Shown in pieces: positions 1 through 64,000 of a stretch of DNA of 64,000 nucleotides. The stretch's first letter is position 1. Each line of letters opens with the position of its first letter. Origin of the DNA: Lacipirellula parvula. GTDB lineage: Bacteria > Planctomycetota > Planctomycetia > Pirellulales > Lacipirellulaceae. The position numbers and the translations under genes were made by a program. Below the pieces are notes generated by a model that made no database searches, was not told the DNA's origin, and worked only from the letters and a program-made list of their open reading frames with translations. The stretch is taken from contig NZ_AP021861.1 of the NCBI RefSeq assembly GCF_009177095.1, positions 3,392,501 to 3,456,500 on the forward strand, read 5' to 3'.

Positions 1-9
1 TATTCAATT

Positions 10-1077
10 ATGTGGTTTCTTTTTCGTCGGTTTCATCGGACCAAGTCCTACTCTTCGCGGCGATTCAACACGCGAAAAGACTATCTAAACGGGCGAGGCG
101 AAGTGATTCTTCCCTGGAATGAGGGAGACTCAGCCTCATCGCGGCACGACTCAAAGCTTAACAGGGAGCTCTTGGGGCCGGGAGCTGCGCGTGCGATGCA
201 ACTCGGTGTGTCTAGCAAAAAGTACGCACAGAAGCTGCACTACGGAATGTCTGCGGCAGCGAGGAGACACCCATGGGTGGCTAGTGATACGAGCGCGGGG
301 GCGGAGCTAGTTCGTGACGCATTGTTAGCTCGGCAAAACAGCCCTGATCTGGACGATGTGTCCCGATCACTCATTGAAGAGAGGCTTATTAAGGCACTTG
401 TCATTGCGGCTAAATCAAAGCGAGATATCGCAACGTTCGATAAATGGCTCTTGGGTAGTGGCAACACGTTAGCCAAGCAGCTATCAAGGCCATTGAAGGC
501 TAGTGAAGGTGATGCGATTGCGCTGGTGCACCGCTACCTCGACGAGCAGGGCATCTGCGCCATGAAGTACCTATCGCCATTGGTACAAGCCTTAATGACT
601 GATGTCGAACGCGGCCTCGATGAGGCAGGAGTACCTTTCGATCGCGTCCTGTTCCGTACGCTCTACTACCCAATGGCTTACTTTGACAATTTGCCACTGA
701 TTTTTTTGCGTGAGAAGCTGGAATTCTTCGAGGGCACCATCGAGTCGCTTCGAGTTCGCGATGAGAGCGCCGTTACTGAATTCCATACGATGCTCTGGTT
801 CTACTCTCGCATGGTGGAAGAGAGACGTCGGGTCGACCGAGAGCGAAGTCCTTCGAGAGCACTTCGACGAGGCGGAGCGGAATCAGCAGCTTCGACTGGA
901 ACATCGCCCCGCAGCGACATTGATGTTGAGCGTCTGATCGAGATGCTGGTCGCTGATGGAACGTTGGATTGCGAATGCGATTCGTCAGAATGGCTCTGCC
1001 TTTCCTGTCAGGCGCAGTCGATGTCTTTCCGCTGTAAAAACTGCCATTTGACCTGCAAGTTCGGTGAGTCTCGGTAA
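10..1077 (+). CDS. Hypothetical protein with C-terminal cysteine cluster
   Basis: A 355-residue protein that I do not recognise. The N-terminal 100 residues are basic and polar; the middle (about 110-270) is predicted mostly helical with no signal peptide or clear membrane segment, so it is probably cytoplasmic. The last 35 residues contain CEC, CLSC and CKNC pairs plus a further C, resembling a zinc ribbon. The ATG at 10 is the first in the window, so the true start may be upstream of the window edge. Between about 840 and 905 the reading looks unnatural (Arg/Ser/Gly-rich), while the next frame there reads as a smooth amphipathic helix (with EVLREHFDEAERNQQLRLEH), which raises the possibility of a compensated pair of frameshifts. 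It lies inside the integrated element and is probably cargo. Confidence 0.55.
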   Translation: MWFLFRRFHRTKSYSSRRFNTRKDYLNGRGEVILPWNEGDSASSRHDSKLNRELLGPGAARAMQLGVSSKKYAQKLHYGMSAAARRHPWVASDTSAGAELVRDALLARQNSPDLDDVSRSLIEERLIKALVIAAKSKRDIATFDKWLLGSGNTLAKQLSRPLKASEGDAIALVHRYLDEQGICAMKYLSPLVQALMTDVERGLDEAGVPFDRVLFRTLYYPMAYFDNLPLIFLREKLEFFEGTIESLRVRDESAVTEFHTMLWFYSRMVEERRRVDRERSPSRALRRGGAESAASTGTSPRSDIDVERLIEMLVADGTLDCECDSSEWLCLSCQAQSMSFRCKNCHLTCKFGESR

Positions 1078-1215
1078 AGCTAGCACGACCTGCAGTGGCA
1101 TCGTTCATTGCCAATCCTACGAGAACTCAAGGTAATTCCGCTTGAAACGGCGGAGTTAAAGCTTCGTCCGGTATTCCCCTCTTAGTTGGCACACATGCTG
1201 ACTCAGGAGGCCTCA

Positions 1216-1461
1216 ATGCCAGCAAAATCAAGTTCTCAGGGCGACGGAACACGCCCGACCTTTTTCGTAGGCGGAGTCATTTCGATTCACGAACTCTACA
1301 GCGTCGATGAGGCGAAGCGCCGTCTCGGGTGGACGGATTCCGCCTACCGCGCGGCGACTAGGCGCGGACTAAACGTCATGGAGAGCGGCAAGCGCCGTTA
1401 CATCTCCGGGCAAGAGATTATCCGGTTCCTCTCTTCGGAATCGAGCAAGTCAAGCCAGTAG
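1216..1461 (+). CDS. Excisionase/MerR-like helix-turn-helix protein
   Basis: An 81-residue protein. The start at 1216 is chosen because AGGAGG at 1205-1210 sits five bases upstream; an in-frame ATG further upstream lacks such a site. The centre reads as a winged-helix DNA-binding unit: a short turn (SVDEAKRRLGWTDSAY), a recognition-like helix (RAATRRGLNV) and a strand (GKRRYISGQEIIRFL) as in HTH_17 or excisionase-type proteins. Position directly before a tyrosine recombinase suggests a recombination directionality factor or a local repressor. The exact role is inferred from context, not from a recognised orthologue. Confidence 0.6.
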   Translation: MPAKSSSQGDGTRPTFFVGGVISIHELYSVDEAKRRLGWTDSAYRAATRRGLNVMESGKRRYISGQEIIRFLSSESSKSSQ

Positions 1462-1528
1462 TCAGCTTGGCTCCATCTTTCACAAGCGTCGCCCGTCTGG
1501 GGGGAACGCTGCTTTCCTGTAGGCAACC

Positions 1529-2710
1529 ATGAACCTAAATCCGATCGTGCGCGCTGTGAAATACAGCGACCGCAAAAACTATCTTCTGGTGTATATCGAC
1601 CCCCGCAGTGGGAAGAGAGTCTCGCGTTCAGCAAAAACGGCGAATCGTCGTGAAGCCGAACGTGAAGCAGCCCGATGGGAGGCCGAACTTCAAGAAGGCA
1701 TTCATGCTACTTCTAACAACATGTCATGGGAGGCATTCCGCGAGCGATACGAGCGACAGGTCTCGCAAGAGCAGGCTCCGAAGACGCTTCAAAAGGTCAT
1801 TAGTGTGTTCAATTCAATCGAAGCGATCTGCCGTCCGCGTCAACTCGGCGATCTCTCAGATCTTCGATTGGCCTATTACAAAGACGAGCTGCTCCGAACG
1901 AGTAGCGTCAATACGGCTGTCAGTTATCTGGCTCACATGCGAGCTGCGTTGAACGCAGCCGTGGAGTGGGGAGTGATCAGCCACGCGCCAAAGCTACCCC
2001 GCATCAAGCGAGGCAAGGGATTTAAGCTGATGCGGGGCAGGGCGGTGACTGACGCCGAGTTCCAGAAGATGCTCGCCGCCACACCTTCAGTGGTCGGTGA
2101 CGCTGCTGCGGAATCGTGGCAGTTTCTACTGAAAGGACTGTGGTGGTCTGGATTGAGATTGCAGGAAGCGTGCGAGCTTTTCTGGGCGGGTTACCGTGGG
2201 CATGTCATCGATATGGATGGCAAATGGCCCATGTTTATGATTCGCGGCGAACTTGAGAAGGGACGTCGCGATCGACGTCTGCCGATGGCTCCTGAGTTCG
2301 CGGAACTGCTGAAGAGCGTGCCCTCCGAGCTTCAGAAGGCACGTGTGTTCGAGCCGCAAGCCCGCCGCGAGGATGCACCAACGCCGCAGCCCCATCGCGT
2401 TGGCGAGATTATTGCCAAAATCGGGCAAGCGGCGGAGATCGTGGTCGATGCCGATGCACGCACCGGCAACCCCACGAAGTTCGCCTCGGCCCACGATCTA
2501 CGCCGAGCGTTTGGTTACCGGTGGGCGCGCCGTGTCATGCCAGCGATTCTGCAGAAGCTAATGAGGCACGCTTCTGTCCAGACGACGATGCAGTACTACG
2601 TCAACTTAGAGGCAGACGACGTTGCTGATACCGTGTGGGCGACGATCAGCAACACTTCTAGCAACAGTGGCCAGTCTGAGAACTTAGCAGGCCAGGATTG
2701 CTGGCCGTAA
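1529..2710 (+). CDS. Tyrosine recombinase (phage-type integrase)
   Basis: A 393-residue site-specific recombinase, the length typical of phage and island integrases. The N-terminal part (about 1-60) is an Arm-type DNA-binding region (KNYLLVYIDPRSGKRVSRS), residues 65-150 form the SAM-like core-binding domain, and 170-375 the catalytic domain. Catalytic residues are visible: R210 in SGLRLQEA, H322 and R325 in HDLRR, H347 in MRHAS, and the nucleophile Y356 (or Y357) in MQYY. The stop is 27 bp from the 3' end of tRNA-Phe, which it most likely uses as attachment site. No strong ribosome binding site precedes the ATG. Confidence 0.92.
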   Translation: MNLNPIVRAVKYSDRKNYLLVYIDPRSGKRVSRSAKTANRREAEREAARWEAELQEGIHATSNNMSWEAFRERYERQVSQEQAPKTLQKVISVFNSIEAICRPRQLGDLSDLRLAYYKDELLRTSSVNTAVSYLAHMRAALNAAVEWGVISHAPKLPRIKRGKGFKLMRGRAVTDAEFQKMLAATPSVVGDAAAESWQFLLKGLWWSGLRLQEACELFWAGYRGHVIDMDGKWPMFMIRGELEKGRRDRRLPMAPEFAELLKSVPSELQKARVFEPQARREDAPTPQPHRVGEIIAKIGQAAEIVVDADARTGNPTKFASAHDLRRAFGYRWARRVMPAILQKLMRHASVQTTMQYYVNLEADDVADTVWATISNTSSNSGQSENLAGQDCWP

Positions 2711-2737
2711 GTCGAGCTAAGTAGAGAAGTTAGAAAG

Positions 2738-2810
2738 TGGACAGAGCCGGGATCGAACCGGCGACACATGGATTTTCAGTCCATTGCTCTACCAACTGAG
2801 CTACCTGTCC
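2738..2810 (-). tRNA. tRNA-Phe (anticodon GAA)
   Basis: On the minus strand a full 73-nt cloverleaf can be drawn: acceptor GGACAGG/TCTGTCC, D arm GCTC..GAGC, anticodon stem ATGGA/TCCAT with loop CTGAAAA (anticodon GAA), variable GTGTC and T arm GCCGG-TTCGATC-CCGGC, discriminator A. CCA is not encoded. All stems pair, with only a G-T pair closing the acceptor. The 3' end faces the integrase, so the gene appears to have been used as an integration site and restored. Confidence 0.96.
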
Positions 2811-3188
2811 CCGTGGCGCAAGCACCAGCGAAACGGCGCATCCTAAAGAGCGAAACGCACGCTGTCAATGAGGCGAGACGCGATCGTAGAGAAGACTTTT
2901 CGGCTATTAAGCGGCCGCTGGCCAATGAGTCTCCAACGCATGGCATAACCCGTGCGAACGGTCCACTTGGGCGGCCCAGCTGCTTGACATCACGCGAAAA
3001 TGGCAGCTACGATAAATAGCTTGCGAGACATGCTTCCGGGCATGGATGCAGGCATCGTCGCCAGCCGTTGAGGCATGGCGGGCGACGACTTGAGGACGAC
3101 TCACTCTGAGGAGCGGCAACGGGTTAGCACCGAGTCGCCAGCGTCCCGAGTAACGGAACACAGAAGCTAGTTTGAGGCACGCCACGCG
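2811..3188. other. Intergenic region between tRNA-Phe and the HEAT/prenyltransferase-like gene
   Basis: Apart from the tRNA promoter I see no gene here. Short ORFs in both directions have no recognisable features and no convincing ribosome binding sites. Any promoter of the downstream gene should lie in this stretch but no clear match is visible. Confidence 0.5.
2840..2868 (-). promoter_or_regulatory. Sigma-70 type promoter of tRNA-Phe
   Basis: On the minus strand a perfect -35 TTGACA (2863-2868) is followed after 17 bp by TAGGAT (2840-2845) as -10. The -10 ends 29 bp before the tRNA 5' end, which would leave a short leader. The spacing and position fit a strong vegetative promoter. Confidence 0.75.
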
Positions 3189-4871
3189 ATGATGGCCGCT
3201 GTTGCTATCGATGCGCGCCGCTGCGGCAGGTCCGCGGTCAGGGAGCGCGTGCGCATTTTTCCGGTTGCGGTCGCGCCTCCCGCCATGATGGCGGTTTTGT
3301 ATGCGGCACTATTCAGCTTCGCTTTAGCCGTACCGCGCGGCGCTCACGCCTACACGCCGGAAAGCCCGGAAGTTGTCGCGTTGATCGACAAAGGGCTGAA
3401 GTACCTCGAGGCGAATTCGCATCCCGAAGTTGGCGGACAATGCCTGATTGCCCTGGCATTTCTCAAACGCGGCATGCCCGCGGATCATCCGAAAATTGAG
3501 GAAGCCGTCGAGTGGTGCCGGCGCTCAGTCACCGAAGAGCAGCAACGTAACTACATCTACGGCAAGTGCATCGCCATCATCTTCTTGACGGAACTCGATG
3601 CGGTTAAACATCGCGACTTAATCAACGAATACCTTAAGCAGCTTAAAGATCACCAGAAGGAACACGGCGGTTTCAGCTACAAGGGCGTGCCGACCGGCGA
3701 TACGTCGCAAACCCAATACGCCGCATTGGCTTACTGGGAACTCTTGAATCACGGCATCAGTCCTGATGCAGATTCCGTGCAACGCTGCTTGAACTGGATT
3801 ATGCGGACGCGCGATCCGTCCGGCGTGTGGGGGTATCAGGGGATCGATCCCGGCAACTTCACGCTGGTTGAGCAACCCGACAAGCCGGGCGTTTCGATGG
3901 CGGCAGCCGGGATGAGCGGTACGCTCATCCTGGGAAACCTCGTCGGCATTCTCAAGCCTCCTCAGGAAGCGAATCTGACCGCCGCCGGCGATGAGTTGCC
4001 GGATGCTCTGAAACGCGTTGAGACGTCGAAGACCGCCCGCGCACCGACGCTCCCGCGCGGAAGCATTGAGCCGCAGCGCGTCACCGAGTGCGTCGCGGCC
4101 GGCTCGGCATGGTTTGACAAGAACTTCACGTTCGAAGTCCACGAATACAAAAGCTACTACTTATACTCGATCGAGCGTTTCCGCAGTTTCCAAGAGTACC
4201 TTGACGGCACGGCTACCGAAGAACCTGAGTGGTACAACCAAGGCGTTGAAATTCTCAAGAAGTCGCAACAGCCAGAAGGCTGCTGGAGCGACGAATCCGG
4301 CAATGCCTGTGCGACCGCATTCTCCGTCCTTTTTCTGCTGCGCTCGACCCAGAAAAGCATCGAGGCCAGCCTCGGCGAAGGCACGCTCGTCGGCGGACGC
4401 GGCCTGCCGCGCGATCTATCAAAGATGAAACTGCGCGGCGGCAAGCTGATCGTCGAGCACAAGACGACCGAAGCCGATCAGCTGATGGGGATGTTAGAGG
4501 ATTCAAATTCCGCCGCCCTCGACGAGTTGCTCGACAGCCCCGCAGCGCTTAGCGTCGACAACGTCACCGCCGCCGATGCCCGGCGTCTGCAGCAAGTCGT
4601 GAAAAGCGGCCCGGCGGGAGCTCGCATCATGGCGGTTCGCGCGCTGTCGCAACTTCGCGACGTGGAATACGCCCCGACGCTCATTTTCGCGCTCACCGAT
4701 CCCGACAGGCGGGTCGTTCGCGAGGCTCGCGACGGGCTCAAATCGGTCAGCCGGCGGTTCGAAGGTTACGGCCCGTCCGACAATTTTGAAGACCCCGAGC
4801 GGCGTGCCGCCATCGAACGCTGGAAAGAATGGTATCGGACCGTTCGGCCCGACGCCCCGCCGCTTCCCTAG
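3189..4871 (+). CDS. Secreted prenyltransferase/squalene-oxidase-fold protein with HEAT-like C-terminus
   Basis: A 560-residue protein. The N-terminus has an Arg-rich region followed by a hydrophobic segment ending VPRGAHA (about residues 33-55), consistent with a signal peptide; a shorter start at 3285 is also possible. Residues about 60-410 contain repeated alpha-hairpin motifs typical of the prenyltransferase/squalene cyclase (alpha/alpha toroid) fold, e.g. GGQCLIALAFLKRG, SQTQYAALAYWELLNHGI and GCWSDESGNACATAFSVLFLL. Catalytic Asp motifs of terpene cyclases are not evident, so an enzymatic role is doubtful; planctomycetes have many such non-enzymatic paralogues. Residues about 475-525 look like one or two HEAT repeats. 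It lies 95 bp upstream of, and co-directional with, the ExbB/ExbD run and may belong to it functionally. Confidence 0.75.
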   Translation: MMAAVAIDARRCGRSAVRERVRIFPVAVAPPAMMAVLYAALFSFALAVPRGAHAYTPESPEVVALIDKGLKYLEANSHPEVGGQCLIALAFLKRGMPADHPKIEEAVEWCRRSVTEEQQRNYIYGKCIAIIFLTELDAVKHRDLINEYLKQLKDHQKEHGGFSYKGVPTGDTSQTQYAALAYWELLNHGISPDADSVQRCLNWIMRTRDPSGVWGYQGIDPGNFTLVEQPDKPGVSMAAAGMSGTLILGNLVGILKPPQEANLTAAGDELPDALKRVETSKTARAPTLPRGSIEPQRVTECVAAGSAWFDKNFTFEVHEYKSYYLYSIERFRSFQEYLDGTATEEPEWYNQGVEILKKSQQPEGCWSDESGNACATAFSVLFLLRSTQKSIEASLGEGTLVGGRGLPRDLSKMKLRGGKLIVEHKTTEADQLMGMLEDSNSAALDELLDSPAALSVDNVTAADARRLQQVVKSGPAGARIMAVRALSQLRDVEYAPTLIFALTDPDRRVVREARDGLKSVSRRFEGYGPSDNFEDPERRAAIERWKEWYRTVRPDAPPLP

Positions 4872-4966
4872 TCGTTCGGCGGCGCGAGTTGCCGGCGGAT
4901 GCGAGACACGACGCTCGCGTTCCTTGAGATTTTAAACTTACTAAGATACGTAGAAGGCAGTCGAGA

Positions 4967-5599
4967 ATGAACGTCGCCAATAGTTTTGCTTCCGTACTTG
5001 AAGATTGGTGTTACGGGTTCCTCGCGCTGAACTTCTTCTGGGGGCTTTACCACCTCGTTCTCGGCTTTCGACGCATCAAGCAACTCAGCTTCAAAACGCA
5101 CGACGATCAAGCGGAGCTGATGGACGAGTTGCTGCCGCTGATTGAGGCGAGACAATACGACGCCGTTGAGGAAATGTGCGCCGAAGACTCCCGAGCGCTA
5201 CCGCAGTTAGCCTATATGGCGGTGGCCAATCGCGATTTAAACGAAACACAGCTCCGGCAACTCGTTGCGGAAGTCGTCCAACGCGACATCGTCGGCGACC
5301 TGGAGTATCGCTCCCGCTGGATCGCGACGGTGATCAAAAGCGGTCCGCTGCTAGGGTTGTTCGGAACGGTGCTCGGCATGATGGCGGCGTTCGGGCGCAT
5401 CGGCACCGGCGCCAAAATCCAGCCGTCGGAAATCGCCGGAGAGATCAGCATCGCGCTCATCTGCACCGCGATGGGACTGCTCACGGCCATTCCGTTCAAC
5501 TTCCTGATGGCGAGTCTTAACAACCGCATTCGGAAGTTCCAAGATGCGCTCGGCGCCGGCTTGGTTCGTATTCTTGACGCCCTGAAGCACCGGTCGTAG
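4967..5599 (+). CDS. MotA/TolQ/ExbB proton-channel family protein
   Basis: A 210-residue inner-membrane protein of the ExbB/TolQ/MotA family. Three membrane segments are visible: about 12-32, about 108-132 with the family motif GPLLGLFGTVLGMMAAF, and about 155-180 (ALICTAMGLLTAIPFNFLMA). The helix between TM1 and TM2 is a cytoplasmic region. It should form the pentameric proton-conducting channel around the ExbD helices encoded by the next two genes, converting proton motive force into work at the cell envelope. The ATG at 4967 follows AAGG 11 bp upstream. First gene of the 4967-15328 run. Confidence 0.9.
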   Translation: MNVANSFASVLEDWCYGFLALNFFWGLYHLVLGFRRIKQLSFKTHDDQAELMDELLPLIEARQYDAVEEMCAEDSRALPQLAYMAVANRDLNETQLRQLVAEVVQRDIVGDLEYRSRWIATVIKSGPLLGLFGTVLGMMAAFGRIGTGAKIQPSEIAGEISIALICTAMGLLTAIPFNFLMASLNNRIRKFQDALGAGLVRILDALKHRS

Positions 5600-5614
5600 G
5601 CGTAGGGAGCGAGT

Positions 5615-6106
5615 ATGCATTCCGGAGGAATGAACTTGGGAGGCGATCACGCCGGCGGCGATACGCTGCTCGCGCGCCGTTCGCTCGAAGACGACGCCGA
5701 GTTCGACATCACGGCCATGATCGACTTGGTGTTCATGATGAACATCTACTTCCTTGTTTCGTTTCTCACCGCCTCGATGGGCGACATCGCGCAACCGACC
5801 GCCCGGCACGTCTCCGCCCTCGACGGCGATACGGCCGTGCGCATCACCGTCCTCGGCAGCCTCGACGGCGAGTCGGTGAGCGTCTACCTCGGCAACGGCA
5901 AGGAAGGCGAAGAAATCACGGATCCGGAACAGCAAGAGCTGCGGGTGCGCGAGTACGTCGAAAAAGCGCTGGAAGAGGGCAAGTCGAACGTCCTGATCAA
6001 GGCGGAAGCGAAGGTTCAGGAAGGACAGGTCAACCGTATCTCGCTGGCGGCGGCTATCGAAGGCATGAAGCTCCACGCGGGCGTCACGGAGATCGACGAG
6101 CCATGA
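5615..6106 (+). CDS. ExbD/TolR-family biopolymer transport protein (first copy)
   Basis: A 163-residue protein with one membrane segment at about 33-52 (TAMIDLVFMMNIYFLVSF) containing the family's essential membrane Asp (D37), followed by a periplasmic domain. AGGGAG lies about 8 bp before the ATG, and the gene is 15 bp from the exbB-like stop. It overlaps the second exbD-like gene by four bases (ATGA), so translation is coupled. The N-terminal cytoplasmic tail is Gly-rich. In ExbBD systems two ExbD copies sit inside the ExbB pentamer; two different ExbD genes may mean a heterodimer here. Confidence 0.88.
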   Translation: MHSGGMNLGGDHAGGDTLLARRSLEDDAEFDITAMIDLVFMMNIYFLVSFLTASMGDIAQPTARHVSALDGDTAVRITVLGSLDGESVSVYLGNGKEGEEITDPEQQELRVREYVEKALEEGKSNVLIKAEAKVQEGQVNRISLAAAIEGMKLHAGVTEIDEP

Positions 6107-6717
6107 CGATTTCCTTCGCCTGCCCTATCTGCGGAAAAAAGCTCTCGGCGCCGGAGTCGCTGGTTGGCAGCGAACGGACCTGCCCGAAGTGCCGCGCGAA
6201 AATCAAAGTTCCCACCGCTGAGCAAGCCGCACGCCGCAAACCGGCCAGCGATTCGCACGCCAGTTCGCCTCACGGCCTGCTCAATTCGTCGGGCGGTGAG
6301 CACGAAGAAGATTTGATCGACATGACGGCGATGGTCGACATTGTCTTCTTCCTGTTGATCTTCTTCATGGTCACCTCGCTCAGTGCCGTCGAGTCGGTCA
6401 TCGGGCTCCCGCAGCCTCAGAAGAAGACCTCGGCGCCGGTGTCTCAGGCGGCGCCCGACATGGCGAACGACCCAAGCTTCGTCGCCGTCACGATCGAGGC
6501 CGACGACACCGTTTGGGTCGAAGATGAGCAAGTTTTCGGCTCGCAGAGCCTCCGCGTCAAATTGCGCGACCTCCGCAACCGCGATTTCCAGCCGACGGGG
6601 ATGATGATTACCTGCAATCCGAAGGCCAGCCACGGCACGGCGGTGATGGTACTCGATTCGGGCGCCGACGTCGGGATGGAAGATATGCGGCTGGCGGTCA
6701 CCGATGCCGTAGAATAG
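6103..6717 (+). CDS. ExbD/TolR-family protein with N-terminal zinc ribbon (second copy)
   Basis: A 204-residue protein. Residues 1-36 form a zinc ribbon (CPIC at 7-10 and CPKC at 27-30), like the finger found at the start of many planctomycete proteins. After a disordered linker comes one membrane helix (about 76-94) with the conserved membrane Asp D79 in MTAMVDIVFFLLIFFMV, and then a periplasmic domain of about 100 residues. The zinc ribbon would face the cytoplasm, which is unusual for ExbD, whose cytoplasmic tail is normally short. The start overlaps the preceding gene by four bases. Confidence 0.88.
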   Translation: MTISFACPICGKKLSAPESLVGSERTCPKCRAKIKVPTAEQAARRKPASDSHASSPHGLLNSSGGEHEEDLIDMTAMVDIVFFLLIFFMVTSLSAVESVIGLPQPQKKTSAPVSQAAPDMANDPSFVAVTIEADDTVWVEDEQVFGSQSLRVKLRDLRNRDFQPTGMMITCNPKASHGTAVMVLDSGADVGMEDMRLAVTDAVE

Positions 6718-6817
6718 AGACGCCGCCCCCGTCGCTGTCCGTTATGAACGCAACAATTCACTTCGCAGGCCCTCCAGCCTCTCGCAACGCCTAGTTCACC
6801 AGCTTCCCGCAACACTT

Positions 6818-7753
6818 ATGGCTATCGCCCCGCCACCCGCTCCTGAACAGCCGGCCAAAGCCAGCGAAAAAGCCGAAAAGGCTGCGCTGAAGGTCAGCTC
6901 GTACGAGCAGGCGGCGACGCTGGTGATCACGCTCCTGGTAATCTTCGGCACGAGTTTCGGCGGCTTGGCGATGATTTTCTTCGCTGACAAGTTCAACCGC
7001 GAAGAAGTGGTCGAAATCGCGTTCGTCCCCATGGAAGCGACTAGCCCCACCGCCAACGGCGGCTTCGGCACCGACCCCGACCCGCCAGGCGTAGAGGACG
7101 GCTCGGAACTAGTGGAGCCAAACCTGGAGGATACGTTAGCGGCCGTTGAAATGACGACCGACCTGCTGAGCGACTCGATCATCAGCGACGCCTCCGTGAC
7201 CGATCAGTCGCTCCAAGGCACAGCCGACCAGGCCAGCAAAGGAAGCGGCGTCGGCGACGGCCGGCAGCCAGGCCCCGGCGGCGACGGCGTCATCGAACGC
7301 GTGCCGCGCTGGCAGCGTTGGAAGATTCGCTTCGAGCCGAAATCGCCCGCCGACTTCGCCAAATGGCTCGATCAATACAAAATTCGTATCGGCGTGTTAG
7401 GGCGCGACAACAAAGTGCACGTCGCGTACGGCTTCACGAACGGGACGCCGCAAGTCGAAACGGCTGAGCCTGCGGTATACAACAGCTGGGGGCAAACGCT
7501 TCCCGCCGACGGCCCGATGCCGGCGCTGACGAAAGATCTGGCTCGCAAGGCCGGCACGCTGCAGCGCGGCCCCATTGCCCTGTTGTTCTACCCCAATGAA
7601 ATCGACCAACTCCTCTACACGCTTGAGAAAGCGCACATGGAGAAGTCGAACCATAAGTCGCATGATGCCAACAAGATTCGCGAAACGGTGTTCACTGTCG
7701 TGCAAGACAGCAGTGGTTATCGCTTCGTCGTCGTCGACCAGAAGTACTTTTAA
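6818..7753 (+). CDS. One-TM protein of the ExbBD-PQQ gene cluster, unknown function
   Basis: A 311-residue protein. A short Ala/Pro/Lys-rich cytoplasmic start is followed by one membrane helix (about 32-55, AATLVITLLVIFGTSFGGLAM), then an acidic, disordered periplasmic stretch (about 60-160) and a folded C-terminal domain (about 165-311). The topology (cytoplasmic N-terminus, one TM, Pro/Gly/Asp-rich spacer, C-terminal domain) is that of a TonB/TolA-type transducer, but I see no TonB C-terminal signature, so this is only an analogy. The neighbours argue that it works with the ExbB/ExbD proteins. Gaps of 100 bp before and 50 bp after fit a common transcript. Confidence 0.7.
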   Translation: MAIAPPPAPEQPAKASEKAEKAALKVSSYEQAATLVITLLVIFGTSFGGLAMIFFADKFNREEVVEIAFVPMEATSPTANGGFGTDPDPPGVEDGSELVEPNLEDTLAAVEMTTDLLSDSIISDASVTDQSLQGTADQASKGSGVGDGRQPGPGGDGVIERVPRWQRWKIRFEPKSPADFAKWLDQYKIRIGVLGRDNKVHVAYGFTNGTPQVETAEPAVYNSWGQTLPADGPMPALTKDLARKAGTLQRGPIALLFYPNEIDQLLYTLEKAHMEKSNHKSHDANKIRETVFTVVQDSSGYRFVVVDQKYF

Positions 7754-7803
7754 TTCTCCTGAGTCGCCGTTTTACCGCATAACGTCAGGTCCGGATTGCC
7801 GCC

Positions 7804-10800
7804 GTGATTTCCACTGAAGACTTCATCACGTTGCTCGAACAGCGGGCGCTAGTCGCCGCGAGCGTCACTCGGCAACTGCGCGCCAAATCAGAGCAGGGCG
7901 ACTCGCGCATTACGCCGAAGTCGATTCTCAAATACCTGGTGAAGAAGGAGTTGGTGACGCGCGATCAGGCGAAGGAACTGCTCGAAACCACGCTCACGGT
8001 CAGCGACAAGGCGGAATCGAGCATTCTGGGGCTCTCGCCGCTGCCAGACGAGATCATCGCCAAATCCGCCGAGCGGCTAACGCCGCAGTCCGAGCGACCG
8101 ACGCCTGAGGCCGAGCCGGAACCGCTCGTTCCGCCGGCGGCGTTTTCAGGAGATCTGTTCGACGCCGACGAACCCGTGCCGTTAATGCCGGCGCTGGATG
8201 ACGACGGCGACCAATTGACCGCGGACGAAACGGACGGCGAATCCGAAGCCAAACCGTCGCGTCGCGCCGCCGGCAGCATGCTCCGCAGCGGGTCGGGCCG
8301 GAAGCCGAAGGCCAAGAAGTCGACTCCGAAGAAAACGAAAACCAAAGCCAAGGACGGTTCCGCCAGCCAATGGGATTCGCCGCTGCTGCTCATCGGCGGC
8401 GGGGCGCTCGCCGTCATGGCGGTCGGCAGCATCGTGCTGTGGTGGTTGCTCTTCCGCGAAACCGCCGACAAGGCGCTCGTCGAGGCGGAAGACGCCTTCA
8501 AGCAAGGCAACTATGCGGCAGCGACCGTCCTCTACCAAGATTTCGTCACCAAGTACGCCCATCACAAAGACGTCAGCGAGGCCAAAGTTCGCGTCAACCT
8601 GTCGCAACTCTGGCAGAAGGCGGAAGCGGGAGACTTTTCCGGCGCCGCCGAAGCCGCTCCCGGGTTGATTACCGCGATCGAGAACGAGCCGGCGTTCATC
8701 TCAAACGAGGAGCAGACGAACAGCGTGACGCAAGCGAAGCAAGATTTGTCTTCGCTGCTCCCCCGCATCGCGCAGGGGCTCGCTGGCCAAGCAGATCGCG
8801 GGGGCGACGATGCGATGGTCGCCGAGCGCTTAAAGCAAGCCGAAAACGTCTTGGCGATGGCTTCCAACACGAAGTACATCCCCGAGGAGTTGCGAAAGCT
8901 GAGCGAAATCGCGGCGATTCAAGAGACGCTCGCGCTCGCGAAATCCCGCCTGCAGCGCAAAGTCGATCTCGCCGAAGCGCTCAAGCAGATGGAAGCCGTG
9001 ACCGCGGAAGGCAAACCTGCCGAGGCCCTCAAGATTCGCGATACGCTGCTACTGACGCACGCATCGCTCGACGGCGACCCGGCCCTCGTCGAAATGGTCG
9101 CCAAAGTGGGCGTCGCCGAGCAGGCCGCCATTAAGTTCGTCGAACAGCGCCAAGCAGCCATCGTCACGCCCGCGAAGAGCGACGTCATCGCGGAGGTCGC
9201 GTTGGCGGATCGCCGCGGCCCTGCCGCCGAAGGCGCCGCGACGCCATTCGTCGTCCGCATCGACGGGGGCCTGTACGGGATGAGCTCGCGCGACGGCTCG
9301 CTGCTGTGGCGGCGGTTTGTCGGATTCGGTAGCACGTCGCAACCGGTCGTGCTTCCCTCCGGTCTCGTCGCCGCCGCCGATGCGCAACGAAATGAACTCG
9401 TGGCCGTCCAGGCGACGACGGGCAAACTCGCTTGGCGCTTGCCCCTTGAAGGAAAGTTGGCCACGCCGGTGACGTTAGGAGAGCGTCTGCTTGTCTCCAG
9501 CGAAGCTGGCCGCGTTTATGTGATCGACCAAGCTAGTGGCGAGATGCTCGGCTTCGTTCAGTTCCCCCAGCCGATTCGCCAGCCTCCCGCCGTCAACGAA
9601 CGTGGCGATCGCATCTATGTGCTCGGCGAACACTCCAATCTCTACACGCTGTCCGCCGACAAGTTTGCGTGCGTCGGCGTCTATTATCTGGGGCACGCCG
9701 CCGGTGGAGCAGCGACGCCGCCCATCGCCATTCTCAACAAAGTCGTCGTCGCCGACAATTCAGGCGCCGAAACCTGCCAGGTGCGGGTCATCGCGCTCAA
9801 CGATCAGGGAGCGGCGAACGCCGACGCCGCCAAGTATCGCCTATCGGGTTTGGTGACGACGCCGCTGCAATCGGCCGGCCGCCGTTTTGCCACGGTCACC
9901 ACGCAAGGGCAAGCGGTCGTGTTCGAGGTCTCCGCTGCGAACGACAAATCGTCGCTTACCGCACTCGCCTCCCGCGAAGCTCAGGACCGCGAGCAGTTAG
10001 CGCGATTCAGCGTGCTGCATGACGGGCACCTCTGGCTGGCCGCACGCGAGCTGACAAAACTCGCCATCCTTCCGACGGGAAATCAGCTACCGGTTCGCAG
10101 CATCGCGCGCGACTACCGCGGCGACGTCTTCGACTACCCGCTGCAAACGCTTGGCAATCTCATCGTTCACGTCCGCCGCCCCTCGCGGCAAGCGGGGGCG
10201 ATCGTGGCGGCGATGGACGTCGCCGCCAACAAAACCCTGTGGGAAACAGCCATCGCCGTTCCCGCCGCGGGCGCCCCCGTGATCGATGCGAGCACGCAGC
10301 AGGTCGTGGCAGGATCGTCCTCCGGCGCCGTGTACGTTCTCGATCAAGAAGCACTCGTTAGTCGCGTGCAGAACGAGGCGCTCCATCTCGAAACGACGAC
10401 GCTGCGTCCGCCTGTGTTCAACGACGCGCTCGATTTGGGAAGCGGAAGACTCGCGCTCGCCGGCGACGGAGCCGACCAAATTATCCATTTCAAGCTGCAG
10501 GATCCCCGCCAGCAACTCCGTTCGGCAACGCTGCCCGGACCGCTGAGCGGCAAACTCGCTGCTTGGGGCGACAGCTTCGCCGCACCCAGCGAAGTTGGGC
10601 AGATCTGTCTTTACAACGCCGACGACTCCGCGCCGTTGGGGGCGCCGTTTCAAGCCGAGTTGACGCCTGGGCAAAAATTCCGCTGGCTTGCCCCGGCCGC
10701 TATCGGCGATTCGTCTTCAAGTGAATTGATCGTCAGCGACGGCGTTTCGAAAGTTTACTTGCTGCGGCGCGTCGCCGAACCGGAGAACCACCTGGAAGCG

Positions 10801-11277
10801 GCCGCCAGCGTCGACGTCGGCCCGTCGCCGTTGAACTCCCCGTTCGCCGCCGTCGGCTCGACCGCCTTCGTTGGTAACGAAGCCGGGCGACTCGCGCGCT
10901 TCACCGTTCCAGATCTCGCGCCTGGCGAGGCAACCGACCTCGGGGGCCGGGTGACTTGGGGGCCGTTCGCCGTCGCCAAGGGCGTCGTGGTCGCGACGGA
11001 CGCGAACGAGTTGTTGCTCGTGAGCGTCGACGGCGCCGTCGTTTGGCGCCAGAAGCTCGCGCACGGCGCGCTGACCGGAAAGCCGCTGATCGATAACGGC
11101 CAAGCCTATCTGCTGTATGGCGGAGGCGGCGTCTCGAAAATTTCACTCGCCGACGGCGCGGAAGCCAGCTACGTCGACGTTGGCCAAACGCTCACCGCCG
11201 GCCCCGTGCCGTACGGAAAGCGCTTGCTCGTCACCGCTGCGGACGGCACGCTGCTGGTCGTCGAAATACAGCCGTAA
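7804..11277 (+). CDS. Membrane-anchored TPR and PQQ-propeller protein
   Basis: A 1157-residue protein with a GTG start. Residues 1-60 are a small helical domain (TPKSILKYLVKKELVTRDQAKELL) like the one that opens planctomycete Ser/Thr kinases, including the one at 15621-17045. Residues 80-190 are acidic then Lys-rich linker; one TM at about 193-217; then TPR-like helices (about 222-430) and, from about 465 to the end, repeated beta-propeller blades with PQQ-like motifs (DGSLLWRRFVG, TGKLAWRLPLEG, DGAVVWRQKLA). The propeller should lie in the periplasm and act as a binding scaffold; enzyme residues of quinoprotein dehydrogenases are not apparent. It is the largest gene of the ExbBD cluster. Confidence 0.8.
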   Translation: MISTEDFITLLEQRALVAASVTRQLRAKSEQGDSRITPKSILKYLVKKELVTRDQAKELLETTLTVSDKAESSILGLSPLPDEIIAKSAERLTPQSERPTPEAEPEPLVPPAAFSGDLFDADEPVPLMPALDDDGDQLTADETDGESEAKPSRRAAGSMLRSGSGRKPKAKKSTPKKTKTKAKDGSASQWDSPLLLIGGGALAVMAVGSIVLWWLLFRETADKALVEAEDAFKQGNYAAATVLYQDFVTKYAHHKDVSEAKVRVNLSQLWQKAEAGDFSGAAEAAPGLITAIENEPAFISNEEQTNSVTQAKQDLSSLLPRIAQGLAGQADRGGDDAMVAERLKQAENVLAMASNTKYIPEELRKLSEIAAIQETLALAKSRLQRKVDLAEALKQMEAVTAEGKPAEALKIRDTLLLTHASLDGDPALVEMVAKVGVAEQAAIKFVEQRQAAIVTPAKSDVIAEVALADRRGPAAEGAATPFVVRIDGGLYGMSSRDGSLLWRRFVGFGSTSQPVVLPSGLVAAADAQRNELVAVQATTGKLAWRLPLEGKLATPVTLGERLLVSSEAGRVYVIDQASGEMLGFVQFPQPIRQPPAVNERGDRIYVLGEHSNLYTLSADKFACVGVYYLGHAAGGAATPPIAILNKVVVADNSGAETCQVRVIALNDQGAANADAAKYRLSGLVTTPLQSAGRRFATVTTQGQAVVFEVSAANDKSSLTALASREAQDREQLARFSVLHDGHLWLAARELTKLAILPTGNQLPVRSIARDYRGDVFDYPLQTLGNLIVHVRRPSRQAGAIVAAMDVAANKTLWETAIAVPAAGAPVIDASTQQVVAGSSSGAVYVLDQEALVSRVQNEALHLETTTLRPPVFNDALDLGSGRLALAGDGADQIIHFKLQDPRQQLRSATLPGPLSGKLAAWGDSFAAPSEVGQICLYNADDSAPLGAPFQAELTPGQKFRWLAPAAIGDSSSSELIVSDGVSKVYLLRRVAEPENHLEAAASVDVGPSPLNSPFAAVGSTAFVGNEAGRLARFTVPDLAPGEATDLGGRVTWGPFAVAKGVVVATDANELLLVSVDGAVVWRQKLAHGALTGKPLIDNGQAYLLYGGGGVSKISLADGAEASYVDVGQTLTAGPVPYGKRLLVTAADGTLLVVEIQP

Positions 11278-11318
11278 CTTTCACCCCGTAGAATTCGCTT
11301 TTGTCTCCGACAGCCGCT

Positions 11319-13823
11319 ATGCCACGCCTGCTCGCTCGCATTGATTCCGTTGCTCGCGTTCTCGCAACGCGATTGACGCTCGCATGCGCGCTGCTGGTCG
11401 CCGGCCGCATCGGTTACGGCCAGGAAGCGGCCGGCGAGACGCCTGCGGCTGCGGAAAAGCCGGCGCCCGCAATAGCCGCTGCCGAAGAGTCGGTCGAAAT
11501 CCCCGTGCCGCTCATCGAGCGACCGCCGTTCGACAAGATCACGCTCGACGCCGCGAATCAGGGTCTCGAGATCGAAACGGTCCTGCTCGAACTCCCCGAT
11601 CGAAAAGTCCCGTCGCCGTTCCCGACGAGCGGTTCGCTCGAGCTCCGCCGCCTCAGCCACCCGTCGATTCCCTACACGGTGCAGTGGTCCTCCATTGCCA
11701 AGGTCGAACTCTTCGAAGAGATGCTGTTGGCTGAGGCCGACCGCCTCACCGCCGCGGGCAAGTTCGGCGAAGCGTTCAACTACCTAGCGTTCTTAGCGGC
11801 AAACTACCCGCAACTGCCTGGGCTCGAGCAGGCCCTCCAGGCGCACCTGTGGCGGGAAGCGTCGACGGCCTACGCCGAGAAACGGTACGAAGACGCCTGG
11901 CCTGCGCTCGTGGCGCTCTACGAGCGGAATGCGGAGTATCCGCGCTTGGTCAACGCCGTCCAAGCCGTGAGCGACGACCTCGTCAATCAGAAACTGCAAA
12001 ATCACAACTACGCCGCTGCACGACTGCTGGTCGATGCGCTCGGCGCCAGCTTCCCGCAGCTGCAATTGGCGAACATCGCCCGTTGGCAAGCAAAGTTTGT
12101 CAGCGACGCGAACGCCCAGTTGACGCGGGCTCGTAGCGCGTTCGATCGGAAAGACTACTCGGAAGCGCGAGACGCCGTTAACTTCGCGCGGTCGATCATG
12201 CCCGAGATCCCCGGCGGCGCCGAATTGTGGAAGCAAATCCAAGAAACGGCCCCCGAAATTCGCGTCGGCGTGACGCAAGCGGCGACGGGCGGCGTGATGT
12301 CGCAAACCCCCGCCTGGGCTGTCGCGAGAGTCAGCGGCATGGTCAATCCGCGGCTCGTCGAGATGGTTGACTTCGGAGCCGAAGGCGGCGTGTACGCATC
12401 GCCTTGGGCAGAAGTGAAAGCAAGCGACGACGGTCTGCGCACCGCGATCACGCTCACTCCGGCAGCCCTCGATCACGGCCTTACCCCAGGCCAACTCGCC
12501 CTCCGCATGGCCGAAATGGCCGAAGCGGGCAACTCGCGCCAGCAATCAGATTTTGCCGCGCTAGTCGATCGCATAAATCTCGTGAACGGACGGGACGTGG
12601 AATTGGCGTGGCGCCGCCCGCATGTCCGGCCAGAGTCGTTCTTGCAACTCCCGTTGCGCTGGCTGGGCTCCGCCGCCGAGACGCCCGGACTCTGGTTCGA
12701 GCCGCTGCCGGCGAAGCGCAATGGAATCGAGTGGCCCTATCAGCGAACCGGCACGCCTGCCAACGCTGCTGGTCAGCCGCGGCTGGTGGTGGAAACCGTG
12801 TTTGAAGACGACCAGGCCGCGCTCGACGCCCTGTTCCGCGGCGACGTCGACGCGATCGATCGGGTACCGCCGTGGCAGCTGAATCAGGTGCGGAACTCGC
12901 GAGACGTTGTCGTCGTCCCCTACCGCTTGCCGACGGTGCATGTCCTGATTCCGAATCCGGCCAATCCTCTGCTGGAACTGCGCGAGTTCCGCCGGGCGTT
13001 GAACTACGGTATCGATGCGAACGGCATTGTTCGCGACATCATCCTTGGCGGCGAACAGCAGCCCGGTTTCCGCACCTTGAGCGGACCATTCCCAGCCGGC
13101 GTCGCGCTGAACGATCCGGGAGGGTACGCCTACAACCAAGAGCTGCTACCGCGACCGTACGAGCCGCGGCTCGCTGCTCTGCTGGCAGCCGTGGCCCGGA
13201 CGACGCTCACCAAACGTGCTGCCGACAAAAAGAAGGCCGAAGAGGCGGCGAAGGCCAAGGTCGCGGCGGCTGAAGGAAAGAAGCCCGACGCCGCGAAAGA
13301 ACCCTCGCCCCCTGCAACGTCGCCCGAAGCCGCCGCAGCGCCCGCTGAGGAAAAGCCAGCGCCGCCGACGCCGCTCGTGCTTGCTCACGGAACCGATCCC
13401 GTCGCCAAACTGGCGTGCCAATCGATCAAGATGCAACTCGACTTGATCGGGATCCCCGTCACGCTGAAAACCTTTGCCGGCGCCGCGCCGCCGCAAGATC
13501 TACAGTACGATCTGCTTTACGTCGAGCTGGCCGTATGGGAACCGGTGTACGACGCGCGTCGCTTGCTGAGCTCCAACGGCGTTGCCGGTCGCGCCACCGC
13601 CATGATGTCGGCCGCGCTCGATCAACTCGACCACGCCGAAAACTGGAGCCAGGCCCGCGACCAGCTGCGCGAGATTCATCGCATCTCGCACTACGACTTG
13701 CCGCTGATCCCGTTGTGGCAGACGGTCAATTTCTTCGCCCATCGCAAAGCGCTCACGCAGGTCGGCGACGCGCCGGTCACGCTTTATCAAAACCTTCCGC
13801 AGTGGCGGAAGGCGTTCGAGTAG
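11319..13823 (+). CDS. Secreted ABC-type solute-binding protein (family 5) with extra N-terminal domain
   Basis: An 834-residue protein from the ATG at 11319 (a TTG at 11301 is the longer alternative). A signal peptide covers about 1-34 (RLTLACALLVAGRIGYGQ). Residues about 120-250 are TPR-like helices; from about 270 to the end the sequence resembles SBP_bac_5 peptide/nickel-binding proteins, with a core around ALDALFRGDVDAIDRVPPWQ and FRRALNYGIDANGIVRDIILGG. A low-complexity Ala/Lys/Pro segment (about 635-685) interrupts this domain. No ABC permease or ATPase is near, so the domain may bind a ligand for signalling or for the ExbBD machine rather than feed an importer. Confidence 0.75.
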   Translation: MPRLLARIDSVARVLATRLTLACALLVAGRIGYGQEAAGETPAAAEKPAPAIAAAEESVEIPVPLIERPPFDKITLDAANQGLEIETVLLELPDRKVPSPFPTSGSLELRRLSHPSIPYTVQWSSIAKVELFEEMLLAEADRLTAAGKFGEAFNYLAFLAANYPQLPGLEQALQAHLWREASTAYAEKRYEDAWPALVALYERNAEYPRLVNAVQAVSDDLVNQKLQNHNYAAARLLVDALGASFPQLQLANIARWQAKFVSDANAQLTRARSAFDRKDYSEARDAVNFARSIMPEIPGGAELWKQIQETAPEIRVGVTQAATGGVMSQTPAWAVARVSGMVNPRLVEMVDFGAEGGVYASPWAEVKASDDGLRTAITLTPAALDHGLTPGQLALRMAEMAEAGNSRQQSDFAALVDRINLVNGRDVELAWRRPHVRPESFLQLPLRWLGSAAETPGLWFEPLPAKRNGIEWPYQRTGTPANAAGQPRLVVETVFEDDQAALDALFRGDVDAIDRVPPWQLNQVRNSRDVVVVPYRLPTVHVLIPNPANPLLELREFRRALNYGIDANGIVRDIILGGEQQPGFRTLSGPFPAGVALNDPGGYAYNQELLPRPYEPRLAALLAAVARTTLTKRAADKKKAEEAAKAKVAAAEGKKPDAAKEPSPPATSPEAAAAPAEEKPAPPTPLVLAHGTDPVAKLACQSIKMQLDLIGIPVTLKTFAGAAPPQDLQYDLLYVELAVWEPVYDARRLLSSNGVAGRATAMMSAALDQLDHAENWSQARDQLREIHRISHYDLPLIPLWQTVNFFAHRKALTQVGDAPVTLYQNLPQWRKAFE

Positions 13824-13831
13824 GATCCGCC

Positions 13832-15328
13832 GTGCAGTTGCAAGCAAGACAGACGCGAACTCGCTCCACGCCGCTGGCCAAGCCGGTGCGGGGACTACTG
13901 TGCGCGATCTTGGCGACGCTCGGCAGCATGGCGGGCTCCGCAAATGCTGCGGACCAACAGCCGTGGGAGTACACCCCCTACGCCGTGACCGCCGTGATTG
14001 CTTGCGACGATGCCGCGCGTCCGCAGCCCGGTCTCGAAGCGCAACTCGTTCAAGCCGTTCGCGATCGCGTCGAAGCCACCCTCCGCCCTCTCTGGAAGTT
14101 TACGGCGAACTCCGCCGCGACGCCGGCGGAGCGGCGGCAATGCTTCGCGCTCAACGAAGTCCCCTGGGCGGAACTAACGCCCGAGCAACTGGCAGTCGAC
14201 AAACTCTTATGGCTTGGCGTTAAGACGACGCCCGCGGGGTACGAACTCTCCTGCCGGGAATTCGATCTTTTCTTGCGCCGCTGGAGTTCCGTGCGGACGC
14301 GCTTCATCCAACAGCAATCGTTCCTCGACGAAGCTTGCTTCGCGCTGCTGCGCGAAACGTTCTCGCCCCTCGCCATGATCGAGCCGATCGAGGGCAACCA
14401 GGAGCAAGTGCAACTACGCTTCAAAGGCAGCAAGTTGCCGCGCCCTTCCGGCGAAGAGGCGTTCGTCGCGCACGGCGATGCGTATTTGCCGCTGCTCCGG
14501 CGGACCGACCGCGCCGGGAAGCTGATGGAAAACGGCATCGCACCAGTCGCGTGGACTTATCTCGCCATCGACGATCTTGCCGCCCCCACCGCAAAAATCT
14601 TTAGCGGCTCGCGCCTCCCGTTCGGCAGCGCCAAGCGCGGCATGGTGCAGCAGGTCGCCATCGGCGTGCGAAACACGCCCGGACCGACTCCGGTTCGGTT
14701 CCATTCGCGTACGGACAAAACGCAAGGCCTCGCCGGTTATGAAGTGTTCCTGGCCGGCCCGAACGACGAAAACACGCCAATCGGCGTCACCGATCGCGAC
14801 GGCGTCGCCGTCGTCCCGCCCGGCGCGGAAAACATTTCGATGGTGCTGCTGCGCAGCGACGGCCAGGTGCTTGCGAAAGTGCCGGTCGTCAGCGGCGGCG
14901 CTAAGCAAGAAACGCCGATTGCCGACAACGTCGCGCGGCTGCAGGCTCAAGCTGAATCGCAAGTAGTGCGTGAGGAATTGATCGACCTCGTCGCGCGGCG
15001 CGCCATCATGATGGGCCGAGTCAAATCGCTGCTCAAGAATGGCCGCGTCGACGACGCGAAGGAATTGATGTCGCAGCTCGACGCGCTGCCGTCGCCCTCG
15101 GTCTTTAGTCGCACGATCGACAACGCCTCGCGTCGCATTCCAAAATCGACCGACCCTTCGGTGCAGCGACGCATCGACTCGATGTTCAGCGCGACGCGCG
15201 ACATGCTGTCGAAGTTCCTCAGTACGCGCGCCATCACCGACTTGCAAAACGAAGTGAATGCGGCCGCCACGGCTCCCGCTGCGGAAGAGCCGTCCGACGC
15301 GCCAGCCGCCGAACCGCCGACGAGCTAA
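13832..15328 (+). CDS. Secreted protein of unknown function, last gene of the ExbBD-PQQ cluster
   Basis: A 498-residue protein from a GTG at 13832, eight bases after the previous stop; the open frame extends upstream but there it overlaps the solute-binding protein and reads as shadow. Residues about 20-40 (RGLLCAILATLGSMAGSANAA) are a signal peptide. No domain is recognised; a region around 325-380 (GYEVFLAGPNDENTPIGVTDRDGVAVVPPG) resembles a carboxypeptidase-regulatory or Ig-like beta fold, and the C-terminal 110 residues are helical. The tight spacing argues for co-translation and for a periplasmic role with the upstream proteins. Confidence 0.7.
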   Translation: MQLQARQTRTRSTPLAKPVRGLLCAILATLGSMAGSANAADQQPWEYTPYAVTAVIACDDAARPQPGLEAQLVQAVRDRVEATLRPLWKFTANSAATPAERRQCFALNEVPWAELTPEQLAVDKLLWLGVKTTPAGYELSCREFDLFLRRWSSVRTRFIQQQSFLDEACFALLRETFSPLAMIEPIEGNQEQVQLRFKGSKLPRPSGEEAFVAHGDAYLPLLRRTDRAGKLMENGIAPVAWTYLAIDDLAAPTAKIFSGSRLPFGSAKRGMVQQVAIGVRNTPGPTPVRFHSRTDKTQGLAGYEVFLAGPNDENTPIGVTDRDGVAVVPPGAENISMVLLRSDGQVLAKVPVVSGGAKQETPIADNVARLQAQAESQVVREELIDLVARRAIMMGRVKSLLKNGRVDDAKELMSQLDALPSPSVFSRTIDNASRRIPKSTDPSVQRRIDSMFSATRDMLSKFLSTRAITDLQNEVNAAATAPAAEEPSDAPAAEPPTS

Positions 15329-15410
15329 CGGAGAACTCCTCTTACATCCGTGTAGCTCCGGGCTTTGGAGCTCATTCAAGTGCAGGCTGGGGCCATTTTT
15401 TGAAAGTTCT

Positions 15411-15514
15411 GGCTCCCTCCCCCTTGAGGGGAGGGCTGGGGAGGGGGTGGAACCCTGGTACCCGCTGCCGTCACCCCTCCCTAACCCTCCCCCTCAAGGG
15501 GAGGGGACCTCAGG
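15411..15514. repeat. Long hairpin repeat, family A, copy 1
   Basis: About 105 bp built as an imperfect inverted repeat: the left arm (CCTCCCCCTTGAGGGGAGGG then a GGGGAGGGGG block) can pair with the right arm (CCCTCCCTAACCCTCC then CAAGGGGAGGGG), around a CTGGTACCCGCTG centre. The same unit occurs at 21550, 23330, 55810 (inverted), 57274, 58680 and 60421. This copy lies between convergent genes. Confidence 0.9.
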
Positions 15515-15600
15515 GGTTGATTTGCTCCGCGCTTCCGGCGACTTGCTGTTGAATAAGCTTCTCCGCTCCGCGCGACAATGCCTACCGGTATGGAGCCCCA

Positions 15601-15623
15601 CCCCCGGGCAGAGCCCGGGGCTA
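15601..15623. repeat. Short palindrome, family B, containing the kinase stop codon
   Basis: A GC-only palindrome (CCCCGGGCAGAGCCCGGGG) ending in CTA. The CTA at 15621-15623 is, on the minus strand, the TAG stop of the Ser/Thr kinase gene. Other copies are at 21486, 30204, 30266, 36918, 36985, 46284 and 58868. Confidence 0.85.
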
Positions 15624-17045
15624 AGTGAAGATCGTCAGCCCCGCCGCGACGATCGCCACCAAAATCGCCGTCCCGAGCAGCATAAACAAGCCGAAGCTTA
15701 TCCCGGCTTGCTCCCACAGTTTCGCGGCAGCCGCTTCGTTGGCCTTCGGCCTGATGAAGTAGCTCATCGAATCGCTCATCGACACCGGCAATCCTGCCAG
15801 CGGCATCGCTGGCGCCGAACGGCTCGGCGTCTGCTCGCCGGTATCGATTTCTCCCGCCTCCACGGCGACGGTATCCGCCAGGTTGCCGGCGATGAACGAC
15901 TTCTCGCCAGGGTCGGCCGCGTACTGGCCGATCTGCCGCCAACTATTCTCATCGGCGGTCGAAGTCCAGCGCCGCAACCGGTCGACCACTTCGGCAACCG
16001 AGCCGATCCGCTCCTCAGGCCGCTTGTGCATCATCTGCGCGATGAGGTCGGCGAGTTGCGGATCGAGGTTCGGCGTGAATCGCAGCGGCGTGATCGGCGC
16101 TTCGTCGAGATGCCGCCGCAGCTTGTCGCGCGTCGCGCCGCCAGGGTAGGGGACCTTGCCGGTCACTGCGTAGTAAAGCGTGCAACCCAGCGAGTAGATG
16201 TCGCACGACCGCCGCACGTCGCCTGGATTGGTGATCGCTTCCGGAGCGATAAAGTCGGGCGTCCCCACGATATGCCGCGGACCGCCGTCGGCCGCCGGCG
16301 CCGCGTCGGACGAGAACGACGCCAGTCCCAGGTCGGTCAGCTTCGTCAGGCCCTCCGGCGTCACCAGCAGATTGCCTGGCTTCACGTCGCGGTGGACCAG
16401 CCCCTGTTCGTGAGCATGGGCAAGCGCTTCGGCCGCTTGCGAAATCGCCAGCGTTGCCTGCTTCTCGGAGAGCGCTCCATGCCGCCGCACGAGCCGCCGC
16501 AGATCGCTCCCCGGAATAAACTCAGAAACGAGGAAGTACGTTTCGCCTTCTTTATCCGCGTAAGAAAGTCGCACCAAGTTCGGATGGTCGAGCTGAGCCT
16601 GCGCACGAATCTCGCGGCAAAAGGCGTCGATCGACCGCGGATCCATCTGGCTCTTCGGCAGCACCTTGATCGCTTCGATCCGGCCCAGCAGAAAATGCTC
16701 GCCCTTGAAGACGTATCCCATGCCGCCGTGGCCGATCGCGTCGAGAATCCGGTATGGCCCGAGCGTGAACTTCGTTCGCCCGTGTCGCAGCTGCTCCGCC
16801 TGCCACGGGTTGAGATAGCCGAGTTTGATCAACTGCTCGCTGAGGACGTCGTCAGACAGGTTCTTGAGCGACTGAATCCCCGATCGCAGCGGATCGACCA
16901 TCTCGTGCCAGGCGCGGTCGATCTGCTCCTGCGTCAGCAATCCGCTGGCAAGGCCGGCCTGCTCGAGAATGGAATGATGCGAATGGGGCAAAACAGGTCC
17001 GGGCCGGGGAAGGCGGGCATACGCGACGCCCGCTTTTGCGCACAA
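15621..17045 (-). CDS. Membrane-anchored Ser/Thr protein kinase
   Basis: A 474-residue Hanks-type kinase. Residues 30-90 are the planctomycete N-terminal helical domain (SEQLIKLGYLNPWQAEQL). The kinase domain spans about 98-375: Gly-rich loop GHGGMG (105-110), ATP-binding K127, catalytic HRDVKPGN (D220, N225), DLG in place of DFG (D238), and APE (267-269). A single TM at the C-terminus (about 447-470) anchors it with the kinase in the cytoplasm and essentially no external sensor. The start is uncertain: the longest frame uses TTG at 17045, and the next TTG (residue 19) or ATG (residue 49) would cut into or before the N-terminal domain. The TAG stop lies in a family B repeat. Confidence 0.9.
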   Translation of the reverse strand: MCAKAGVAYARLPRPGPVLPHSHHSILEQAGLASGLLTQEQIDRAWHEMVDPLRSGIQSLKNLSDDVLSEQLIKLGYLNPWQAEQLRHGRTKFTLGPYRILDAIGHGGMGYVFKGEHFLLGRIEAIKVLPKSQMDPRSIDAFCREIRAQAQLDHPNLVRLSYADKEGETYFLVSEFIPGSDLRRLVRRHGALSEKQATLAISQAAEALAHAHEQGLVHRDVKPGNLLVTPEGLTKLTDLGLASFSSDAAPAADGGPRHIVGTPDFIAPEAITNPGDVRRSCDIYSLGCTLYYAVTGKVPYPGGATRDKLRRHLDEAPITPLRFTPNLDPQLADLIAQMMHKRPEERIGSVAEVVDRLRRWTSTADENSWRQIGQYAADPGEKSFIAGNLADTVAVEAGEIDTGEQTPSRSAPAMPLAGLPVSMSDSMSYFIRPKANEAAAAKLWEQAGISFGLFMLLGTAILVAIVAAGLTIFT

Positions 17046-17132
17046 CTAGACGCCGCCATAGTATAGCCTCTGCAAATACGCGGCCAGACAGGCCTGAAAA
17101 TGGGGCGTTAGCAAGCGTTCTGCGAGGCGTGC

Positions 17133-18176
17133 TTAACGCAATTCGCCCGCCGCAGTGGCCTGATGGCCCGGTACGTCGCCCATCAGCCGGCGGTAGCGCG
17201 ACGATTGCAGCACCGACAGCAACGCCCGAAAGCGGCGATCTTCCAGCAACTCCTCGGCGACGCACAAGTCGTATGCCTCGGTTCGCACCGGCAGGAACTC
17301 AAGCCGCGATTCGCACGCGACGACGCGCGGCGTCACGCCCGCATCGGCCCACCCCGACCGCACCGCTTCAGCGACGCCGCGATGATCGCTGGCGATGCGA
17401 CGAATCGATTGCTTTCCTTCGAGTAAATCGTCGAGACACTGCCGGGCGCCCGAACCGACTTCGCGGCCAACCCAACGGACCTTCGAGTTGACGAGCGCCG
17501 CCACATTCGGCCGCCGCCGTTCCGCGGTCGTCACGAGCCCCGCTTCCCACGTCGCCAAATGCACGAGCCGGTAGCCCGCACCGAGAACCGTCTCGACCGC
17601 CTGCTGATTGCCGCCGCTTGCATCGCTTCCCAGATGGACGCCGGCCAAATGAACCCGCCCCGCCTTGAGCAGTTCGAGGGCGTGCCGGCTGCTGCGAAAG
17701 TAACTCAGCAACCGCACGCCCGTCCGCAGGGCGAGTTCGTGGGCAAGGATCGAAACGGTCGGATCGCAGCAAGCGATGACAAGCGTCGGCGGCGCGGCCC
17801 GCAGTTCGTCGAGTTCCTCGGCTCCCTCGACGCCATCGTGCGGGAATGCAAACGGGATCGCCGCCTCGCTCGGGTAGCGAAACGTGCGGCCGCCAACCGC
17901 CGCCAGCCAATATCGCCCCGCCGGTTCGCCCCCATGCCACGCCCACTCGAGTGCGGCAGGCGCCGCGTCTTCGAGCTGAAACAGGTCCTCAACACGACAA
18001 TTCAGCGCCGCCGCCAACCGCAATGCGGCGACCGTGGAGGGTACCAGCCGGCCCGCCTCGATGGCGCTAATGTTCGTCCGTGGCAGCCCAGCGGCGTCGG
18101 CCAATTGCTGCTGCGACCACCCGCGGGCGGCCCGGAACTGCTGCAATCGGCGGATGAGCGACGGGCTGTTTGACAT
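17133..18176 (-). CDS. Transcriptional regulator: XRE-type HTH fused to a solute-binding domain
   Basis: A 347-residue protein. Residues 5-62 are a cro/C1-type HTH (LQQFRAARGWSQQQLADAAG, PRTNISAIEAGRLVPS). The rest is a periplasmic-binding-protein-like domain of the type seen in molybdate/tungstate-sensing regulators (COG1910-like), lacking a signal peptide, so it acts in the cytoplasm as a one-component sensor. The start at 18176 is chosen because the HTH begins there; the frame continues upstream with no homology-like features and would run into the opposite gene. It is divergent from the PEP-CTERM operon 100 bp away and could regulate it. The ligand is not deducible. Confidence 0.85.
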   Translation of the reverse strand: MSNSPSLIRRLQQFRAARGWSQQQLADAAGLPRTNISAIEAGRLVPSTVAALRLAAALNCRVEDLFQLEDAAPAALEWAWHGGEPAGRYWLAAVGGRTFRYPSEAAIPFAFPHDGVEGAEELDELRAAPPTLVIACCDPTVSILAHELALRTGVRLLSYFRSSRHALELLKAGRVHLAGVHLGSDASGGNQQAVETVLGAGYRLVHLATWEAGLVTTAERRRPNVAALVNSKVRWVGREVGSGARQCLDDLLEGKQSIRRIASDHRGVAEAVRSGWADAGVTPRVVACESRLEFLPVRTEAYDLCVAEELLEDRRFRALLSVLQSSRYRRLMGDVPGHQATAAGELR

Positions 18177-18276
18177 GATTCTGTCCCCATGATAGACACT
18201 ATCCTGCCAATTCCAATCGGGAACCCCGCGGCAACGTGTTGCGTGCTGCCGCTCCCCATTCTGAGATATTACTTCC

Positions 18277-19110
18277 ATGAAAAGCTTTCGCCTGTCATTT
18301 CGGCTCCTCCCAGCGGTTTTTGCTCTCCTCGGAGCAACTGCCCAACTCGGCGCCGCCGCCCAGGTGACGCTCGCACCGAGCAAGGACAACTCCCTCATTC
18401 AGGTCACTTCCGCCAGCGCGGCCCAACTCAGCAACGGTCTCGGCGATATTTTCGTCGGCCGCACCAACCAAGACGGCCAAGGCCCCGCCACGATCAGCAT
18501 GCGCCGCGGGCTGATGGCGTTCGACATCGCGGGCTCAGGCATTCCCGCCGGGGCGACGATCACTTCCGTCACGCTCACGATGCGCGACGTGATGGGCCTC
18601 AACGGCGACCGCAACGTCACGCTCCATCGCACCTCGGCCGATTGGGGCGAAGGAACCTCGTTCTTCAGCGGCGGCCAGGGTGGCCCCGCGACCACCGGCG
18701 ACTCCACCTGGTTCTACCGCTTTTACGACGCAACGACGCCCGCGGCGAGCACCCCCTGGGCCACCCCCGGCGGCGACTACGCACCGACCGCCAGCGGCGG
18801 ATCGATCGTTTCTGACGATCTTGGCGCTGGCCAGGTTTTCACCTGGTCGAGCGCGGCGAATCCGGCAATGATCGCCGATATTCAGTTCTGGCTCGCGAAC
18901 CCCGCCTCGAACTTCGGTTGGACCATCATCGGCGATGAATCGGCCGGCCAAACAGCGAAGCGGCTCAACAGCAGCGAATCAACGACCGCGCCGAACATGC
19001 CGCCTTCCTTGGTAATCGAATACACCGCCGTGCCGGAACCCTCGACGCTCGTGCTGCTCGCCTTCGCGTCGCTCGGAATCTGCGGGCGTCGCTTCCGCAT
19101 CTCCGCGTAA
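18277..19110 (+). CDS. DNRLRE-type secreted protein with PEP-CTERM sorting signal
   Basis: A 277-residue exported protein. A signal peptide covers about 1-28 (LLPAVFALLGATAQLGAAAQ). The body resembles the DNRLRE beta-sandwich domain (DIFVGRTNQDGQGPATISMR, RGLMAFDIAGSGIPAGATIT), often found in surface and carbohydrate-related proteins. The last 26 residues are a PEP-CTERM signal: VPEPST, a hydrophobic helix (LVLLAFASLGICG) and a basic tail RRFR, recognised by an exosortase. The stop overlaps the next start by one base (TAATG). A weak promoter-like TTGACA at 18170 overlaps the start of the divergent regulator. Confidence 0.85.
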   Translation: MKSFRLSFRLLPAVFALLGATAQLGAAAQVTLAPSKDNSLIQVTSASAAQLSNGLGDIFVGRTNQDGQGPATISMRRGLMAFDIAGSGIPAGATITSVTLTMRDVMGLNGDRNVTLHRTSADWGEGTSFFSGGQGGPATTGDSTWFYRFYDATTPAASTPWATPGGDYAPTASGGSIVSDDLGAGQVFTWSSAANPAMIADIQFWLANPASNFGWTIIGDESAGQTAKRLNSSESTTAPNMPPSLVIEYTAVPEPSTLVLLAFASLGICGRRFRISA

Positions 19111-20138
19111 TGCCAACCCGACCACTCGCAGCCTCCACGCGCCGCCGTCGATCGGGCCTTTTCGGTCCGCACGCCGACGCCGCGTTCACGCTCGTCGAGT
19201 TGCTCGTCGTCATCGCCATCATCGGCGTGCTGGTTTCGCTCCTCCTCCCCGCCGTGCAGGCGGCCCGCGAAGCCGCTCGCCGCTCGCAGTGCGCCAGCCA
19301 ACAGCGGCAACTCGGCCTCGCGTCGCTCAACTACGTGAGCGCCAAGAGCGAGCTGCCTCCCGGTATCAACCAGTGGTACTTCAACACCGCCGTCTCGCAC
19401 CGCGGCGTCCCGCTGTTCGCGTACCTGCTCCCCTACTTTGAACAGGGGACGATGCTCGCCGATTGGGACTACGTCGACCCGATTCACAATTCCGACCAGG
19501 GCGCCGACTCGAACACTGCCGCGGTCATTCCGCTGCTGATCTGCCCCTCCGACGAGATTCCGCAGAACCCGATCATCATGCCGGCGCGTGATTGGTACTA
19601 CGCCCTTACCAGCTACGGCGGCAACGGCGGCACGCGCAGCTATTTCCCGCAGCAATCAACCGCCGACGGCCTGTTCCACACCACCGGCGAAGCGTCGGAG
19701 CCCGCCAACAACCAAGTCGCCGTCGAACCTCGCGCCATCACCGACGGCCTCAGCAACACGATCGCCTTCGGCGAGCGGACCCATCTCGACCCCAACTACC
19801 AAACCTTCAACGACGCCGGCTGGGGCGAACCGCTGCTCGAATGGGGCTGGTGGGGGGCCTCGACGAGCCGCAAAATGATCGGCCACGTGTCGATGAGCGC
19901 TCACGCCCCGTTCAATTACCAGCTGCCGTTCGACTACGCCGGTCGCAGCGGCCAATCTCCCTCCGCTGCCGCGTTCGCCGATTTCCAGTATTATGTCGAC
20001 CTGCGGATCTCGGCGTTCGGCAGCAACCACCCGGGCGGCGCCAACTTCTGCTTCGCCGACGGCAGCTTGCGATTCCTCACCACGGAAACCGACCGCTCGC
20101 TTCAACTCGCGATCTGCACTCGCGCGGCGGATGACTGA
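19110..20138 (+). CDS. DUF1559 (SBP_bac_10) pseudopilin-like protein
   Basis: A 342-residue protein of the large planctomycete DUF1559 family. Residues 25-60 are a type IV pilin-like N-terminus: AFTLVELLVVIAIIGVLVSL, with the prepilin cleavage site before F and the conserved E at position +5, followed by LLPAVQAAREAARRSQC. The C-terminal part has the family signature GSNHPGGANFCFADGSLRFL. Such proteins are thought to be exported and assembled like pseudopilins; their function is not known. It overlaps the previous gene by one base and the next by eight bases, so the four genes from 18277 to 21488 are probably co-translated. Confidence 0.92.
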   Translation: MPTRPLAASTRRRRSGLFGPHADAAFTLVELLVVIAIIGVLVSLLLPAVQAAREAARRSQCASQQRQLGLASLNYVSAKSELPPGINQWYFNTAVSHRGVPLFAYLLPYFEQGTMLADWDYVDPIHNSDQGADSNTAAVIPLLICPSDEIPQNPIIMPARDWYYALTSYGGNGGTRSYFPQQSTADGLFHTTGEASEPANNQVAVEPRAITDGLSNTIAFGERTHLDPNYQTFNDAGWGEPLLEWGWWGASTSRKMIGHVSMSAHAPFNYQLPFDYAGRSGQSPSAAAFADFQYYVDLRISAFGSNHPGGANFCFADGSLRFLTTETDRSLQLAICTRAADD

Positions 20139-20784
20139 AATAAGATTGAGCTACTCGGAGAACCGCAGCGTGCTTGCTTCCTGGACTGAAAACCGCAACC
20201 TCGCCGATCGCTCGCGCCTTGGCGGCTGGCAGCGTACGCTCGACGGCTACGCGGTGCGCGAAGTGGCGATCTTGCTCGTCCTTGGCCTGCTCGCCGCTGG
20301 GCTGACGGCGATCACGGCCAGCCCGATTCGCCTTCCCGGCCACGCGATTCTCCGCGGCACGCTGCCGATGATTCTGGGCCTCAGCCTCGTCCCCCGTCGC
20401 GGCGCCGGCACGGTCATGAGCGTCGGCGCCCTCCTCGGTTTCGCCCTCTCGCTACCGCTCGGCGGGGCACGACTACCGGTCGCGGCTGCGTGCGGGCTCG
20501 CGTTTCTCGGCCCCGCGCTCGACGTCGTCACCGCAAACGTCCGCGCGACTGGTTGGCAACTTTACCTGCGCTTCGCGGCGGCGGGCCTCGTGGCCAACCT
20601 CGCCTCGTTCGCCGTTCGCATGGCCGCGGGCGGCAGCGGCTCGGGCCGCGGTCCCGGCTCCGGCACCGGGATGGGCTGGCCCGTCGCTCTCGTCAGCTTC
20701 GCACTCTTCGGCATCGCCGCCGGCATCGTCTGCGGAGCGATCTGGTTTCGCACTAAACCTCGCACTGCCACGGACTCGCCATGA
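20131..20784 (+). CDS. Multi-pass membrane protein, possibly transporter S-component-like
   Basis: A 217-residue protein with about six hydrophobic segments starting at residue 45 (VAILLVLGLLAAGLTAI), separated by short basic loops, and a Gly/Ser-rich loop (SGSGRGPGSGTGMG) before the last two segments. The overall pattern (small, Ala/Gly/Leu-rich, about six helices) is similar to ECF-transporter S components or related membrane proteins, but I see no family signature and give this only as a possibility. The ATG at 20131 is chosen because the upstream frame overlaps DUF1559 coding sequence. Overlaps of eight and four bases with both neighbours indicate coupling with the TiaS-like gene. Confidence 0.65.
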   Translation: MTEIRLSYSENRSVLASWTENRNLADRSRLGGWQRTLDGYAVREVAILLVLGLLAAGLTAITASPIRLPGHAILRGTLPMILGLSLVPRRGAGTVMSVGALLGFALSLPLGGARLPVAAACGLAFLGPALDVVTANVRATGWQLYLRFAAAGLVANLASFAVRMAAGGSGSGRGPGSGTGMGWPVALVSFALFGIAAGIVCGAIWFRTKPRTATDSP

Positions 20785-21488
20785 TCTACGTCGGCATCGA
20801 CGACACCGACACCCGCGAGACGCCCGGCACGAACAAGCTCGCGATGTACCTGTCGGAGCTGCTGCGCGATCGTTTCGAAACGCGCTGGATCGTCCGCCAT
20901 CAGCTCCTCGAAGATCCACGCGTCCCGTGTACCAACCGCAACGGCTGCGTATCGCTGTTGTTCGAACCGCTCGGCAGCGACGGCGTTGCGGAGCTGACGA
21001 ACATCTTGCGCGATGAAATCGTCCGCTGGATTCCCGAGGGGAGCGATCCGGGCCTCTGCATCGTCACCGATGCACCTGAACGCCTCTCGGCCTGGGGACG
21101 CACGGCGCAGCAAGAACTTGTCACGCAAGCCGCCGCTTGGGAACTCGCCCGCACGATTGGCGTCCACCTCGAAGCCCTCGGCGGCACCGGCGACGGCGTC
21201 ATCGGCGCCCTCGCCGCCGTCGGACTGCTCGCCACCTGGAACAGCGGCCGCGTCATCCGCTGCTACCGCGTCCCGGCCGACGCATTTGATCTCACCGGCG
21301 AGTTCACCGTCGAGCAGCTGTACCAAATCGGCGTCGACGACATCTTCGCAGTCGAAGACGGCCGCCGCCTCGCCGCCGGAACCGTGAACCTCGGCAAGCG
21401 GCTCCGCCCCAACCTGCGTGACGGACGCATGGTCCTCTACGTCGCGGGCGAAGGCGACAATTACGAAGCCCAACGCGTCGTCGCGTAG
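20781..21488 (+). CDS. TiaS-like nucleotide-binding domain protein
   Basis: A 235-residue protein opening with YVGIDDTDTRETPGTN, the signature of the N-terminal (TCKD-like) domain of archaeal TiaS, the tRNA-Ile2 agmatinylcytidine synthetase. A second block, VPCTNRNGCVSLLFE, matches the conserved R-T-N-x-N-x motif. It lacks the zinc-ribbon and OB domains that TiaS needs for tRNA, and bacteria use TilS/lysidine for this tRNA modification, so it probably has another function. It overlaps the upstream membrane-protein gene by four bases. Its TAG stop (21486-21488) is the first three bases of a family B palindrome. Confidence 0.75.
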   Translation: MIYVGIDDTDTRETPGTNKLAMYLSELLRDRFETRWIVRHQLLEDPRVPCTNRNGCVSLLFEPLGSDGVAELTNILRDEIVRWIPEGSDPGLCIVTDAPERLSAWGRTAQQELVTQAAAWELARTIGVHLEALGGTGDGVIGALAAVGLLATWNSGRVIRCYRVPADAFDLTGEFTVEQLYQIGVDDIFAVEDGRRLAAGTVNLGKRLRPNLRDGRMVLYVAGEGDNYEAQRVVA

Positions 21489-21509
21489 CCCCGGGCTCCG
21501 CCCGGGGGT
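21486..21509. repeat. Short palindrome, family B, containing the stop of the TiaS-like gene
   Basis: The unit starts TAGCCCCGGGCTCCGCCCGG and runs on for a few bases. TAG is the stop codon of the gene that ends at 21488. Confidence 0.85.
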
Positions 21510-21549
21510 CGGCCACCATCCCGACGGGCGTCACCACGCGTGAAAAGCT

Positions 21550-21657
21550 CTGGCCCCCTCCCCCTGGAGGGGAGGGCTGGGGAGGGGGGATGAACGCTGG
21601 TACCCGCTCCTTTCACCCCTCCCTAACCCTCCCCCTCAAGGGGAGGGGACCTCAGGG
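21550..21657. repeat. Long hairpin repeat, family A, copy 2
   Basis: Same arms and GGTACCCGCTCC-type centre as the copy at 15411. It lies between the convergent TiaS-like and rluA-like genes and could form a strong RNA hairpin on both transcripts. Confidence 0.88.
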
Positions 21658-21746
21658 TTTTGTTTTCTCCAAGGCTTCCGCAGCTCGCAGATGAACGGAC
21701 GTTGGAGCAGGGGACCAAAACGCATCAACTGACCGCAAGCGTTTAG

Positions 21747-22451
21747 TTAGCTCGGCAGCGGCAACCGACTCACCCCGCCATGCCGCGACCACGACTTCGG
21801 CAACCGCGCCTTCAACTCCATCGGCTCGCGCCTTACCGGATGCTCAAACTCCGCACGATAGGAATGGAGTGCAATCCCCGGCGAAAAATCTTCGCTCCCG
21901 CCGTACTTACGATCGCCGACAATCGGGCAGCCAATCTTCGCGAGCTGCACGCGAATCTGATGCTTCCGTCCCGTGTCGAGCTCGATCTCCAGCAGCGACA
22001 ACCCGCCTGCGGAGCCGAGCAACCGGTAGCTCAGCCGCGCCTGCTGCGCCCCCTCAGCCCCCGCGTGCGTCACATGCACCTTTCGATGCCGTTCGTCCTT
22101 CCGCAGATAGTGCTCAAGCACGCCGGCGTCTTCCGGCGGCCGGCCCGCGACGACGGCCAGGTAAATCTTGCGCACCTGCCGCGTACGAAACGCCTCGCTC
22201 AACCGCGCCGCCGCCTTCGAGGTCCGCGCGAGCAGCACGAGCCCCGTCACCGGCGCATCGAGCCGGCTGACGATGCCCAGATAAACATTCCCCGGCTTGT
22301 CGTACTTCTCGGCTATGTACTCCTTCGCCACCGTGAGCAAACTCTCACGATCCTCAGCCACCCCCATCGTCGGCAACTCAGCCGCCTTGTTCACCGCCAG
22401 GAGGTGATTGTCCTCGTAGAGCACATCCAATCTATCGAAACGAGCGGGCAT
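21747..22451 (-). CDS. RluA-family rRNA/tRNA pseudouridine synthase
   Basis: A 234-residue enzyme of the RluA family that isomerises uridine to pseudouridine in rRNA or tRNA. Seen in the sequence: VLYEDNHLLAVNKAAELPT at the start of the fold, the catalytic motif as SRLDAPVTG with the nucleophile D65 (usually RLDRxTSG), RKIYLAVVAG, and RVQLAKIGCPIVGDRKYGG near the C-terminus, which bind the substrate RNA. No S4 domain is present, and the length is that of the short RluA/RluC-type members. The target nucleotide cannot be told from sequence alone. Confidence 0.9.
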   Translation of the reverse strand: MPARFDRLDVLYEDNHLLAVNKAAELPTMGVAEDRESLLTVAKEYIAEKYDKPGNVYLGIVSRLDAPVTGLVLLARTSKAAARLSEAFRTRQVRKIYLAVVAGRPPEDAGVLEHYLRKDERHRKVHVTHAGAEGAQQARLSYRLLGSAGGLSLLEIELDTGRKHQIRVQLAKIGCPIVGDRKYGGSEDFSPGIALHSYRAEFEHPVRREPMELKARLPKSWSRHGGVSRLPLPS

Positions 22452-22573
22452 GAATGGTCAGCGGAGTCAGCGGCAAATCGGGGGCGAATCGCTCCACGAT
22501 ACCACGAAACCCAAGTCGACCCCATCGGCGGCAGATCGCTCCGGCTGCAGATTCACCCACCTTTTCCATTTCT

Positions 22574-22639
22574 TCTTTGCGCCTTCGCGTCTTTGCGTGA
22601 GACCTGTCTTCGAACGATCTCACACAAAGGCGCAAAGGG
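22574..22639. repeat. Dispersed inverted repeat (TTTGCGCCTTCGCGTCTTTG type)
   Basis: The left arm TTTGCGCCTTCGCGTCTTTG...GTGAGA faces a right arm TCTCACACAAAGGCGCAAAG, giving a hairpin of about 65 bp in the gap before maf. This sequence type is known as a dispersed intergenic element in many bacterial genomes. Confidence 0.65.
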
Positions 22640-22691
22640 ACGAGCAAGTTATCCTAGATTCCGCCCCAAAATCCCCAGACGATCGCCGCCC

Positions 22692-23303
22692 ATGCCCACC
22701 CGCCGCCTCATCCTCGCCAGCAGCTCCCCCCGCCGTCGCCAGTTGATGGCCGACGCCGGCTACCAGTTCGAAATCTTCCCTCCGCACGAATCGGTCGAGT
22801 GCGGCATCTGCTCGACCGGCGGCCCCGCGTCGCTCGTCGTCGAACTCGCCCTCAGCAAGGCGATCAACGTCGTCGCCCAGCTGAAGGAACTCGGCCAACT
22901 CGACGACCAGTGCGTTATCGTCGCCTGTGACACGGTGGCCGAGTGCGGCGGCATGGTCCTCGGCAAACCGGCCGACGAAGCCCACGCCCGCGACATGCTC
23001 GAGCGGCTCCGCGGCACGCTCCACCGCGTCTACAGCGGCATTTCCGTCTGGCGGCCCGGGGCGACCGGCGACGCCGGCCAACCCGACGTCCAACTGGCGA
23101 CTTCGGAGCTCCGCATGGATCAGATCAGCGACGAGCAACTCGACGAATACCTCGCCAGCGGCCTGTGGGAGGGAAAAGCAGGTGCGTTCGGCTATCAGGA
23201 TCGGGCCGGTTGGCTCCACCTAATGAGTGGGACTGAATCCAACGTCGTAGGCCTGCCGATGGACTTGCTGGCCAACATGCTCGCCCGCATCGACGCTGAT
23301 TGA
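22692..23303 (+). CDS. maf: Maf-family nucleotide pyrophosphatase
   Basis: A 203-residue protein of the Maf/HAM1-like pyrophosphatase family, which hydrolyses non-canonical or modified nucleoside triphosphates to monophosphates. Typical features: ILASSSPRRRQLM (phosphate binding), ACDTVAECGGMVLGKP (catalytic Asp and K), AHARDMLERLRGTLHRVYSG, and the closing GKAGAFGYQDRAG with SNVVGLPMDLL. The open frame runs far upstream, but family similarity starts exactly at the ATG at 22692, so this start is chosen. The enzyme is cytoplasmic. Confidence 0.93.
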   Translation: MPTRRLILASSSPRRRQLMADAGYQFEIFPPHESVECGICSTGGPASLVVELALSKAINVVAQLKELGQLDDQCVIVACDTVAECGGMVLGKPADEAHARDMLERLRGTLHRVYSGISVWRPGATGDAGQPDVQLATSELRMDQISDEQLDEYLASGLWEGKAGAFGYQDRAGWLHLMSGTESNVVGLPMDLLANMLARIDAD

Positions 23304-23329
23304 TCCCGCCGCATGTTCCAAATACTTCT

Positions 23330-23432
23330 GGCTCCCTCCCCCTTGAGGGGAGGGCTGGGGAGGGGGTGGAACGCTGGTACACGGCTTCAATCACCCCTCC
23401 CTAACCCTCCCCATCAAGGGGAGGGGACCTCA
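23330..23432. repeat. Long hairpin repeat, family A, copy 3
   Basis: Same structure as the copy at 15411; this one has CTGGTACACGGCTTC in the centre and lies 27 bp after the maf stop. Confidence 0.88.
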
Positions 23433-23616
23433 AAGTTCGATATGCTTCGTCCAACCCGCCGATTGTTCCGATTAAACCGCTACGGAATCCCGCCCTCCGC
23501 CTCAGATCGCCCACCCAGCCGCGGCAGACTGGGACGACTGCCAACCGGCCGGTATACTTCAGTGGCTTTCCATTCCGTAGTTCCGCGGTAGCCTTCACGC
23601 ACAGCGCGCCAAGATT

Positions 23617-24606
23617 ATGAGAATCAGGGTCGGCGTCGTCGGCATTGGGCCGCTGTGGGAAACTCGACACCTCCCCGCATTGCGGGCGCTCTCCGATCGC
23701 TTCGAGATCACCGCCGTCTGCGATCCGGTGCAGCATCGGGCCGCCTTGGCCGCTCGCCAGCTGAACGCCGCCGTCCACGACGGCTACCGGGCTCTCACGG
23801 CCCGCAGCGACGTCGACGCTGTCCTGCTCCTTTCGCCCCAGTGGTTCGGCCCGCTGCCGATCTACGCCGCCTGCGAAGAGGGCAAAGCGATCTACTGCGC
23901 CGCCGCCCTGGAGCTCAAGGACGACGAGGCGATGGTCCTGCGGGACCGCGTTCGCGAGTCGGGCATTGCCTTCATGGCCGAGTTCCCCTGCCGGCTGTCG
24001 CCCGCGACGCTGCGGCTCAAGGAGCTGATCGCCACCCGGCTCGGCACGCCGCGGATCTTGTTCTGCAACCGCCGCCGCACGATGGAAGCCGCCGGAGAAC
24101 ATGGCACACGCTGCGAGCTCGACCTCGTCGAGCTAATCGATTGGTGCCGCTACGTCGTCGACGCCGAGCCGAGCTCGCTCGTGGCGATCTCGCACAACCC
24201 GCGCGGCGAGGGCTTCGCCGACTACTTCTCGCTGAGCCTCGACTTCGCCGACCCGACCGCCGAAGGGAAGGGCGCCATGGCGATGATCGCCTGCGGCCAG
24301 TACGTGCCGAAATCGTGCGAAGAATCGCTCGCCTACCGCCGCCCGGCCGATCTGAAGGTCGTCTGCGACAACGGCCTCGCCTTCGTCGACCTGCCAAACA
24401 CGGTCGCCTGGTTCGACAGCGCCGGCCAGCACCTCGAAACGCTCGACCACGAACGCCCCGTCGGCGAGCAACTCCTCATGCACTTCCACCGGGCCGTCGA
24501 AAGCCTGGTCCTCAAGACGGCGAGTCTCGAAGACGCCCACCGCGCCCTCGCGATCGCGGCGCTCGCTCGCCAAAGCTGCGCGACGGGCCAGCGGGTTTAC
24601 TGCTAG
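23617..24606 (+). CDS. Gfo/Idh/MocA-family NAD(P)-dependent oxidoreductase
   Basis: A 329-residue protein. The N-terminal Rossmann fold is clear: RVGVVGIGPLWETRHLPALR and ITAVCDPV, the dinucleotide-binding part; the usual G-x-G-x-x-G is changed to GIGPLW. Residues from about 125 form the C-terminal alpha/beta dimerisation and substrate domain. The catalytic lysine motif of typical sugar dehydrogenases (E-K-P) is replaced by ALELKDDEAM, where a Lys (in LELK) may take that role. The substrate, probably a sugar or polyol, cannot be named. Planctomycetes have dozens of these genes. It stands alone between two repeat regions. Confidence 0.85.
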   Translation: MRIRVGVVGIGPLWETRHLPALRALSDRFEITAVCDPVQHRAALAARQLNAAVHDGYRALTARSDVDAVLLLSPQWFGPLPIYAACEEGKAIYCAAALELKDDEAMVLRDRVRESGIAFMAEFPCRLSPATLRLKELIATRLGTPRILFCNRRRTMEAAGEHGTRCELDLVELIDWCRYVVDAEPSSLVAISHNPRGEGFADYFSLSLDFADPTAEGKGAMAMIACGQYVPKSCEESLAYRRPADLKVVCDNGLAFVDLPNTVAWFDSAGQHLETLDHERPVGEQLLMHFHRAVESLVLKTASLEDAHRALAIAALARQSCATGQRVYC

Positions 24607-25109
24607 AGCGATCTTCAGGTAAACGAAGCGCCTGTCGAAGCGTCGCGTCTGTCATCCCGAGCGGAGCGAGGGATCTAGTAGCTCAAACGAGCTTCCAGAT
24701 TTTTCGCTTCGCTCAGAATGACGCTACTGTCAACTAAAAAGCCTCTCTAGAGCGTCGCTGGTCGGCATCGCTCCTCAGCGATTTCATCTTGAAATCGGCC
24801 ACCCAATTTGATAGTGTACAGATGGATATTCCGTCCATCACTTTGTGATCGATCGCGCGCACTAAAAAGGCGTCATTGGCAATCCGCGCGCTCATCACGG
24901 CGCGAGCTCCACAGCACTACGCTTCCATTCTGTCACCGACCAATCACCCGCCACGACGCAGCAACTTCAACACAGCAAACAACTTAGAATTCTGTCGCCA
25001 AAAACGCATTTCGCGACAAAATGCCGCGACAGAAATCGGCAGGTAGCCTGTTCGCCGAGTCGAGCGCACAGCGCAACCGCTTGGAGCGCGCAGAAGAAAA
25101 GACGTTTAA

Positions 25110-25227
25110 CCACGAAACACACGAAATCAACGAAAGTGGAAGGAGCAGCTCTGCCAAATTCAGCCATTATCTCCACCCGATTCGCACTTGCATTTCTTTC
25201 GTGTCATTTCATCTGTTTCGTGGTTAA
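25110..25227. repeat. Dispersed inverted repeat (AACCACGAAACACACGAAA type)
   Basis: TAACCACGAAACACACGAAA at the left faces CTTTCGTGTCATTTC and TGTTTCGTGGTTA at the right, with about 60 bp between. A related piece follows at 25240-25270 (TTCGTGTTCGTCGTGCCGTC). It resembles a widely scattered intergenic element. Confidence 0.7.
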
Positions 25228-25355
25228 GAAATTCCCCGCATTCCTTCGTGTTCGTCGTGCCGTCGTGGTGAAATCCCTCAGCAAGTGAAACCAGCACCGT
25301 AACTTGAGAAATTGCGTAACCCCCCAGTCCATTTGCACTTAACGTCCACGACGGT

Positions 25356-25385
25356 TTGACACCTCGCAAATGCGTTCCCTATATT
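25356..25385 (+). promoter_or_regulatory. Sigma-70 type promoter of the transketolase gene
   Basis: TTGACA (25356-25361) is followed after 18 bp by TATATT (25380-25385), 61 bp before the tkt ATG. A perfect palindrome TTTGCGCAAA (25391-25400) sits at the likely transcription start and could be an operator. Confidence 0.7.
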
Positions 25386-25446
25386 TGCGGTTTGCGCAAA
25401 TCATGGCGATCTCGCCAACGACTACTTTCTCTGCGGAAAATTCTGC

Positions 25447-27507
25447 ATGGCCACGACTTCGAGCAACGTTACCGAACTGACGATCAACACGATCCGCACG
25501 CTGGCGATGGACGGCGTCGAGAAGGCCAACTCCGGCCATCCCGGCACGCCAATGGCCCTGGCGCCGGTCGCCTACGAGCTGTGGACCAACACCCTCAACT
25601 ACGATCCCAGCTCGCCGCTCTGGCCGAACCGCGACCGCTACATCCTGTCGTGCGGTCACGCCTCGATGCTGATCTACTCGCTGCTCCACCTCGCGGGCGT
25701 GAAGAAGGTCGACGCCAACGGCAAGGTCGAGTCGGGCCTCTCGGTCACGCTCGACGATCTCAAGAATTTTCGCCAATGGCACAGCGCAACCCCCGGCCAT
25801 CCGGAATACGGCCACACCACTGGCGTTGAAACCACCACCGGCCCGCTCGGCCAGGGCGTTGCCAATAGCGTCGGCTTCGCGATCGCCGAGCGCTGGCTCG
25901 CCGCCCGCTACAACCGCCCTGGCTTTAAGCTGTTCGACTACAACGTCTACGCCCAGTGCAGCGACGGCGACCTCATGGAAGGGATCTCGCAAGAGGCCGC
26001 GTCGATCGCCGGTCACTTGAAGCTCTCGAACCTCTGCTGGATCTACGACGACAACAACATCACGATCGAAGGCCGCACGAATCTTGCCTTCAGCGAGCAC
26101 GTCCCCGAGCGGTTCCGCGCTCTCGGCTGGCATGTGGTGGAAATCGAAGACGCCAACGACCTCAACGCCCTGGCCGACGCCTATCAGTCGTTCCTCGACA
26201 ACGTCGAGAGTCCGACGCTAATTGTCGTCCACAGCATCATCGGTTACGGCGCGCCGAAGAAGGCGAACACTTCCGCTGCCCACGGCGAACCGCTCGGCGC
26301 CGACGAAATTCGCGCCACGAAGGCCGTATACGGCTGGCCCGAAGATCAATCGTTCTTCGTTCCGCCGGAAGCGCCGAAATATTTTGCGTCGACCTTAGGA
26401 GCCCGCGGCAAGAAGGCCCGCGAAGCGTGGGAGACGCTGTTCGCGAAGTACAAGCAAGCATTCGCCAAAGAGGCGACCGAGATCGAACAGATGCAGCGTC
26501 ATGAGCTGCCCGCTGGTTGGGACGCCCCCGTGCCGGAGTTTCCGGCGGATCCCAAGGGCGTGGCTACCCGCGTATCAGGCGGCAAAGCCCTTAACATGTA
26601 CGCCGAGCGGATTCCGTGGCTGATCGGCGGTTCGGCCGACTTGGCGCCGTCGACGAAGACGCTGTTGACGTTCAAAGAAACCGGTGCGTTTTCCGCCGAC
26701 GACTACAGCGGCCGCAACTTCCACTTCGGCATTCGTGAGCACGGCATGGCCGCCGCGGTGAACGGCATGACGATCAGCGGCCTGCGAGCCTACGGCGCTA
26801 CGTTCTTCGTCTTCAGCGATTATCTGCGCCCGTCGATGCGGTTGGCCGCGCTCATGGCCATCCCGTCGCTCTTCGTCTTCACGCACGATTCGATCGGCGT
26901 CGGCGAAGACGGCCCGACCCACCAGCCGGTCGAGCACCTGGCCGCCGCCCGCGCGATCCCGGGGTTGATCGTCCTTCGCCCCGGCGATGCCAACGAAGCG
27001 ATCTACGCCTACCGCGCCGCGTTGAAGGAAACGAAGCACCCGGTGGCAATGGTTCTCACTCGGCAGAACCTGCCCACCCTCGACCGCACCAAGTACGCTC
27101 CCGCCAACGGGGTCGAACGTGGCGGCTACACGTTAATCGACGCGCCCGGCGGCAAGCCGCAGGTGATTCTCCTGGCGACCGGCAGCGAACTGTCGCTCGC
27201 CTGCGAGGCGTTTGACCAGCTCGCCAAAGAAGGGATCGCGGCCCGCGTGGTGAGCATGCCGTCGTTTGAGCTGTTCGAGCGGCAAGACGCCGCGTACCGC
27301 GAGCAAGTCTTGCCCGCCGCCGTGACTGCACGAGTGGCCGTAGAAGCCGGCATCCGCCAGCCGTGGGACCGTTACCTTGGTTTAGGCGGCGGATTCGTCG
27401 GCATGCATGGGTTCGGCGCGTCGGCTCCGGCTCAAACACTGTACGAGAAGTTTGGCATCACGACCGCCGGCGTCGTCGCCGAAGCGAAGCGCGTCCTCGG
27501 CAAATAA
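25447..27507 (+). CDS. tkt: Transketolase
   Basis: A 686-residue thiamine-diphosphate enzyme of the pentose phosphate and Calvin-type pathways, transferring two-carbon ketol units between sugar phosphates. Visible features: KANSGHPGTPMALAPVAYELW at the N-terminus, GPLGQGVANSVGFAIAE, the ThDP motif CSDGDLMEGISQEAASIAGH...YDDNNITIEG, the Pyr-domain ADLAPSTKT...FHFGIREHGMAAAVNG with the catalytic Glu, and DSIGVGEDGPTHQPVEHLAA. Length is that of a full-size bacterial enzyme. Its own promoter and a possible operator lie upstream. It is followed by a family C repeat, which could act as a hairpin in the transcript end. Confidence 0.97.
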   Translation: MATTSSNVTELTINTIRTLAMDGVEKANSGHPGTPMALAPVAYELWTNTLNYDPSSPLWPNRDRYILSCGHASMLIYSLLHLAGVKKVDANGKVESGLSVTLDDLKNFRQWHSATPGHPEYGHTTGVETTTGPLGQGVANSVGFAIAERWLAARYNRPGFKLFDYNVYAQCSDGDLMEGISQEAASIAGHLKLSNLCWIYDDNNITIEGRTNLAFSEHVPERFRALGWHVVEIEDANDLNALADAYQSFLDNVESPTLIVVHSIIGYGAPKKANTSAAHGEPLGADEIRATKAVYGWPEDQSFFVPPEAPKYFASTLGARGKKAREAWETLFAKYKQAFAKEATEIEQMQRHELPAGWDAPVPEFPADPKGVATRVSGGKALNMYAERIPWLIGGSADLAPSTKTLLTFKETGAFSADDYSGRNFHFGIREHGMAAAVNGMTISGLRAYGATFFVFSDYLRPSMRLAALMAIPSLFVFTHDSIGVGEDGPTHQPVEHLAAARAIPGLIVLRPGDANEAIYAYRAALKETKHPVAMVLTRQNLPTLDRTKYAPANGVERGGYTLIDAPGGKPQVILLATGSELSLACEAFDQLAKEGIAARVVSMPSFELFERQDAAYREQVLPAAVTARVAVEAGIRQPWDRYLGLGGGFVGMHGFGASAPAQTLYEKFGITTAGVVAEAKRVLGK

Positions 27508-27540
27508 CCGATCGGCGTGTCGTTTTAGAACGCAATCCTT

Positions 27541-27569
27541 TAGCCCCCGGTTCTTCAAACCGGGGGCTA
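27541..27569. repeat. Short palindrome, family C
   Basis: CCCCCGGTTCTTCAAACCGG, flanked by TAG and GGGCTA, between tkt and the HlyIII gene. Other copies: 46941 (short), 46973 and 47199. Confidence 0.85.
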
Positions 27570-27584
27570 TTTCGTGAAGCCAGC

Positions 27585-28268
27585 ATGCCGCTCACCCCCA
27601 TCCCAGGATTCGCCGACCCCGTCTCCAGCCTCAGCCATCTGCTCGGCGCCGTCATCTTCCTGGCTTTGGGGTTCTTCCTCATCCGCCGCGGCGCCGGCAG
27701 CGTGCCGCGGATGATTAGCCTCGGCGTCTTCGTCTTCGGCGCCGTGCTGTTGCTCTCCGTCAGCGGCACGTATCACCTGCTCGATCCCAAGGGAAAACCG
27801 CGCGAAGTGATGCGGGTCCTTGACCACGCCGCCATCTTCACGCTGATCGCTTGCACCTTCACCCCGGTTCACGTCATCCTCTTCCGCGGCATCGGCCGCT
27901 GGGGATCGTTGCTTGCGATCTGGGGCTTCGCGGTCGTCGCGATCACCTGCAAATCGATCTACTTTTACACGATGCCCGAGTGGCTCGGCCTGTCGCTTTA
28001 CCTCGGCATGGGCTGGATTGGGCTCGCGTCGGGCGGAGCCCTCTACCGCCGCTTCGGCTTCGCGTTCGTGGCGCCGATTCTGTGGGGCGGCATCGCCTAT
28101 TCGATCGGGGCGCTCCTCGATCACATGAAGTGGCCCGAAATCTGGCCCGGCGCCATCCGTTCGCACGAAGTCTTCCACATCGCGGTCCTCATCGGCCTCG
28201 CATGTCATTGGTCGTTCATCTACAGCATCGCCGACGGCCGCCTGCCGCCGATTGCCGACGAAGCGTAA
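27585..28268 (+). CDS. HlyIII/PAQR-family membrane protein
   Basis: A 227-residue membrane protein with seven hydrophobic segments and the family's conserved polar residues: SSLSHLLGA in TM1, S-x-x-YH (SGTYHLL), DHAAIFTLIACTFTPV in TM3-TM4, and SHEVFHIAVLIGLACHWSF at the end (the HxxFH zinc-binding motif). This family includes hemolysin III and the eukaryotic adiponectin receptors; bacterial members are thought to be metal-dependent lipid hydrolases, not true hemolysins. The start at 27585 is chosen because homology begins there; the frame extends back into the tkt gene. It lies 77 bp after tkt, separated by a repeat. Confidence 0.88.
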   Translation: MPLTPIPGFADPVSSLSHLLGAVIFLALGFFLIRRGAGSVPRMISLGVFVFGAVLLLSVSGTYHLLDPKGKPREVMRVLDHAAIFTLIACTFTPVHVILFRGIGRWGSLLAIWGFAVVAITCKSIYFYTMPEWLGLSLYLGMGWIGLASGGALYRRFGFAFVAPILWGGIAYSIGALLDHMKWPEIWPGAIRSHEVFHIAVLIGLACHWSFIYSIADGRLPPIADEA

Positions 28269-28427
28269 GTTTCGCGGCAGTCGCCTCGGCTTGCTACCCG
28301 CCGACAGGCCGTCGATAATGCCAGCCGGCCGCTGGCCAGATCAGTTCGGCAAGAAGCAACTCGCCGCAGCGAACTTCACTCACCAACGAGCTTGCCAGCG
28401 CTCACATAATCCAAACGGAACAACCGT

Positions 28428-30194
28428 ATGCAACTCGCCTCTCTTCGTACCGTTGCCCTCTTGTCCGCGTGCGTGCTCGCGAGCCAAACGGCGAGCGCCG
28501 CCGGCATCCTCGACCAACTTCCAGCCGATGCGACCGGATTCGTGGCGATTCACGACCTGGCAGCGACGAGCGCCAAGATCGAACGCGTCACCGCGATCTT
28601 CAAGGAACTCACCCCCGGCCCGATCCCGCCGCCGCTGGCGATCGCGCAGGGAGTCACCGGCATCGGCCCCGGCCTCGACGAGTCGGGCGACGCGATCCTC
28701 GCCCTGATGCCGGGTGACGACGCCCCGCTGCCGCCGCGGCCGCTGTTGCTTCTGCCCGTGAGCGACTACGCCGCCTTCGCTGAATCGATCGGCGGCGACG
28801 CCACCGGCGAAGTCTGCCGCGTCACGCTCGCCGGCGAAGAGGTGCTGCTGGCCAAACGCGGCGATTTCGCGGCGATCATGAACGTCGAACACCGCGACGA
28901 TCTTGAGAAGATCCTCGCTGCCAGCCCGACGCCGATTGCCGAGTTGGCGCCCCTCGAAGCGTGGCTCGCGACGACCGACGTCTCGGCAGGCCTCACGCGC
29001 TCGGGCGTCGAGCGTCTGATCGCACTCAGCCGCCGCAGTACTTCCGATTTCCGCCAACAGATGGAAGCCAACTTCGCCGATCCCGCGCTCAGCGAGATGA
29101 TGAACGATATGCGGCGTAACATTGAACTCGCCGACAAAGCGCTGGAGTTCCTCGGCGCCGAAGTGAAAGCCGGCGCTGTGGGGCTGACCATCGACGAGGC
29201 GACCAACGTCCGTCTGGCCAAGCGAGTCATCTTTGCGGCGAAGGATGGCGAATCGAAAATCCCCACGGCCGAGCCGCTCAACAAGTCGCCGCTTAGCGGC
29301 TTAGCAACGGCGCCTTACGTGATCGGCGGCAGCGGCCCGATACCCACGGGTTACGGCGACCGCCTGGCCGCGCTCTCGCGACAGCTCCTCCAGAACCTCC
29401 CGCAAGGCCGCGGTTACACCGGCTTCGAAGAGGAGGATTGGCAGCAGCTCGAAAAGTCATACCGTCAAATGATGAAGGGGCTGAAGTCGATCGGGTTTGT
29501 CTTGTACGAAGGCCAGAAAACTGACGGCGTCTTCAGCAACTACTACTTCACGTATGAAGTGGAAGACTCGCAGGCCTACTTGAAGCAGTTTCGCGAATCG
29601 ATGGAAATCAACAACGAGTTGATGGCTAAGGCCGCCAACGACTTGCTCCTCGAATACGAGCTAAAGGACATCACGATCGCCGACAAGCCAGCGCTTGAGG
29701 CGGTGGCCGACGTCGTCGCGGCCGGCGCCGATCCGAACGTCGCCATGGTCGAACCGATGTTGAAGGCGATGTTCGGCGCCGACGGAAAGGTTCGCATGTA
29801 CGCCGTGGCCGTCGACGCCGACACGGTGCTCATGGCGGTCGCCCCGGAAGCCGCCGTCGCCAAAGCGGTGGAGGCTGCAGCCAGCGGCGCCAAGGGGCTC
29901 GCCGAGGATGCCTCGATTGGCGTCACGGCAAAGCTACTCGATCCGCAGGCGCCTTGGACGGCATTCGTGAATCCCGCCGGCGCCATCTCGTGGGGAAAGC
30001 GGTTCATCGCGGCCACCACGATGGCCTTCGGGGTCGGAGATGCGGAGCCCAAAACGCCCGCTTTCCCCGCCACCCCGCCGCTCGGGTTCTCCGTGAATTT
30101 CACCGAGAACCAACTGCAAAGCGAAGTGGTCGCGCCCGTCGGGTTCCTCGAAGCCGTGGCTACCTACGCGAAGACGCTCACGAAGGGCGAGTAA
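28428..30194 (+). CDS. Large secreted protein of unknown function
   Basis: A 588-residue protein with a signal peptide at 1-24 (LRTVALLSACVLASQTASAA). The remainder is rich in Ala, Glu, Asp and Leu with no membrane segment, suggesting a soluble periplasmic or surface protein. It begins with a duplicated-looking pattern (GFVAIHDLAATSAKIERVTAI; then FLALMPGDDAPLPPRPLLLLPV-like strands), as in planctomycete families that have no assigned function. No catalytic motif is evident. A family B repeat starts ten bases after the stop, and another, inverted, follows at 30266. I do not recognise the family. Confidence 0.7.
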   Translation: MQLASLRTVALLSACVLASQTASAAGILDQLPADATGFVAIHDLAATSAKIERVTAIFKELTPGPIPPPLAIAQGVTGIGPGLDESGDAILALMPGDDAPLPPRPLLLLPVSDYAAFAESIGGDATGEVCRVTLAGEEVLLAKRGDFAAIMNVEHRDDLEKILAASPTPIAELAPLEAWLATTDVSAGLTRSGVERLIALSRRSTSDFRQQMEANFADPALSEMMNDMRRNIELADKALEFLGAEVKAGAVGLTIDEATNVRLAKRVIFAAKDGESKIPTAEPLNKSPLSGLATAPYVIGGSGPIPTGYGDRLAALSRQLLQNLPQGRGYTGFEEEDWQQLEKSYRQMMKGLKSIGFVLYEGQKTDGVFSNYYFTYEVEDSQAYLKQFRESMEINNELMAKAANDLLLEYELKDITIADKPALEAVADVVAAGADPNVAMVEPMLKAMFGADGKVRMYAVAVDADTVLMAVAPEAAVAKAVEAAASGAKGLAEDASIGVTAKLLDPQAPWTAFVNPAGAISWGKRFIAATTMAFGVGDAEPKTPAFPATPPLGFSVNFTENQLQSEVVAPVGFLEAVATYAKTLTKGE

Positions 30195-30203
30195 CATGCT
30201 CTC

Positions 30204-30289
30204 TAGCCCCGGGCTCTGCCCGGGGGTCTCTCTCTATTCCGCGATGCGTGGCGGACCGCAAAGCTACCCCCGGGCGGAGCCCGGGGCTA
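30204..30289. repeat. Inverted pair of family B palindromes
   Basis: TAGCCCCGGGCTCTGCCCGG (30204 onward, to 30227) faces a second unit at 30266-30289 in inverted orientation; together they form a BIME-like structure between convergent genes. The last three bases (CTA, 30287-30289) are the TAG stop of the amidohydrolase on the minus strand. Confidence 0.85.
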
Positions 30290-31465
30290 AAAAACGATTG
30301 GCTGCTCGCTGCCGCCTAACAGCGGTGCGTAGGGATCGTGTTTCTCCGCACCGCAAGGCATAGCGATCAATCGTGCCGCCTTGCCGATCGCAATACTACC
30401 GAGCGAGCCCGCAAGCCCCAGCGCCGCGGCGCCGTCGAGCGTCGCCATCCGTAGCAGCGTCGCCGGCGCAACGCCCGGATGATGCGCAGCTGCGAAGCGA
30501 ACTTCACTGAGCAGATTCAAATCGGGATTCGACGCCCGGCTATCGGTACCAAACGCGACGCGAACTCCCGCGTCGAGCATTGCCACCAGCGGATAGGATT
30601 CATGCCCAAAGTAGGCGTGCGTCCGCGGGCAGTAGACGACGCTCATCCGCTCGCGTTGGTTTGCGGCGAACGCGATCTCCTCAGCGTCGAGGTAGTTGCC
30701 GTGGATCACGAGCGAACGTTCGGCGCGGCTTAGCTGCCGCATGTAATCGAGCACCCGCGAGTCGCGCGGAATGGCCGACGCATCCCACATGCTGCGGTCA
30801 GCCAGCAACTCCTGAAACGGGCCGGTTCCGTCGCGCAGCAGTTCCAGCTCTTCGCGCGATTCCGCTAAGTGCATCGCCATCGGCAGGCAGCGTTCCACGG
30901 CGAGGTCGACGAGCCGTTCGAGCAGCCGCGGGTGAACGGTGTAAGGGGCGTGCGGGCTGATCCCTGCCGCGGCGCCCGCAAGCTCGACGCGGCGCTCCAT
31001 CTCGGCGAAGACCGAATCGACTCGCCCCGCTGAAAATCCGATCGCTTCTTGAAAGAGCAGGAGCGAGCCGTCGTTGTTCGCCTCGTACAACGCTGCTAGC
31101 GACGTGGCGATCTCGCCGATGGCGCCGACGCCCGCGTTGCGAGATTCCTGAAGCCCAGCCGCAATCGCGGCCGCCGGATCGCGATCGCCGCGGCCGCGAT
31201 CTGCGATCACCGAGCGAATCCAGGCCGGCAAACTCATCCCCGTCAAGCCGAGCGGCTTCGTCAGCCCGCTAAATTCCAGATGGGTGTGAGCGTTCACCAG
31301 CGCCGGCAACAGCACAACGTCGCCGAGGTCGGTTACGGCGTCCGCTTCAGTCGCCCGCTGGCCAACTGCGGCAATGACGCCGTCACGCAGCGTAACGCAG
31401 CCTCCTTCGATTGGCGGCCCGTCGATCGGCAGCACCCAGCGAGCTCGTAGCGTCTGTTGCGTCAT
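30287..31465 (-). CDS. Amidohydrolase, probably aminodeoxyfutalosine deaminase
   Basis: A 392-residue metal-dependent amidohydrolase of the chlorohydrolase/adenosine-deaminase-like subgroup. Metal ligands are seen: NAHTHLEFSGL (H60, H62), ISPHAPYTVH, MHLAESREELELL and the Asp of FGTDSRASNPDLN. The motif spacing and LNxHxHLE type are those of family members assigned to deamination of aminodeoxyfutalosine (MqnX) in menaquinone synthesis. mqnA and mqnC lie 3.3-5.3 kb upstream on the same strand, which supports this reading, but an S-adenosylhomocysteine- or guanine-deaminase-like activity cannot be excluded. The TAG stop lies in a family B repeat. Confidence 0.75.
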   Translation of the reverse strand: MTQQTLRARWVLPIDGPPIEGGCVTLRDGVIAAVGQRATEADAVTDLGDVVLLPALVNAHTHLEFSGLTKPLGLTGMSLPAWIRSVIADRGRGDRDPAAAIAAGLQESRNAGVGAIGEIATSLAALYEANNDGSLLLFQEAIGFSAGRVDSVFAEMERRVELAGAAAGISPHAPYTVHPRLLERLVDLAVERCLPMAMHLAESREELELLRDGTGPFQELLADRSMWDASAIPRDSRVLDYMRQLSRAERSLVIHGNYLDAEEIAFAANQRERMSVVYCPRTHAYFGHESYPLVAMLDAGVRVAFGTDSRASNPDLNLLSEVRFAAAHHPGVAPATLLRMATLDGAAALGLAGSLGSIAIGKAARLIAMPCGAEKHDPYAPLLGGSEQPIVF

Positions 31466-31525
31466 CGTAGGTTGGGCGTTCAGCCCGACAGCCTTTCGCT
31501 ACGGCCACATTCCATCAGACCGTTG

Positions 31526-33859
31526 TCAGGCGGGGACGCCCGAGCGCCGCCCTTGCTGCTGCCGAGCTTCTTCCAATTGCTCTTCGGCCGTTCGCGAGTG
31601 CCGCACGCCGTGCAGATTCCACAAAATGCTGGCCGCAATTGCCGCACACAAAGCGACAGTCGGCCAGCGATAGATTAGCGGGTCCTCGCCGCTCAGCAAA
31701 AACGCGAGTGGCGATTCGGGATTGGCCGTGGCGATCTGTGCCGCCTTATGCACCGACAGCTGCAACGAATTGTGCACCGTGTGGAGCAAGATACAGGGCC
31801 AGATGCTTTCTGTCTGCACGGCGACGTAGCCGATGATCACGCCCATCATCGTCGCGGAAATCTTCTGGTGGAGGAACGTGTGGACAAAGCCAAACGCCAC
31901 GGCCGACAGCACGATCGCCCACCACTTGTGACCGACGTGCCGAAAGCCCGAGAGGACGAACCCGCGGAACGCGAGTTCTTCGCACACCGCTGGCAGGAGG
32001 GCCATCAGTGCGAGCGCAATCAACCAGCCGGGAACGATCCACATGTCGGGCACGCTGTTGAGCGCACCCTCAATCTGCTGTGCAGCGTGAACGGTCGCCT
32101 CCGGAATCGGGTAAAGACTGCCGATGTACTCCGCCGCCCGCACGACGACGGGATGGAGCGCGAGCGCCAACGCGACCACGCCGAACAAATGCCCCCACCG
32201 CGGCGTGCGCTGGAGCAGTAGCGTTCGCGCCGGTTCGCGCGTCAGCATGATCGTCATCAGAATCGCCGGGGCGAAGACGCATGCGAGCTGGCTAACAATC
32301 AGCATCTTTGCCAGGAAAGCAAAGGTGAACTCATCCGGCGCCGCGGCCGACAGGCTCACGAAAAACTGCACGATCAGGATTAGCGCCACGCACAGCGATG
32401 CTTGGGCGAAGCTCGGCGTCGCCTGCCTATCTCGCACCAAATGGACCAGCCAGCGGCCGAGTTCTAAACGCTCGCTCTCGCGGAATAGCACTGATTCACG
32501 GTTGAACTGCTCCTCAGCCCACCGAATCGCGAGCATGCAGCAGATGAACGTCACCGCGAGCACCGGGACGACGAATCGCAGCGCTTCGGCATACTGCCCT
32601 TCGATCACCGAACGCAGTAGCAGCACCATCCCTGTCACGGGGACAAAGCTGTTGCCGAGGTTCAGTTCAACGCCCGGCGACATTGGCAGCATCATTAGCG
32701 GCATCGTCACCAGCATGATCGGCATCAAGTAGTATTGGCCCTCTTTCGTGCTACGCGCGAACGCAGCACAAGCCAAGCAAAGCGCGCTGAACAATGCCGA
32801 AATCGGGATGAGCGCCACCGCCAGCCAGAGGAGCGACGGCAACGGCGGCAGCGAAAGCGCGTCAATGGCATTGAACGCGCCTGTCTTGCTGAGGTTGTCG
32901 ATGACGAATTTGCCAGTCAGCCCGAGACTGCCGAGGTTGAGAATCGCCGTGACGACGCTAAAGGTCATCACGGTGAGCAGCTTGCCCCAGACGATCTCGC
33001 GTCGCAAGGCGGGGCTGGTCAGCAGCGTCTCGAGCGTCCCGCGTTCTTTTTCGCCCGCGCACAAGTCAACGGCGGGGTAGAAGGCGCCGGTGAGGGCCCA
33101 AATGAACACAAAAAATGGCAGCACCTTCGACCAAACGGCCGCTTGCCGCTGCTGGGCCTGGGCGACGTCGCGCGGGAAGAGTTCGAACGGCGTCGTCGCC
33201 TCGACCGGCACGTTGCTGGCGTTGAGATTTTGCTCAGTCACCTCGCCGCGCCAACGCTGCAGCACCTGCAACACGCGGAGTTGCGTCACTTGCGACTTAT
33301 CGTCGGGCGAATTGTAGAGGATGATCGGCGACGGGAACGACGTCCCCGCCGCGGCGGTGCGTTCGACCAGCGCACGGCGAACCTCTACGAGCCGCTCTTC
33401 AAATCCGTTGGGGAAAACGAGAATCGCCTCGACCCGGCCCGAATCGAGCAGCTCCTTCGCCGCGGCGTCGAACGCGGCCTCGTCGGCTGATATTGGCTCC
33501 TGTTTCCCGTCGGTCGGCAGGTCTTTCCCCTTGCGAAGGTCGTCGGCCAAGTCAGGGAAGTCGCGCGGCGTGAGCACCTCAATCTTTTCATGCCATTCCG
33601 CCTGATCGAACAGTGGTTGCGCGAAGCGGTCGTCCTCGATCAGCGGCGGCAGCCATTCGGCGCTTCGCAGTTGCCGGGAACCGACCACCAGTACGCGAGC
33701 TTCTACCTTCTGCAGGAACTGCGTCAGCTGAAAAAAGCTGGTCCCTAGCAGCGGGTAGAGCAATAGCGGCAGCACGGCGATCAAGAACAAGGTCCGCCGA
33801 TCGCGCAGTTGGTCGCGCATCTCGCGGAGGTAGATCAGTTTGACGTTCTTGAACTGCAT
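31526..33859 (-). CDS. ABC-2 type permease fused to a CPBP intramembrane protease
   Basis: A 777-residue membrane protein. The first part (about 1-460) is a NatB-type ABC-2 permease: TM at about 22-45, a large extracytoplasmic loop, and a group of helices from about 230 to 450 (ALTGAFYPAVDLCAGEKERGTLETLL is the permease signature). The second part (about 480-777) carries the CPBP glutamic-protease motifs: EELAFRGF (E627, E628, R632), FGFVHTFLH (H660) and LLHTVHNS (H693, H696). Planctomycetes have this fusion. Its ATPase is encoded 15 bp upstream. Na+ or drug export with coupled protein processing is a possible role. Confidence 0.85.
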   Translation of the reverse strand: MQFKNVKLIYLREMRDQLRDRRTLFLIAVLPLLLYPLLGTSFFQLTQFLQKVEARVLVVGSRQLRSAEWLPPLIEDDRFAQPLFDQAEWHEKIEVLTPRDFPDLADDLRKGKDLPTDGKQEPISADEAAFDAAAKELLDSGRVEAILVFPNGFEERLVEVRRALVERTAAAGTSFPSPIILYNSPDDKSQVTQLRVLQVLQRWRGEVTEQNLNASNVPVEATTPFELFPRDVAQAQQRQAAVWSKVLPFFVFIWALTGAFYPAVDLCAGEKERGTLETLLTSPALRREIVWGKLLTVMTFSVVTAILNLGSLGLTGKFVIDNLSKTGAFNAIDALSLPPLPSLLWLAVALIPISALFSALCLACAAFARSTKEGQYYLMPIMLVTMPLMMLPMSPGVELNLGNSFVPVTGMVLLLRSVIEGQYAEALRFVVPVLAVTFICCMLAIRWAEEQFNRESVLFRESERLELGRWLVHLVRDRQATPSFAQASLCVALILIVQFFVSLSAAAPDEFTFAFLAKMLIVSQLACVFAPAILMTIMLTREPARTLLLQRTPRWGHLFGVVALALALHPVVVRAAEYIGSLYPIPEATVHAAQQIEGALNSVPDMWIVPGWLIALALMALLPAVCEELAFRGFVLSGFRHVGHKWWAIVLSAVAFGFVHTFLHQKISATMMGVIIGYVAVQTESIWPCILLHTVHNSLQLSVHKAAQIATANPESPLAFLLSGEDPLIYRWPTVALCAAIAASILWNLHGVRHSRTAEEQLEEARQQQGRRSGVPA

Positions 33860-33874
33860 GCTTCGTGCGGTGCG

Positions 33875-34642
33875 TTAGCCGACGGACGATCCCGCCGCGA
33901 GGCGACGTTCGTTCGCACGGATCAAGTCAAAGAAAATATCCTCGAGGTCGGGCTGCGAATGTTGTTCCCGCAGCTCATCGATGCGACCCTCGGCTAGTAG
34001 TCGCCCATGGTGGACGATCGCCACGCGGTCGCACAGTCGCTCGACCTCGCGCATGATGTGCGTCGAGAAGACGATGCACTTACCTTGGTCGCGCAGCTCA
34101 GCCACTGCTTCGAGCAGCGAGCGGGCCACGAGGACGTCGAGGCCGTTGGTTGCTTCGTCAAAAATTAGCACCGGCGGATCGTGGACAATCGCGCGGGCGA
34201 TCGACACTTTTTGCTTCATGCCGGTCGACATCTTGGCGCCGAGCAGGTCGCGAATCTCCTGCATCTGCAGCCGCTCGAACAGCAGCTCCATCCGTTCGCG
34301 GAGACGTTCGTCTTCAAGCCCGTAGAGCTTGCCGAAATATTCGACCATCTCCCACGCGGTCATCCGATCGTAGACCGCCGTGTTGGCCGACATGAAGCCG
34401 ATGTGAGCTCGCACGAGCGCCGGCTGCGTGACGACGTCGTAACCGTTGATGATCGCGGTGCCGCCGGTCGGTTGCAGCACGGTACTCAGGATCCGCAGGG
34501 CGGTCGTCTTGCCGGCGCCGTTGGGCCCGAGCAGGCCGTAGACCTCGCCCGGTTTGGCCGTGAACGACAGGCTATCGAGCGCAACGAACTCCCCGCGATG
34601 CAGGTCGGCGTACACCTTGCTGAGGTTGCGGGCTTCGATCAT
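33875..34642 (-). CDS. ABC transporter ATP-binding protein (NatA-like)
   Basis: A 255-residue ATPase. Walker [10 protein letters not shown] at about 39-47, Q-loop region [17 protein letters not shown], signature [20 protein letters not shown], Walker [14 protein letters not shown] and a switch His in [10 protein letters not shown]. The ABC signature is STGMK rather than LSGGQ, as in the NatA group. It pairs with the permease/CPBP fusion just downstream (15 bp gap), forming an ABC-2 type exporter. It follows mqnC by 173 bp. Confidence 0.92.
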
Positions 34643-34815
34643 GAGTAGGTCAGACTGCGAGTCTGACGAGCTGCGGGCGCCGGCGCGAAGCCAACAAAAT
34701 CAGCGTGTGCGCTGGTGCGGCAGCCCCAACGCCTCGCCGTCAGGCAGGAACGCCTGATCTACGTTGAAGCTTATCAGCCCACCCCGAAAAAGTCGACGCA
34801 AGTGACCGCAGCGAT

Positions 34816-35961
34816 TCAGTTTACGATCGGCAAGGGGTACAGATTGGAGGGGCTGTGCGGGTGAAGCGACTCGACCTCCGATTCCTGGTCGATGAGCTGG
34901 TAATGGACATTCCGCTGCCGGGGGATATATCCCAGCTCGGAAATGGAATCTCGAATCTGCTGCAGTGTGAGATGGTGGACCGTCCCCGCTTCGGCGACGA
35001 CGTTCTCCTCGATCATGAGCGAGCCCATGTCGTTGGCGCCGTAGAGGAGCGCGAGTTGCCCCATCTTCTGCCCCTGGGTGACCCAGCTCGACTGAATGTT
35101 TGGAATGTTGTCGAGATAGAGCCGCGCCACGGCGTTCGTCTTGAGATACTCAAACGAACCAGCCGGAGGCGTGTCGGCCATATCGGTGTGATCTGGCTGG
35201 AAAGTCCAGCAGATGAACGCCGTGAAGCCGCCCGTTTCGTCCTGCACTTGGCGCAGGCGTTCGAGATGCTCGATACGTTCAGCCAGCGTTTCGACATGGC
35301 CGAACATCATCGTCGCTGAACTACGGCCGCCAAGTTGATGCCACACACGGCTAACGTTGAGCCAGTCGTCAGTCATGACTTTGCCGCGCGTGATCGCCGA
35401 GCGGACGCGGTCGACCAGGATTTCGGCCCCGCCGCCGGGCAAGCTTCCGAGGCCGGCTGCCTTCAAGCGTTCCAAAATTTCCTTGAGCGGTAGCTTCGAG
35501 ACCTTCGTGAAGTGGTAAATCTCCGGCGGGCTGAAACCGTGGATATTCACCTGCGGGAAGCGACCTTTGATCGCCCGCAGCATCTCTTCGTACCACTCGA
35601 TCTTGTACTCAGGGTGCAGGCCACCTTGCAGCAAGATCTGATCGCCGCCGAGCGCGACGGTCTCTTCGATCTTCTGGAAGATTTCTTCGTGGCTGAGGAC
35701 GTACCCCTCGGGCGATTTTGGCTTGCGGTAGAACGCGCAGAAGTCGCAGACCGCCGTGCAGACGTTCGTGTAGTTGATGTTCCGATCGATGTTGTATGTG
35801 CGATAATTCTCCGGATGCAGGCGGAGCGTCACCTCGTTCGCTGCGCGGCCGAGCGCAGCGAGATCGTGAGACTCGAGCAGGCGCAGCCCTTCCTCGGGAG
35901 TCAGCCGTTCGCCGGCGACCGCTTTTTCGAGCAAGCCGTTAACGCTCAACATGGCAATCAT
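34816..35961 (-). CDS. mqnC: Cyclic dehypoxanthinyl futalosine synthase (radical SAM, menaquinone pathway)
   Basis: A 381-residue radical SAM enzyme. The cluster motif is NVCTAVCDFCAF (C-x3-C-x2-C). Other family blocks are NYRTYNIDRNINYTN, GGDQILLQGGLHPEYK, GLGSLPGGGAEIL and FGHVETLAERIEHL. It cyclises dehypoxanthine futalosine to a cyclic product in the futalosine route to menaquinone. The start ATG at 35961 (or M4) overlaps the end of mqnA by 14-23 bp, so the two are co-translated. A planctomycete with mqnA/mqnC is expected to lack the MenFDHCEB route. Confidence 0.95.
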   Translation of the reverse strand: MIAMLSVNGLLEKAVAGERLTPEEGLRLLESHDLAALGRAANEVTLRLHPENYRTYNIDRNINYTNVCTAVCDFCAFYRKPKSPEGYVLSHEEIFQKIEETVALGGDQILLQGGLHPEYKIEWYEEMLRAIKGRFPQVNIHGFSPPEIYHFTKVSKLPLKEILERLKAAGLGSLPGGGAEILVDRVRSAITRGKVMTDDWLNVSRVWHQLGGRSSATMMFGHVETLAERIEHLERLRQVQDETGGFTAFICWTFQPDHTDMADTPPAGSFEYLKTNAVARLYLDNIPNIQSSWVTQGQKMGQLALLYGANDMGSLMIEENVVAEAGTVHHLTLQQIRDSISELGYIPRQRNVHYQLIDQESEVESLHPHSPSNLYPLPIVN

Positions 35962-36772
35962 GGAATCGCAAATTGAAGTGGTCGGAAATGAGTCCCAATT
36001 CGCCGGCCCGCCGGAAGTAGAGGTCGAGGCCGCGGCGAGCGGAGTCGTCGAGATAGAAATTCAGGTTATCGCGCAGGTATTGGAGCACGAGCGGCCGCGG
36101 CAAGTCCATCGCCGCAGCTTGCTCGGTGGCGATCGTTTCGAGTTCCCGCAGGCCCAGGTCGCGAGCCGCGTCGAAGGCCGGCTCCAACTCTGAGGCGTCG
36201 ATGCCTGGCCGGGCGGCCCACACGGCGAAGACGAACGGCAGGCCCGTCTCGCGGACCCACTCTTCGCCAAGATCCCACGCTTCGCGAAAATCGCCCTGCA
36301 CGGGGCGGATCGCCCGATCGCCGATTACTAGCACCGCATCTGCCGTGGAATCGAGCGGCGACGACGCGAGCGGCAGCGGTTGCAAGCGGGGACGCGTGCC
36401 AAATCGATCGGCAAGCAGGATCTGAGCGAGCACCGCGCTCGTCCGCGAACCCTCGTCGAGGGCCAGCGTCCGCACCTCGGCCGGCGGGCGGCGGAACAGC
36501 ACTTTCACACTGAGGACTGGTCCACGGCAACCGATGCAGGCAGTGGAGACGATCGACCACTCGGGATGGCGAGCGACTTCGATGCAAGGCGCCAGCGCGA
36601 CGTCGAGCCGGCCTTCGGCCAGTTCATCTGCCAGCCGGCTCGGATAGTTGAAGGAAAGCTCCGCCATCGGCAACTGAGCTTGCAGCCCGCGCACAAGCGG
36701 GACCGTGTTGAGGTACGTAACGGCGCCAATACGGGTGGCGGGAGCGGTGGGATCCGGCGCGGCGGAAGACAT
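35939..36772 (-). CDS. mqnA: Chorismate dehydratase (menaquinone pathway)
   Basis: A 277-residue protein of the MqnA/MqnD solute-binding-like family. The first residues after a short lead are RIGAVTYLNTVPLVRGLQ, the MqnA signature (VxYLNTxPL), followed by LSFNYPSRLADELAEGRLDVALAPCIE. It dehydrates chorismate to 3-(1-carboxyvinyl)oxy-benzoate, first step of the futalosine pathway. Within 830 bases it is followed, overlapping, by mqnC. The upstream region to 36917 has only short noncoding sequence and repeats, so the operon promoter should be there. Confidence 0.93.
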   Translation of the reverse strand: MSSAAPDPTAPATRIGAVTYLNTVPLVRGLQAQLPMAELSFNYPSRLADELAEGRLDVALAPCIEVARHPEWSIVSTACIGCRGPVLSVKVLFRRPPAEVRTLALDEGSRTSAVLAQILLADRFGTRPRLQPLPLASSPLDSTADAVLVIGDRAIRPVQGDFREAWDLGEEWVRETGLPFVFAVWAARPGIDASELEPAFDAARDLGLRELETIATEQAAAMDLPRPLVLQYLRDNLNFYLDDSARRGLDLYFRRAGELGLISDHFNLRFHDCHVER

Positions 36773-36917
36773 GGCTGGCAGCGGTTGTCGGCGGGCTAAC
36801 TTGTTTCGTGGTCGAATTATAGGGCGATCGGCGCGGCTCGCCTAGTTTGATGCGGCCGTTCGCACTCCTCAAGCATTCAACCGCGAGCAATTGCGTGAGT
36901 TAACCAGTGTGTTCCCC

Positions 36918-37008
36918 TAGCCCCGGGCTCCGCCCGAGGGTCGCGTAGCGTGACGGGAGGTACCGTTTACCGGAATGGATGCCGACCCCCGGGCGGAGCC
37001 CGGGGCTA
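36918..37008. repeat. Inverted pair of family B palindromes
   Basis: TAGCCCCGGGCTCCGCCCGA (from 36918) and the inverted unit ending GGAGCCCGGGGCTA (36985-37008) with about 40 bp between; it lies between mqnA and the ABC-permease gene, which are both minus strand. Confidence 0.82.
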
Positions 37009-37026
37009 GAAATGCCCAGCCAAGCG

Positions 37027-38841
37027 TTAAACTTCCAGCCGCCGGAAGGCCTTCAGCCCGCCCCGGAGCGGCAAGATCGTGACGATCGCCGCCAAAATCA
37101 TCGAGGCCAGAATTCCCAGCATTAGCCAGAACCGCAAGTACTGCGGCTGGAGCAGCTTGGGCGGCATCTCGGCCTTTCCGGCCAGCAAGTAGAAATGGCA
37201 GGGGAGGGCGGTCATCAGCACCACCGCCATGATGTAGAGGGCGCTCAGCACGAGGTTCAGCGTCCCCCCGAACCCGGCGGCGATTTTCGACGGCGACTGC
37301 TCGCGGAAGTTCGGCATCATCGCCCCGAAGCCGACCGCCATGCCGGCCAGCCCCAGGCACAGCAGCAGGCAAATCAACTGGTGCACCGCCACCACCATGA
37401 ACGAGACGTCGAGCATCACGTCGCTGATGCCGACGAGCGCCGCACAAGGCAGCCAAGATCCGCAGGCGGCGAACAGGAACTTGCCCCACAAAATCGTATC
37501 GCGCTCGACCGGCAGCCGGCTGAGGATCCAAAACCGGCGGCCTTCGAGGCTAATGAGCGGGTAGATGAACCGCGTCGTGAACGTGGAGAGAATCAGCCCC
37601 ACGACGGCGAGGTTCAGGAAGCTCACGATGTTCACCCACGTCAGCACGTTGATATCCGACTTGTGCTGCCGAAAGCGGTCGACGTTCGCGAAGTACAGCA
37701 GTAGTAGCCCAAAGAAGATGAGGAACTGCGACCATTGCACCGGATCGCGGCGGAAGAGCCGCAGGTCTTTCATAATCAGCAGCTTCGTCTGCACGGGAAA
37801 CGGCCGCAGCAAAAACGCCGCGGCGCGATCGACCCACGCGAGGGTCAGTTTCGGCTTTTTCGCTCGGCGCGAGTGGAGTTCCCAGTAGCTCGTCCGGAAG
37901 CAACGCTTCCCCAGCCACATGAACGCCAAGTGGAGCACCAACGCATTCGAGACGAGCACGACGAGGTACTTGCCCGCTTCGAGCCAGGGTAGATCACGCG
38001 GATTATTGGGCGACTGGCGGACCGCACAGATCAGGGCGTTGCTGAGCCAAGTGCTGGGCAACCACTCGCCACGCGCGAAACGGAACCGCTTGAGGGTGTC
38101 TTTAAACCATGAATTGCCAAGGAACTCGGTCTCGGAAAACTCCAACGTGTTCCAGATCGACTGGTACGCCACGACGATGATCCCGAGCGCCGCCACGCCG
38201 ACGGCAATACGCCTGAGATTCGGCAGCCTGTAGATCAGCAGCAAACAGCAGATCGCGCCAATCGTGCAAGGAATGTAAGCGAACGACGCCATCAACGGCA
38301 GCATGTAGGCGTAGTAATACCACGGCGCTTTCGCCACTAACCCGTAGGCGAGCAACATCGGGCTCGCCAGCAGAAAGAACCCCCAACTGCTAAATACCAG
38401 CGATTCTTGGAAGCGATAGAAGACCAACCGCTCGTCGCGCACCGGCAATGTCATCAGGAACGCCGTCTCGCGCGACGGGTACAGCCCGCCGTACAGAATG
38501 ATGCCCGACGAAAAAATCAGCATCACCTGCAGCGATAAAAAGAACAGTGGAAAAACGAAGAGCATCGTCTCCGAGTGGTAGCGCGAGCCGGGCGATTCGA
38601 CGTACTTGATGACGAAATCAAAGCCCTTGTAGAAGAGCGCAAACAAACCGAACCAGAAGAAAAGGCTCAGCCCGACGACCAGCGCGGTTCGCAACCGGGC
38701 GTTCGTCAACAGGTATCGCAGATGGGATTGCCCCATTTGCAGGCGCAACCGCCAGAAAATCTGCCCCTCGCGATCATGCGACGGCAGCTTGCTGCACAGT
38801 TCGATCAACTGCGCGTCGGTGGGAGGCGTCCGGTCGGTCAT
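37027..38841 (-). CDS. ABC-2 type transporter permease, large
   Basis: A 604-residue protein with about eleven hydrophobic segments, starting at residue about 50 (ALVVGLSLFFWFGLFALFY) and grouped in two halves separated by a cytoplasmic stretch (about 330-370). No known domain name is obvious, but it follows, 18 bp apart, an ABC ATPase on the same strand, and the layout is that of ABC-2 exporter subunits in planctomycetes. It probably exports a lipid, peptide or ion; substrate unknown. It ends in TAA just before a family B repeat pair. Confidence 0.75.
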   Translation of the reverse strand: MTDRTPPTDAQLIELCSKLPSHDREGQIFWRLRLQMGQSHLRYLLTNARLRTALVVGLSLFFWFGLFALFYKGFDFVIKYVESPGSRYHSETMLFVFPLFFLSLQVMLIFSSGIILYGGLYPSRETAFLMTLPVRDERLVFYRFQESLVFSSWGFFLLASPMLLAYGLVAKAPWYYYAYMLPLMASFAYIPCTIGAICCLLLIYRLPNLRRIAVGVAALGIIVVAYQSIWNTLEFSETEFLGNSWFKDTLKRFRFARGEWLPSTWLSNALICAVRQSPNNPRDLPWLEAGKYLVVLVSNALVLHLAFMWLGKRCFRTSYWELHSRRAKKPKLTLAWVDRAAAFLLRPFPVQTKLLIMKDLRLFRRDPVQWSQFLIFFGLLLLYFANVDRFRQHKSDINVLTWVNIVSFLNLAVVGLILSTFTTRFIYPLISLEGRRFWILSRLPVERDTILWGKFLFAACGSWLPCAALVGISDVMLDVSFMVVAVHQLICLLLCLGLAGMAVGFGAMMPNFREQSPSKIAAGFGGTLNLVLSALYIMAVVLMTALPCHFYLLAGKAEMPPKLLQPQYLRFWLMLGILASMILAAIVTILPLRGGLKAFRRLEV

Positions 38842-38859
38842 CTGCGTGCGCTGAACCTG

Positions 38860-39582
38860 CTAGTTGTCCATCATGGCGAGATAGAGCGATTCGAGCGATT
38901 GCCCCGCCGTCGGGTTCAGTTGCCGCATTTGTTCGACATTTCCTTCGAACACAATTTTGCCGCTCTTCATCACGCCGACGCGGTCGCAGATCGCTTCCGC
39001 CACTTCGAGCGTATGAGTCGACATGAGCACCGCTTTCCCCGATTCGGCATAGCTCTTCAGCAAGTCCTTCACGAGTCGGATGCTGTGGGGATCGAGGCCG
39101 ACCATCGGCTCGTCGACCACGAGCAGTTCCGGCTGATGGAGCAGCGCAGCCGCGAAAACGGTCCGCTGCCGCATGCCGTGCGAGTAGCTTTCGGTGAGTT
39201 GGTCGAGGAAGTCGTTCAGCTGAAAACGATCGGCCTCGCGCGTGACCGCTTCATTGGCGGCGGATTCCGACATGCCGTACATATCGGCGACGAATCGCAG
39301 GAACTCGCGGCCTGAGAGTTTGTCGTACAGGAACGGCAGATCGGGGACGTAGCCGATTAGCCGGCTCACCTCGCGGGGGTTCTCGACGACATTGTACGGC
39401 CCTACGCGAATTTCGCCGCTGGTGGGCCGTAGCAAGCCGACGAGCATCTTGATCGTCGTCGTCTTCCCGGCGCCGTTGTGCCCGAGCAACGCGAACAACT
39501 CGCCATGGTCGATGTGCAGATTCAAGCAATCCACCGCGACGCGTGCGCCGTAGGTGCGCGTCACGTTGTCGAAGCGGAGCAT
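38860..39582 (-). CDS. ABC transporter ATP-binding protein
   Basis: A 240-residue ATPase from the ATG at 39582, where similarity starts; a TTG at 39672 would add 30 residues (AETAFAAAVPIPDRPSPERL) and directly abut the preceding gene. Walker A GHNGAGKTTTIKMLVGLL, signature region ESYSHGMRQRTVFAAALLHQP and Walker B ELLVVDEPMVGLDP, then MSTHTLEVAEAICDRVGVM with the switch His. It belongs to the CcmA/NatA group of exporters and works with the permease encoded next (18 bp). Confidence 0.92.
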   Translation of the reverse strand: MLRFDNVTRTYGARVAVDCLNLHIDHGELFALLGHNGAGKTTTIKMLVGLLRPTSGEIRVGPYNVVENPREVSRLIGYVPDLPFLYDKLSGREFLRFVADMYGMSESAANEAVTREADRFQLNDFLDQLTESYSHGMRQRTVFAAALLHQPELLVVDEPMVGLDPHSIRLVKDLLKSYAESGKAVLMSTHTLEVAEAICDRVGVMKSGKIVFEGNVEQMRQLNPTAGQSLESLYLAMMDN

Positions 39583-39674
39583 GAGCCGATGATCCGTCAG
39601 CCTCTCCGGCGACGGCCTGTCAGGAATTGGGACGGCGGCCGCGAACGCTGTTTCGGCCAGAAGCTGACTCAAGC

Positions 39675-40697
39675 TTACAGTTGAGCATCAGCTTGCGCGG
39701 GAGGCAACTCCGGCGGATGCCCCCAACCGCGCCCTGGCCCTCGGCTCGGACCGTAGCGGTGCTCGCCCCCCCTCGTGCCTGGGCCGTAGGAACCGCGGCC
39801 GTGACGCCGACGTCGCTCATAACTTGACGTCGAAAGCAACTCGTTGCCCCGTTTCAGCGCCTCTTCGTCCGAGAGGCGATCAAACCGCAGCTTCGAGTTG
39901 GAAATGATGACGTCCTGACGCAGTACGACGCCGTCCGTTTGCCGCACCCAAGCAATCGCTTGCAGGCGGGCGTCCTCAGGAACGCCGGGCGCGGGCGGGC
40001 CGTGGAACTCGACGCGCATCACACGGTGGTTGACGCCGTCTTGAGTCAACGTCTCGATGCCGGTCACCTCGACGTCGACTGTCTCCACCGGCGCGCTCGG
40101 TGCGTGGAACGGATTGTAGACTTCCTCCGTCCAGGCGCGGCCGACGTACAAGTATGGGAGCTTTGCATCTGGGAATAACGCCTCGTTGAGCGCCGAGTGA
40201 TCCCCAATCGGCACCTTCGGTTCGTACTTCACCTCGCCGAACTCGACGTTCAGATCAAGGAATGCTCCATTGACCTTTCCGTCGAGCCGCAGCACGCTGT
40301 TTACCTCGTTGATGGAAACGCGGCTATCGAACTGCGAGAAATTATCGAGCGAATCGAACTCCAAGCGAGTGTGGGCGTCGAACTTCATGCTGCCGATATC
40401 GCCGACGACTTGCCGCATGAGAGCCGGCACCAAGTCGAGGAGGGGCACGTCATTGAGAATGACGCGGTTTTCGAGATTGGTCGTCCCGAGCACGCCTGGC
40501 TTGCGAACGCTGGCCGCGTAGCCCACCTCTCGATCGCCCCAGGAGACGCGCCACGCCACCGGGACGTTCGGCTCGAAGCCGGCGCCAGCTGGCGGCTCGC
40601 CCCCATGGAACGAAGGCAACACCTTGTCCATCATGAGCCAGGACATGCTGCCCAGCCAAATGACGATTACTGCGCACACGAACACTCGGTTGGCCAT
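39675..40697 (-). CDS. Membrane-anchored protein of unknown function
   Basis: A 340-residue protein with one N-terminal membrane segment (about 4-24, VFVCAVIVIWLGSMSWLMM) that acts as signal anchor, an extracytoplasmic domain (about 45-285) rich in beta strands, and a low-complexity Arg/Gly/Pro tail (RRRRHGRGSYGPGTRGGEHR, then RGPGRGWGHPP). No known domain is recognised. It directly precedes the ABC ATPase and permease on the same strand, which suggests an accessory subunit of that exporter. It is not a standard periplasmic adaptor (MFP). Confidence 0.6.
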   Translation of the reverse strand: MANRVFVCAVIVIWLGSMSWLMMDKVLPSFHGGEPPAGAGFEPNVPVAWRVSWGDREVGYAASVRKPGVLGTTNLENRVILNDVPLLDLVPALMRQVVGDIGSMKFDAHTRLEFDSLDNFSQFDSRVSINEVNSVLRLDGKVNGAFLDLNVEFGEVKYEPKVPIGDHSALNEALFPDAKLPYLYVGRAWTEEVYNPFHAPSAPVETVDVEVTGIETLTQDGVNHRVMRVEFHGPPAPGVPEDARLQAIAWVRQTDGVVLRQDVIISNSKLRFDRLSDEEALKRGNELLSTSSYERRRRHGRGSYGPGTRGGEHRYGPSRGPGRGWGHPPELPPAQADAQL

Positions 40698-41441
40698 GAG
40701 AGGCTACTCCCCAACCGTGATGAAACCAGAACTTCCTGGCGACGGCAGCCTAAAACCGACAGCCGCCTCCGAGCGACCGTTCCAGCGGCGCTCCCCCCGG
40801 AACGCTCTCACTCATCATAACGCCCTTCGCCGCAAACGGCGAAGAAATTCTCCAACTCGCGCGGAACCGCTGTCAGCCGCGGGCCTCAGCGAATATCAAA
40901 CGAACTCGCCGAAGGTCGCCAGATATCTAACACCACTCACTACAGTTTAGTTCGCGCTGGCCGCAAACCCGACATCGTTTGGTCAAAAGCTGCTCGGTTA
41001 GCCCGAACCTCGCAGCCGGTGAAGTTCTCCTCCTGACGAGGCGTGACCGCAGCGGCGAAGAACTTTAGTCTCAATTTCCGCAAGACTTAGGGTTCGCTAT
41101 TGGGGTTAAACGATCAGTGAGAGTCGGGAAAATCGCAAGGCGTCGATTTATTGGCATGACGCTTGCACTTGTCCTGCCTCGAAGGACGGCGCCCCGCTAC
41201 CGTGGGGGAAGTGAGGCGCTTCGCTGCCGATCAGGTTGAGTTTCCGGCCAATCGGCTTCCCACCGCGTTGTAAGTTCCGGTAGTGTTTGAAGTTACGGAC
41301 TTCCACAAAGCCGTCTCTTCACCGAGTTATTGCGAGTAATTAACCGGAAATTGCATTGAATTGCCGCCTTAGCGGCGATAACCTGAATATCGCCGCGGTG
41401 GAAGTGGATGCTTCCCCGACCCTAGCAGGAGATAGGTGCCC
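40698..41441. other. 744-bp intergenic region with a candidate sigma-54 promoter
   Basis: The gap between divergent genes 39675-40697 and 41442-41684. No ORF with coding character is seen. A sigma-54 promoter-like sequence lies at 41152-41167. Base composition is AT-richer than in the genes. Confidence 0.5.
41152..41167 (+). promoter_or_regulatory. Candidate sigma-54 (RpoN) promoter
   Basis: TGGCATGACGCTTGCA matches the -24/-12 consensus TGGCAC-N5-TTGCA with GG-to-GC spacing of ten. It lies about 275 bp before the ATG of the small zinc-ribbon gene, in the right orientation, which would imply a long leader. No enhancer sites can be named. Confidence 0.45.
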
Positions 41442-41684
41442 ATGGCTGCCACATACTACGTCCAGGAATGCCCAACGTGCGGACGCAATTTGCAAGTCCG
41501 CGTGGAGTATTTGGGGAAGCGCGTAGTTTGTCAGCACTGCAAGGCTAAATTCGAAGCCTGTGATCCGAGTTCGGCGGCTTATCCCCCGTCTGAATCGAGC
41601 CTCTCGCTACTGGCTCGGGCCGATCAACTGATCGAAAGCGCGACCCGCAGCAGCCTGAGCACGATCACTCGCAGCGCTATCTAA
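41442..41684 (+). CDS. Small zinc-ribbon protein
   Basis: An 80-residue protein. Residues 1-40 form a zinc ribbon: CPTCGRNLQVRVEYLGKRVVCQHC, two CxxC pairs (about C9/C12 and C30/C33) of the type found at the N-terminus of many planctomycete proteins, including the ExbD at 6103. The C-terminal half (ESSLSLLARADQLIESATRSS) is a short amphipathic helix. The ATG at 41442 has AGGAG 11 bases upstream; the GTG at 41436 is too close. Whether it binds DNA, RNA or another protein is not known. Confidence 0.7.
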   Translation: MAATYYVQECPTCGRNLQVRVEYLGKRVVCQHCKAKFEACDPSSAAYPPSESSLSLLARADQLIESATRSSLSTITRSAI

Positions 41685-41787
41685 CTCGCGCTTCCGCGAG
41701 AATCCGATGCGCTTCTGGAATGGTTTGCGAAACTGTTCCTGCACCTACGCGCGTTACGGCTGACCGCAGTGATCGCTGGTCTGCGTC

Positions 41788-43083
41788 CTATGCGCCGCGG
41801 ATCAGACGAGCTAAGTCCTCGAAGAACTCGGGATAAGTTTTCGACGTGCAGCCGGGATTGCGGATTACCACCCCTGGGGTCCGCAATCCCGCCAGCGCGA
41901 AGCTCATCGCCATGCGGTGATCGTTGTAGGTGTCGATCGCCGCGCCCCGCAGCGTGCCGGGGTGAACCGTAAGCCCGTCCTCGGTCTCGTCGACCGTCGC
42001 GCCTAGCTTCCGCAGTTCGCACGCCGTCGCGCCAATGCGGTCGGTTTCCTTATGGCGAATGTGGGCCACGTTACGCATCCGGGTCGGGCCGTCGGCAAAC
42101 AGGGCGACCACCGACAGCGTCTGCACGGTGTCGCTGATGCCGTTCATATCGACGTCGATCCCGTGAAGTTTGCCGCCTTGGACCGTGATCGAGTCTGGCC
42201 CGTATTCGACGCTGGCCCCCATCTGAGCGAGGCAATCGCAGAACTCGACGTCTCCTTGCAAACTCGCGCGGCTCAGATTCTCGACCGTGATCCGTCCGCC
42301 GGTAATCGCTGCTAAGGCGAAGTAGTAGCTCGCGGCCGAGGCGTCGGGCTCGATCGCATACTCAATCCCGCGATATTGCTGCCCGTTTGAGACCGAGATC
42401 TTGGCGTAGTCGCTCGTTGCAGTGGCCGCGGCGCCGAACGACTCCATCACCTTGATCGTCATGTCGACGTACGGGATCGAAACGAGCGTCCCCGAAACCT
42501 TCAGCGTGATCGGCTGCTGGGCGTAGGGGGCTGCCATCAGCAGGCCGCTGAGAAACTGGCTCGATACGTCGCCGCGAATCGAGGCTTCGCCGCCCGGCAG
42601 GCCGCTTGCCGTCACCGCGACCGGCGGGCATTCGTTGGCGCCGAGCGCCTCGATCTGCACGCCGAGCTGCCGCAGCGACGAGACGAGATCGCCGATCGGC
42701 CGCTCGCGCATCCGAGCAATGCCGTCGAGCTTGTAGGCGCCATGGCCGATGGTTGCCATCGCCGTGAGGAACCGCATCGAGGTGCCGCTGTTGGCGATAA
42801 ACAGCTCCGCCGACTTGGCTGGAATCTTCCCGCCGCAACCGGCTACTCGCAGCGTGCGGCCATGATCGCTCACCTCGACCGCGATGCCGAGCTGCTGCAG
42901 CGCCGCGATCATCACGTGCGTATCTTCGCTCTCGAGCGCCCCGGTGAGCGTCGACGCCCCATCAGCCAACGCCGCGCAAATGAGCGCACGGTTGGTAATG
43001 CTCTTCGACCCCGGCGGCCGAATCGATCCGTTCACGGGACCGGCGACAGGCGTCATTTCGATCGAATCGGGAGCGGCGCTCAT
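41788..43083 (-). CDS. aroA: 3-phosphoshikimate 1-carboxyvinyltransferase (EPSP synthase)
   Basis: A 431-residue enzyme of the shikimate pathway which transfers the enolpyruvyl group of PEP to shikimate-3-phosphate, yielding EPSP. The N-terminal substrate loop is PPGSKSITNRALICAALADG and the second motif NSGTSMRFLTAMA; NDHRMAMSFALAGLRTPG is the closing block. Length is typical. The start overlaps the stop of the PQQ-protein gene by four bases (ATGA), so both belong to one operon with the propeller protein first. The product chorismate also supplies the futalosine route encoded 5 kb away. Confidence 0.96.
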   Translation of the reverse strand: MSAAPDSIEMTPVAGPVNGSIRPPGSKSITNRALICAALADGASTLTGALESEDTHVMIAALQQLGIAVEVSDHGRTLRVAGCGGKIPAKSAELFIANSGTSMRFLTAMATIGHGAYKLDGIARMRERPIGDLVSSLRQLGVQIEALGANECPPVAVTASGLPGGEASIRGDVSSQFLSGLLMAAPYAQQPITLKVSGTLVSIPYVDMTIKVMESFGAAATATSDYAKISVSNGQQYRGIEYAIEPDASAASYYFALAAITGGRITVENLSRASLQGDVEFCDCLAQMGASVEYGPDSITVQGGKLHGIDVDMNGISDTVQTLSVVALFADGPTRMRNVAHIRHKETDRIGATACELRKLGATVDETEDGLTVHPGTLRGAAIDTYNDHRMAMSFALAGLRTPGVVIRNPGCTSKTYPEFFEDLARLIRGA

Positions 43084-44315
43084 TCAGCAATTTTCCAAAG
43101 ATGGCTATGGCTGCGGACGAACATCGAGTTGCCCGAGACCGCGGGCGACGCGAGGATCTCTTCAACCATATTAATTTCGGCGAGGATCTCGCCCTTCAAA
43201 TTTAGCACGAACGCATCGCCCTTGGCATTGAAGCAGTAGAGATGCTCGGGCCCCAGCAGCGGCGTGGCCCAGACGGAGCCTTTGAGCCGCGTCGTCCAGT
43301 CGATTTCCTCGGTCTTGAGGTCGAAGCAATTGAGCACGCCGCCGCGGTTGATCGCGTAGATCTTGCCGTCGCGAATGACGGGGCTCGCCGAGGTCGGTTT
43401 TAGTCGCTTCGCTTCCCAAACTGGTTCGGCGGGATCTTCCGTCGGGACGAGTTCCACTGCCGAAAGCCACTTGGCCGGCACATAGACGCGACCTTCGTAC
43501 GGCGTCGAAGAGGCGATCGTGTCGCACTCCATTTCAACGTTCCACACCGGTCGGCCGTCGGCCGGCTTAAGCAGCTGCACCCCCTTGGGCGTTTGGATGA
43601 TTACGCCGCGGGCGTCGGGTTCGTCGACAAAGTAGGGCGATGTCCAGCTCGATTGGTTCGGCCGATCCTCTTGCCAGCGGAGCTCGCCGGTGGCCGCGTC
43701 GTACGCCGCGACGAAGCCGGCCGTCTCGCCGTTGCACTGGAGGATCACCACGCCGTCGACGACGACGGGCGAGCTCGCCATGCCAAAGTCGTTGCCGAGT
43801 CCCTCGTGCGCGGCGGTGAGGTCCTTCTGCCACACATCTTTGCCGTCGAGATCGAGGACGAACATGTCGTTCGACGAGAAGAGCGTGTAGATCCGCTCGC
43901 CGTCGGTGGCCGGGGTATTCGCGGCAACGGCGGTCAGCTCGTTGATGACGACGTTTCCCTGAGCGGCGAACTCGCGGCGCCACAGCTCCTTACCCGTCCC
44001 GGCGTCGAATGCCAGCACGAAGAGCTCGCGTTCCTTCTCGCCAGCGGAGCAGGTGACAATGACGCGCCCCGCGACGACGATCGGGCTCGAGACGCCGCGC
44101 CCCGGCAGGTCGGCGGTCCACGCGATGTTTTTCGGCGGCCGGATCGACCAGTCGAGCGGCAACTTGGCGGCGGTTTGGTTCAACCCGCCGCCGCGGAACG
44201 AGGGCCAGTCGTCGGCTGTGAGTTCCGCAGTCGCGGGACGCACGGCGAGCAGCGCAAGCGTGAGCGTCAATCCGCCCAGGCGGAGCCGCTTCCCCAAATT
44301 CTCACGCGCCGACAT
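43080..44315 (-). CDS. Secreted PQQ-like beta-propeller protein
   Basis: A 411-residue protein. A signal peptide covers about 1-31 (RLGGLTLTLALLAVRPATAE). The remainder is a WD/PQQ-type propeller with recurring blades: TGKELWRREFAAQGN, DGKDVWQKDLTAAHEG, TGELRWQEDRPNQSS, DGRPVWNVEME, and others. Blades of this type occur in quinoprotein dehydrogenases and in non-enzymatic BamB-like scaffolds; dehydrogenase residues are not evident. The start at 44315 is chosen for the signal peptide; the open frame extends 1.5 kb upstream as antisense shadow of the oxidoreductase gene. It overlaps aroA by four bases and is divergent from the YdeP-type gene. Confidence 0.82.
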   Translation of the reverse strand: MSARENLGKRLRLGGLTLTLALLAVRPATAELTADDWPSFRGGGLNQTAAKLPLDWSIRPPKNIAWTADLPGRGVSSPIVVAGRVIVTCSAGEKERELFVLAFDAGTGKELWRREFAAQGNVVINELTAVAANTPATDGERIYTLFSSNDMFVLDLDGKDVWQKDLTAAHEGLGNDFGMASSPVVVDGVVILQCNGETAGFVAAYDAATGELRWQEDRPNQSSWTSPYFVDEPDARGVIIQTPKGVQLLKPADGRPVWNVEMECDTIASSTPYEGRVYVPAKWLSAVELVPTEDPAEPVWEAKRLKPTSASPVIRDGKIYAINRGGVLNCFDLKTEEIDWTTRLKGSVWATPLLGPEHLYCFNAKGDAFVLNLKGEILAEINMVEEILASPAVSGNSMFVRSHSHLWKIAE

Positions 44316-44600
44316 GTCCAAAAACAACGCCCCTCGGATGCTGCCCCAGCCTGTCGCAGCGATCGCGGTCAGCGTATGCTGAAGGCAGAGACTCACGGCT
44401 GAAATCTCGCTGGTTGCCCAACGACCGCCCCCGTGAGCATGGCAAACGGTATAGCCTATCTGCTCGACGAAGCCCGGACCAGCGGGCCCGAGCGGCGGCT
44501 TGCCGACGCTTATCTGTTGGCGATGAACGAGGGTCTGCGAATCAGCGGGAATCGCGCGATTCGCACGGCAATCCAACGAGTAGCACTCGGAAGCGGCGAG

Positions 44601-46892
44601 ATGAGAAAAGTCAAAACCGGCGGCGGTTGGCCAGCGCTTCTCTATACCTTCCGGAAGGGTCGCGAAGCGGGCGGCATCTGGCAGCTCTGGAAGGCGATGC
44701 GCACCAAGAACGCCTGTAAGACCTGTGCACTCGGCATGGGTGGGCAGCGCGGCGGCATGGTCAACGAGGCGGGCCACTTCCCGGAGGTCTGCAAAAAATC
44801 GCTCCAGGCGATGGTCGCCGACATGCAGGGGGCGATCACGCCCGACTTCTGGGCCAAGTACGGCCCCGACGAACTTCGCGGCCTTTCGCCGCGCGAACTG
44901 GAGAACTGCGGCCGGCTCACCCAGCCGGTGCTTTACACGCCCGCACTGAAACGCTTCCAGCCGATCTCCTGGGAAGATGCGTTCCACCGGATCGTCGGCA
45001 AGCTCCGCGAGTTGACGCCCGATGAAACCTTTTGGTACTTCAGCGGCCGCAGCAGCAACGAGGCGGGCTTCCTGCTGCAGATGTTCGCGCGGCTGTATGG
45101 GACGAACAACGTCAACAACTGCAGCTTCTATTGCCACCAGGCGAGCGGCGTCGGCCTCACCAGCGTCACCGGCAGCGGCACGGCGACCGTCACGCTCGAC
45201 GACGTTGAGAAGTCGGACATGGTGTTCGTCATCGGCGGCAACCCGGCGAGCAACCATCCGCGGATCATGCGTTCGCTGATGACCTTGCGACGGCGCGGCG
45301 GCGAGGTCATCGTCATCAACCCGATCGTCGAGACGGGCCTCGTCAACTTCAGCGTGCCAAGCGACGTGCGGAGCATGCTGTTCGGCACGAAGATCGCCAG
45401 CCTCTACGTGCAGCCCCACATCGGCGGCGATCTCGCGCTGCTCACCGGCATCTCGAAGCAGATCGTCGAGATGGGAGCGCATGACCTGCCGTTCCTCGAG
45501 AGCTCCTGCAACAACTGGGACGAACTGCGCGACTGGCTGGCGAGCGTCACCTGGGAAGAGATCATCGCCAAGAGCGGCGTGCCGCGCGAGGAGATCAACG
45601 AGATCGCCGAGCGGTATGCGAAGTCTAAAAACGCCGTCTTCAGCTGGACGATGGGAATCACGCATCATGTTCATGGCGTCGAGAACGTCCAAGCGATCGG
45701 CAACCTCGCGCTGCTGAGGGGGATGGTCGGCAAGCCAAACGCGGGGTTGATGCCGATCCGCGGGCATTCGAACGTGCAGGGCATCGGTTCGGTCGGCGTC
45801 ACGCCGAAGCTGAAGGATGTGCTGTTCGATCGGCTGCAGTCGCACTTCGGCGTCAAGTTGCCGACGACCGAGGGGCGCGACACGATGGCCTGCATGAACG
45901 GCGCCGACAACGGCGAGCTGAAGTTCGGCCTCTGCCTAGGCGGCAATCTGTACGGCTCGAATCCCGACTCGACCTACGCTCAGCAGGCGATTGAGAAGCT
46001 CGACATGCTCGTCTACATGAGCACGACGTTGAACACGGGACATGCGTTTGGCCTCGCGAAAGAGACGCTCATCTTGCCGGTGCTCGCGCGCGACGAAGAG
46101 CCGCAGGCGACGACGCAGGAGTCGATGTTTAATTTTGTGCGGTTGAGCGATGGCGGGCCCGCGCGGCATGCGGGGCCGAAGAGCGAAGTCGAAGTGATCG
46201 CGTCGATTGCTAGCGGCGTTGCGGATGGGCGGCGCGCGGCGGGGGCGAACGGCAGCAACGGCGCTCACTCCAATGGCGACGCGCCCCCCGGGCAGAGCCC
46301 GGGGCTAGGGGATCCGACAGGGCTGACGGCGGTGAACTGGCAGTCGATGCAGGATACTGGGCGGATTCGCGATGCGATTGCGGCGATCGTGCCGGGCTTT
46401 GAGCAGATTGCGGAGATCGATAAGAACAAACAAGAGTTCCAGGTCGGCGGGCGGACCTTTCATCAGGCGAGCTTCCCGACGTACAACGGCCGCGCGAACC
46501 TCCACACGCATCGTTTGCCGGAGATTCAAGGGCAGGGCGAGCGCGAACTGCGGCTGATGACCATCCGCAGCGAAGGCCAGTTCAACACGGTCGTTTACGA
46601 AGACTATGACCTGTACCGCGGCGTTGAACGTCGCGACGTGATTCTCATCCACCCCGACGATATCCGTCGGCTCGGCGTTCATCAGGGGATGACCGTCGCG
46701 GTGCATGGCCCTGCCGGCACGCTGCGCAACGTGCGGTTGCATCCGTTCGAAGAAATTCGACCGGGCAACGCGGCGATGTACTATCCCGAGGCGAACGTGC
46801 TGGTGAGCCGGCACCTCGATCCGTCGAGCAAGACGCCGGCGTTTAAGTGCGTGATTGTGCGGCTGGAAGTTGAAGGGTTGGCGCTGGCTTAG
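44601..46892 (+). CDS. FdhF/YdeP-family molybdopterin oxidoreductase
   Basis: A 763-residue molybdopterin enzyme. Start chosen at 44601 because MRKVKTGGGWPALLYTFRKG is the family's usual beginning; the frame continues to a GTG at 44433. Residues 39 and 42 are CKTC, then ALGMGGQRGGMVNE, GRSSNEAGFLLQMFARLYGTNN, CSFYCHQASGVGLTSVTGSG, and MGITHHVHGVENVQ, all YdeP-like. Unlike formate dehydrogenases, family members lack the catalytic Sec/Cys loop in its usual form and their electron donors are unknown; E. coli YdeP is linked to acid resistance. Oddity: residues about 562-569 (PPGQSPGL) are encoded by a family B repeat read in frame, in a low-complexity loop. Confidence 0.85.
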   Translation: MRKVKTGGGWPALLYTFRKGREAGGIWQLWKAMRTKNACKTCALGMGGQRGGMVNEAGHFPEVCKKSLQAMVADMQGAITPDFWAKYGPDELRGLSPRELENCGRLTQPVLYTPALKRFQPISWEDAFHRIVGKLRELTPDETFWYFSGRSSNEAGFLLQMFARLYGTNNVNNCSFYCHQASGVGLTSVTGSGTATVTLDDVEKSDMVFVIGGNPASNHPRIMRSLMTLRRRGGEVIVINPIVETGLVNFSVPSDVRSMLFGTKIASLYVQPHIGGDLALLTGISKQIVEMGAHDLPFLESSCNNWDELRDWLASVTWEEIIAKSGVPREEINEIAERYAKSKNAVFSWTMGITHHVHGVENVQAIGNLALLRGMVGKPNAGLMPIRGHSNVQGIGSVGVTPKLKDVLFDRLQSHFGVKLPTTEGRDTMACMNGADNGELKFGLCLGGNLYGSNPDSTYAQQAIEKLDMLVYMSTTLNTGHAFGLAKETLILPVLARDEEPQATTQESMFNFVRLSDGGPARHAGPKSEVEVIASIASGVADGRRAAGANGSNGAHSNGDAPPGQSPGLGDPTGLTAVNWQSMQDTGRIRDAIAAIVPGFEQIAEIDKNKQEFQVGGRTFHQASFPTYNGRANLHTHRLPEIQGQGERELRLMTIRSEGQFNTVVYEDYDLYRGVERRDVILIHPDDIRRLGVHQGMTVAVHGPAGTLRNVRLHPFEEIRPGNAAMYYPEANVLVSRHLDPSSKTPAFKCVIVRLEVEGLALA
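46284..46307. repeat. Family B palindrome read in frame within a coding sequence
   Basis: The unit (CCCCCCGGGCAGAGCCCGGG, then GCTA) lies inside the YdeP-type gene and is translated as PPGQSPGL without stop, since CTA is read as Leu on this strand. Flanks encode Gly/Asn/Ser-rich sequence, likely a surface loop. Confidence 0.8.
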
Positions 46893-46940
46893 GTTGGGCA
46901 TTCCCGACCGACAGCGGTGCGCTCGGGCCATGTCGATCGA

Positions 46941-46998
46941 GCCGCCGGTTTGAAGAACCGGGCACTTGCTACCCCCCGGTTTGAAGAACCGGGGGCTA
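46941..46998. repeat. Tandem family C palindromes at the end of the decayed HTH gene
   Basis: A shortened unit (CCGGTTTGAAGAACCGGG) at about 46944-46961 is followed by a full one (46973-46998) ending GGGGGCTA. The CTA (46996-46998) gives the TAG stop of the HTH gene on the minus strand. Confidence 0.82.
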
Positions 46999-47877
46999 AG
47001 CGGCGCGGCGGCGGTTTTGTTGTCGCTTTTGTTGTCGCGTCGCTTGTGTCGCTTTCTTCGTTTTACGCGACATTAAGTGGTCGTACTTGTCGCGGTCTTT
47101 TTGGCGCTGTTCGTTTTGCATCAGACGGACGCCCCAGTCGAGGAGGTCTTGGTGGCGTTGGGCGCGCTCTGCTTCGGTGAGCGCGGGCGGCGCGTTGTGC
47201 CCCCGGTTTGAAGAACCGGGGGCTAAGGTTGGCTCCGGGGGCGGGGTGACCTCGGCGTTGGGTGCTTGACGCGGAGCGTGGGAACGAGGGGGCTCAGGCT
47301 TCGCGGCGAAGGACCATTCGTCGGGGGTGCCGATGCCGTAGTTGTGGATCACGGGCGCGGACTTGGCGCGCTCGCGGAAGACTAGCGGCGTGTCGGCCAT
47401 CTTTGGCTCGCGCGGGCGGTTCAGGGGCCGAGGCTGGGGAAGCAGCAGTCGAGGCGTGTTCGTAGGTTTTGTCGAGATGCTTGAAGAGCTCGCTACGCGC
47501 TCCTCCGGCGTGTTGCGAGCGCGGTTTCCATCATCAGCCGTAAGGCCTTTGTGACTTTGAGGCCCGAGGCGAGGTCGCCGCGCTTGCGGGCGTAGGTTTC
47601 GGGTTTGGTCCGCTCGAGCAGCCACGCCGCGGCGCCAGTGCGTTCTCGCGGCTGATTCCATCAGTTTTAATGGGTCGGGCTTGGCGAGCTTGGCCATGCG
47701 AACTTCTTGGTCAAAATCTTCTTCCTCACGGCGGTAGCGCTGCACCGTGCGGAGCGTCACGCCGACTCCTTGAGCGGCCTCGGCGAGCGAGTAGCTCTCT
47801 CGCACCAGTCGGCAGAATTTTACCTTCATTTCTTCGGTGAAGACCCGCTCGCGTTGGCGGATGTATTGACGTTGCAT
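46996..47877 (-). pseudogene. HTH protein gene, probably frame-disrupted
   Basis: The open frame of 293 residues begins as a clear HTH protein (RQRERVFTEEMKVKFCRLVR, SLAEAAQGVGVTLRTVQRYR), then becomes unnatural from about 47630. The next frame continues smoothly there (AAAWLLERTKPETYARKRGD, like small-terminase or HTH proteins) until a stop near 47515, and a third frame then reads ELFKHLDKTYEHA; the original frame makes sense again from about 47410 (PKMADTPLVFRERAKSAPVI). At least three frame changes are thus implied. A family C repeat is read in frame near the C-terminus (LAPGSSNRG). The start is ATG at 47877. Its TAG stop is in a repeat. Sequencing error cannot be excluded. Confidence 0.6.
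47199..47225. repeat. Family C palindrome read in frame within the HTH gene
   Basis: CCCCCGGTTTGAAGAACCGG, followed by GGGCTA, is translated on the minus strand as LAPGSSNRG, flanked by Pro-rich sequence. Confidence 0.8.
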
Positions 47878-48277
47878 GGGAAGGTTCTCCTCTGTGTGAA
47901 CGTGTGACTGAAGTTGTTGAATCGTTTGGTTTGGTTGGTGAGTAGGTGTTTAGGTGAGTAAGTGAAGAAGCGCGCTTGGCGCGGCGTGATCGAGTGATGG
48001 CGAGCCCCCCGGCTTGTCCGGGGAATTCAGGGGTGGCGCGAATTGGGGGTCGCTCCGGCGGGGGCGTTGCCCCGCGGCTACCGCGTTGGGGCGAGTTTGT
48101 TGGTGGGGCGGAGTTGGGGAGAGCGGCAAACCCTACGGGTTATGTCGAAGATAGCGGCCGATTTTGCCGATAGTCTTCGGCAACGCGAGCTTGGCTCGCA
48201 TGGCTGACGGCGCTTGCTAGCGACTGCTCGGCCTTCCGGAGGTGGTTTTGGGGCGGACTTTTCTCCAGGAACTTATC
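47878..48277. other. Intergenic region before the porin gene, with repeat fragments
   Basis: 400 bp with no gene. It holds a GT-rich stretch (47920-47970), a CCCCCGGCTTGTCCGGGG palindrome (48006-48023), and a family D palindrome (48051-48087, GGCGGGGGCGTTGCCCCGCG). The porin's promoter should be in the last 150 bp, but no convincing match is seen. Confidence 0.55.
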
Positions 48278-49402
48278 ATGGCCAGGTTTTCGCGGTGGTC
48301 GTTGGGCTTGTTGCTAGCGTCGGCGGCGGGGAGTGCGGCGGCCGCTGCGGACGCGCCGGCAACTGTCGAGCAGGGGTTCGTCGACCCAGCTTCGTATGGC
48401 GCCACTTACCAGGCGACGGCGCTCGCGGGCCAACTGCAGAAACCGGCGGCCGAGTGCTACAACCGGCTCGAATTCAGTGCGGCGCTCCTGTACCTGCAGC
48501 CGATCGCCGACAACTTGGAGTACGGCACGCAGGTGACGCCGTTGCCGGCGCCTTCGCCGCACTGGGTGAATCAAGGGGTCGATCCTGGCCTCAGCCCGGC
48601 GTTCAACGTGGGTTTGCGATACATCGTGCCGGAGAACGGCAACGACGTGCGGCTCTCGTGGACGCACCTAAACGCTGACGGGAATGATTCGTTCACCGCC
48701 GACGCCCAGCAGTTCGCCGGCCCGCCCTACGAGATTGGCCCCGACTCCAATCTGTACAACGTTGCTCAAGGGAATGTTGAGTTCGAATACGATTCGGTCA
48801 ACCTCGAAGTGGGGCACTTGCTGACGGACAACAGCCCCGCCCAAGTCCGCGTCTTCGGCGGGTTGCAGTACGCGCGGATCAGCGAAGAACTGACCGGCAG
48901 TTTCGCCAGCTTCGACGGGAGTTACTTATCCACCAACACGAACTCGTCGCTATTTAACGGCGTCGGTCCGCGACTCGGCATGGAGGCGGGCGTCGTGAAG
49001 GGGCGGTTTGATCTCTTGGGACAGATCGCCGGCTCGGCGCTCGTTGGTCGGCAAGAGAACCAGCTCGACTTCGCCGCGATCTCGCCCGACCTGCCGGGCT
49101 TGGGGATCACGCCGCCGAATCGCCAATCGATCTCGTCGCCCGATGCGACGCGGGTGGTGCCGGCGATCGATTCGAAGCTGGGCGCGGGGCTGACGATTCC
49201 GATGCAAGGCGGCAGCATTCTGCGAATCGAGGCAGGATACCAGGCCGCGGTCTACATCAACGCGATCAGCCAGTACGCGATCAGCGACGTCGTCGTGCCG
49301 CCGAACGTGCAAGGGATCGGCGTCTTCTTGGAATCGGCTTATCACCTGCATAATAACTTTGCGGTGCATGGGCCGTATGCTTCGGCGAGTTGGGCTTATT
49401 AG
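48278..49402 (+). CDS. Lpg1974-type outer membrane pore protein
   Basis: A 374-residue outer membrane beta-barrel protein of the Lpg1974/Legionella major-OMP-like family. The ATG at 48278 gives a signal peptide (about 1-27, RWSLGLLLASAAGSAAAAAD); an ATG-like start at 48242 would add 12 residues. Family blocks: FSAALLYLQPIADNLEYGTQ, PAFNVGLRYIVPENGNDVRL, VEFEYDSVNLEVGHLLTDNS, VGPRLGMEAGVVKGRFDLLG and GAGLTIPMQGGSILRIEAGY. The protein ends with aromatic Y after ASASWAY, a C-terminal signal for the BAM complex. It should form a pore; planctomycetes code many paralogues. A terminator hairpin follows. Confidence 0.82.
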   Translation: MARFSRWSLGLLLASAAGSAAAAADAPATVEQGFVDPASYGATYQATALAGQLQKPAAECYNRLEFSAALLYLQPIADNLEYGTQVTPLPAPSPHWVNQGVDPGLSPAFNVGLRYIVPENGNDVRLSWTHLNADGNDSFTADAQQFAGPPYEIGPDSNLYNVAQGNVEFEYDSVNLEVGHLLTDNSPAQVRVFGGLQYARISEELTGSFASFDGSYLSTNTNSSLFNGVGPRLGMEAGVVKGRFDLLGQIAGSALVGRQENQLDFAAISPDLPGLGITPPNRQSISSPDATRVVPAIDSKLGAGLTIPMQGGSILRIEAGYQAAVYINAISQYAISDVVVPPNVQGIGVFLESAYHLHNNFAVHGPYASASWAY

Positions 49403-49436
49403 GCCCGGTTGGGGCGAAACGCGTTTACGCGGGGCT

Positions 49437-49462
49437 GGACTGGTCGCTTAAGCGACCAGTCC
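49437..49462. repeat. 26-bp perfect palindrome
   Basis: GGACTGGTCGCTTAAGCGAC followed by CAGTCC, a perfect inverted repeat centred on CTTAAG, 34 bp after the porin stop and just before the terminator. It may be part of the transcript end or another dispersed unit. Confidence 0.7.
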
Positions 49463-49482
49463 GAGGTGGGGAGGATAATGGC

Positions 49483-49516
49483 AAACGCTCGCGAATGATC
49501 GCGAGCGTTTTTTGTT
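49483..49516 (+). terminator. Rho-independent terminator of the porin gene
   Basis: An 11-bp perfect stem AAACGCTCGCG/CGCGAGCGTTT with a 6-base loop (AATGAT), followed by TTTGTT. The flanking A3/T6 suggest use mostly by the plus strand. Confidence 0.82.
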
Positions 49517-49518
49517 GC

Positions 49519-49546
49519 GCTCCGGCGGGTCGTTGACCCGCGGCTA
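49519..49546. repeat. Family D palindrome with the SecA stop codon
   Basis: TCCGGCGGGTCGTTGACCCG followed by CGGCTA. The CTA at 49544-49546 is the TAG stop of the SecA paralogue. Other copies: 48051 (variant) and 53394. Confidence 0.82.
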
Positions 49547-51508
49547 GCCGGGCGTATCCAGATATGGGTCTTGGCCCATTTGGCGTTGGACTTTTTGCCG
49601 CTCCTTTTCGTGGTAGAGCATCACCTTGCGGTCGCGGAAGTGGCGGCGTTCGACGCGTTGTTGCGCTTTGCGGAAGACTGACTCGAGCCCTTTGATGGGG
49701 CCGGTCGCTTCGGCGCCGCGACGCTTCAACCGTTCGGACTTCTTCGGGCCGTAGCCGCCTAATAGGATTTCGTCGTCCAGTGCGAGGAACTGGCGGTAGG
49801 TGCCGGGGTCGCCTTGCCGGCCGCAGCGGCCGATGAGCTGGCGGTCGATGCGTTGGGCTTCGTGAAGTTCGGTGCAGATGACGTGCAGGCCGCCGACTTC
49901 GAGGACGCCGGGGCCGAGACGGATGTCAGTGCCGCGGCCGGCCATGTTGGTGGCGACGGTGATTTTGCCCATCTCGCCGGCAGCGGCGACGATTTCGGCT
50001 TCGCGTTCGACGTGCTTCGCGTTGAGGATCGTCACGGCGCCGCCCCGTTCGGCGAGCATGCCGGCGAGCTTTTCGCTCTTGTCGATCGAGCGGGTGCCGA
50101 TGAGAACTGGTCGACCGATGGCGTGTTGCGCGAGGGCGTCTTCGACGACGCCTTGCCACTTCTGTTCGGCGTCGCCGAAGACGAGCGTCGGCAGTTGCTG
50201 GCGAACTGGGGGGCGGTTCGTCGGCACGGGCTCGACATGGACGGTGTAGATTTTGCGGAGCTCGCGGCTGCTGGTCGACGCGGTGCCGGTCATGCCGCCG
50301 AGGCGTTCGTAGCGGAGGAACAGGTCCTGAACTGTGATGCGGGCGGCCTGGTTCGTGGCGAAGGTGATTTCGACCCCTTCCTGAGCCTCGACCGCCTGGT
50401 GGATGCCGGCCCGCCACTTGCGGCCTTCGGCGAGACGACCGGTGAATTCGTCGACGATGACGATTTCGCCGTCGCGGACGACGTACTGGCGATTGAGGAA
50501 CATCTCGCGCGAGACTTTGATCGAACGGGTGACGTACTCGTAGATCACCGACAGCGGCAGGCGATCCATCGCGGCGGGTTTCGGGAGGCCGCGGACAAGT
50601 TGTCGGCCGGCGAGCGAGAGTTCGATCGAGCGTTCGTCGTGTTCGTATTCGAAGTGCTCGTCTTCGACGAACTTTGTTTTTACCTCGGCGGCCCAGCGGT
50701 ATGCTTCGGCGGCGATTTGTTCGTCTTCGCCCGGGAGGGCGCTGATGATGAGCGGCGTGCGGGCTTCGTCGATGAGGATGCTGTCGGCCTCGTCGACGAG
50801 CATGAAATGGAGACCGCGCTGCACGGGTTCGTCGCTTTTGCCGGCAGCGCCCCCCATCATTTGGCCGAACAAGTCTTGCTGGCCGCCGCTGAGGGTGCGG
50901 AGCAAGAGGCGATCGCGGAGGAAGTCGAAGCCCATTTCGTTGGCCGTGCCGTAGGTGACGTCGCAGGCGTAGGCTTTGCGGCGGTCGTCTTGCGGTTGTT
51001 GGCCTTGGATGATGCCGACGGTCATGCCGAGGGCTTCGTACAGCGGCTTCATCCACTCGGCGTCGCGGCGGGCGAGGTAGTCGTTGACCGTGGCGAGGTG
51101 GGCGCCCTTGCCCTCGATGGCGGCGAGGTACATCGGCAGCGTGGCGGTGAGCGTTTTGCCTTCGCCCGTTTGCATCTCGACGATCGAACGGTGGTGAACC
51201 GCGGCCCCGCCAAGGAGTTGGACGTCGAAGTGTCGCATGCCGAGTTTGCGGCGGCCCGCCTCGCGGCAAAGGGCGAAGGCTTCAACGAGGAGGCGATCGA
51301 GCGGCTCGCCGCTGCGTGCGCGATAACGGAGGCCGAGGCTTTCTTTGCGAAGCTGGTGGTCGGCGAGCTTTTGGAGGGCGGGTTCGAGCTCGGCGATTTT
51401 GGGCAGGCAGGCGGCCCATTTGGCGAGGCGATCGCCGGCGACGGCGCGGACCGAGCGGGTCCAGCCGCGCGGGACTCGAGAGACGTCCATCCCGCGCTTG
51501 GTGTCCAT
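49544..51508 (-). CDS. Short SecA-type translocase ATPase paralogue
   Basis: A 654-residue protein with the motor core of SecA: Walker A in EMQTGEGKTLTATLPMYLAA, YGTANEMGFDFLRDRL, Walker B VDEADSILIDEARTPLIIS, VDEFTGRLAEGRKW, NQAARITVQDLFLRYERLGGMTGTA, TNMAGRGTDIRLG and IDRQLIGRCGRQGDPG. Compared with full-size SecA (about 850-1200), the helical wing, much of the scaffold domain and the zinc-binding C-terminus are missing, so it resembles SecA2-like or reduced paralogues found in planctomycetes. It probably drives a subset of substrates through SecYEG or another channel. ATG at 51508 is used. TAG lies in a family D repeat. Confidence 0.88.
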   Translation of the reverse strand: MDTKRGMDVSRVPRGWTRSVRAVAGDRLAKWAACLPKIAELEPALQKLADHQLRKESLGLRYRARSGEPLDRLLVEAFALCREAGRRKLGMRHFDVQLLGGAAVHHRSIVEMQTGEGKTLTATLPMYLAAIEGKGAHLATVNDYLARRDAEWMKPLYEALGMTVGIIQGQQPQDDRRKAYACDVTYGTANEMGFDFLRDRLLLRTLSGGQQDLFGQMMGGAAGKSDEPVQRGLHFMLVDEADSILIDEARTPLIISALPGEDEQIAAEAYRWAAEVKTKFVEDEHFEYEHDERSIELSLAGRQLVRGLPKPAAMDRLPLSVIYEYVTRSIKVSREMFLNRQYVVRDGEIVIVDEFTGRLAEGRKWRAGIHQAVEAQEGVEITFATNQAARITVQDLFLRYERLGGMTGTASTSSRELRKIYTVHVEPVPTNRPPVRQQLPTLVFGDAEQKWQGVVEDALAQHAIGRPVLIGTRSIDKSEKLAGMLAERGGAVTILNAKHVEREAEIVAAAGEMGKITVATNMAGRGTDIRLGPGVLEVGGLHVICTELHEAQRIDRQLIGRCGRQGDPGTYRQFLALDDEILLGGYGPKKSERLKRRGAEATGPIKGLESVFRKAQQRVERRHFRDRKVMLYHEKERQKVQRQMGQDPYLDTPG

Positions 51509-51555
51509 GGCTTTGATTGACGCCGTCGAAGAGTCTTGTGGGCTTGGTTGATTTG

Positions 51556-51692
51556 GGGAATGGACAGGATAACAGGATTTTTTGGATTTACTGGATGAAA
51601 GATGAGGAGTTGGGTGAGTGAGGGCTCAGTTTCGATCACTCTCCCCACAATCCTGTTGATCTACGACATCCTGTGATCCTGTCCAGTCTTTT
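51556..51692. repeat. Dispersed inverted repeat (TGGACAGGATAACAGGATTT type)
   Basis: GGACAGGATAACAGGATTTT at the left faces AATCCTGTTGATCTACGACA and CCTGTGATCCTGTCC at the right. This element type is widely scattered in bacterial intergenic DNA. It lies between secA and the lipoprotein gene. Confidence 0.7.
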
Positions 51693-51791
51693 GGAGGGCG
51701 TCGCGTTGATTGTGGATGGGCGCCCTCATTGAAGAATAGGTCGCGCGGTGGGGGAACGTCAAATGACGCGGCGGCGCGGAAGGGGTCGCGA

Positions 51792-52910
51792 CTATTGCCG
51801 TTGGCGCTGGACGGAGCTGACGCGGTAGGCCGGCATGTACGAGCTTTCGTCGATTTGGCGCCCGAAGAGTTGGCCTTCGACGGCGACGAACTCGCCTGGC
51901 GAGAGGTTGGCGAGGACTTGCGGGTTGTCGATCAGCACGCGGCCGCCGATTTGGTCCTTCGCTCCCTCGTCCATATAGTTGATGCTCCACTCGCCCCGTT
52001 CGGGCCAGTACTCGAGTTGGCCGCGAAGCCATTCTTGTTTGGCGCCGACGCCATAGCGGCCGTTCGGGTTGTCGCCGGCGGCGGTTTGCTTGCCGATGGA
52101 GGGGGGGCGGAAGCCGGTGGCGCCGGAGGATTGGACGGCGGTTTCGGTGCGAGGTTGGCTCCCCTGGGGGCGAAAGCCGTCGGCAGCGGCGCCGCTTGTT
52201 GCGGCGAACGTCGCAGCTCCCGCAGCGGCGGGGGCATCGAAACTGGCTTGCGTGACGCCGCTCGTGGCCTGCGAAGCGGCATTCGGAGCCGGAGTGCCCG
52301 CGTTCGGGGTGAACGCGCGCTGGGCGCCTTCGTCCATCGAACCGGAGACGGGGAGCATCGATTGGATTGGCGTCCGGAATTGGGAGGCGGTCGGCGTGGT
52401 GGCCGAGGCGGCGACGGCTGCGGGGGAGGGCGTCGACGTGGGCGTCAGGCTGGCGGCGGCAAAGCGGAGCGATTGCTCGTCGTTCGGGACGCCGATCGAT
52501 TCGCCTGGCGCTGCCGGGGCGGCGGAGGCGCCGTAGTTGAGCGGAGCGGTGGGGGTGATGGGGTTCGCCGCGGGGTACGTCGAACCGGCTGGATACGCCG
52601 AACCTGCAGGAGCGGCGGGGTAGGCCGAGGCGGGCGGAGCGCCGGTGGGGGGCAGATACGCGCCGGCTGGAGCTCCTGCGGTCGGAATCGGCGGCATCCC
52701 GGCAGCGGGGACGGCGAGCGGCGCGGCGCTCGGCATTGCATCGCCCTGGTAATAGGGAGCCGCCATGCCGGGCGCGAGCTGCGTCGTTGGCGGCGGTACG
52801 CGATCGGGCGTGAGGAACGGATTCGCCATCGGCGTCGAATTGCTACGACATCCGGCGAAAACCGCGACGGCAAGTATGGTAAGTGAGGCGGCGGACCGCA
52901 TCGGCAGCAT
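51792..52910 (-). CDS. Lipoprotein with long Pro/Ala-rich linker and conserved C-terminal domain
   Basis: A 372-residue protein. The lipobox is VFAGC (C21; start at 52910, alternative M4), so it is lipid-anchored. Residues about 25-270 are of low complexity, Ala/Pro/Ser/Thr-rich with PAGSAYPAGSTYPA-like repeats, and should be unstructured. The C-terminal 90 residues (about 280-370: GRYGVGAKQEWLRGQLEYWP, IGGRVLIDNPQVLANLSPGE, YRVSSVQRQ) form a small folded domain that may bind a partner or peptidoglycan. Not recognised otherwise. A repeat-rich stretch lies upstream. Confidence 0.7.
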   Translation of the reverse strand: MLPMRSAASLTILAVAVFAGCRSNSTPMANPFLTPDRVPPPTTQLAPGMAAPYYQGDAMPSAAPLAVPAAGMPPIPTAGAPAGAYLPPTGAPPASAYPAAPAGSAYPAGSTYPAANPITPTAPLNYGASAAPAAPGESIGVPNDEQSLRFAAASLTPTSTPSPAAVAASATTPTASQFRTPIQSMLPVSGSMDEGAQRAFTPNAGTPAPNAASQATSGVTQASFDAPAAAGAATFAATSGAAADGFRPQGSQPRTETAVQSSGATGFRPPSIGKQTAAGDNPNGRYGVGAKQEWLRGQLEYWPERGEWSINYMDEGAKDQIGGRVLIDNPQVLANLSPGEFVAVEGQLFGRQIDESSYMPAYRVSSVQRQRQ

Positions 52911-53370
52911 CCTTTCTGCCCAAGTGGCGACCGAGACGCAGCGCTAGCGTACGCGGCCGAAGATGGCGGGAATGATAGCGAACTGCCGGGAGGCGTCTAG
53001 AGCAGTGCTGGCCGTTGAAAATAGTAAGGTCCGGCGGGGTGCCACTGGCATCCTGCCAGTGCAGATGTGGAAACCCGTTCGGCAATTCTCATTGGTAAGA
53101 TGCCAGTGGCACCCCACGGAGCGGGGCTAGCAAGAGAGAGCCCCAACGGGGCGAGAGTTTATAGCCAGGGGCGTGAGCCCCTGGAACTTGGGTTGATGAA
53201 AGACCGCAGCCCCGGAGGGGCGACAGTGCCGTGGCCTGCTGTCGCCCCTCCGGGGCTGCGGTTATTGCTATCAATGCAAACCGGGGGCTTGCGCCCCCCG
53301 GCTATTTACTTTCGCTCCTTTGGAGCTCGTTTGAATGTGGCTCCGGCGGGGCTGGTTCAATTCGAACGAG
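52911..53370. repeat. Cluster of short palindromes between two minus-strand genes
   Basis: At least five families of small hairpins lie within 270 bp: family E GCCACTGGCATCCTGCCAGT (53039) and an inverted GATGCCAGTGGC at 53099; AGCCCCAACGGGGCGAGA (53139); CAGGGGCGTGAGCCCCTGG (53166); CAGCCCCGGAGGGGCGACAG (53207) with its inverted mate at 53239; and CCGGGGGCTTGCGCCCCCCG (53281). Each has a 4-9 bp GC stem. No gene is seen. Confidence 0.75.
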
Positions 53371-53859
53371 CTAGAACGCTTGGCTTGTGCCTGCTCCGGC
53401 GGGTCGTTGACCCGCGGCTACCGCGTTCTCGGTCTTCGAGAAGTAGGGGTTGAGGATCACTTGCGGGCCGCGGACGGGGGCGACGCTGGTGGTTTGGTCG
53501 ACCGTGTTTGGGGCGACCATCGCGGGGCCTTCGACGGCGGTTGGTTCCGGCGTGACGTACGGGTTGTTAATCACGGCCGGTTGGACTTCTTCGATGACCT
53601 CGGGAGTCATCACGCCCGGCGGGTAGGCGAAGGGGCTGTAACCGTAGGTGCGCGGCACCGGTTGGCTGTAGTAGACCGGCGGGAAGGCGGCGAAGTAGGG
53701 GACGTTGTCGGCCATGACGCCGTAGAGGCGGCCCATGTCCCAGGCTCCAAAGCCACCGCCGTAGCCGCCGCCGTAGGGGCCGCATTGGGCGTGGGCCTGG
53801 CTGCCGGCGGATGCGGCGGCGAGGAGGAAGGCAGACAACAAGATTCGTCGGAAGTTCAT
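53371..53859 (-). CDS. Small secreted Gly/Pro/Tyr-rich protein
   Basis: A 162-residue protein with a signal peptide at about 1-24 (RRILLSAFLLAAASAGSQAHAQ), then a Gly/Tyr-rich segment (GPYGGGYGGGFGAWDMGRLY), and a Pro/Val/Tyr-rich body without regular domain. The start at 53859 is chosen for the signal peptide; the longer open frame to 54108 has no homology character. The last residues (AVAAGQRPAGAGTSQAF) are coded by a family D repeat (53394-53425), so the C-terminus seems repeat-derived. Function unknown; perhaps an envelope or surface component. Confidence 0.65.
   Translation of the reverse strand: MNFRRILLSAFLLAAASAGSQAHAQCGPYGGGYGGGFGAWDMGRLYGVMADNVPYFAAFPPVYYSQPVPRTYGYSPFAYPPGVMTPEVIEEVQPAVINNPYVTPEPTAVEGPAMVAPNTVDQTTSVAPVRGPQVILNPYFSKTENAVAAGQRPAGAGTSQAF
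53394..53425. repeat. Family D palindrome coding the C-terminus of the small secreted protein
   Basis: CTCCGGCGGGTCGTTGACCC then GCGGCTACCGCG, on the minus strand read as AVAAGQRPAGA. Same core as at 49519. Confidence 0.8.
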
Positions 53860-54102
53860 CGTGGGGACGCCTCGGGGGTGAGTCTCGCGGTAGGTGCAAC
53901 GACTCGACTTGGTCGCTCTCCTATCCAGCCTAATCAGCCGAGTTTTCGCCGCAACGGTGGGGTGGGAGGGGGCGTGCGGGTTGTGAGGGCGTTTTTGGGG
54001 GAACGGCGGGCAATTTTGGGGTTCAAACGCGGGGCGTGGGCGATTTATTTGAAGCGGATTTGTTTGCGGTAGGAATTCATCCCAATAGAGTCCGAAATTC
54101 AG

Positions 54103-54242
54103 CCCCAACGGGGCGAAAGAATGTAGCCGGGGGCGTGAGCCCCCGGCTACACCATGCCGCTCCTTCGGAGCTTAATGCACAGCATCGATTCCGACCGCAA
54201 GTCTCTTGGCAGTTCTGCACTGGCAAGATGCCAGTGGCACCC
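54103..54242. repeat. Cluster of short palindromes
   Basis: AGCCCCAACGGGGCGAAAG (about 54102), TAGCCGGGGGCGTGAGCCCC (54124), CTCCTTCGGAGC (54160), and CACTGGCAAGATGCCAGTGG (54219). The same families as at 53036-53305. It lies between two minus-strand genes and holds no ORF of coding character. Confidence 0.75.
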
Positions 54243-54263
54243 GGAAGCAATGCATGGCGTCGC

Positions 54264-55763
54264 TCACTCGTCGCGGCCGTACTTTAGATAGAACTTATTT
54301 TGAAAGACCCCGTCGGGATCGTATTTCCGCTTCTGGGCGAAAAACTCCGCCCCTTGCGGATACGCGCGGGCGAACTCCGCCGGCGTGGCATGCAGGCGAT
54401 ACGGCAAATAGTACCGCCCGCCGGCGGCGAGGGAGGCTTCGATCAGCGCTTGCGACACCGTTTCCATTTCAGCTTCAGCGGCGGCGGTCGTGGGCTGATT
54501 GAAGAGCATCACGAACGCGAACATCTCTTCGGTCGCGTAGCGGAGGAACGTGTCGCGGTCCTCCTCGACGAAGCGGACCGTTACGTTGAGCAGGTCGACG
54601 TCGTGCTTGGGGATCGTCTCGCGAAGCGCGGCGATGAAGCTGGCGACGCCGCTGCGGGGGACGAAGTACTCGTGCAAGATGTCGGTCGACGCGGCGGAAC
54701 GATTTTGGAAGACTTCGACTCCTTCGTTAAGGAGCTGGTTCCGTGAAAAGTATTCCTTGTTGAGATGGGGCTGCAGCTTCGCCTCGGCGGACCAGCGGAG
54801 CTCTTTGCCGTAGTCGCTGCCGACGGAGCCGCGGAACAAGTTACGGCGGAGTTTGATCGAATTGGCCGAGGCCAGCGGCGGAATCGAGCCGTCGGGGGCT
54901 TCGTGGAAGACGTTGATGATCACGTCTTCGAGAAAATGCGACGGTGCGATGCCGAGCCGGCCGTAGGCCATCGCCACGTCGTCGCGGCCGGCAATCTCGG
55001 CGTCGTAGGTGGCGAGCGCCTGGTTGAGCGGGACGACAAATTGTTCGAGGCGGTAGCGGGCGTTCGGAATCACGCGCAAGTCGGCGTCGAGGATCACGCC
55101 GAACAGGCCGTAGCCGCCGAGGGCGAGGGCGAAGAGTTCGGCGTTCTCGGTGCGACTGCACGTTTTGATCGTGCCGTCGGCAAGCAGCAGCCGAAAACTT
55201 TCGACCGTCGAGGCGATCGGCGGGCGGCCATACTGCCAGCCGTGGCAGTTGACGCTGAGCGAACCGCCGACCGTGAAACTGTTGTTCGACTGCATCACTG
55301 CGACCGAGCGGCCGACCGGATCGAGGTAGGGGATAATCTCCGACCAGCGGGCGCCGGCCTGGACGCGGAGGAGGTTCGTGGCGGGATCGAACGACATCGC
55401 GTGGAACGGCGTCATGTCGATAACGATGCCGTCGGGCGAGATCGTGTGGCCTCCCATCGAATGGCGGGCGCCGGCGATCGAAACACTGAGCTTGTCGCGG
55501 CGGGCGCGGACGAGGAGGTCGCGAAGCTGCGATTCGGCTGCGGCGGGATCGGCGGGGATCGGCCAAACTTCGGCGACGTGCGCGGCGTTTAGCCGGCTGG
55601 CGTCGTCGATGTAGCCGGCCGCCAGTGGCTGCAGCTGGTCGGCGTCCTGCCAGGCGACGGTGGCGAGGTGCCCTGCCGGCCGCGAGACGGAAACGACGAT
55701 GACGATGGCTACGATGAGGAGGGCGAGGAGAATTTTTCGCCGGCGCGTGAGGGGCCTTCGCAT
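54264..55763 (-). CDS. FAD-binding oxidase, aldonolactone-oxidase-like
   Basis: A 499-residue flavoenzyme. A membrane segment at about 10-27 (ILLALLIVAIVIVVSVS) anchors it. The PP-loop FAD-binding domain is visible: LSVSIAGARHSMGGHTISPD (the His may hold FAD covalently), SNNSFTVGGSLSVNCHGWQYG and ALALGGYGLFGVILDADLRV. The C-terminal part matches the D-arabinono-1,4-lactone oxidase/GlcD-like superfamily, ending YDPDGVFQNKFYLKYG. The likely role is oxidation of an alditol, aldonolactone or similar sugar-derived substrate. Start at 55763 is chosen because the upstream frame reads into a hairpin repeat. Confidence 0.85.
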   Translation of the reverse strand: MRRPLTRRRKILLALLIVAIVIVVSVSRPAGHLATVAWQDADQLQPLAAGYIDDASRLNAAHVAEVWPIPADPAAAESQLRDLLVRARRDKLSVSIAGARHSMGGHTISPDGIVIDMTPFHAMSFDPATNLLRVQAGARWSEIIPYLDPVGRSVAVMQSNNSFTVGGSLSVNCHGWQYGRPPIASTVESFRLLLADGTIKTCSRTENAELFALALGGYGLFGVILDADLRVIPNARYRLEQFVVPLNQALATYDAEIAGRDDVAMAYGRLGIAPSHFLEDVIINVFHEAPDGSIPPLASANSIKLRRNLFRGSVGSDYGKELRWSAEAKLQPHLNKEYFSRNQLLNEGVEVFQNRSAASTDILHEYFVPRSGVASFIAALRETIPKHDVDLLNVTVRFVEEDRDTFLRYATEEMFAFVMLFNQPTTAAAEAEMETVSQALIEASLAAGGRYYLPYRLHATPAEFARAYPQGAEFFAQKRKYDPDGVFQNKFYLKYGRDE

Positions 55764-55809
55764 TGGCGGTTGGGAGTTAGAATGGTGGGTTTGAGAATCA
55801 CGAACTTGT

Positions 55810-55912
55810 GGTCCCCTCCCCCTTGAGGGGAGGGTTAGGGAGGGGGGAGTGGTGCGTGTACCAGCGTTCCACCCCCTCCCCATCCCTCCCCTCAAGGGGG
55901 AGGGAGCCAGAC
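55810..55912. repeat. Long hairpin repeat, family A, copy 4, inverted orientation
   Basis: The right-to-left version of the unit at 15411: GGTCCCCTCCCCCTTGAGGG opens it and CAAGGGGGAGGGAGCC closes it, with GTGTACCAGCG in the centre. Here it separates two divergent genes, so it cannot be only a terminator. Confidence 0.86.
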
Positions 55913-55987
55913 GTTTTGTTTTTGAGTTGTAACGACTTTTGCATCGTTTTTACCAGTTCACGTTATTTGAAACCTTGCGTTCGCTTG

Positions 55988-57118
55988 ATGTCGCCAGTCG
56001 AACTCACCGCTGCTTTGAAGTTGCGAGCCCGTGAATTGGGTTTTGCGCTGGCGGGCGTGTGCGAGGCGGCGGCGCCGAACGGCGTCGCGCGGCTCGGCGA
56101 GTGGCTTGATCGCGGTTATGCGGGGCAGATGAAGTATCTGCATGACCGGCGCGAGGCATATGCTCATCCGCGGTATGTCCTTGAGGGGGTGCGGAGCTTG
56201 CTGCTGCTGGGGTTGCCGTACCGCACGGTCGAGGCGGCGCCGGCGGAGGCTGGCGAGGGACGGGTCGCGCGATATGCGTGGGGCGAAGCGGACTACCACG
56301 ACGTGATTCGCGACAAGCTGCACGATCTTGCCGATTACTTGCGCGAGCTGGCCCCCACAGCGACGACGCGGGGCGTGGTCGATACGGCGCCGCTGCTGGA
56401 GCGGGAGTTCGCGCAGCGGGCGGGCTTGGGATGGGTCGGCAAGAATACCCTGCTGCTTAGCCGCGACGCGGGGAGCTATTTCTTTCTTGCCGCGCTGCTG
56501 ACCGATGTGGAGCTGGCCGCGGACGAAGCGTTTGAGGCCGATCACTGCGGCACGTGCACGGCGTGCCTCGATGCGTGCCCAACGCAGGCGTTTCCGCAGG
56601 CGGGGGTGCTCGATGCGTCGCGATGCATTAGTTATCTCACGATCGAATTGCGGGATCACATTCCGGCCGAACTGCGGCCCGGCATGCGCGACTGGGTCTT
56701 CGGCTGCGACGTCTGCCAAGAAGTTTGCCCGTGGAATCGGTTCGCGCCGGTGAGCGAGATCGAGCGGTTGCAGCCGGTGGAGGCGATGAACCCACTGGAG
56801 CTGACGTCGCTCTTTGCGATGGATGACGACGCGTTCCGGCGACGGTTTCGCAAGACGCCGCTGTGGCGGCCGCATCGGGATGGATTACTACGCAACGCGG
56901 CAATTGTGTTGGGGAATCAGGGACGGGCGTCGGCGCTGCCGGCGCTTGCGCGGGGGTTGAATGATGTAGCGCCCCTCGTGCGGGCGGCGACCGCGTGGGC
57001 GCTGGGCCGGATCGCGGCGGCGGAGCCCGAAGCGGGGGCGGCGGCGTTGTTGCGGGCGCGATTGGGGATCGAAGAGGACGCGACGGTTCGTGCAGAAATA
57101 TTGGGAGCGATGCCTTGA
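55988..57118 (+). CDS. queG: Epoxyqueuosine reductase
   Basis: A 376-residue enzyme that reduces epoxyqueuosine to queuosine in tRNA. Seen: D132 in VVDTAPLLEREFAQRAGLGW, the conserved catalytic region, GWVGKNTLLLS, the first 4Fe-4S motif CGTCTACLDACPT (C187, C190, C193, C197), C213 and the second motif CDVCQEVCPWN (C240, C243, C247), and LRDHIPAELRPGMRDWVFGC. The C-terminal part (about 300-375) is a HEAT-like helical repeat (LARGLNDVAPLVRAATAWAL). The cobalamin-binding region is not evident by motif. ATG at 55988 is the first that fits the family start; the frame upstream includes a repeat. Confidence 0.92.
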   Translation: MSPVELTAALKLRARELGFALAGVCEAAAPNGVARLGEWLDRGYAGQMKYLHDRREAYAHPRYVLEGVRSLLLLGLPYRTVEAAPAEAGEGRVARYAWGEADYHDVIRDKLHDLADYLRELAPTATTRGVVDTAPLLEREFAQRAGLGWVGKNTLLLSRDAGSYFFLAALLTDVELAADEAFEADHCGTCTACLDACPTQAFPQAGVLDASRCISYLTIELRDHIPAELRPGMRDWVFGCDVCQEVCPWNRFAPVSEIERLQPVEAMNPLELTSLFAMDDDAFRRRFRKTPLWRPHRDGLLRNAAIVLGNQGRASALPALARGLNDVAPLVRAATAWALGRIAAAEPEAGAAALLRARLGIEEDATVRAEILGAMP

Positions 57119-57273
57119 GTAACACACCAATGCACGAGCCGTGTGAAGAATAGCCCAGAAAGGGGCGACATGATGTAGCACACTAAACGTCAAAGTGATC
57201 TTGGAGTACCTGAATCTAATCATGCACCACGGAAGCACTATTTAAGTGCGTGCTGATCCACTCTGAATGTTGT

Positions 57274-57375
57274 GGCTCCCTCCCCCTTGAGGGGAGGGCT
57301 GGGGAGGGGGTGGAACCCTGGTACCCGCTGCCGACCCCCTCCCTAACCCTCCCCTCAAGGGGGAGGGGACCTCAT
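57274..57375. repeat. Long hairpin repeat, family A, copy 5
   Basis: Same unit as at 15411, with the CCTGGTACCCGCTGCC centre, in the 432-bp gap between queG and the dihydrouridine synthase gene. The rest of that gap (57119-57273, 57376-57550) shows no gene. Confidence 0.88.
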
Positions 57376-57550
57376 GGTTTCGTTATATGGAAGACTGGGG
57401 CTTGCAGTTGGATGAGCTTTTTTTGCCAGAGATTAGAGAATGCAGGGGATGCTTGAGTCGCTCGGCAACCATGATTGATCATTCAATCACACGCCGTCGC
57501 GCTTGACGGCGACGCTCGTTGTCGAAAAATGGGGCTTCCTACCTAAACCA

Positions 57551-58627
57551 ATGACCACTGCCACGACTCACTCGCTGAAGCCCCTCCGCATCGGGAATAT
57601 CGAACTCGATTTCCCCGTGGTGCAGGCTGCGCTGAGCGGGTACAGCGACACCGCGATGCGGGTGATCGCCCGCCGCCTCGGGGCGAGCTACACGCTGTGC
57701 GAGGTGATGCTCGATTACTTCATCATGCAGGTGAAGGATCGGCCGCGGAACAGTCACCTGATGCACGTGGCCGACGAGGAGCATCCGGTCGCGGGGCAGT
57801 TGATGGGCGCCGAACCGGAGCAGTTTGGGCCGGCGGCGGTGAAGCTGGTCGAAAAGGGCTTCGACGTCATCGACATCAACTTCGGCTGCCCGGTGAAGAA
57901 GGTGCTGGGGCGGTGCCGCGGCGGGTTTCATTTGAGTCAGCCGGAAGTGGCGCTCGAGATTGTGAGCCGCGTCCGCGACGCGGTGTCGGCGCATGTTCCG
58001 GTGACGCTCAAAATGCGGCGCGGGATTGATGATTCGGCCGAGAGCCGCGAGAAGTTCTTTGAGATCTTCGACGGCGCCTACGCGCGGGGCGTCGTGGCAG
58101 TGACCGTGCATGGCCGGACGGTGCTGCAGCGATACGACGGGCCGTCGCGATGGGAATTTTTGCGGGAGCTAAAGGCGTACGCCGGCGACCGCGTGATTCT
58201 CGGCAGCGGCGATTTGTTCAACGCCCAGGCATGCCTCGACATGATGGAGTACACCGGCGTCGATGGCGTGACGGTCGCCCGCGGGTGCATCGGCAATCCG
58301 TGGGTGTTTCAGCAGTGTCGAGCACTCGCAGCGGGGCAACCGCTACCCGCGCCGCCGACGCTGCACGAACAGCGCGAGGTGATCGCCGAGCATTACCGCC
58401 TTGCCGAAGAACTGTATGGCGCCGAGCGGTGCATCCCGACGATGCGGAAGTTTGGCATCAAGTACTCGCAGCTCCATCCGCAACACAACGAGGTGCGGGC
58501 GGCCTTCGGCACGGTGAAGATCGTCGGCGGCTGGCGGGATGTGCTCGCAAAGTGGTACAGCATCGACGGGCCGGGCGTTCATCCGGCAATTGAGGAGCCG
58601 AACCCGTTAGCGTCGCCGGCGGAGTGA
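57551..58627 (+). CDS. tRNA-dihydrouridine synthase (DusB-like)
   Basis: A 358-residue flavoenzyme that reduces uridine in the D-loop of tRNA. Seen: VVQAALSGYSDTAMRVIARR (FMN site), INFGCPVKKVLGRCRGGFHL (catalytic C113 and the K-V motif), VPVTLKMRRGIDDS, VAVTVHGRTVLQRYDGPSRW, ILGSGDLFNAQACLDMMEYTGVDGVTVARGCIGNPW, i.e. all Dus family blocks. The start ATG at 57551 is chosen for similarity; a frame to 57503 would add 16 non-conserved residues. Length is somewhat above the DusB average owing to a C-terminal tail with RNA-binding-like helices. Which uridine it modifies is unclear. Confidence 0.92.
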   Translation: MTTATTHSLKPLRIGNIELDFPVVQAALSGYSDTAMRVIARRLGASYTLCEVMLDYFIMQVKDRPRNSHLMHVADEEHPVAGQLMGAEPEQFGPAAVKLVEKGFDVIDINFGCPVKKVLGRCRGGFHLSQPEVALEIVSRVRDAVSAHVPVTLKMRRGIDDSAESREKFFEIFDGAYARGVVAVTVHGRTVLQRYDGPSRWEFLRELKAYAGDRVILGSGDLFNAQACLDMMEYTGVDGVTVARGCIGNPWVFQQCRALAAGQPLPAPPTLHEQREVIAEHYRLAEELYGAERCIPTMRKFGIKYSQLHPQHNEVRAAFGTVKIVGGWRDVLAKWYSIDGPGVHPAIEEPNPLASPAE

Positions 58628-58679
58628 ACCTGCGCGGGGCGGGGGCTGTCTTGTTCGGCACGCAAACTCGCATTTGAGG

Positions 58680-58832
58680 CTCCCTCCCCCTGGAGGGAGC
58701 AACGAGCACGGTCGCCAGTGGCGATCGTGCGTAGGCGGTAGCCCGTGCGTAGCACCGGGCTGGGGAGGGGGGAGAAGCTGGTACCCGCCGCGCTCACCCC
58801 TCCCTAACCCTCCCCATCAAGGGGAGGGGACC
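58680..58832. repeat. Long hairpin repeat, family A, copy 6, with nested insertion
   Basis: The unit starts TCCCTCCCCCTGGAGGGAG, but after GGAGGG about 60 bp (58699-58759) interrupt it before CTGGGGAGGGG resumes. The insert holds its own inverted repeats, CACGGTCGCCAGTGGCGATC and GCCCGTGC-GTA-GCACCGGGC. The rest, to 58832, is normal. It seems one palindromic element has jumped into another. Confidence 0.82.
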
Positions 58833-58867
58833 AGAACATTCTTGTGTTGAGCGTGGCTCAGCGAAGC

Positions 58868-58891
58868 GCCCCCGGGCGGAGCCCGGGGCTA
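58868..58891. repeat. Family B palindrome before the MATE gene
   Basis: GCCCCCGGGCGGAGCCCGGG followed by GCTA, 31 bp upstream of the MATE start codon. Confidence 0.82.
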
Positions 58892-58922
58892 GGGGTACGA
58901 GCAACAGCGATAGGCGGAATTC

Positions 58923-60401
58923 ATGTCGAACGGAAGCGAAGCGAGCGAAACAACGTCTTGGTGGTCGCGACCCGCTGGGGGCCGGGAGGTGCTGCAGATT
59001 GCGGTGCCGATGGTCGTGACGACGCTCTCGTGGACGTTGATGAACTTCATCGACTCCGCGATTCTGATGCAGGTTTCCGGCACGGCGATGGCCGCGGCCT
59101 ATCAGGCGGGCATCATTTGGTTCGCGGCGCTCAGCCTGTTCTGGGGCATCTGTTCGTATAGCAGCACGTTCGTTGCGCAATATTTCGGCGACGAGCAGCC
59201 GAACAAAATCGGCCCTGCGGTGTGGCAAGGGGTGTGGCTCGCGCTGTCGTTCTCGCTGCTTGTGCCGGTGGCGCAATGGTTCGCGCCGCGGCTGTTCGAT
59301 CTGTTCGGCCACGAGGAAGAACTGGCGCGGATGGAGGCGCTGTTCTTTCAGATTCTTTGTTACGGCGCCCCCGGAATGCTCATGGCGCAGTCGCTCGAAT
59401 GTTTTTACAGCGGCCGCGGCAAGACGTGGGTGGTGATGCTAGTCGACGCCGGCGCCGTGATGGTGAATCTCATCCTGGCGGTGGTGCTGGTGCAGGGGTG
59501 GTTCGGCATCGAGTCGTGGGGGATTGCCGGCGCCGCGTGGGCGACCGTCCTGGCCCAGTGGTGTCGCGCTGTTTCGTTTGCCGCGCTCGTGCTCATGCCG
59601 GCAAACCGCGCGGCGTTCAACACGGCCGACATGAAGCCGGACGGCCAACTGCTGCGGCGGATGATTCGTTTTGGCGGGCCGAGCGGCGCGCAGATGATGC
59701 TCGACGTGACCGGTTTCGCGCTGTTCATGATGTTCGTCGCAACGATCGGCGTCGCCGAAGCAGAAGCGACGAGCTTGGCGTTTCGCGTGAGCCAGGTGGC
59801 GTTCATGCCGGTGTGGGGCCTGGGAATGGCAACAGCGGTGCTTGTGGGGCAGAAGCTTGGCGAAGATCGGCCAGAGCTGGCTCAGCGGGCCGCGCGGACG
59901 ACGCTGTCGATGAGCCTCGTCTATATGGGGGCGATTTCGCTGGTGTTCGTGTTCGCGCCGCGGGTGTTTCTGCAGACGTTCTTCACGCATGGCGAGGTTC
60001 CCGCGGCGTCGGTTGCGGAGGAGGTTTCGCCGGGGGACGCGAAGCCGCAAGCGGCTGGTTTGGAGGAGGAGCCGGCGAAGGCGGAAGTCGAGGCGATGAC
60101 GAGCTACCTGATGCGGTTCGTGGCGGCGTACAACATGTTCGACGCGGCGGTCATCATCTTAGTGAGCGTGCTGCGCGGCGCCGGCGATACGCGGTTCGTG
60201 ATGATCGTCAGTTGCTTTATGTCGACGCTGATGTGGCTCGGCAGCCTCGTTGGCGTCTATGTACTGAAGTTTGACGTCTACGCGGCGTGGTGGTTTATTG
60301 CGATTTGGGTGTCGACGCTGGCCGTGGTTTACGTGCTGCGGTATCGCACCGGCAAGTGGCAGGCGATGCGGGTGATTGATCAGGTGCATCACGCGCATTA
60401 G
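58923..60401 (+). CDS. MATE-family multidrug/toxic-compound extrusion transporter
   Basis: A 492-residue membrane protein with twelve TM segments in two homologous halves. Seen: VLQIAVPMVVTTLSWTLMNF (TM1), IDSAILMQVSGTAMAAA, and the start of the second half RMIRFGGPSGAQMMLDVTGF; VGQKLGEDRPELAQRAARTT is the loop typical for the family. The family couples Na+ or H+ entry to export of cationic compounds. An unusual acidic insert of about 40 residues (EVPAASVAEEVSPGDAKPQA..) lies in a loop near residue 360. The start ATG at 58923 follows a family B repeat by 31 bp; no good ribosome binding site is seen. Confidence 0.9.
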   Translation: MSNGSEASETTSWWSRPAGGREVLQIAVPMVVTTLSWTLMNFIDSAILMQVSGTAMAAAYQAGIIWFAALSLFWGICSYSSTFVAQYFGDEQPNKIGPAVWQGVWLALSFSLLVPVAQWFAPRLFDLFGHEEELARMEALFFQILCYGAPGMLMAQSLECFYSGRGKTWVVMLVDAGAVMVNLILAVVLVQGWFGIESWGIAGAAWATVLAQWCRAVSFAALVLMPANRAAFNTADMKPDGQLLRRMIRFGGPSGAQMMLDVTGFALFMMFVATIGVAEAEATSLAFRVSQVAFMPVWGLGMATAVLVGQKLGEDRPELAQRAARTTLSMSLVYMGAISLVFVFAPRVFLQTFFTHGEVPAASVAEEVSPGDAKPQAAGLEEEPAKAEVEAMTSYLMRFVAAYNMFDAAVIILVSVLRGAGDTRFVMIVSCFMSTLMWLGSLVGVYVLKFDVYAAWWFIAIWVSTLAVVYVLRYRTGKWQAMRVIDQVHHAH

Positions 60402-60420
60402 TGCCCCCCGCGCACCCTCT

Positions 60421-60522
60421 GGCTCCCTCCCCCTGGAGGGGAGGGTTGGGGAGGGGGGATCGCGCCTGGTACCAGCTGCCGCCACCCCTCCCTAGCCCTC
60501 CCCATCAAGGGGAGGGGACCTC
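60421..60522. repeat. Long hairpin repeat, family A, copy 7
   Basis: Same unit as at 15411, with CTGGTACCAGCTGCCGCC in the centre, between the MATE gene and the convergent large gene. Confidence 0.88.
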
Positions 60523-60557
60523 AACATTGATTGTATGTTAGGGCCGGCGCCACAACG

Positions 60558-63500
60558 TTAGCGCAGAATGCGCGGCACCATGCCGCGGAGGCGGTCGCTG
60601 ATGCCGCGTTGTTCTTCGGCTGAGGAGCCAGCAGTCGGCGTTGGCAGCACATCGCTCGGCTTCGCGGCGATGCTCGCGATCGGCGCTTGTTCCACGAACA
60701 ACCGCGGCCAGTAGCCGTCGATGAGGCGCTGGCAGTCCATTAGTTGGCCGTCGTCGAGGGCCGACTTCGCGGCGTAGAGCCGCTTGGAGATTTGGTAACG
60801 CTGCTCTTTCGAGAAGCGAAGGTCGTACAGCCGCACGTCGTCGATCCAGGCTTCGCCGTGGCCGACGAGGTGGAACTGTAGCCGCATTTGGCCGGTGCTG
60901 GCGAGCGGCAAGTCGTCGACGGCGAACTCGTACTCGGTCCACTCGGAATTGAGCTGCTGCTCGCCGCCGATGGCGACGTAGCGTTGCCGCGTGACGCCGG
61001 CCGATTCGTACTCAAACCAGGCGTAAAGCTGCGATTTCGCGGCTCCCGCGGCGCCGTGAATTCTGGCGCGGACGGTGAGCTGGCCGGTCGGCGGAATCGG
61101 GAAGAGGTGGCTTTGCACGGCAACGCCAAGGGCGTCTTCGCTGTGAAGGTGGAGCGAGTGGCCGGTGACTGGTTCAGTTTCGGGAGCAAGGTCGACGACG
61201 CCAGCGGCGCCGATCCGCGGCTGCCAGCCGAGCATTTGGCCCGCTTCGCCGGTCAGTTCGAAGTCGGGGTTTTGGAGTTCGCTGTAGATGCGTTCGAAAT
61301 CGAGCGCCGCCATCCGCTGTTCGAATTCGGCGAGTCGGCGGGCAAGTTCGGCCTTCGCGGCGGGGCTCATCTTCACTGTCCACGCGCCGACTTTCACTGC
61401 GGGCGACGAGAAGCGGCGGGCTTGCACGCCGTGCGGCGGCAGGATCGTTGTCCAGTTCTTGGGGCCGCCCGGAAGCGTGCCGCTGATGGTCGGATCGCTC
61501 GCGGCTTGCGCCGCTTCGAGCGCGGGATCGACGCCGAGGCGACGCCACACCATCGTGCCGCTGGCTTCGAGCGGGATGGTGAGTTCGAGCGGCCAGGCCG
61601 ATTCATTGACGACGCAGACGGTGGTCGACTCGGCTTCACGGTAGATGCGAAGCGTGACAGGTTGCTTGCGTTCGGTGCGAGTGTCGCCGCCGGCGGCGGG
61701 GAGCTCTTGGAAGAGCCGCATCGCGTCGCGGTGCATGTCGCAGTCGGCCAGCGGGAACTGAGTGCCGCCGCTGATAGCCAGATTGAAATCACGCGCCGTG
61801 AGAGCGGCGGCGATGCCGCGGGTAGCCTGCTCGTGCGCCGCGGTCGACGCGGCGGCGAGCGTGAGGTTCGTGTGGTTGGCGCCGAAGGGGCTTTGAGCGT
61901 CGAACGTCGCCAAGCGCAGCTCGCTCGGCACATGGTAGAGTTCCTCGCCGCAGTTGACGCGGCTGACGAACAGTTGCTCCAACTCGGGGGCATGATTCAC
62001 GCGGAGATCGGCGGCCGAGGCGTCGACGGAATCTTCGGCGCCGAGACGTCGAGGACGGAGAAGCGACACGCCCGGCGTCTTCGCGAGCCGAGCGAGATCG
62101 AGGCCCGTTTCGGCGAGGGCGTCGTCGAGCGTCGCACGGCCGGAAACGGCTTGGCGAAGGCGTTCCGACGCGTTGGCGCCGGCGAGGAGGTCTTCAGTGC
62201 AAAGGATGAGCCTAGCGTCAGGCCGGCGGTTGATGATCCGCGTCGCGACGACACTGTAGAAATTGGTCGTTTGCTGGTAGCGCCACGCATTCCATGCCGG
62301 GAGGAGCGGCCCACTGACTTGTTCGCTGCGACGGGCGAAGCGTTCGTGCCCGTCGATGAGCAGCGTGGTTTCCATGGCGAGGGCGAAGCTGGTTGCCGTT
62401 TCGTCGTCGAGGGCCCAGCCGATGCCGGGCGTGACGCCATAGCCTCCGCCGTGCAGTTGCAGCGCGACGCCGCCCCAAGCCGGGTGCTGGTCGTAACGCT
62501 GCGCGAGACGACTGACAACGGCGGTGAGTTCGGCCTGCACGTCGGGATGGAGCAAGTTGTAATGAGGCGCCGTCGCGGTGGTCTGGTGATTCGTCACGCG
62601 CCATGGCTGGCCGTCGCCGCCGATACATTCGATGCCGGCGACGCCGGCGCTCGCGGTGCGGCGGATGGCTTCAATCGCCGGCAGCGGCGAGGCAAGTTCC
62701 ACGGCAGGAACGAGCGTGAGCCCTTCGCGATCAAAAATGCGGAGCAGCACTTCGAGCACGTCTTTGCGGATCGGATCTTCGCCGGTCGCGGCGAGCAGAC
62801 CGGAGTCGAATCGCGGCGACACGCCGAGCCCGGCGACGGGGGCGAGCGAGGCGCCTTCGCTGGCGATCGAGACGACGGCGCCGTTGTAGCCGGCGGCATG
62901 CAGTTGCTGGGCGAGGCGATTGGCGGCGGTGAGGAACGTGTGCCACGTTTCGATGCTGCGACCGCTCTCGGCGTCGAACTCGCCGGCGGCGCCGAAAGAA
63001 TCGGCGAACGTCGGCGCCGCGATGTACGCGGCGGCCAGACGCTGTTTCGCTGCGGGGCTGGCGGGATCGTTCGGCGCGGCCTTCGTCGTGCGGTGTTGGA
63101 GGCGAATTTTGCCGTAGAGGGCGCCCTGATCGTGCGAGCGGTTGGCAATCAGCACGGCGGGCGATTTGGTGCGAGGCCAGAAGACGATGCGATGGGTGAC
63201 GACGCCGGTTTTCGCGTCGACGGTTTGCGTCGTTTGATCGGCGGTGAAGACGCCCCAATCGCGGCCGAAGGTGCGAACCTCGCCGGCGGCGTCGGGTTCG
63301 ATGATGCTGACGGTAAGATGTTGCTCTTGGTCGCGCGGAACCTCAAGCTCGATGGCGTGCGGCTCGCCGACGCTTTTCACCGGAAGCAGGTAGGCCTGCC
63401 AGGCGAGATCGTCGGACGGCGACGTGGGCGGCAGTTCAACGAGGCTTTGCCCCAGCGGCGAGAGAAGCGGCTTAACGTTGCCGAGCGGCCGCGGGGTCGA

Positions 63501-64000
63501 GAAGCCGGGGAGCTTTTCGACCTGCGTCCAGTGCGGAAGCCGTTGCCACCATGACGAGCTCGTGGCGTCGATCATCGCCACCGTTTCCCATTCGTCGGTG
63601 AGCCGCGGCAGCTTGGCGGCGGGATCGACGACGACGAAGCCGACGTTGCGGGCGGCGAGTTCCGAACCCTTGTCCCATGGCGCCAGGCGACTAGCGAAGC
63701 CGGCGGGGCGTTCAACGAGCGTGATCCGCAGGCGGTAGGCGCCTTCGGCTTTCGGGACGGCGAGTTCGACGGGGATTTCGCTCAGGTTTTGCGGATCGCA
63801 GGCGAAGGTCGCTTGCCAGAGAGCGGCGGGCGAACCTTGGCGGTAGAGCTTCGCTTCGAGCGTCGCGGGCGCCGTGAGCAGAGACGCAACTTGCGGCCGC
63901 AGCGTCAGCCGCAGCGACTCTTCGGGATTGAATACCAAGTGATCGCGATTGAGCTGGACGCAAAGCAAATCGCCCGGGGCGCGTTCAACGCGAACGTAGC
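60558..64000 (-). CDS. Very large protein with a glycoside-hydrolase-like central region (5' end outside the window)
   Basis: At least 1147 residues; the frame runs beyond the window (residues YVRVERAPGD precede the first listed start), so the N-terminus is missing. The N-terminal part is beta-rich, with Ig/sandwich-like strands; the central part (about 290-560) reads as a TIM-barrel, e.g. LAQQLHAAGYNGAVVSIASE, YNLLHPDVQAELTAVVSRLA and WGGVALQLHGGGYGV, resembling the GHL10/family-10-like glycoside hydrolase group; the C-terminal 250 residues contain a carbohydrate-binding-like beta sandwich (GQLTVRARIHGAAGAAKSQL) and a helical tail. Activity is not assigned; it may be secreted and act on polysaccharide. 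Confidence 0.7.
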   Translation of the reverse strand, partial: YVRVERAPGDLLCVQLNRDHLVFNPEESLRLTLRPQVASLLTAPATLEAKLYRQGSPAALWQATFACDPQNLSEIPVELAVPKAEGAYRLRITLVERPAGFASRLAPWDKGSELAARNVGFVVVDPAAKLPRLTDEWETVAMIDATSSSWWQRLPHWTQVEKLPGFSTPRPLGNVKPLLSPLGQSLVELPPTSPSDDLAWQAYLLPVKSVGEPHAIELEVPRDQEQHLTVSIIEPDAAGEVRTFGRDWGVFTADQTTQTVDAKTGVVTHRIVFWPRTKSPAVLIANRSHDQGALYGKIRLQHRTTKAAPNDPASPAAKQRLAAAYIAAPTFADSFGAAGEFDAESGRSIETWHTFLTAANRLAQQLHAAGYNGAVVSIASEGASLAPVAGLGVSPRFDSGLLAATGEDPIRKDVLEVLLRIFDREGLTLVPAVELASPLPAIEAIRRTASAGVAGIECIGGDGQPWRVTNHQTTATAPHYNLLHPDVQAELTAVVSRLAQRYDQHPAWGGVALQLHGGGYGVTPGIGWALDDETATSFALAMETTLLIDGHERFARRSEQVSGPLLPAWNAWRYQQTTNFYSVVATRIINRRPDARLILCTEDLLAGANASERLRQAVSGRATLDDALAETGLDLARLAKTPGVSLLRPRRLGAEDSVDASAADLRVNHAPELEQLFVSRVNCGEELYHVPSELRLATFDAQSPFGANHTNLTLAAASTAAHEQATRGIAAALTARDFNLAISGGTQFPLADCDMHRDAMRLFQELPAAGGDTRTERKQPVTLRIYREAESTTVCVVNESAWPLELTIPLEASGTMVWRRLGVDPALEAAQAASDPTISGTLPGGPKNWTTILPPHGVQARRFSSPAVKVGAWTVKMSPAAKAELARRLAEFEQRMAALDFERIYSELQNPDFELTGEAGQMLGWQPRIGAAGVVDLAPETEPVTGHSLHLHSEDALGVAVQSHLFPIPPTGQLTVRARIHGAAGAAKSQLYAWFEYESAGVTRQRYVAIGGEQQLNSEWTEYEFAVDDLPLASTGQMRLQFHLVGHGEAWIDDVRLYDLRFSKEQRYQISKRLYAAKSALDDGQLMDCQRLIDGYWPRLFVEQAPIASIAAKPSDVLPTPTAGSSAEEQRGISDRLRGMVPRILR

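Follow-up and report, generated by a model that had tools for sequence, protein, structure and literature searches.

TAG-led palindromic repeats coincide with gene stop codons in Lacipirellula parvula

Short palindromic repeats in the genome of Lacipirellula parvula begin with a TAG triplet that is, in a fraction of copies, also the stop codon of the gene on the 5' side. This overlap is real and lies far above shifted-position chance: for families B, C and D together, 18 of 159 sampled ends, about one in nine, are the stop of the gene they face. The palindromes are REP/REPIN-like, being repeated, mainly extragenic and often arranged as inverted pairs with TAG outermost, and the overlap is in kind an already known property of REP-like repeats. 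The new detail is modest and concerns how the overlap arises, with counts set against controls, an orthologue test and loci at which a palindrome appears to have displaced a native stop. Our main reading, to which we give a probability of roughly two in three, is that mobile REP/REPIN-like families come to overlap stops by two routes, occupancy of NTAG words and takeover from native stops.

Palindromes at gene ends in the window

The window is a stretch of 64,000 nucleotides, bases 3392501-3456500 of the single-contig 6.92-Mb genome. The original prediction named five genes in it with the TAG stop inside a palindrome, and all five stop TAGs were found where they had been placed. Each is the 5' end of its palindrome on the gene's own strand, giving the order gene, TAG, hairpin; the "terminal TAGCC/GGCTA" of the prediction thus means TAGCC first and the hairpin next. 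A family B palindrome on the minus strand (15598..15623) starts with the TAG (15623-15621) of a Ser/Thr kinase gene (15621-17045), and another on the plus strand (21486..21511) with the TAG (21486-21488) of the "TiaS-like" gene (20781-21488). The third site is an inverted family B pair, REPIN-like and 86 bp long (30204..30289), between convergent genes. The amidohydrolase gene (30287-31465) stops at the TAG of the pair's right end (30287-30289). Gene 28428-30194, on the other side, stops at a TAA whose first base is 12 nt from the start of the pair's left TAG. The HTH gene stops at the TAG (46996-46998) of a minus-strand family C palindrome (46972..46998), and the SecA paralogue (49544-51508) at that (49544-49546) of a minus-strand family D palindrome (49520..49546).

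Two further palindromes of the window lie close to gene ends. The perfect family C palindrome TAGCCCCCGG...CCGGGGGCTA (27541..27569) does not overlap the stop near it, whose first base is 36 nt from the palindrome's start. The minus-strand family D palindrome at 53394..53420 lies within a same-strand ORF, close to its 3' end, and is the sole B, C or D end found less than 100 nt from an ORF end yet out of frame.

Four of the five gene calls are solid (coding scores 94-252); the HTH gene, which spans 46996-47400 or longer, is a weak call (score 23). Neither the HTH nor the TiaS-like protein has a Pfam match at E 0.001. Folding relative to shuffles is uneven, with z values of -1.9 at the kinase, -1.7 at the TiaS-like gene, -3.1 at the HTH gene and -4.9 at the SecA paralogue; the whole amidohydrolase pair folds at -73.1 kcal/mol (z -10.9). 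GC-rich stems at or just past gene ends would also be expected of ordinary transcription terminators that happen to begin at a stop codon, but this explanation is very improbable. A terminator scan of positions 44000-52000 gave 9 sites versus 9.9 in shuffles, none of them the HTH-stop or SecA-stop palindrome, at which no GC stem with a T tract behind it was found. The elements exist in hundreds of nearly identical copies, pair in inverted orientation and are almost limited to one genus, all of which points to repeats.

Overlap with stops beyond the window

Overlaps were counted in the window together with 99 evenly spaced stretches of 20 kb, which add up to 2.044 Mb and 30% of the genome. Of the 100 stretches planned, one overlapped the window and was left out. 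Our own dicodon gene caller returned 1450 genes covering 78% of the sampled DNA, which end in TAG (576), TAA (472) or TGA (402). A palindrome end was taken as a TAG triplet followed by a hairpin with an arm of at least 7, and distances past a stop were measured from the stop's first base. Of 366 such TAG-hairpins, 233 were assigned to ten groups (A, A2 and B-I). The 133 ungrouped hairpins, seven of which are also gene stops, were excluded from the overlap counts.

Eighteen of the 233 grouped ends are stops in these 2.04 of 6.92 Mb (B 8/75, C 2/35, D 8/49). Of the others, 100 follow a same-strand stop at a distance of at most 150 nt, 103 are farther away and 12 fall within a called gene (4 on the same strand and 8 on the opposite one). 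When the ends were slid by up to 30, 60 or 200 nt, the mean number of overlaps was 0.88, 0.67 and 0.27, respectively (2000 trials each, maximum 6). The original prediction, which overlap no greater than chance would have refuted, is thereby upheld on this point for the sample as a whole (18/233 against 0.3-0.9), and also with the window removed, where 13 of 146 B, C and D ends are stops against 0.44 expected. The window is richer than average, since it makes up 3% of the sampled DNA and holds 5 of the 18 cases, as a coincidence arising from a repeat-rich window would have it. That explanation is refuted by the count outside the window and by the same pattern at loci of other genomes, and its probability is negligible.

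The excess is sharply placed. For groups A-G (217 ends), the per-position rate reaches 0.0125 at stops and falls to 0.00125 at 4-60 nt past them. The nearest non-overlapping end lies 4 nt past a stop, so that distances of 1-3 nt are empty, and two ends lie within 4-7 nt. Among ends with their family's own word, the share at stops is roughly what the supply of such words predicts: 4/57 for CTAG in B (8.5% available), 2/31 for TTAG in C (5.6%) and 5/39 for GTAG in D (9.9%). Relative to all NTAG words, D exceeds availability (8/46, p 0.02) and B and C do not. A palindrome end occupies 3.1% of the TAGs that are stops. This fraction rises to 14.8% for TAGs 4-60 nt beyond a stop and drops to 3.3% between 61 and 150 nt; for other non-coding TAGs it is 1.6%. 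NTAG occupancy is therefore not uniform, and the match to availability hides a gradient. Family A, taken as an internal control, has no stop among its 26 ends (A and A2), compared with the 18 of 159 in B, C and D, a difference that does not decide the matter (Fisher p 0.08).

Repeat families and their known relatives

Families B, C and D do have the TAGCC end in common, as the prediction had it, and TAG precedes the core in 70 of 72 B, 22 of 23 C and 46 of 57 D copies. Neighbours of the same family within 300 bp are arranged with TAG outermost in 10/10 cases for A, 22/22 for B, 10/11 for C and 7/7 for D. Three of the ten C pairs are single perfect palindromes and the other seven lie 85-222 bp apart; group H has a single close pair, which is directly oriented. 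The exact B pattern occurs 259 times in this genome (reversed control 0), and elsewhere among 29 genomes 36 times in L. limnantheis (G003), 35 in G004, 3 in G002 and once in G018. The exact D pattern occurs 133 times here and, in the same set, 115 times in G002, 58 in G004, 40 in L. limnantheis, 3 in G001 and once in G009. Both patterns are thus almost limited to the genus.

Di Nocera, De Gregorio and Rocco (2013, PMC3733652) report that the ends of GTAG-tagged REPs often serve as the TAG stop of an adjoining ORF, and they name Planctomycetes among the phyla with tagged REPs. Since the overlap is already reported in that paper, the original claim of an unreported link is wrong. Its available sections neither count the overlaps with stops nor test them against orthologues, and no such count for planctomycete REPs was found in the portions of the REP literature at hand. 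As far as those sections describe GTAG REPs, the repeats here are like them in being short, mostly intergenic palindromes found near gene 3' ends and in many opposed pairs, and perhaps in having an unpaired TAG-containing tag at one end. They differ in the base before TAG, which is largely family-specific here: mostly G in A and D (GTAG), C in B (CTAG) and T in C (TTAG).

REPINs, as presented in the parts of Bertels and Rainey (2011, PMC3116915) available to us, are likewise inverted REP doublets with a less conserved spacer, forming one hairpin and lying mainly outside genes. Pair spans are 84-91 bp in B and 150-188 bp in D, versus 71 bp in the first P. fluorescens group given there; A pairs span 145-163 bp. 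Unlike REPINs in that account, families B, C and D were found with no Y1/RAYT partner gene adjoining them. One Y1-transposase gene (PF01797, 149 aa) has inverted family A palindromes with GTAG on both sides, and the 1.5 kb around each of the other three Y1 matches are free of A-D cores. Class 3 Y1 transposases, which have atypical hairpins, are mainly found in Planctomycetes, Acidobacteria and Proteobacteria (PMC6006769, in the sections available); their flanking hairpins can be high-copy, like the palindromes here, and their tag is CnGA rather than NTAG.

The pairs could also be DDE-type MITEs with TA target duplication, in which the unit would be GCC...GGC between two TA dinucleotides and the stop would consist of the target TA plus the element's G. 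The outer ends of the pairs do read TAG...CTA, and with each family's preceding base the outside becomes CTAG, TTAA or GTAC; moreover, the stop at locus L042 is TAA in both L. limnantheis and G002. The many unpaired copies (26/75 in B, 34/49 in D) and the B spacers, which are poorly conserved by eye, nevertheless make this unlikely. A search for an autonomous element followed one long inverted B pair (1.29 kb, locus L232), which contains an ORF called heptosyltransferase-like by reading of the sequence rather than by a family search, and no evident transposase.

A further comparison is offered by work on E. coli REPs and their distance from stop codons, reportedly by Liang et al. in 2015. REPs less than 16 nt from a stop are reported to downregulate translation in E. 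coli (work cited as reference 17 in PMC12306157). The repeats here resemble E. coli REPs, so far as the latter paper's available text describes them, in placing a stable hairpin directly after a stop codon, and differ in that the TAG itself is the repeat's end.

Orthologues and the origin of the overlap

If the palindromes redefined protein ends in general, as had been proposed, C-termini should differ between relatives. The SecA paralogue has the same last glycine in 19 of 23 orthologue loci, with TAG (8), TAA (6) or TGA (5) as the stop, and inspection of the bases around the stop found no TAGCC palindrome at any of these 19. The remaining four end one residue later (1) or in a different residue (3). 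By this gene, L. limnantheis is the closest relative compared (95% identity, same genus), and its kinase orthologue has TAG at the same codon without such a palindrome. Orthologues with the same TAG and no palindrome, which the original prediction had set against itself, thus exist for both the SecA paralogue (8/23) and the kinase, and the palindrome sitting at an existing stop fits these two genes better than the palindrome bringing the stop. The TiaS-like gene is about one residue longer than its three found orthologues (46-52% identity; TAA, TAA and TGA).

Across the sampled cases, 13 genes could be compared with L. limnantheis, and in 10 of them the stop stands at the same codon there (9 of 12 by alignment, and the kinase by hand); among 32 ordinary TAG-stop genes used as a control, 27 do so. 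A general redefinition of C-termini is therefore not upheld; in these comparisons C-termini are mostly unchanged. The three exceptions differ little in the relative, which is longer by one codon at L026, longer by two at the amidohydrolase and shorter by three at L099b. At the ten shared codons L. limnantheis has TAG 7 times, TGA twice and TAA once, and TAG at the same codon (7/10 versus 14/27 in the controls) is not clearly more frequent. Outside these counts are the HTH gene (no BLAST alignment covers it), the TiaS-like gene (no L. limnantheis match), L056 (no match listed), L066 (weak L. limnantheis match) and L095 (score filter). We note that the HTH gene and its L. limnantheis counterpart both seem to end in RRRAA.

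At three loci L. limnantheis has a native stop separate from the palindrome's TAG. L102 has a native TGA with the TAG of a related palindrome 21 nt on, L099b a native TAG with such a palindrome's TAG 19 nt on, and L010a a native TAG that immediately precedes a D core with the leader GGAG. Read most simply, the palindrome's TAG took over from the native stop at these loci. In L. limnantheis, five of six D ends past a stop are just 3-7 nt away among the matches listed, so takeover would be a small step. The remaining orthologues have no intact palindrome at the stop; L041 and L045, whose relatives show apparent eroded halves by eye, suggest that such absence may be loss. A search for empty sites with the joined flanks of 140 repeat units that had long enough flanks gave mostly self matches, and a stricter run left two matches, neither a usable empty site. 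One is a partial self match, and the other, between L099a and L. limnantheis, was set aside because the stretch after the hairpin resembles a B spacer. These runs gave no alignable intergenic empty site with the TAG in place before insertion.

Other genomes were represented by 80 loci fetched with the family D pattern, which are the matches listed and not a random sample. Among them, 21 of 108 distinct D ends are stops (5/20 in L. limnantheis, 16/88 in the others). In these listed matches the base before TAG is G at 17 of the 21 D stops, compared with 14 of the 29 ends that lie past a stop and 28 of the 46 that lie farther off. This is the reverse of the trend in this genome, where the base deviates more at stops. 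Among the listed cases, 14 of 21 D stops follow an xAG codon, versus 18% of ordinary TAG-stop genes; in this genome the figures are 2 of 8 and 15%. The excess suggests that D's leader or target may extend into the last codon. Stretches of L. limnantheis totalling 450 kb hold 8 TAGCC hairpins, of which one is a stop, though these numbers are small.

The original prediction left two alternatives, that the repeats insert at stop codons or bring a stop with them. The first is favoured by the same-TAG relatives, while the three takeover loci show that it does not account for every case. Taken to its limit, the first becomes a model in which the repeats insert at amber stops and other NTAG words, the TAG belonging to the host and a transposase recognising single-stranded NTAG. 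Consistent with it are this genome's sharp peak at the stop itself, with its empty 1-3 nt and two ends at 4-7 nt, and the same-codon TAG without an intact palindrome in L. limnantheis at the kinase, L041, L045, L076, L099a and L010b. The base before TAG, moreover, is bound to the family in most intergenic copies and deviates more at stops (in B it is C in 4/8 at stops versus 53/63 elsewhere). Takeover at three loci speaks against this model as a full account, as does the TAA or TGA found at the site in some relatives. The right ends of pairs also carry the mirrored CTA, so that the TAG looks like the repeat's own part, and the matches listed from other genomes show both the opposite trend in the preceding base (G at 17/21 D stops) and ends 3-7 nt from stops. 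We regard host-owned TAGs as the whole explanation as possible but rather improbable.

We therefore prefer the reading with two routes. Several families of small mobile REP/REPIN-like repeats would each have an end that begins with TAG, and with TAGCC in families B, C and D. The copies would often form inverted pairs in which the two TAGs lie on the outside, and would build up in intergenic DNA, many just past gene 3' ends where they would do least harm. By one route, palindromes would occupy NTAG words, of which an amber stop is one, and the share at stops would roughly follow the share of words. By the other, the loss of a native stop would hand its role to a palindrome a few bases farther on. 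Presumably, selection acting on protein ends would keep outcomes with an unchanged C-terminus, so that recognition of the repeat by the ribosome is not needed. The insertion chemistry of this explanation is our inference, as is any effect on RNA of a hairpin that follows the stop immediately. That movement is itself guided by NTAG words, with amber stops as safe landing sites that leave the protein unchanged, is a tentative and doubtful proposal.

For this planctomycete genus, a one-line remark of the REP literature is thus turned into counts with controls and orthologue comparisons. If true, NTAG-guided insertion would place a hairpin exactly at the stop, so that the gene acquires a new 3' end and the repeat a niche in which it costs little. 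Were TAG the guide, such repeats could settle safely at stop codons.

Stop codons and repeats in Lacipirellula parvula

In the 2.044 Mb sampled from this genome, 1450 genes were called, and TAG ends more of them (576) than either other stop codon. In the sample from the congener L. limnantheis, by contrast, TGA leads, with 126 of 318 called genes. The GC content of the window is 63%. The weakly called HTH ORF, whose TAG stop (46996-46998) heads a family C palindrome, has a second family C palindrome inside it (47199-47225), with its TAG out of frame with the ORF. A repeat of another type, roughly 91-116 nt long and containing CCCTCCCCCTTGAGGGGAGGG-like blocks, occurs six times in the window (15401-15491, 21543-21633, 23320-23410, 55800-55890, 57264-57354, and 60411-60501).

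Family A and a Y1 transposase

Two inverted family A palindromes, both with the leader GTAG, flank a Y1 transposase gene of 149 aa (L001 1489-1938; G000:C1 near 2347180). Together, the palindromes and the enclosed gene resemble a REP-transposase unit.

Palindromes at stops in other genomes

The L. limnantheis orthologues of L041 and L045 (L214 and L202) lack an intact palindrome at their stops. What look like eroded palindrome halves, D-like and B-like, lie within ~110 nt past these stops.

Among the matches listed for family D in other genomes (L252-L331), 14 of the 21 genes that take their TAG from a D palindrome have xAG as their final sense codon, compared with 18% of ordinary TAG-stop genes; given this excess, the D leader may reach into coding sequence. 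At two L. limnantheis genes (D loci L276 and L303), the gene's TAG is followed at once by the palindrome's own (TAGTAGCCGC). This tandem TAG-TAG is possibly a stage preceding takeover, in which the palindrome's TAG replaces a lost native stop.
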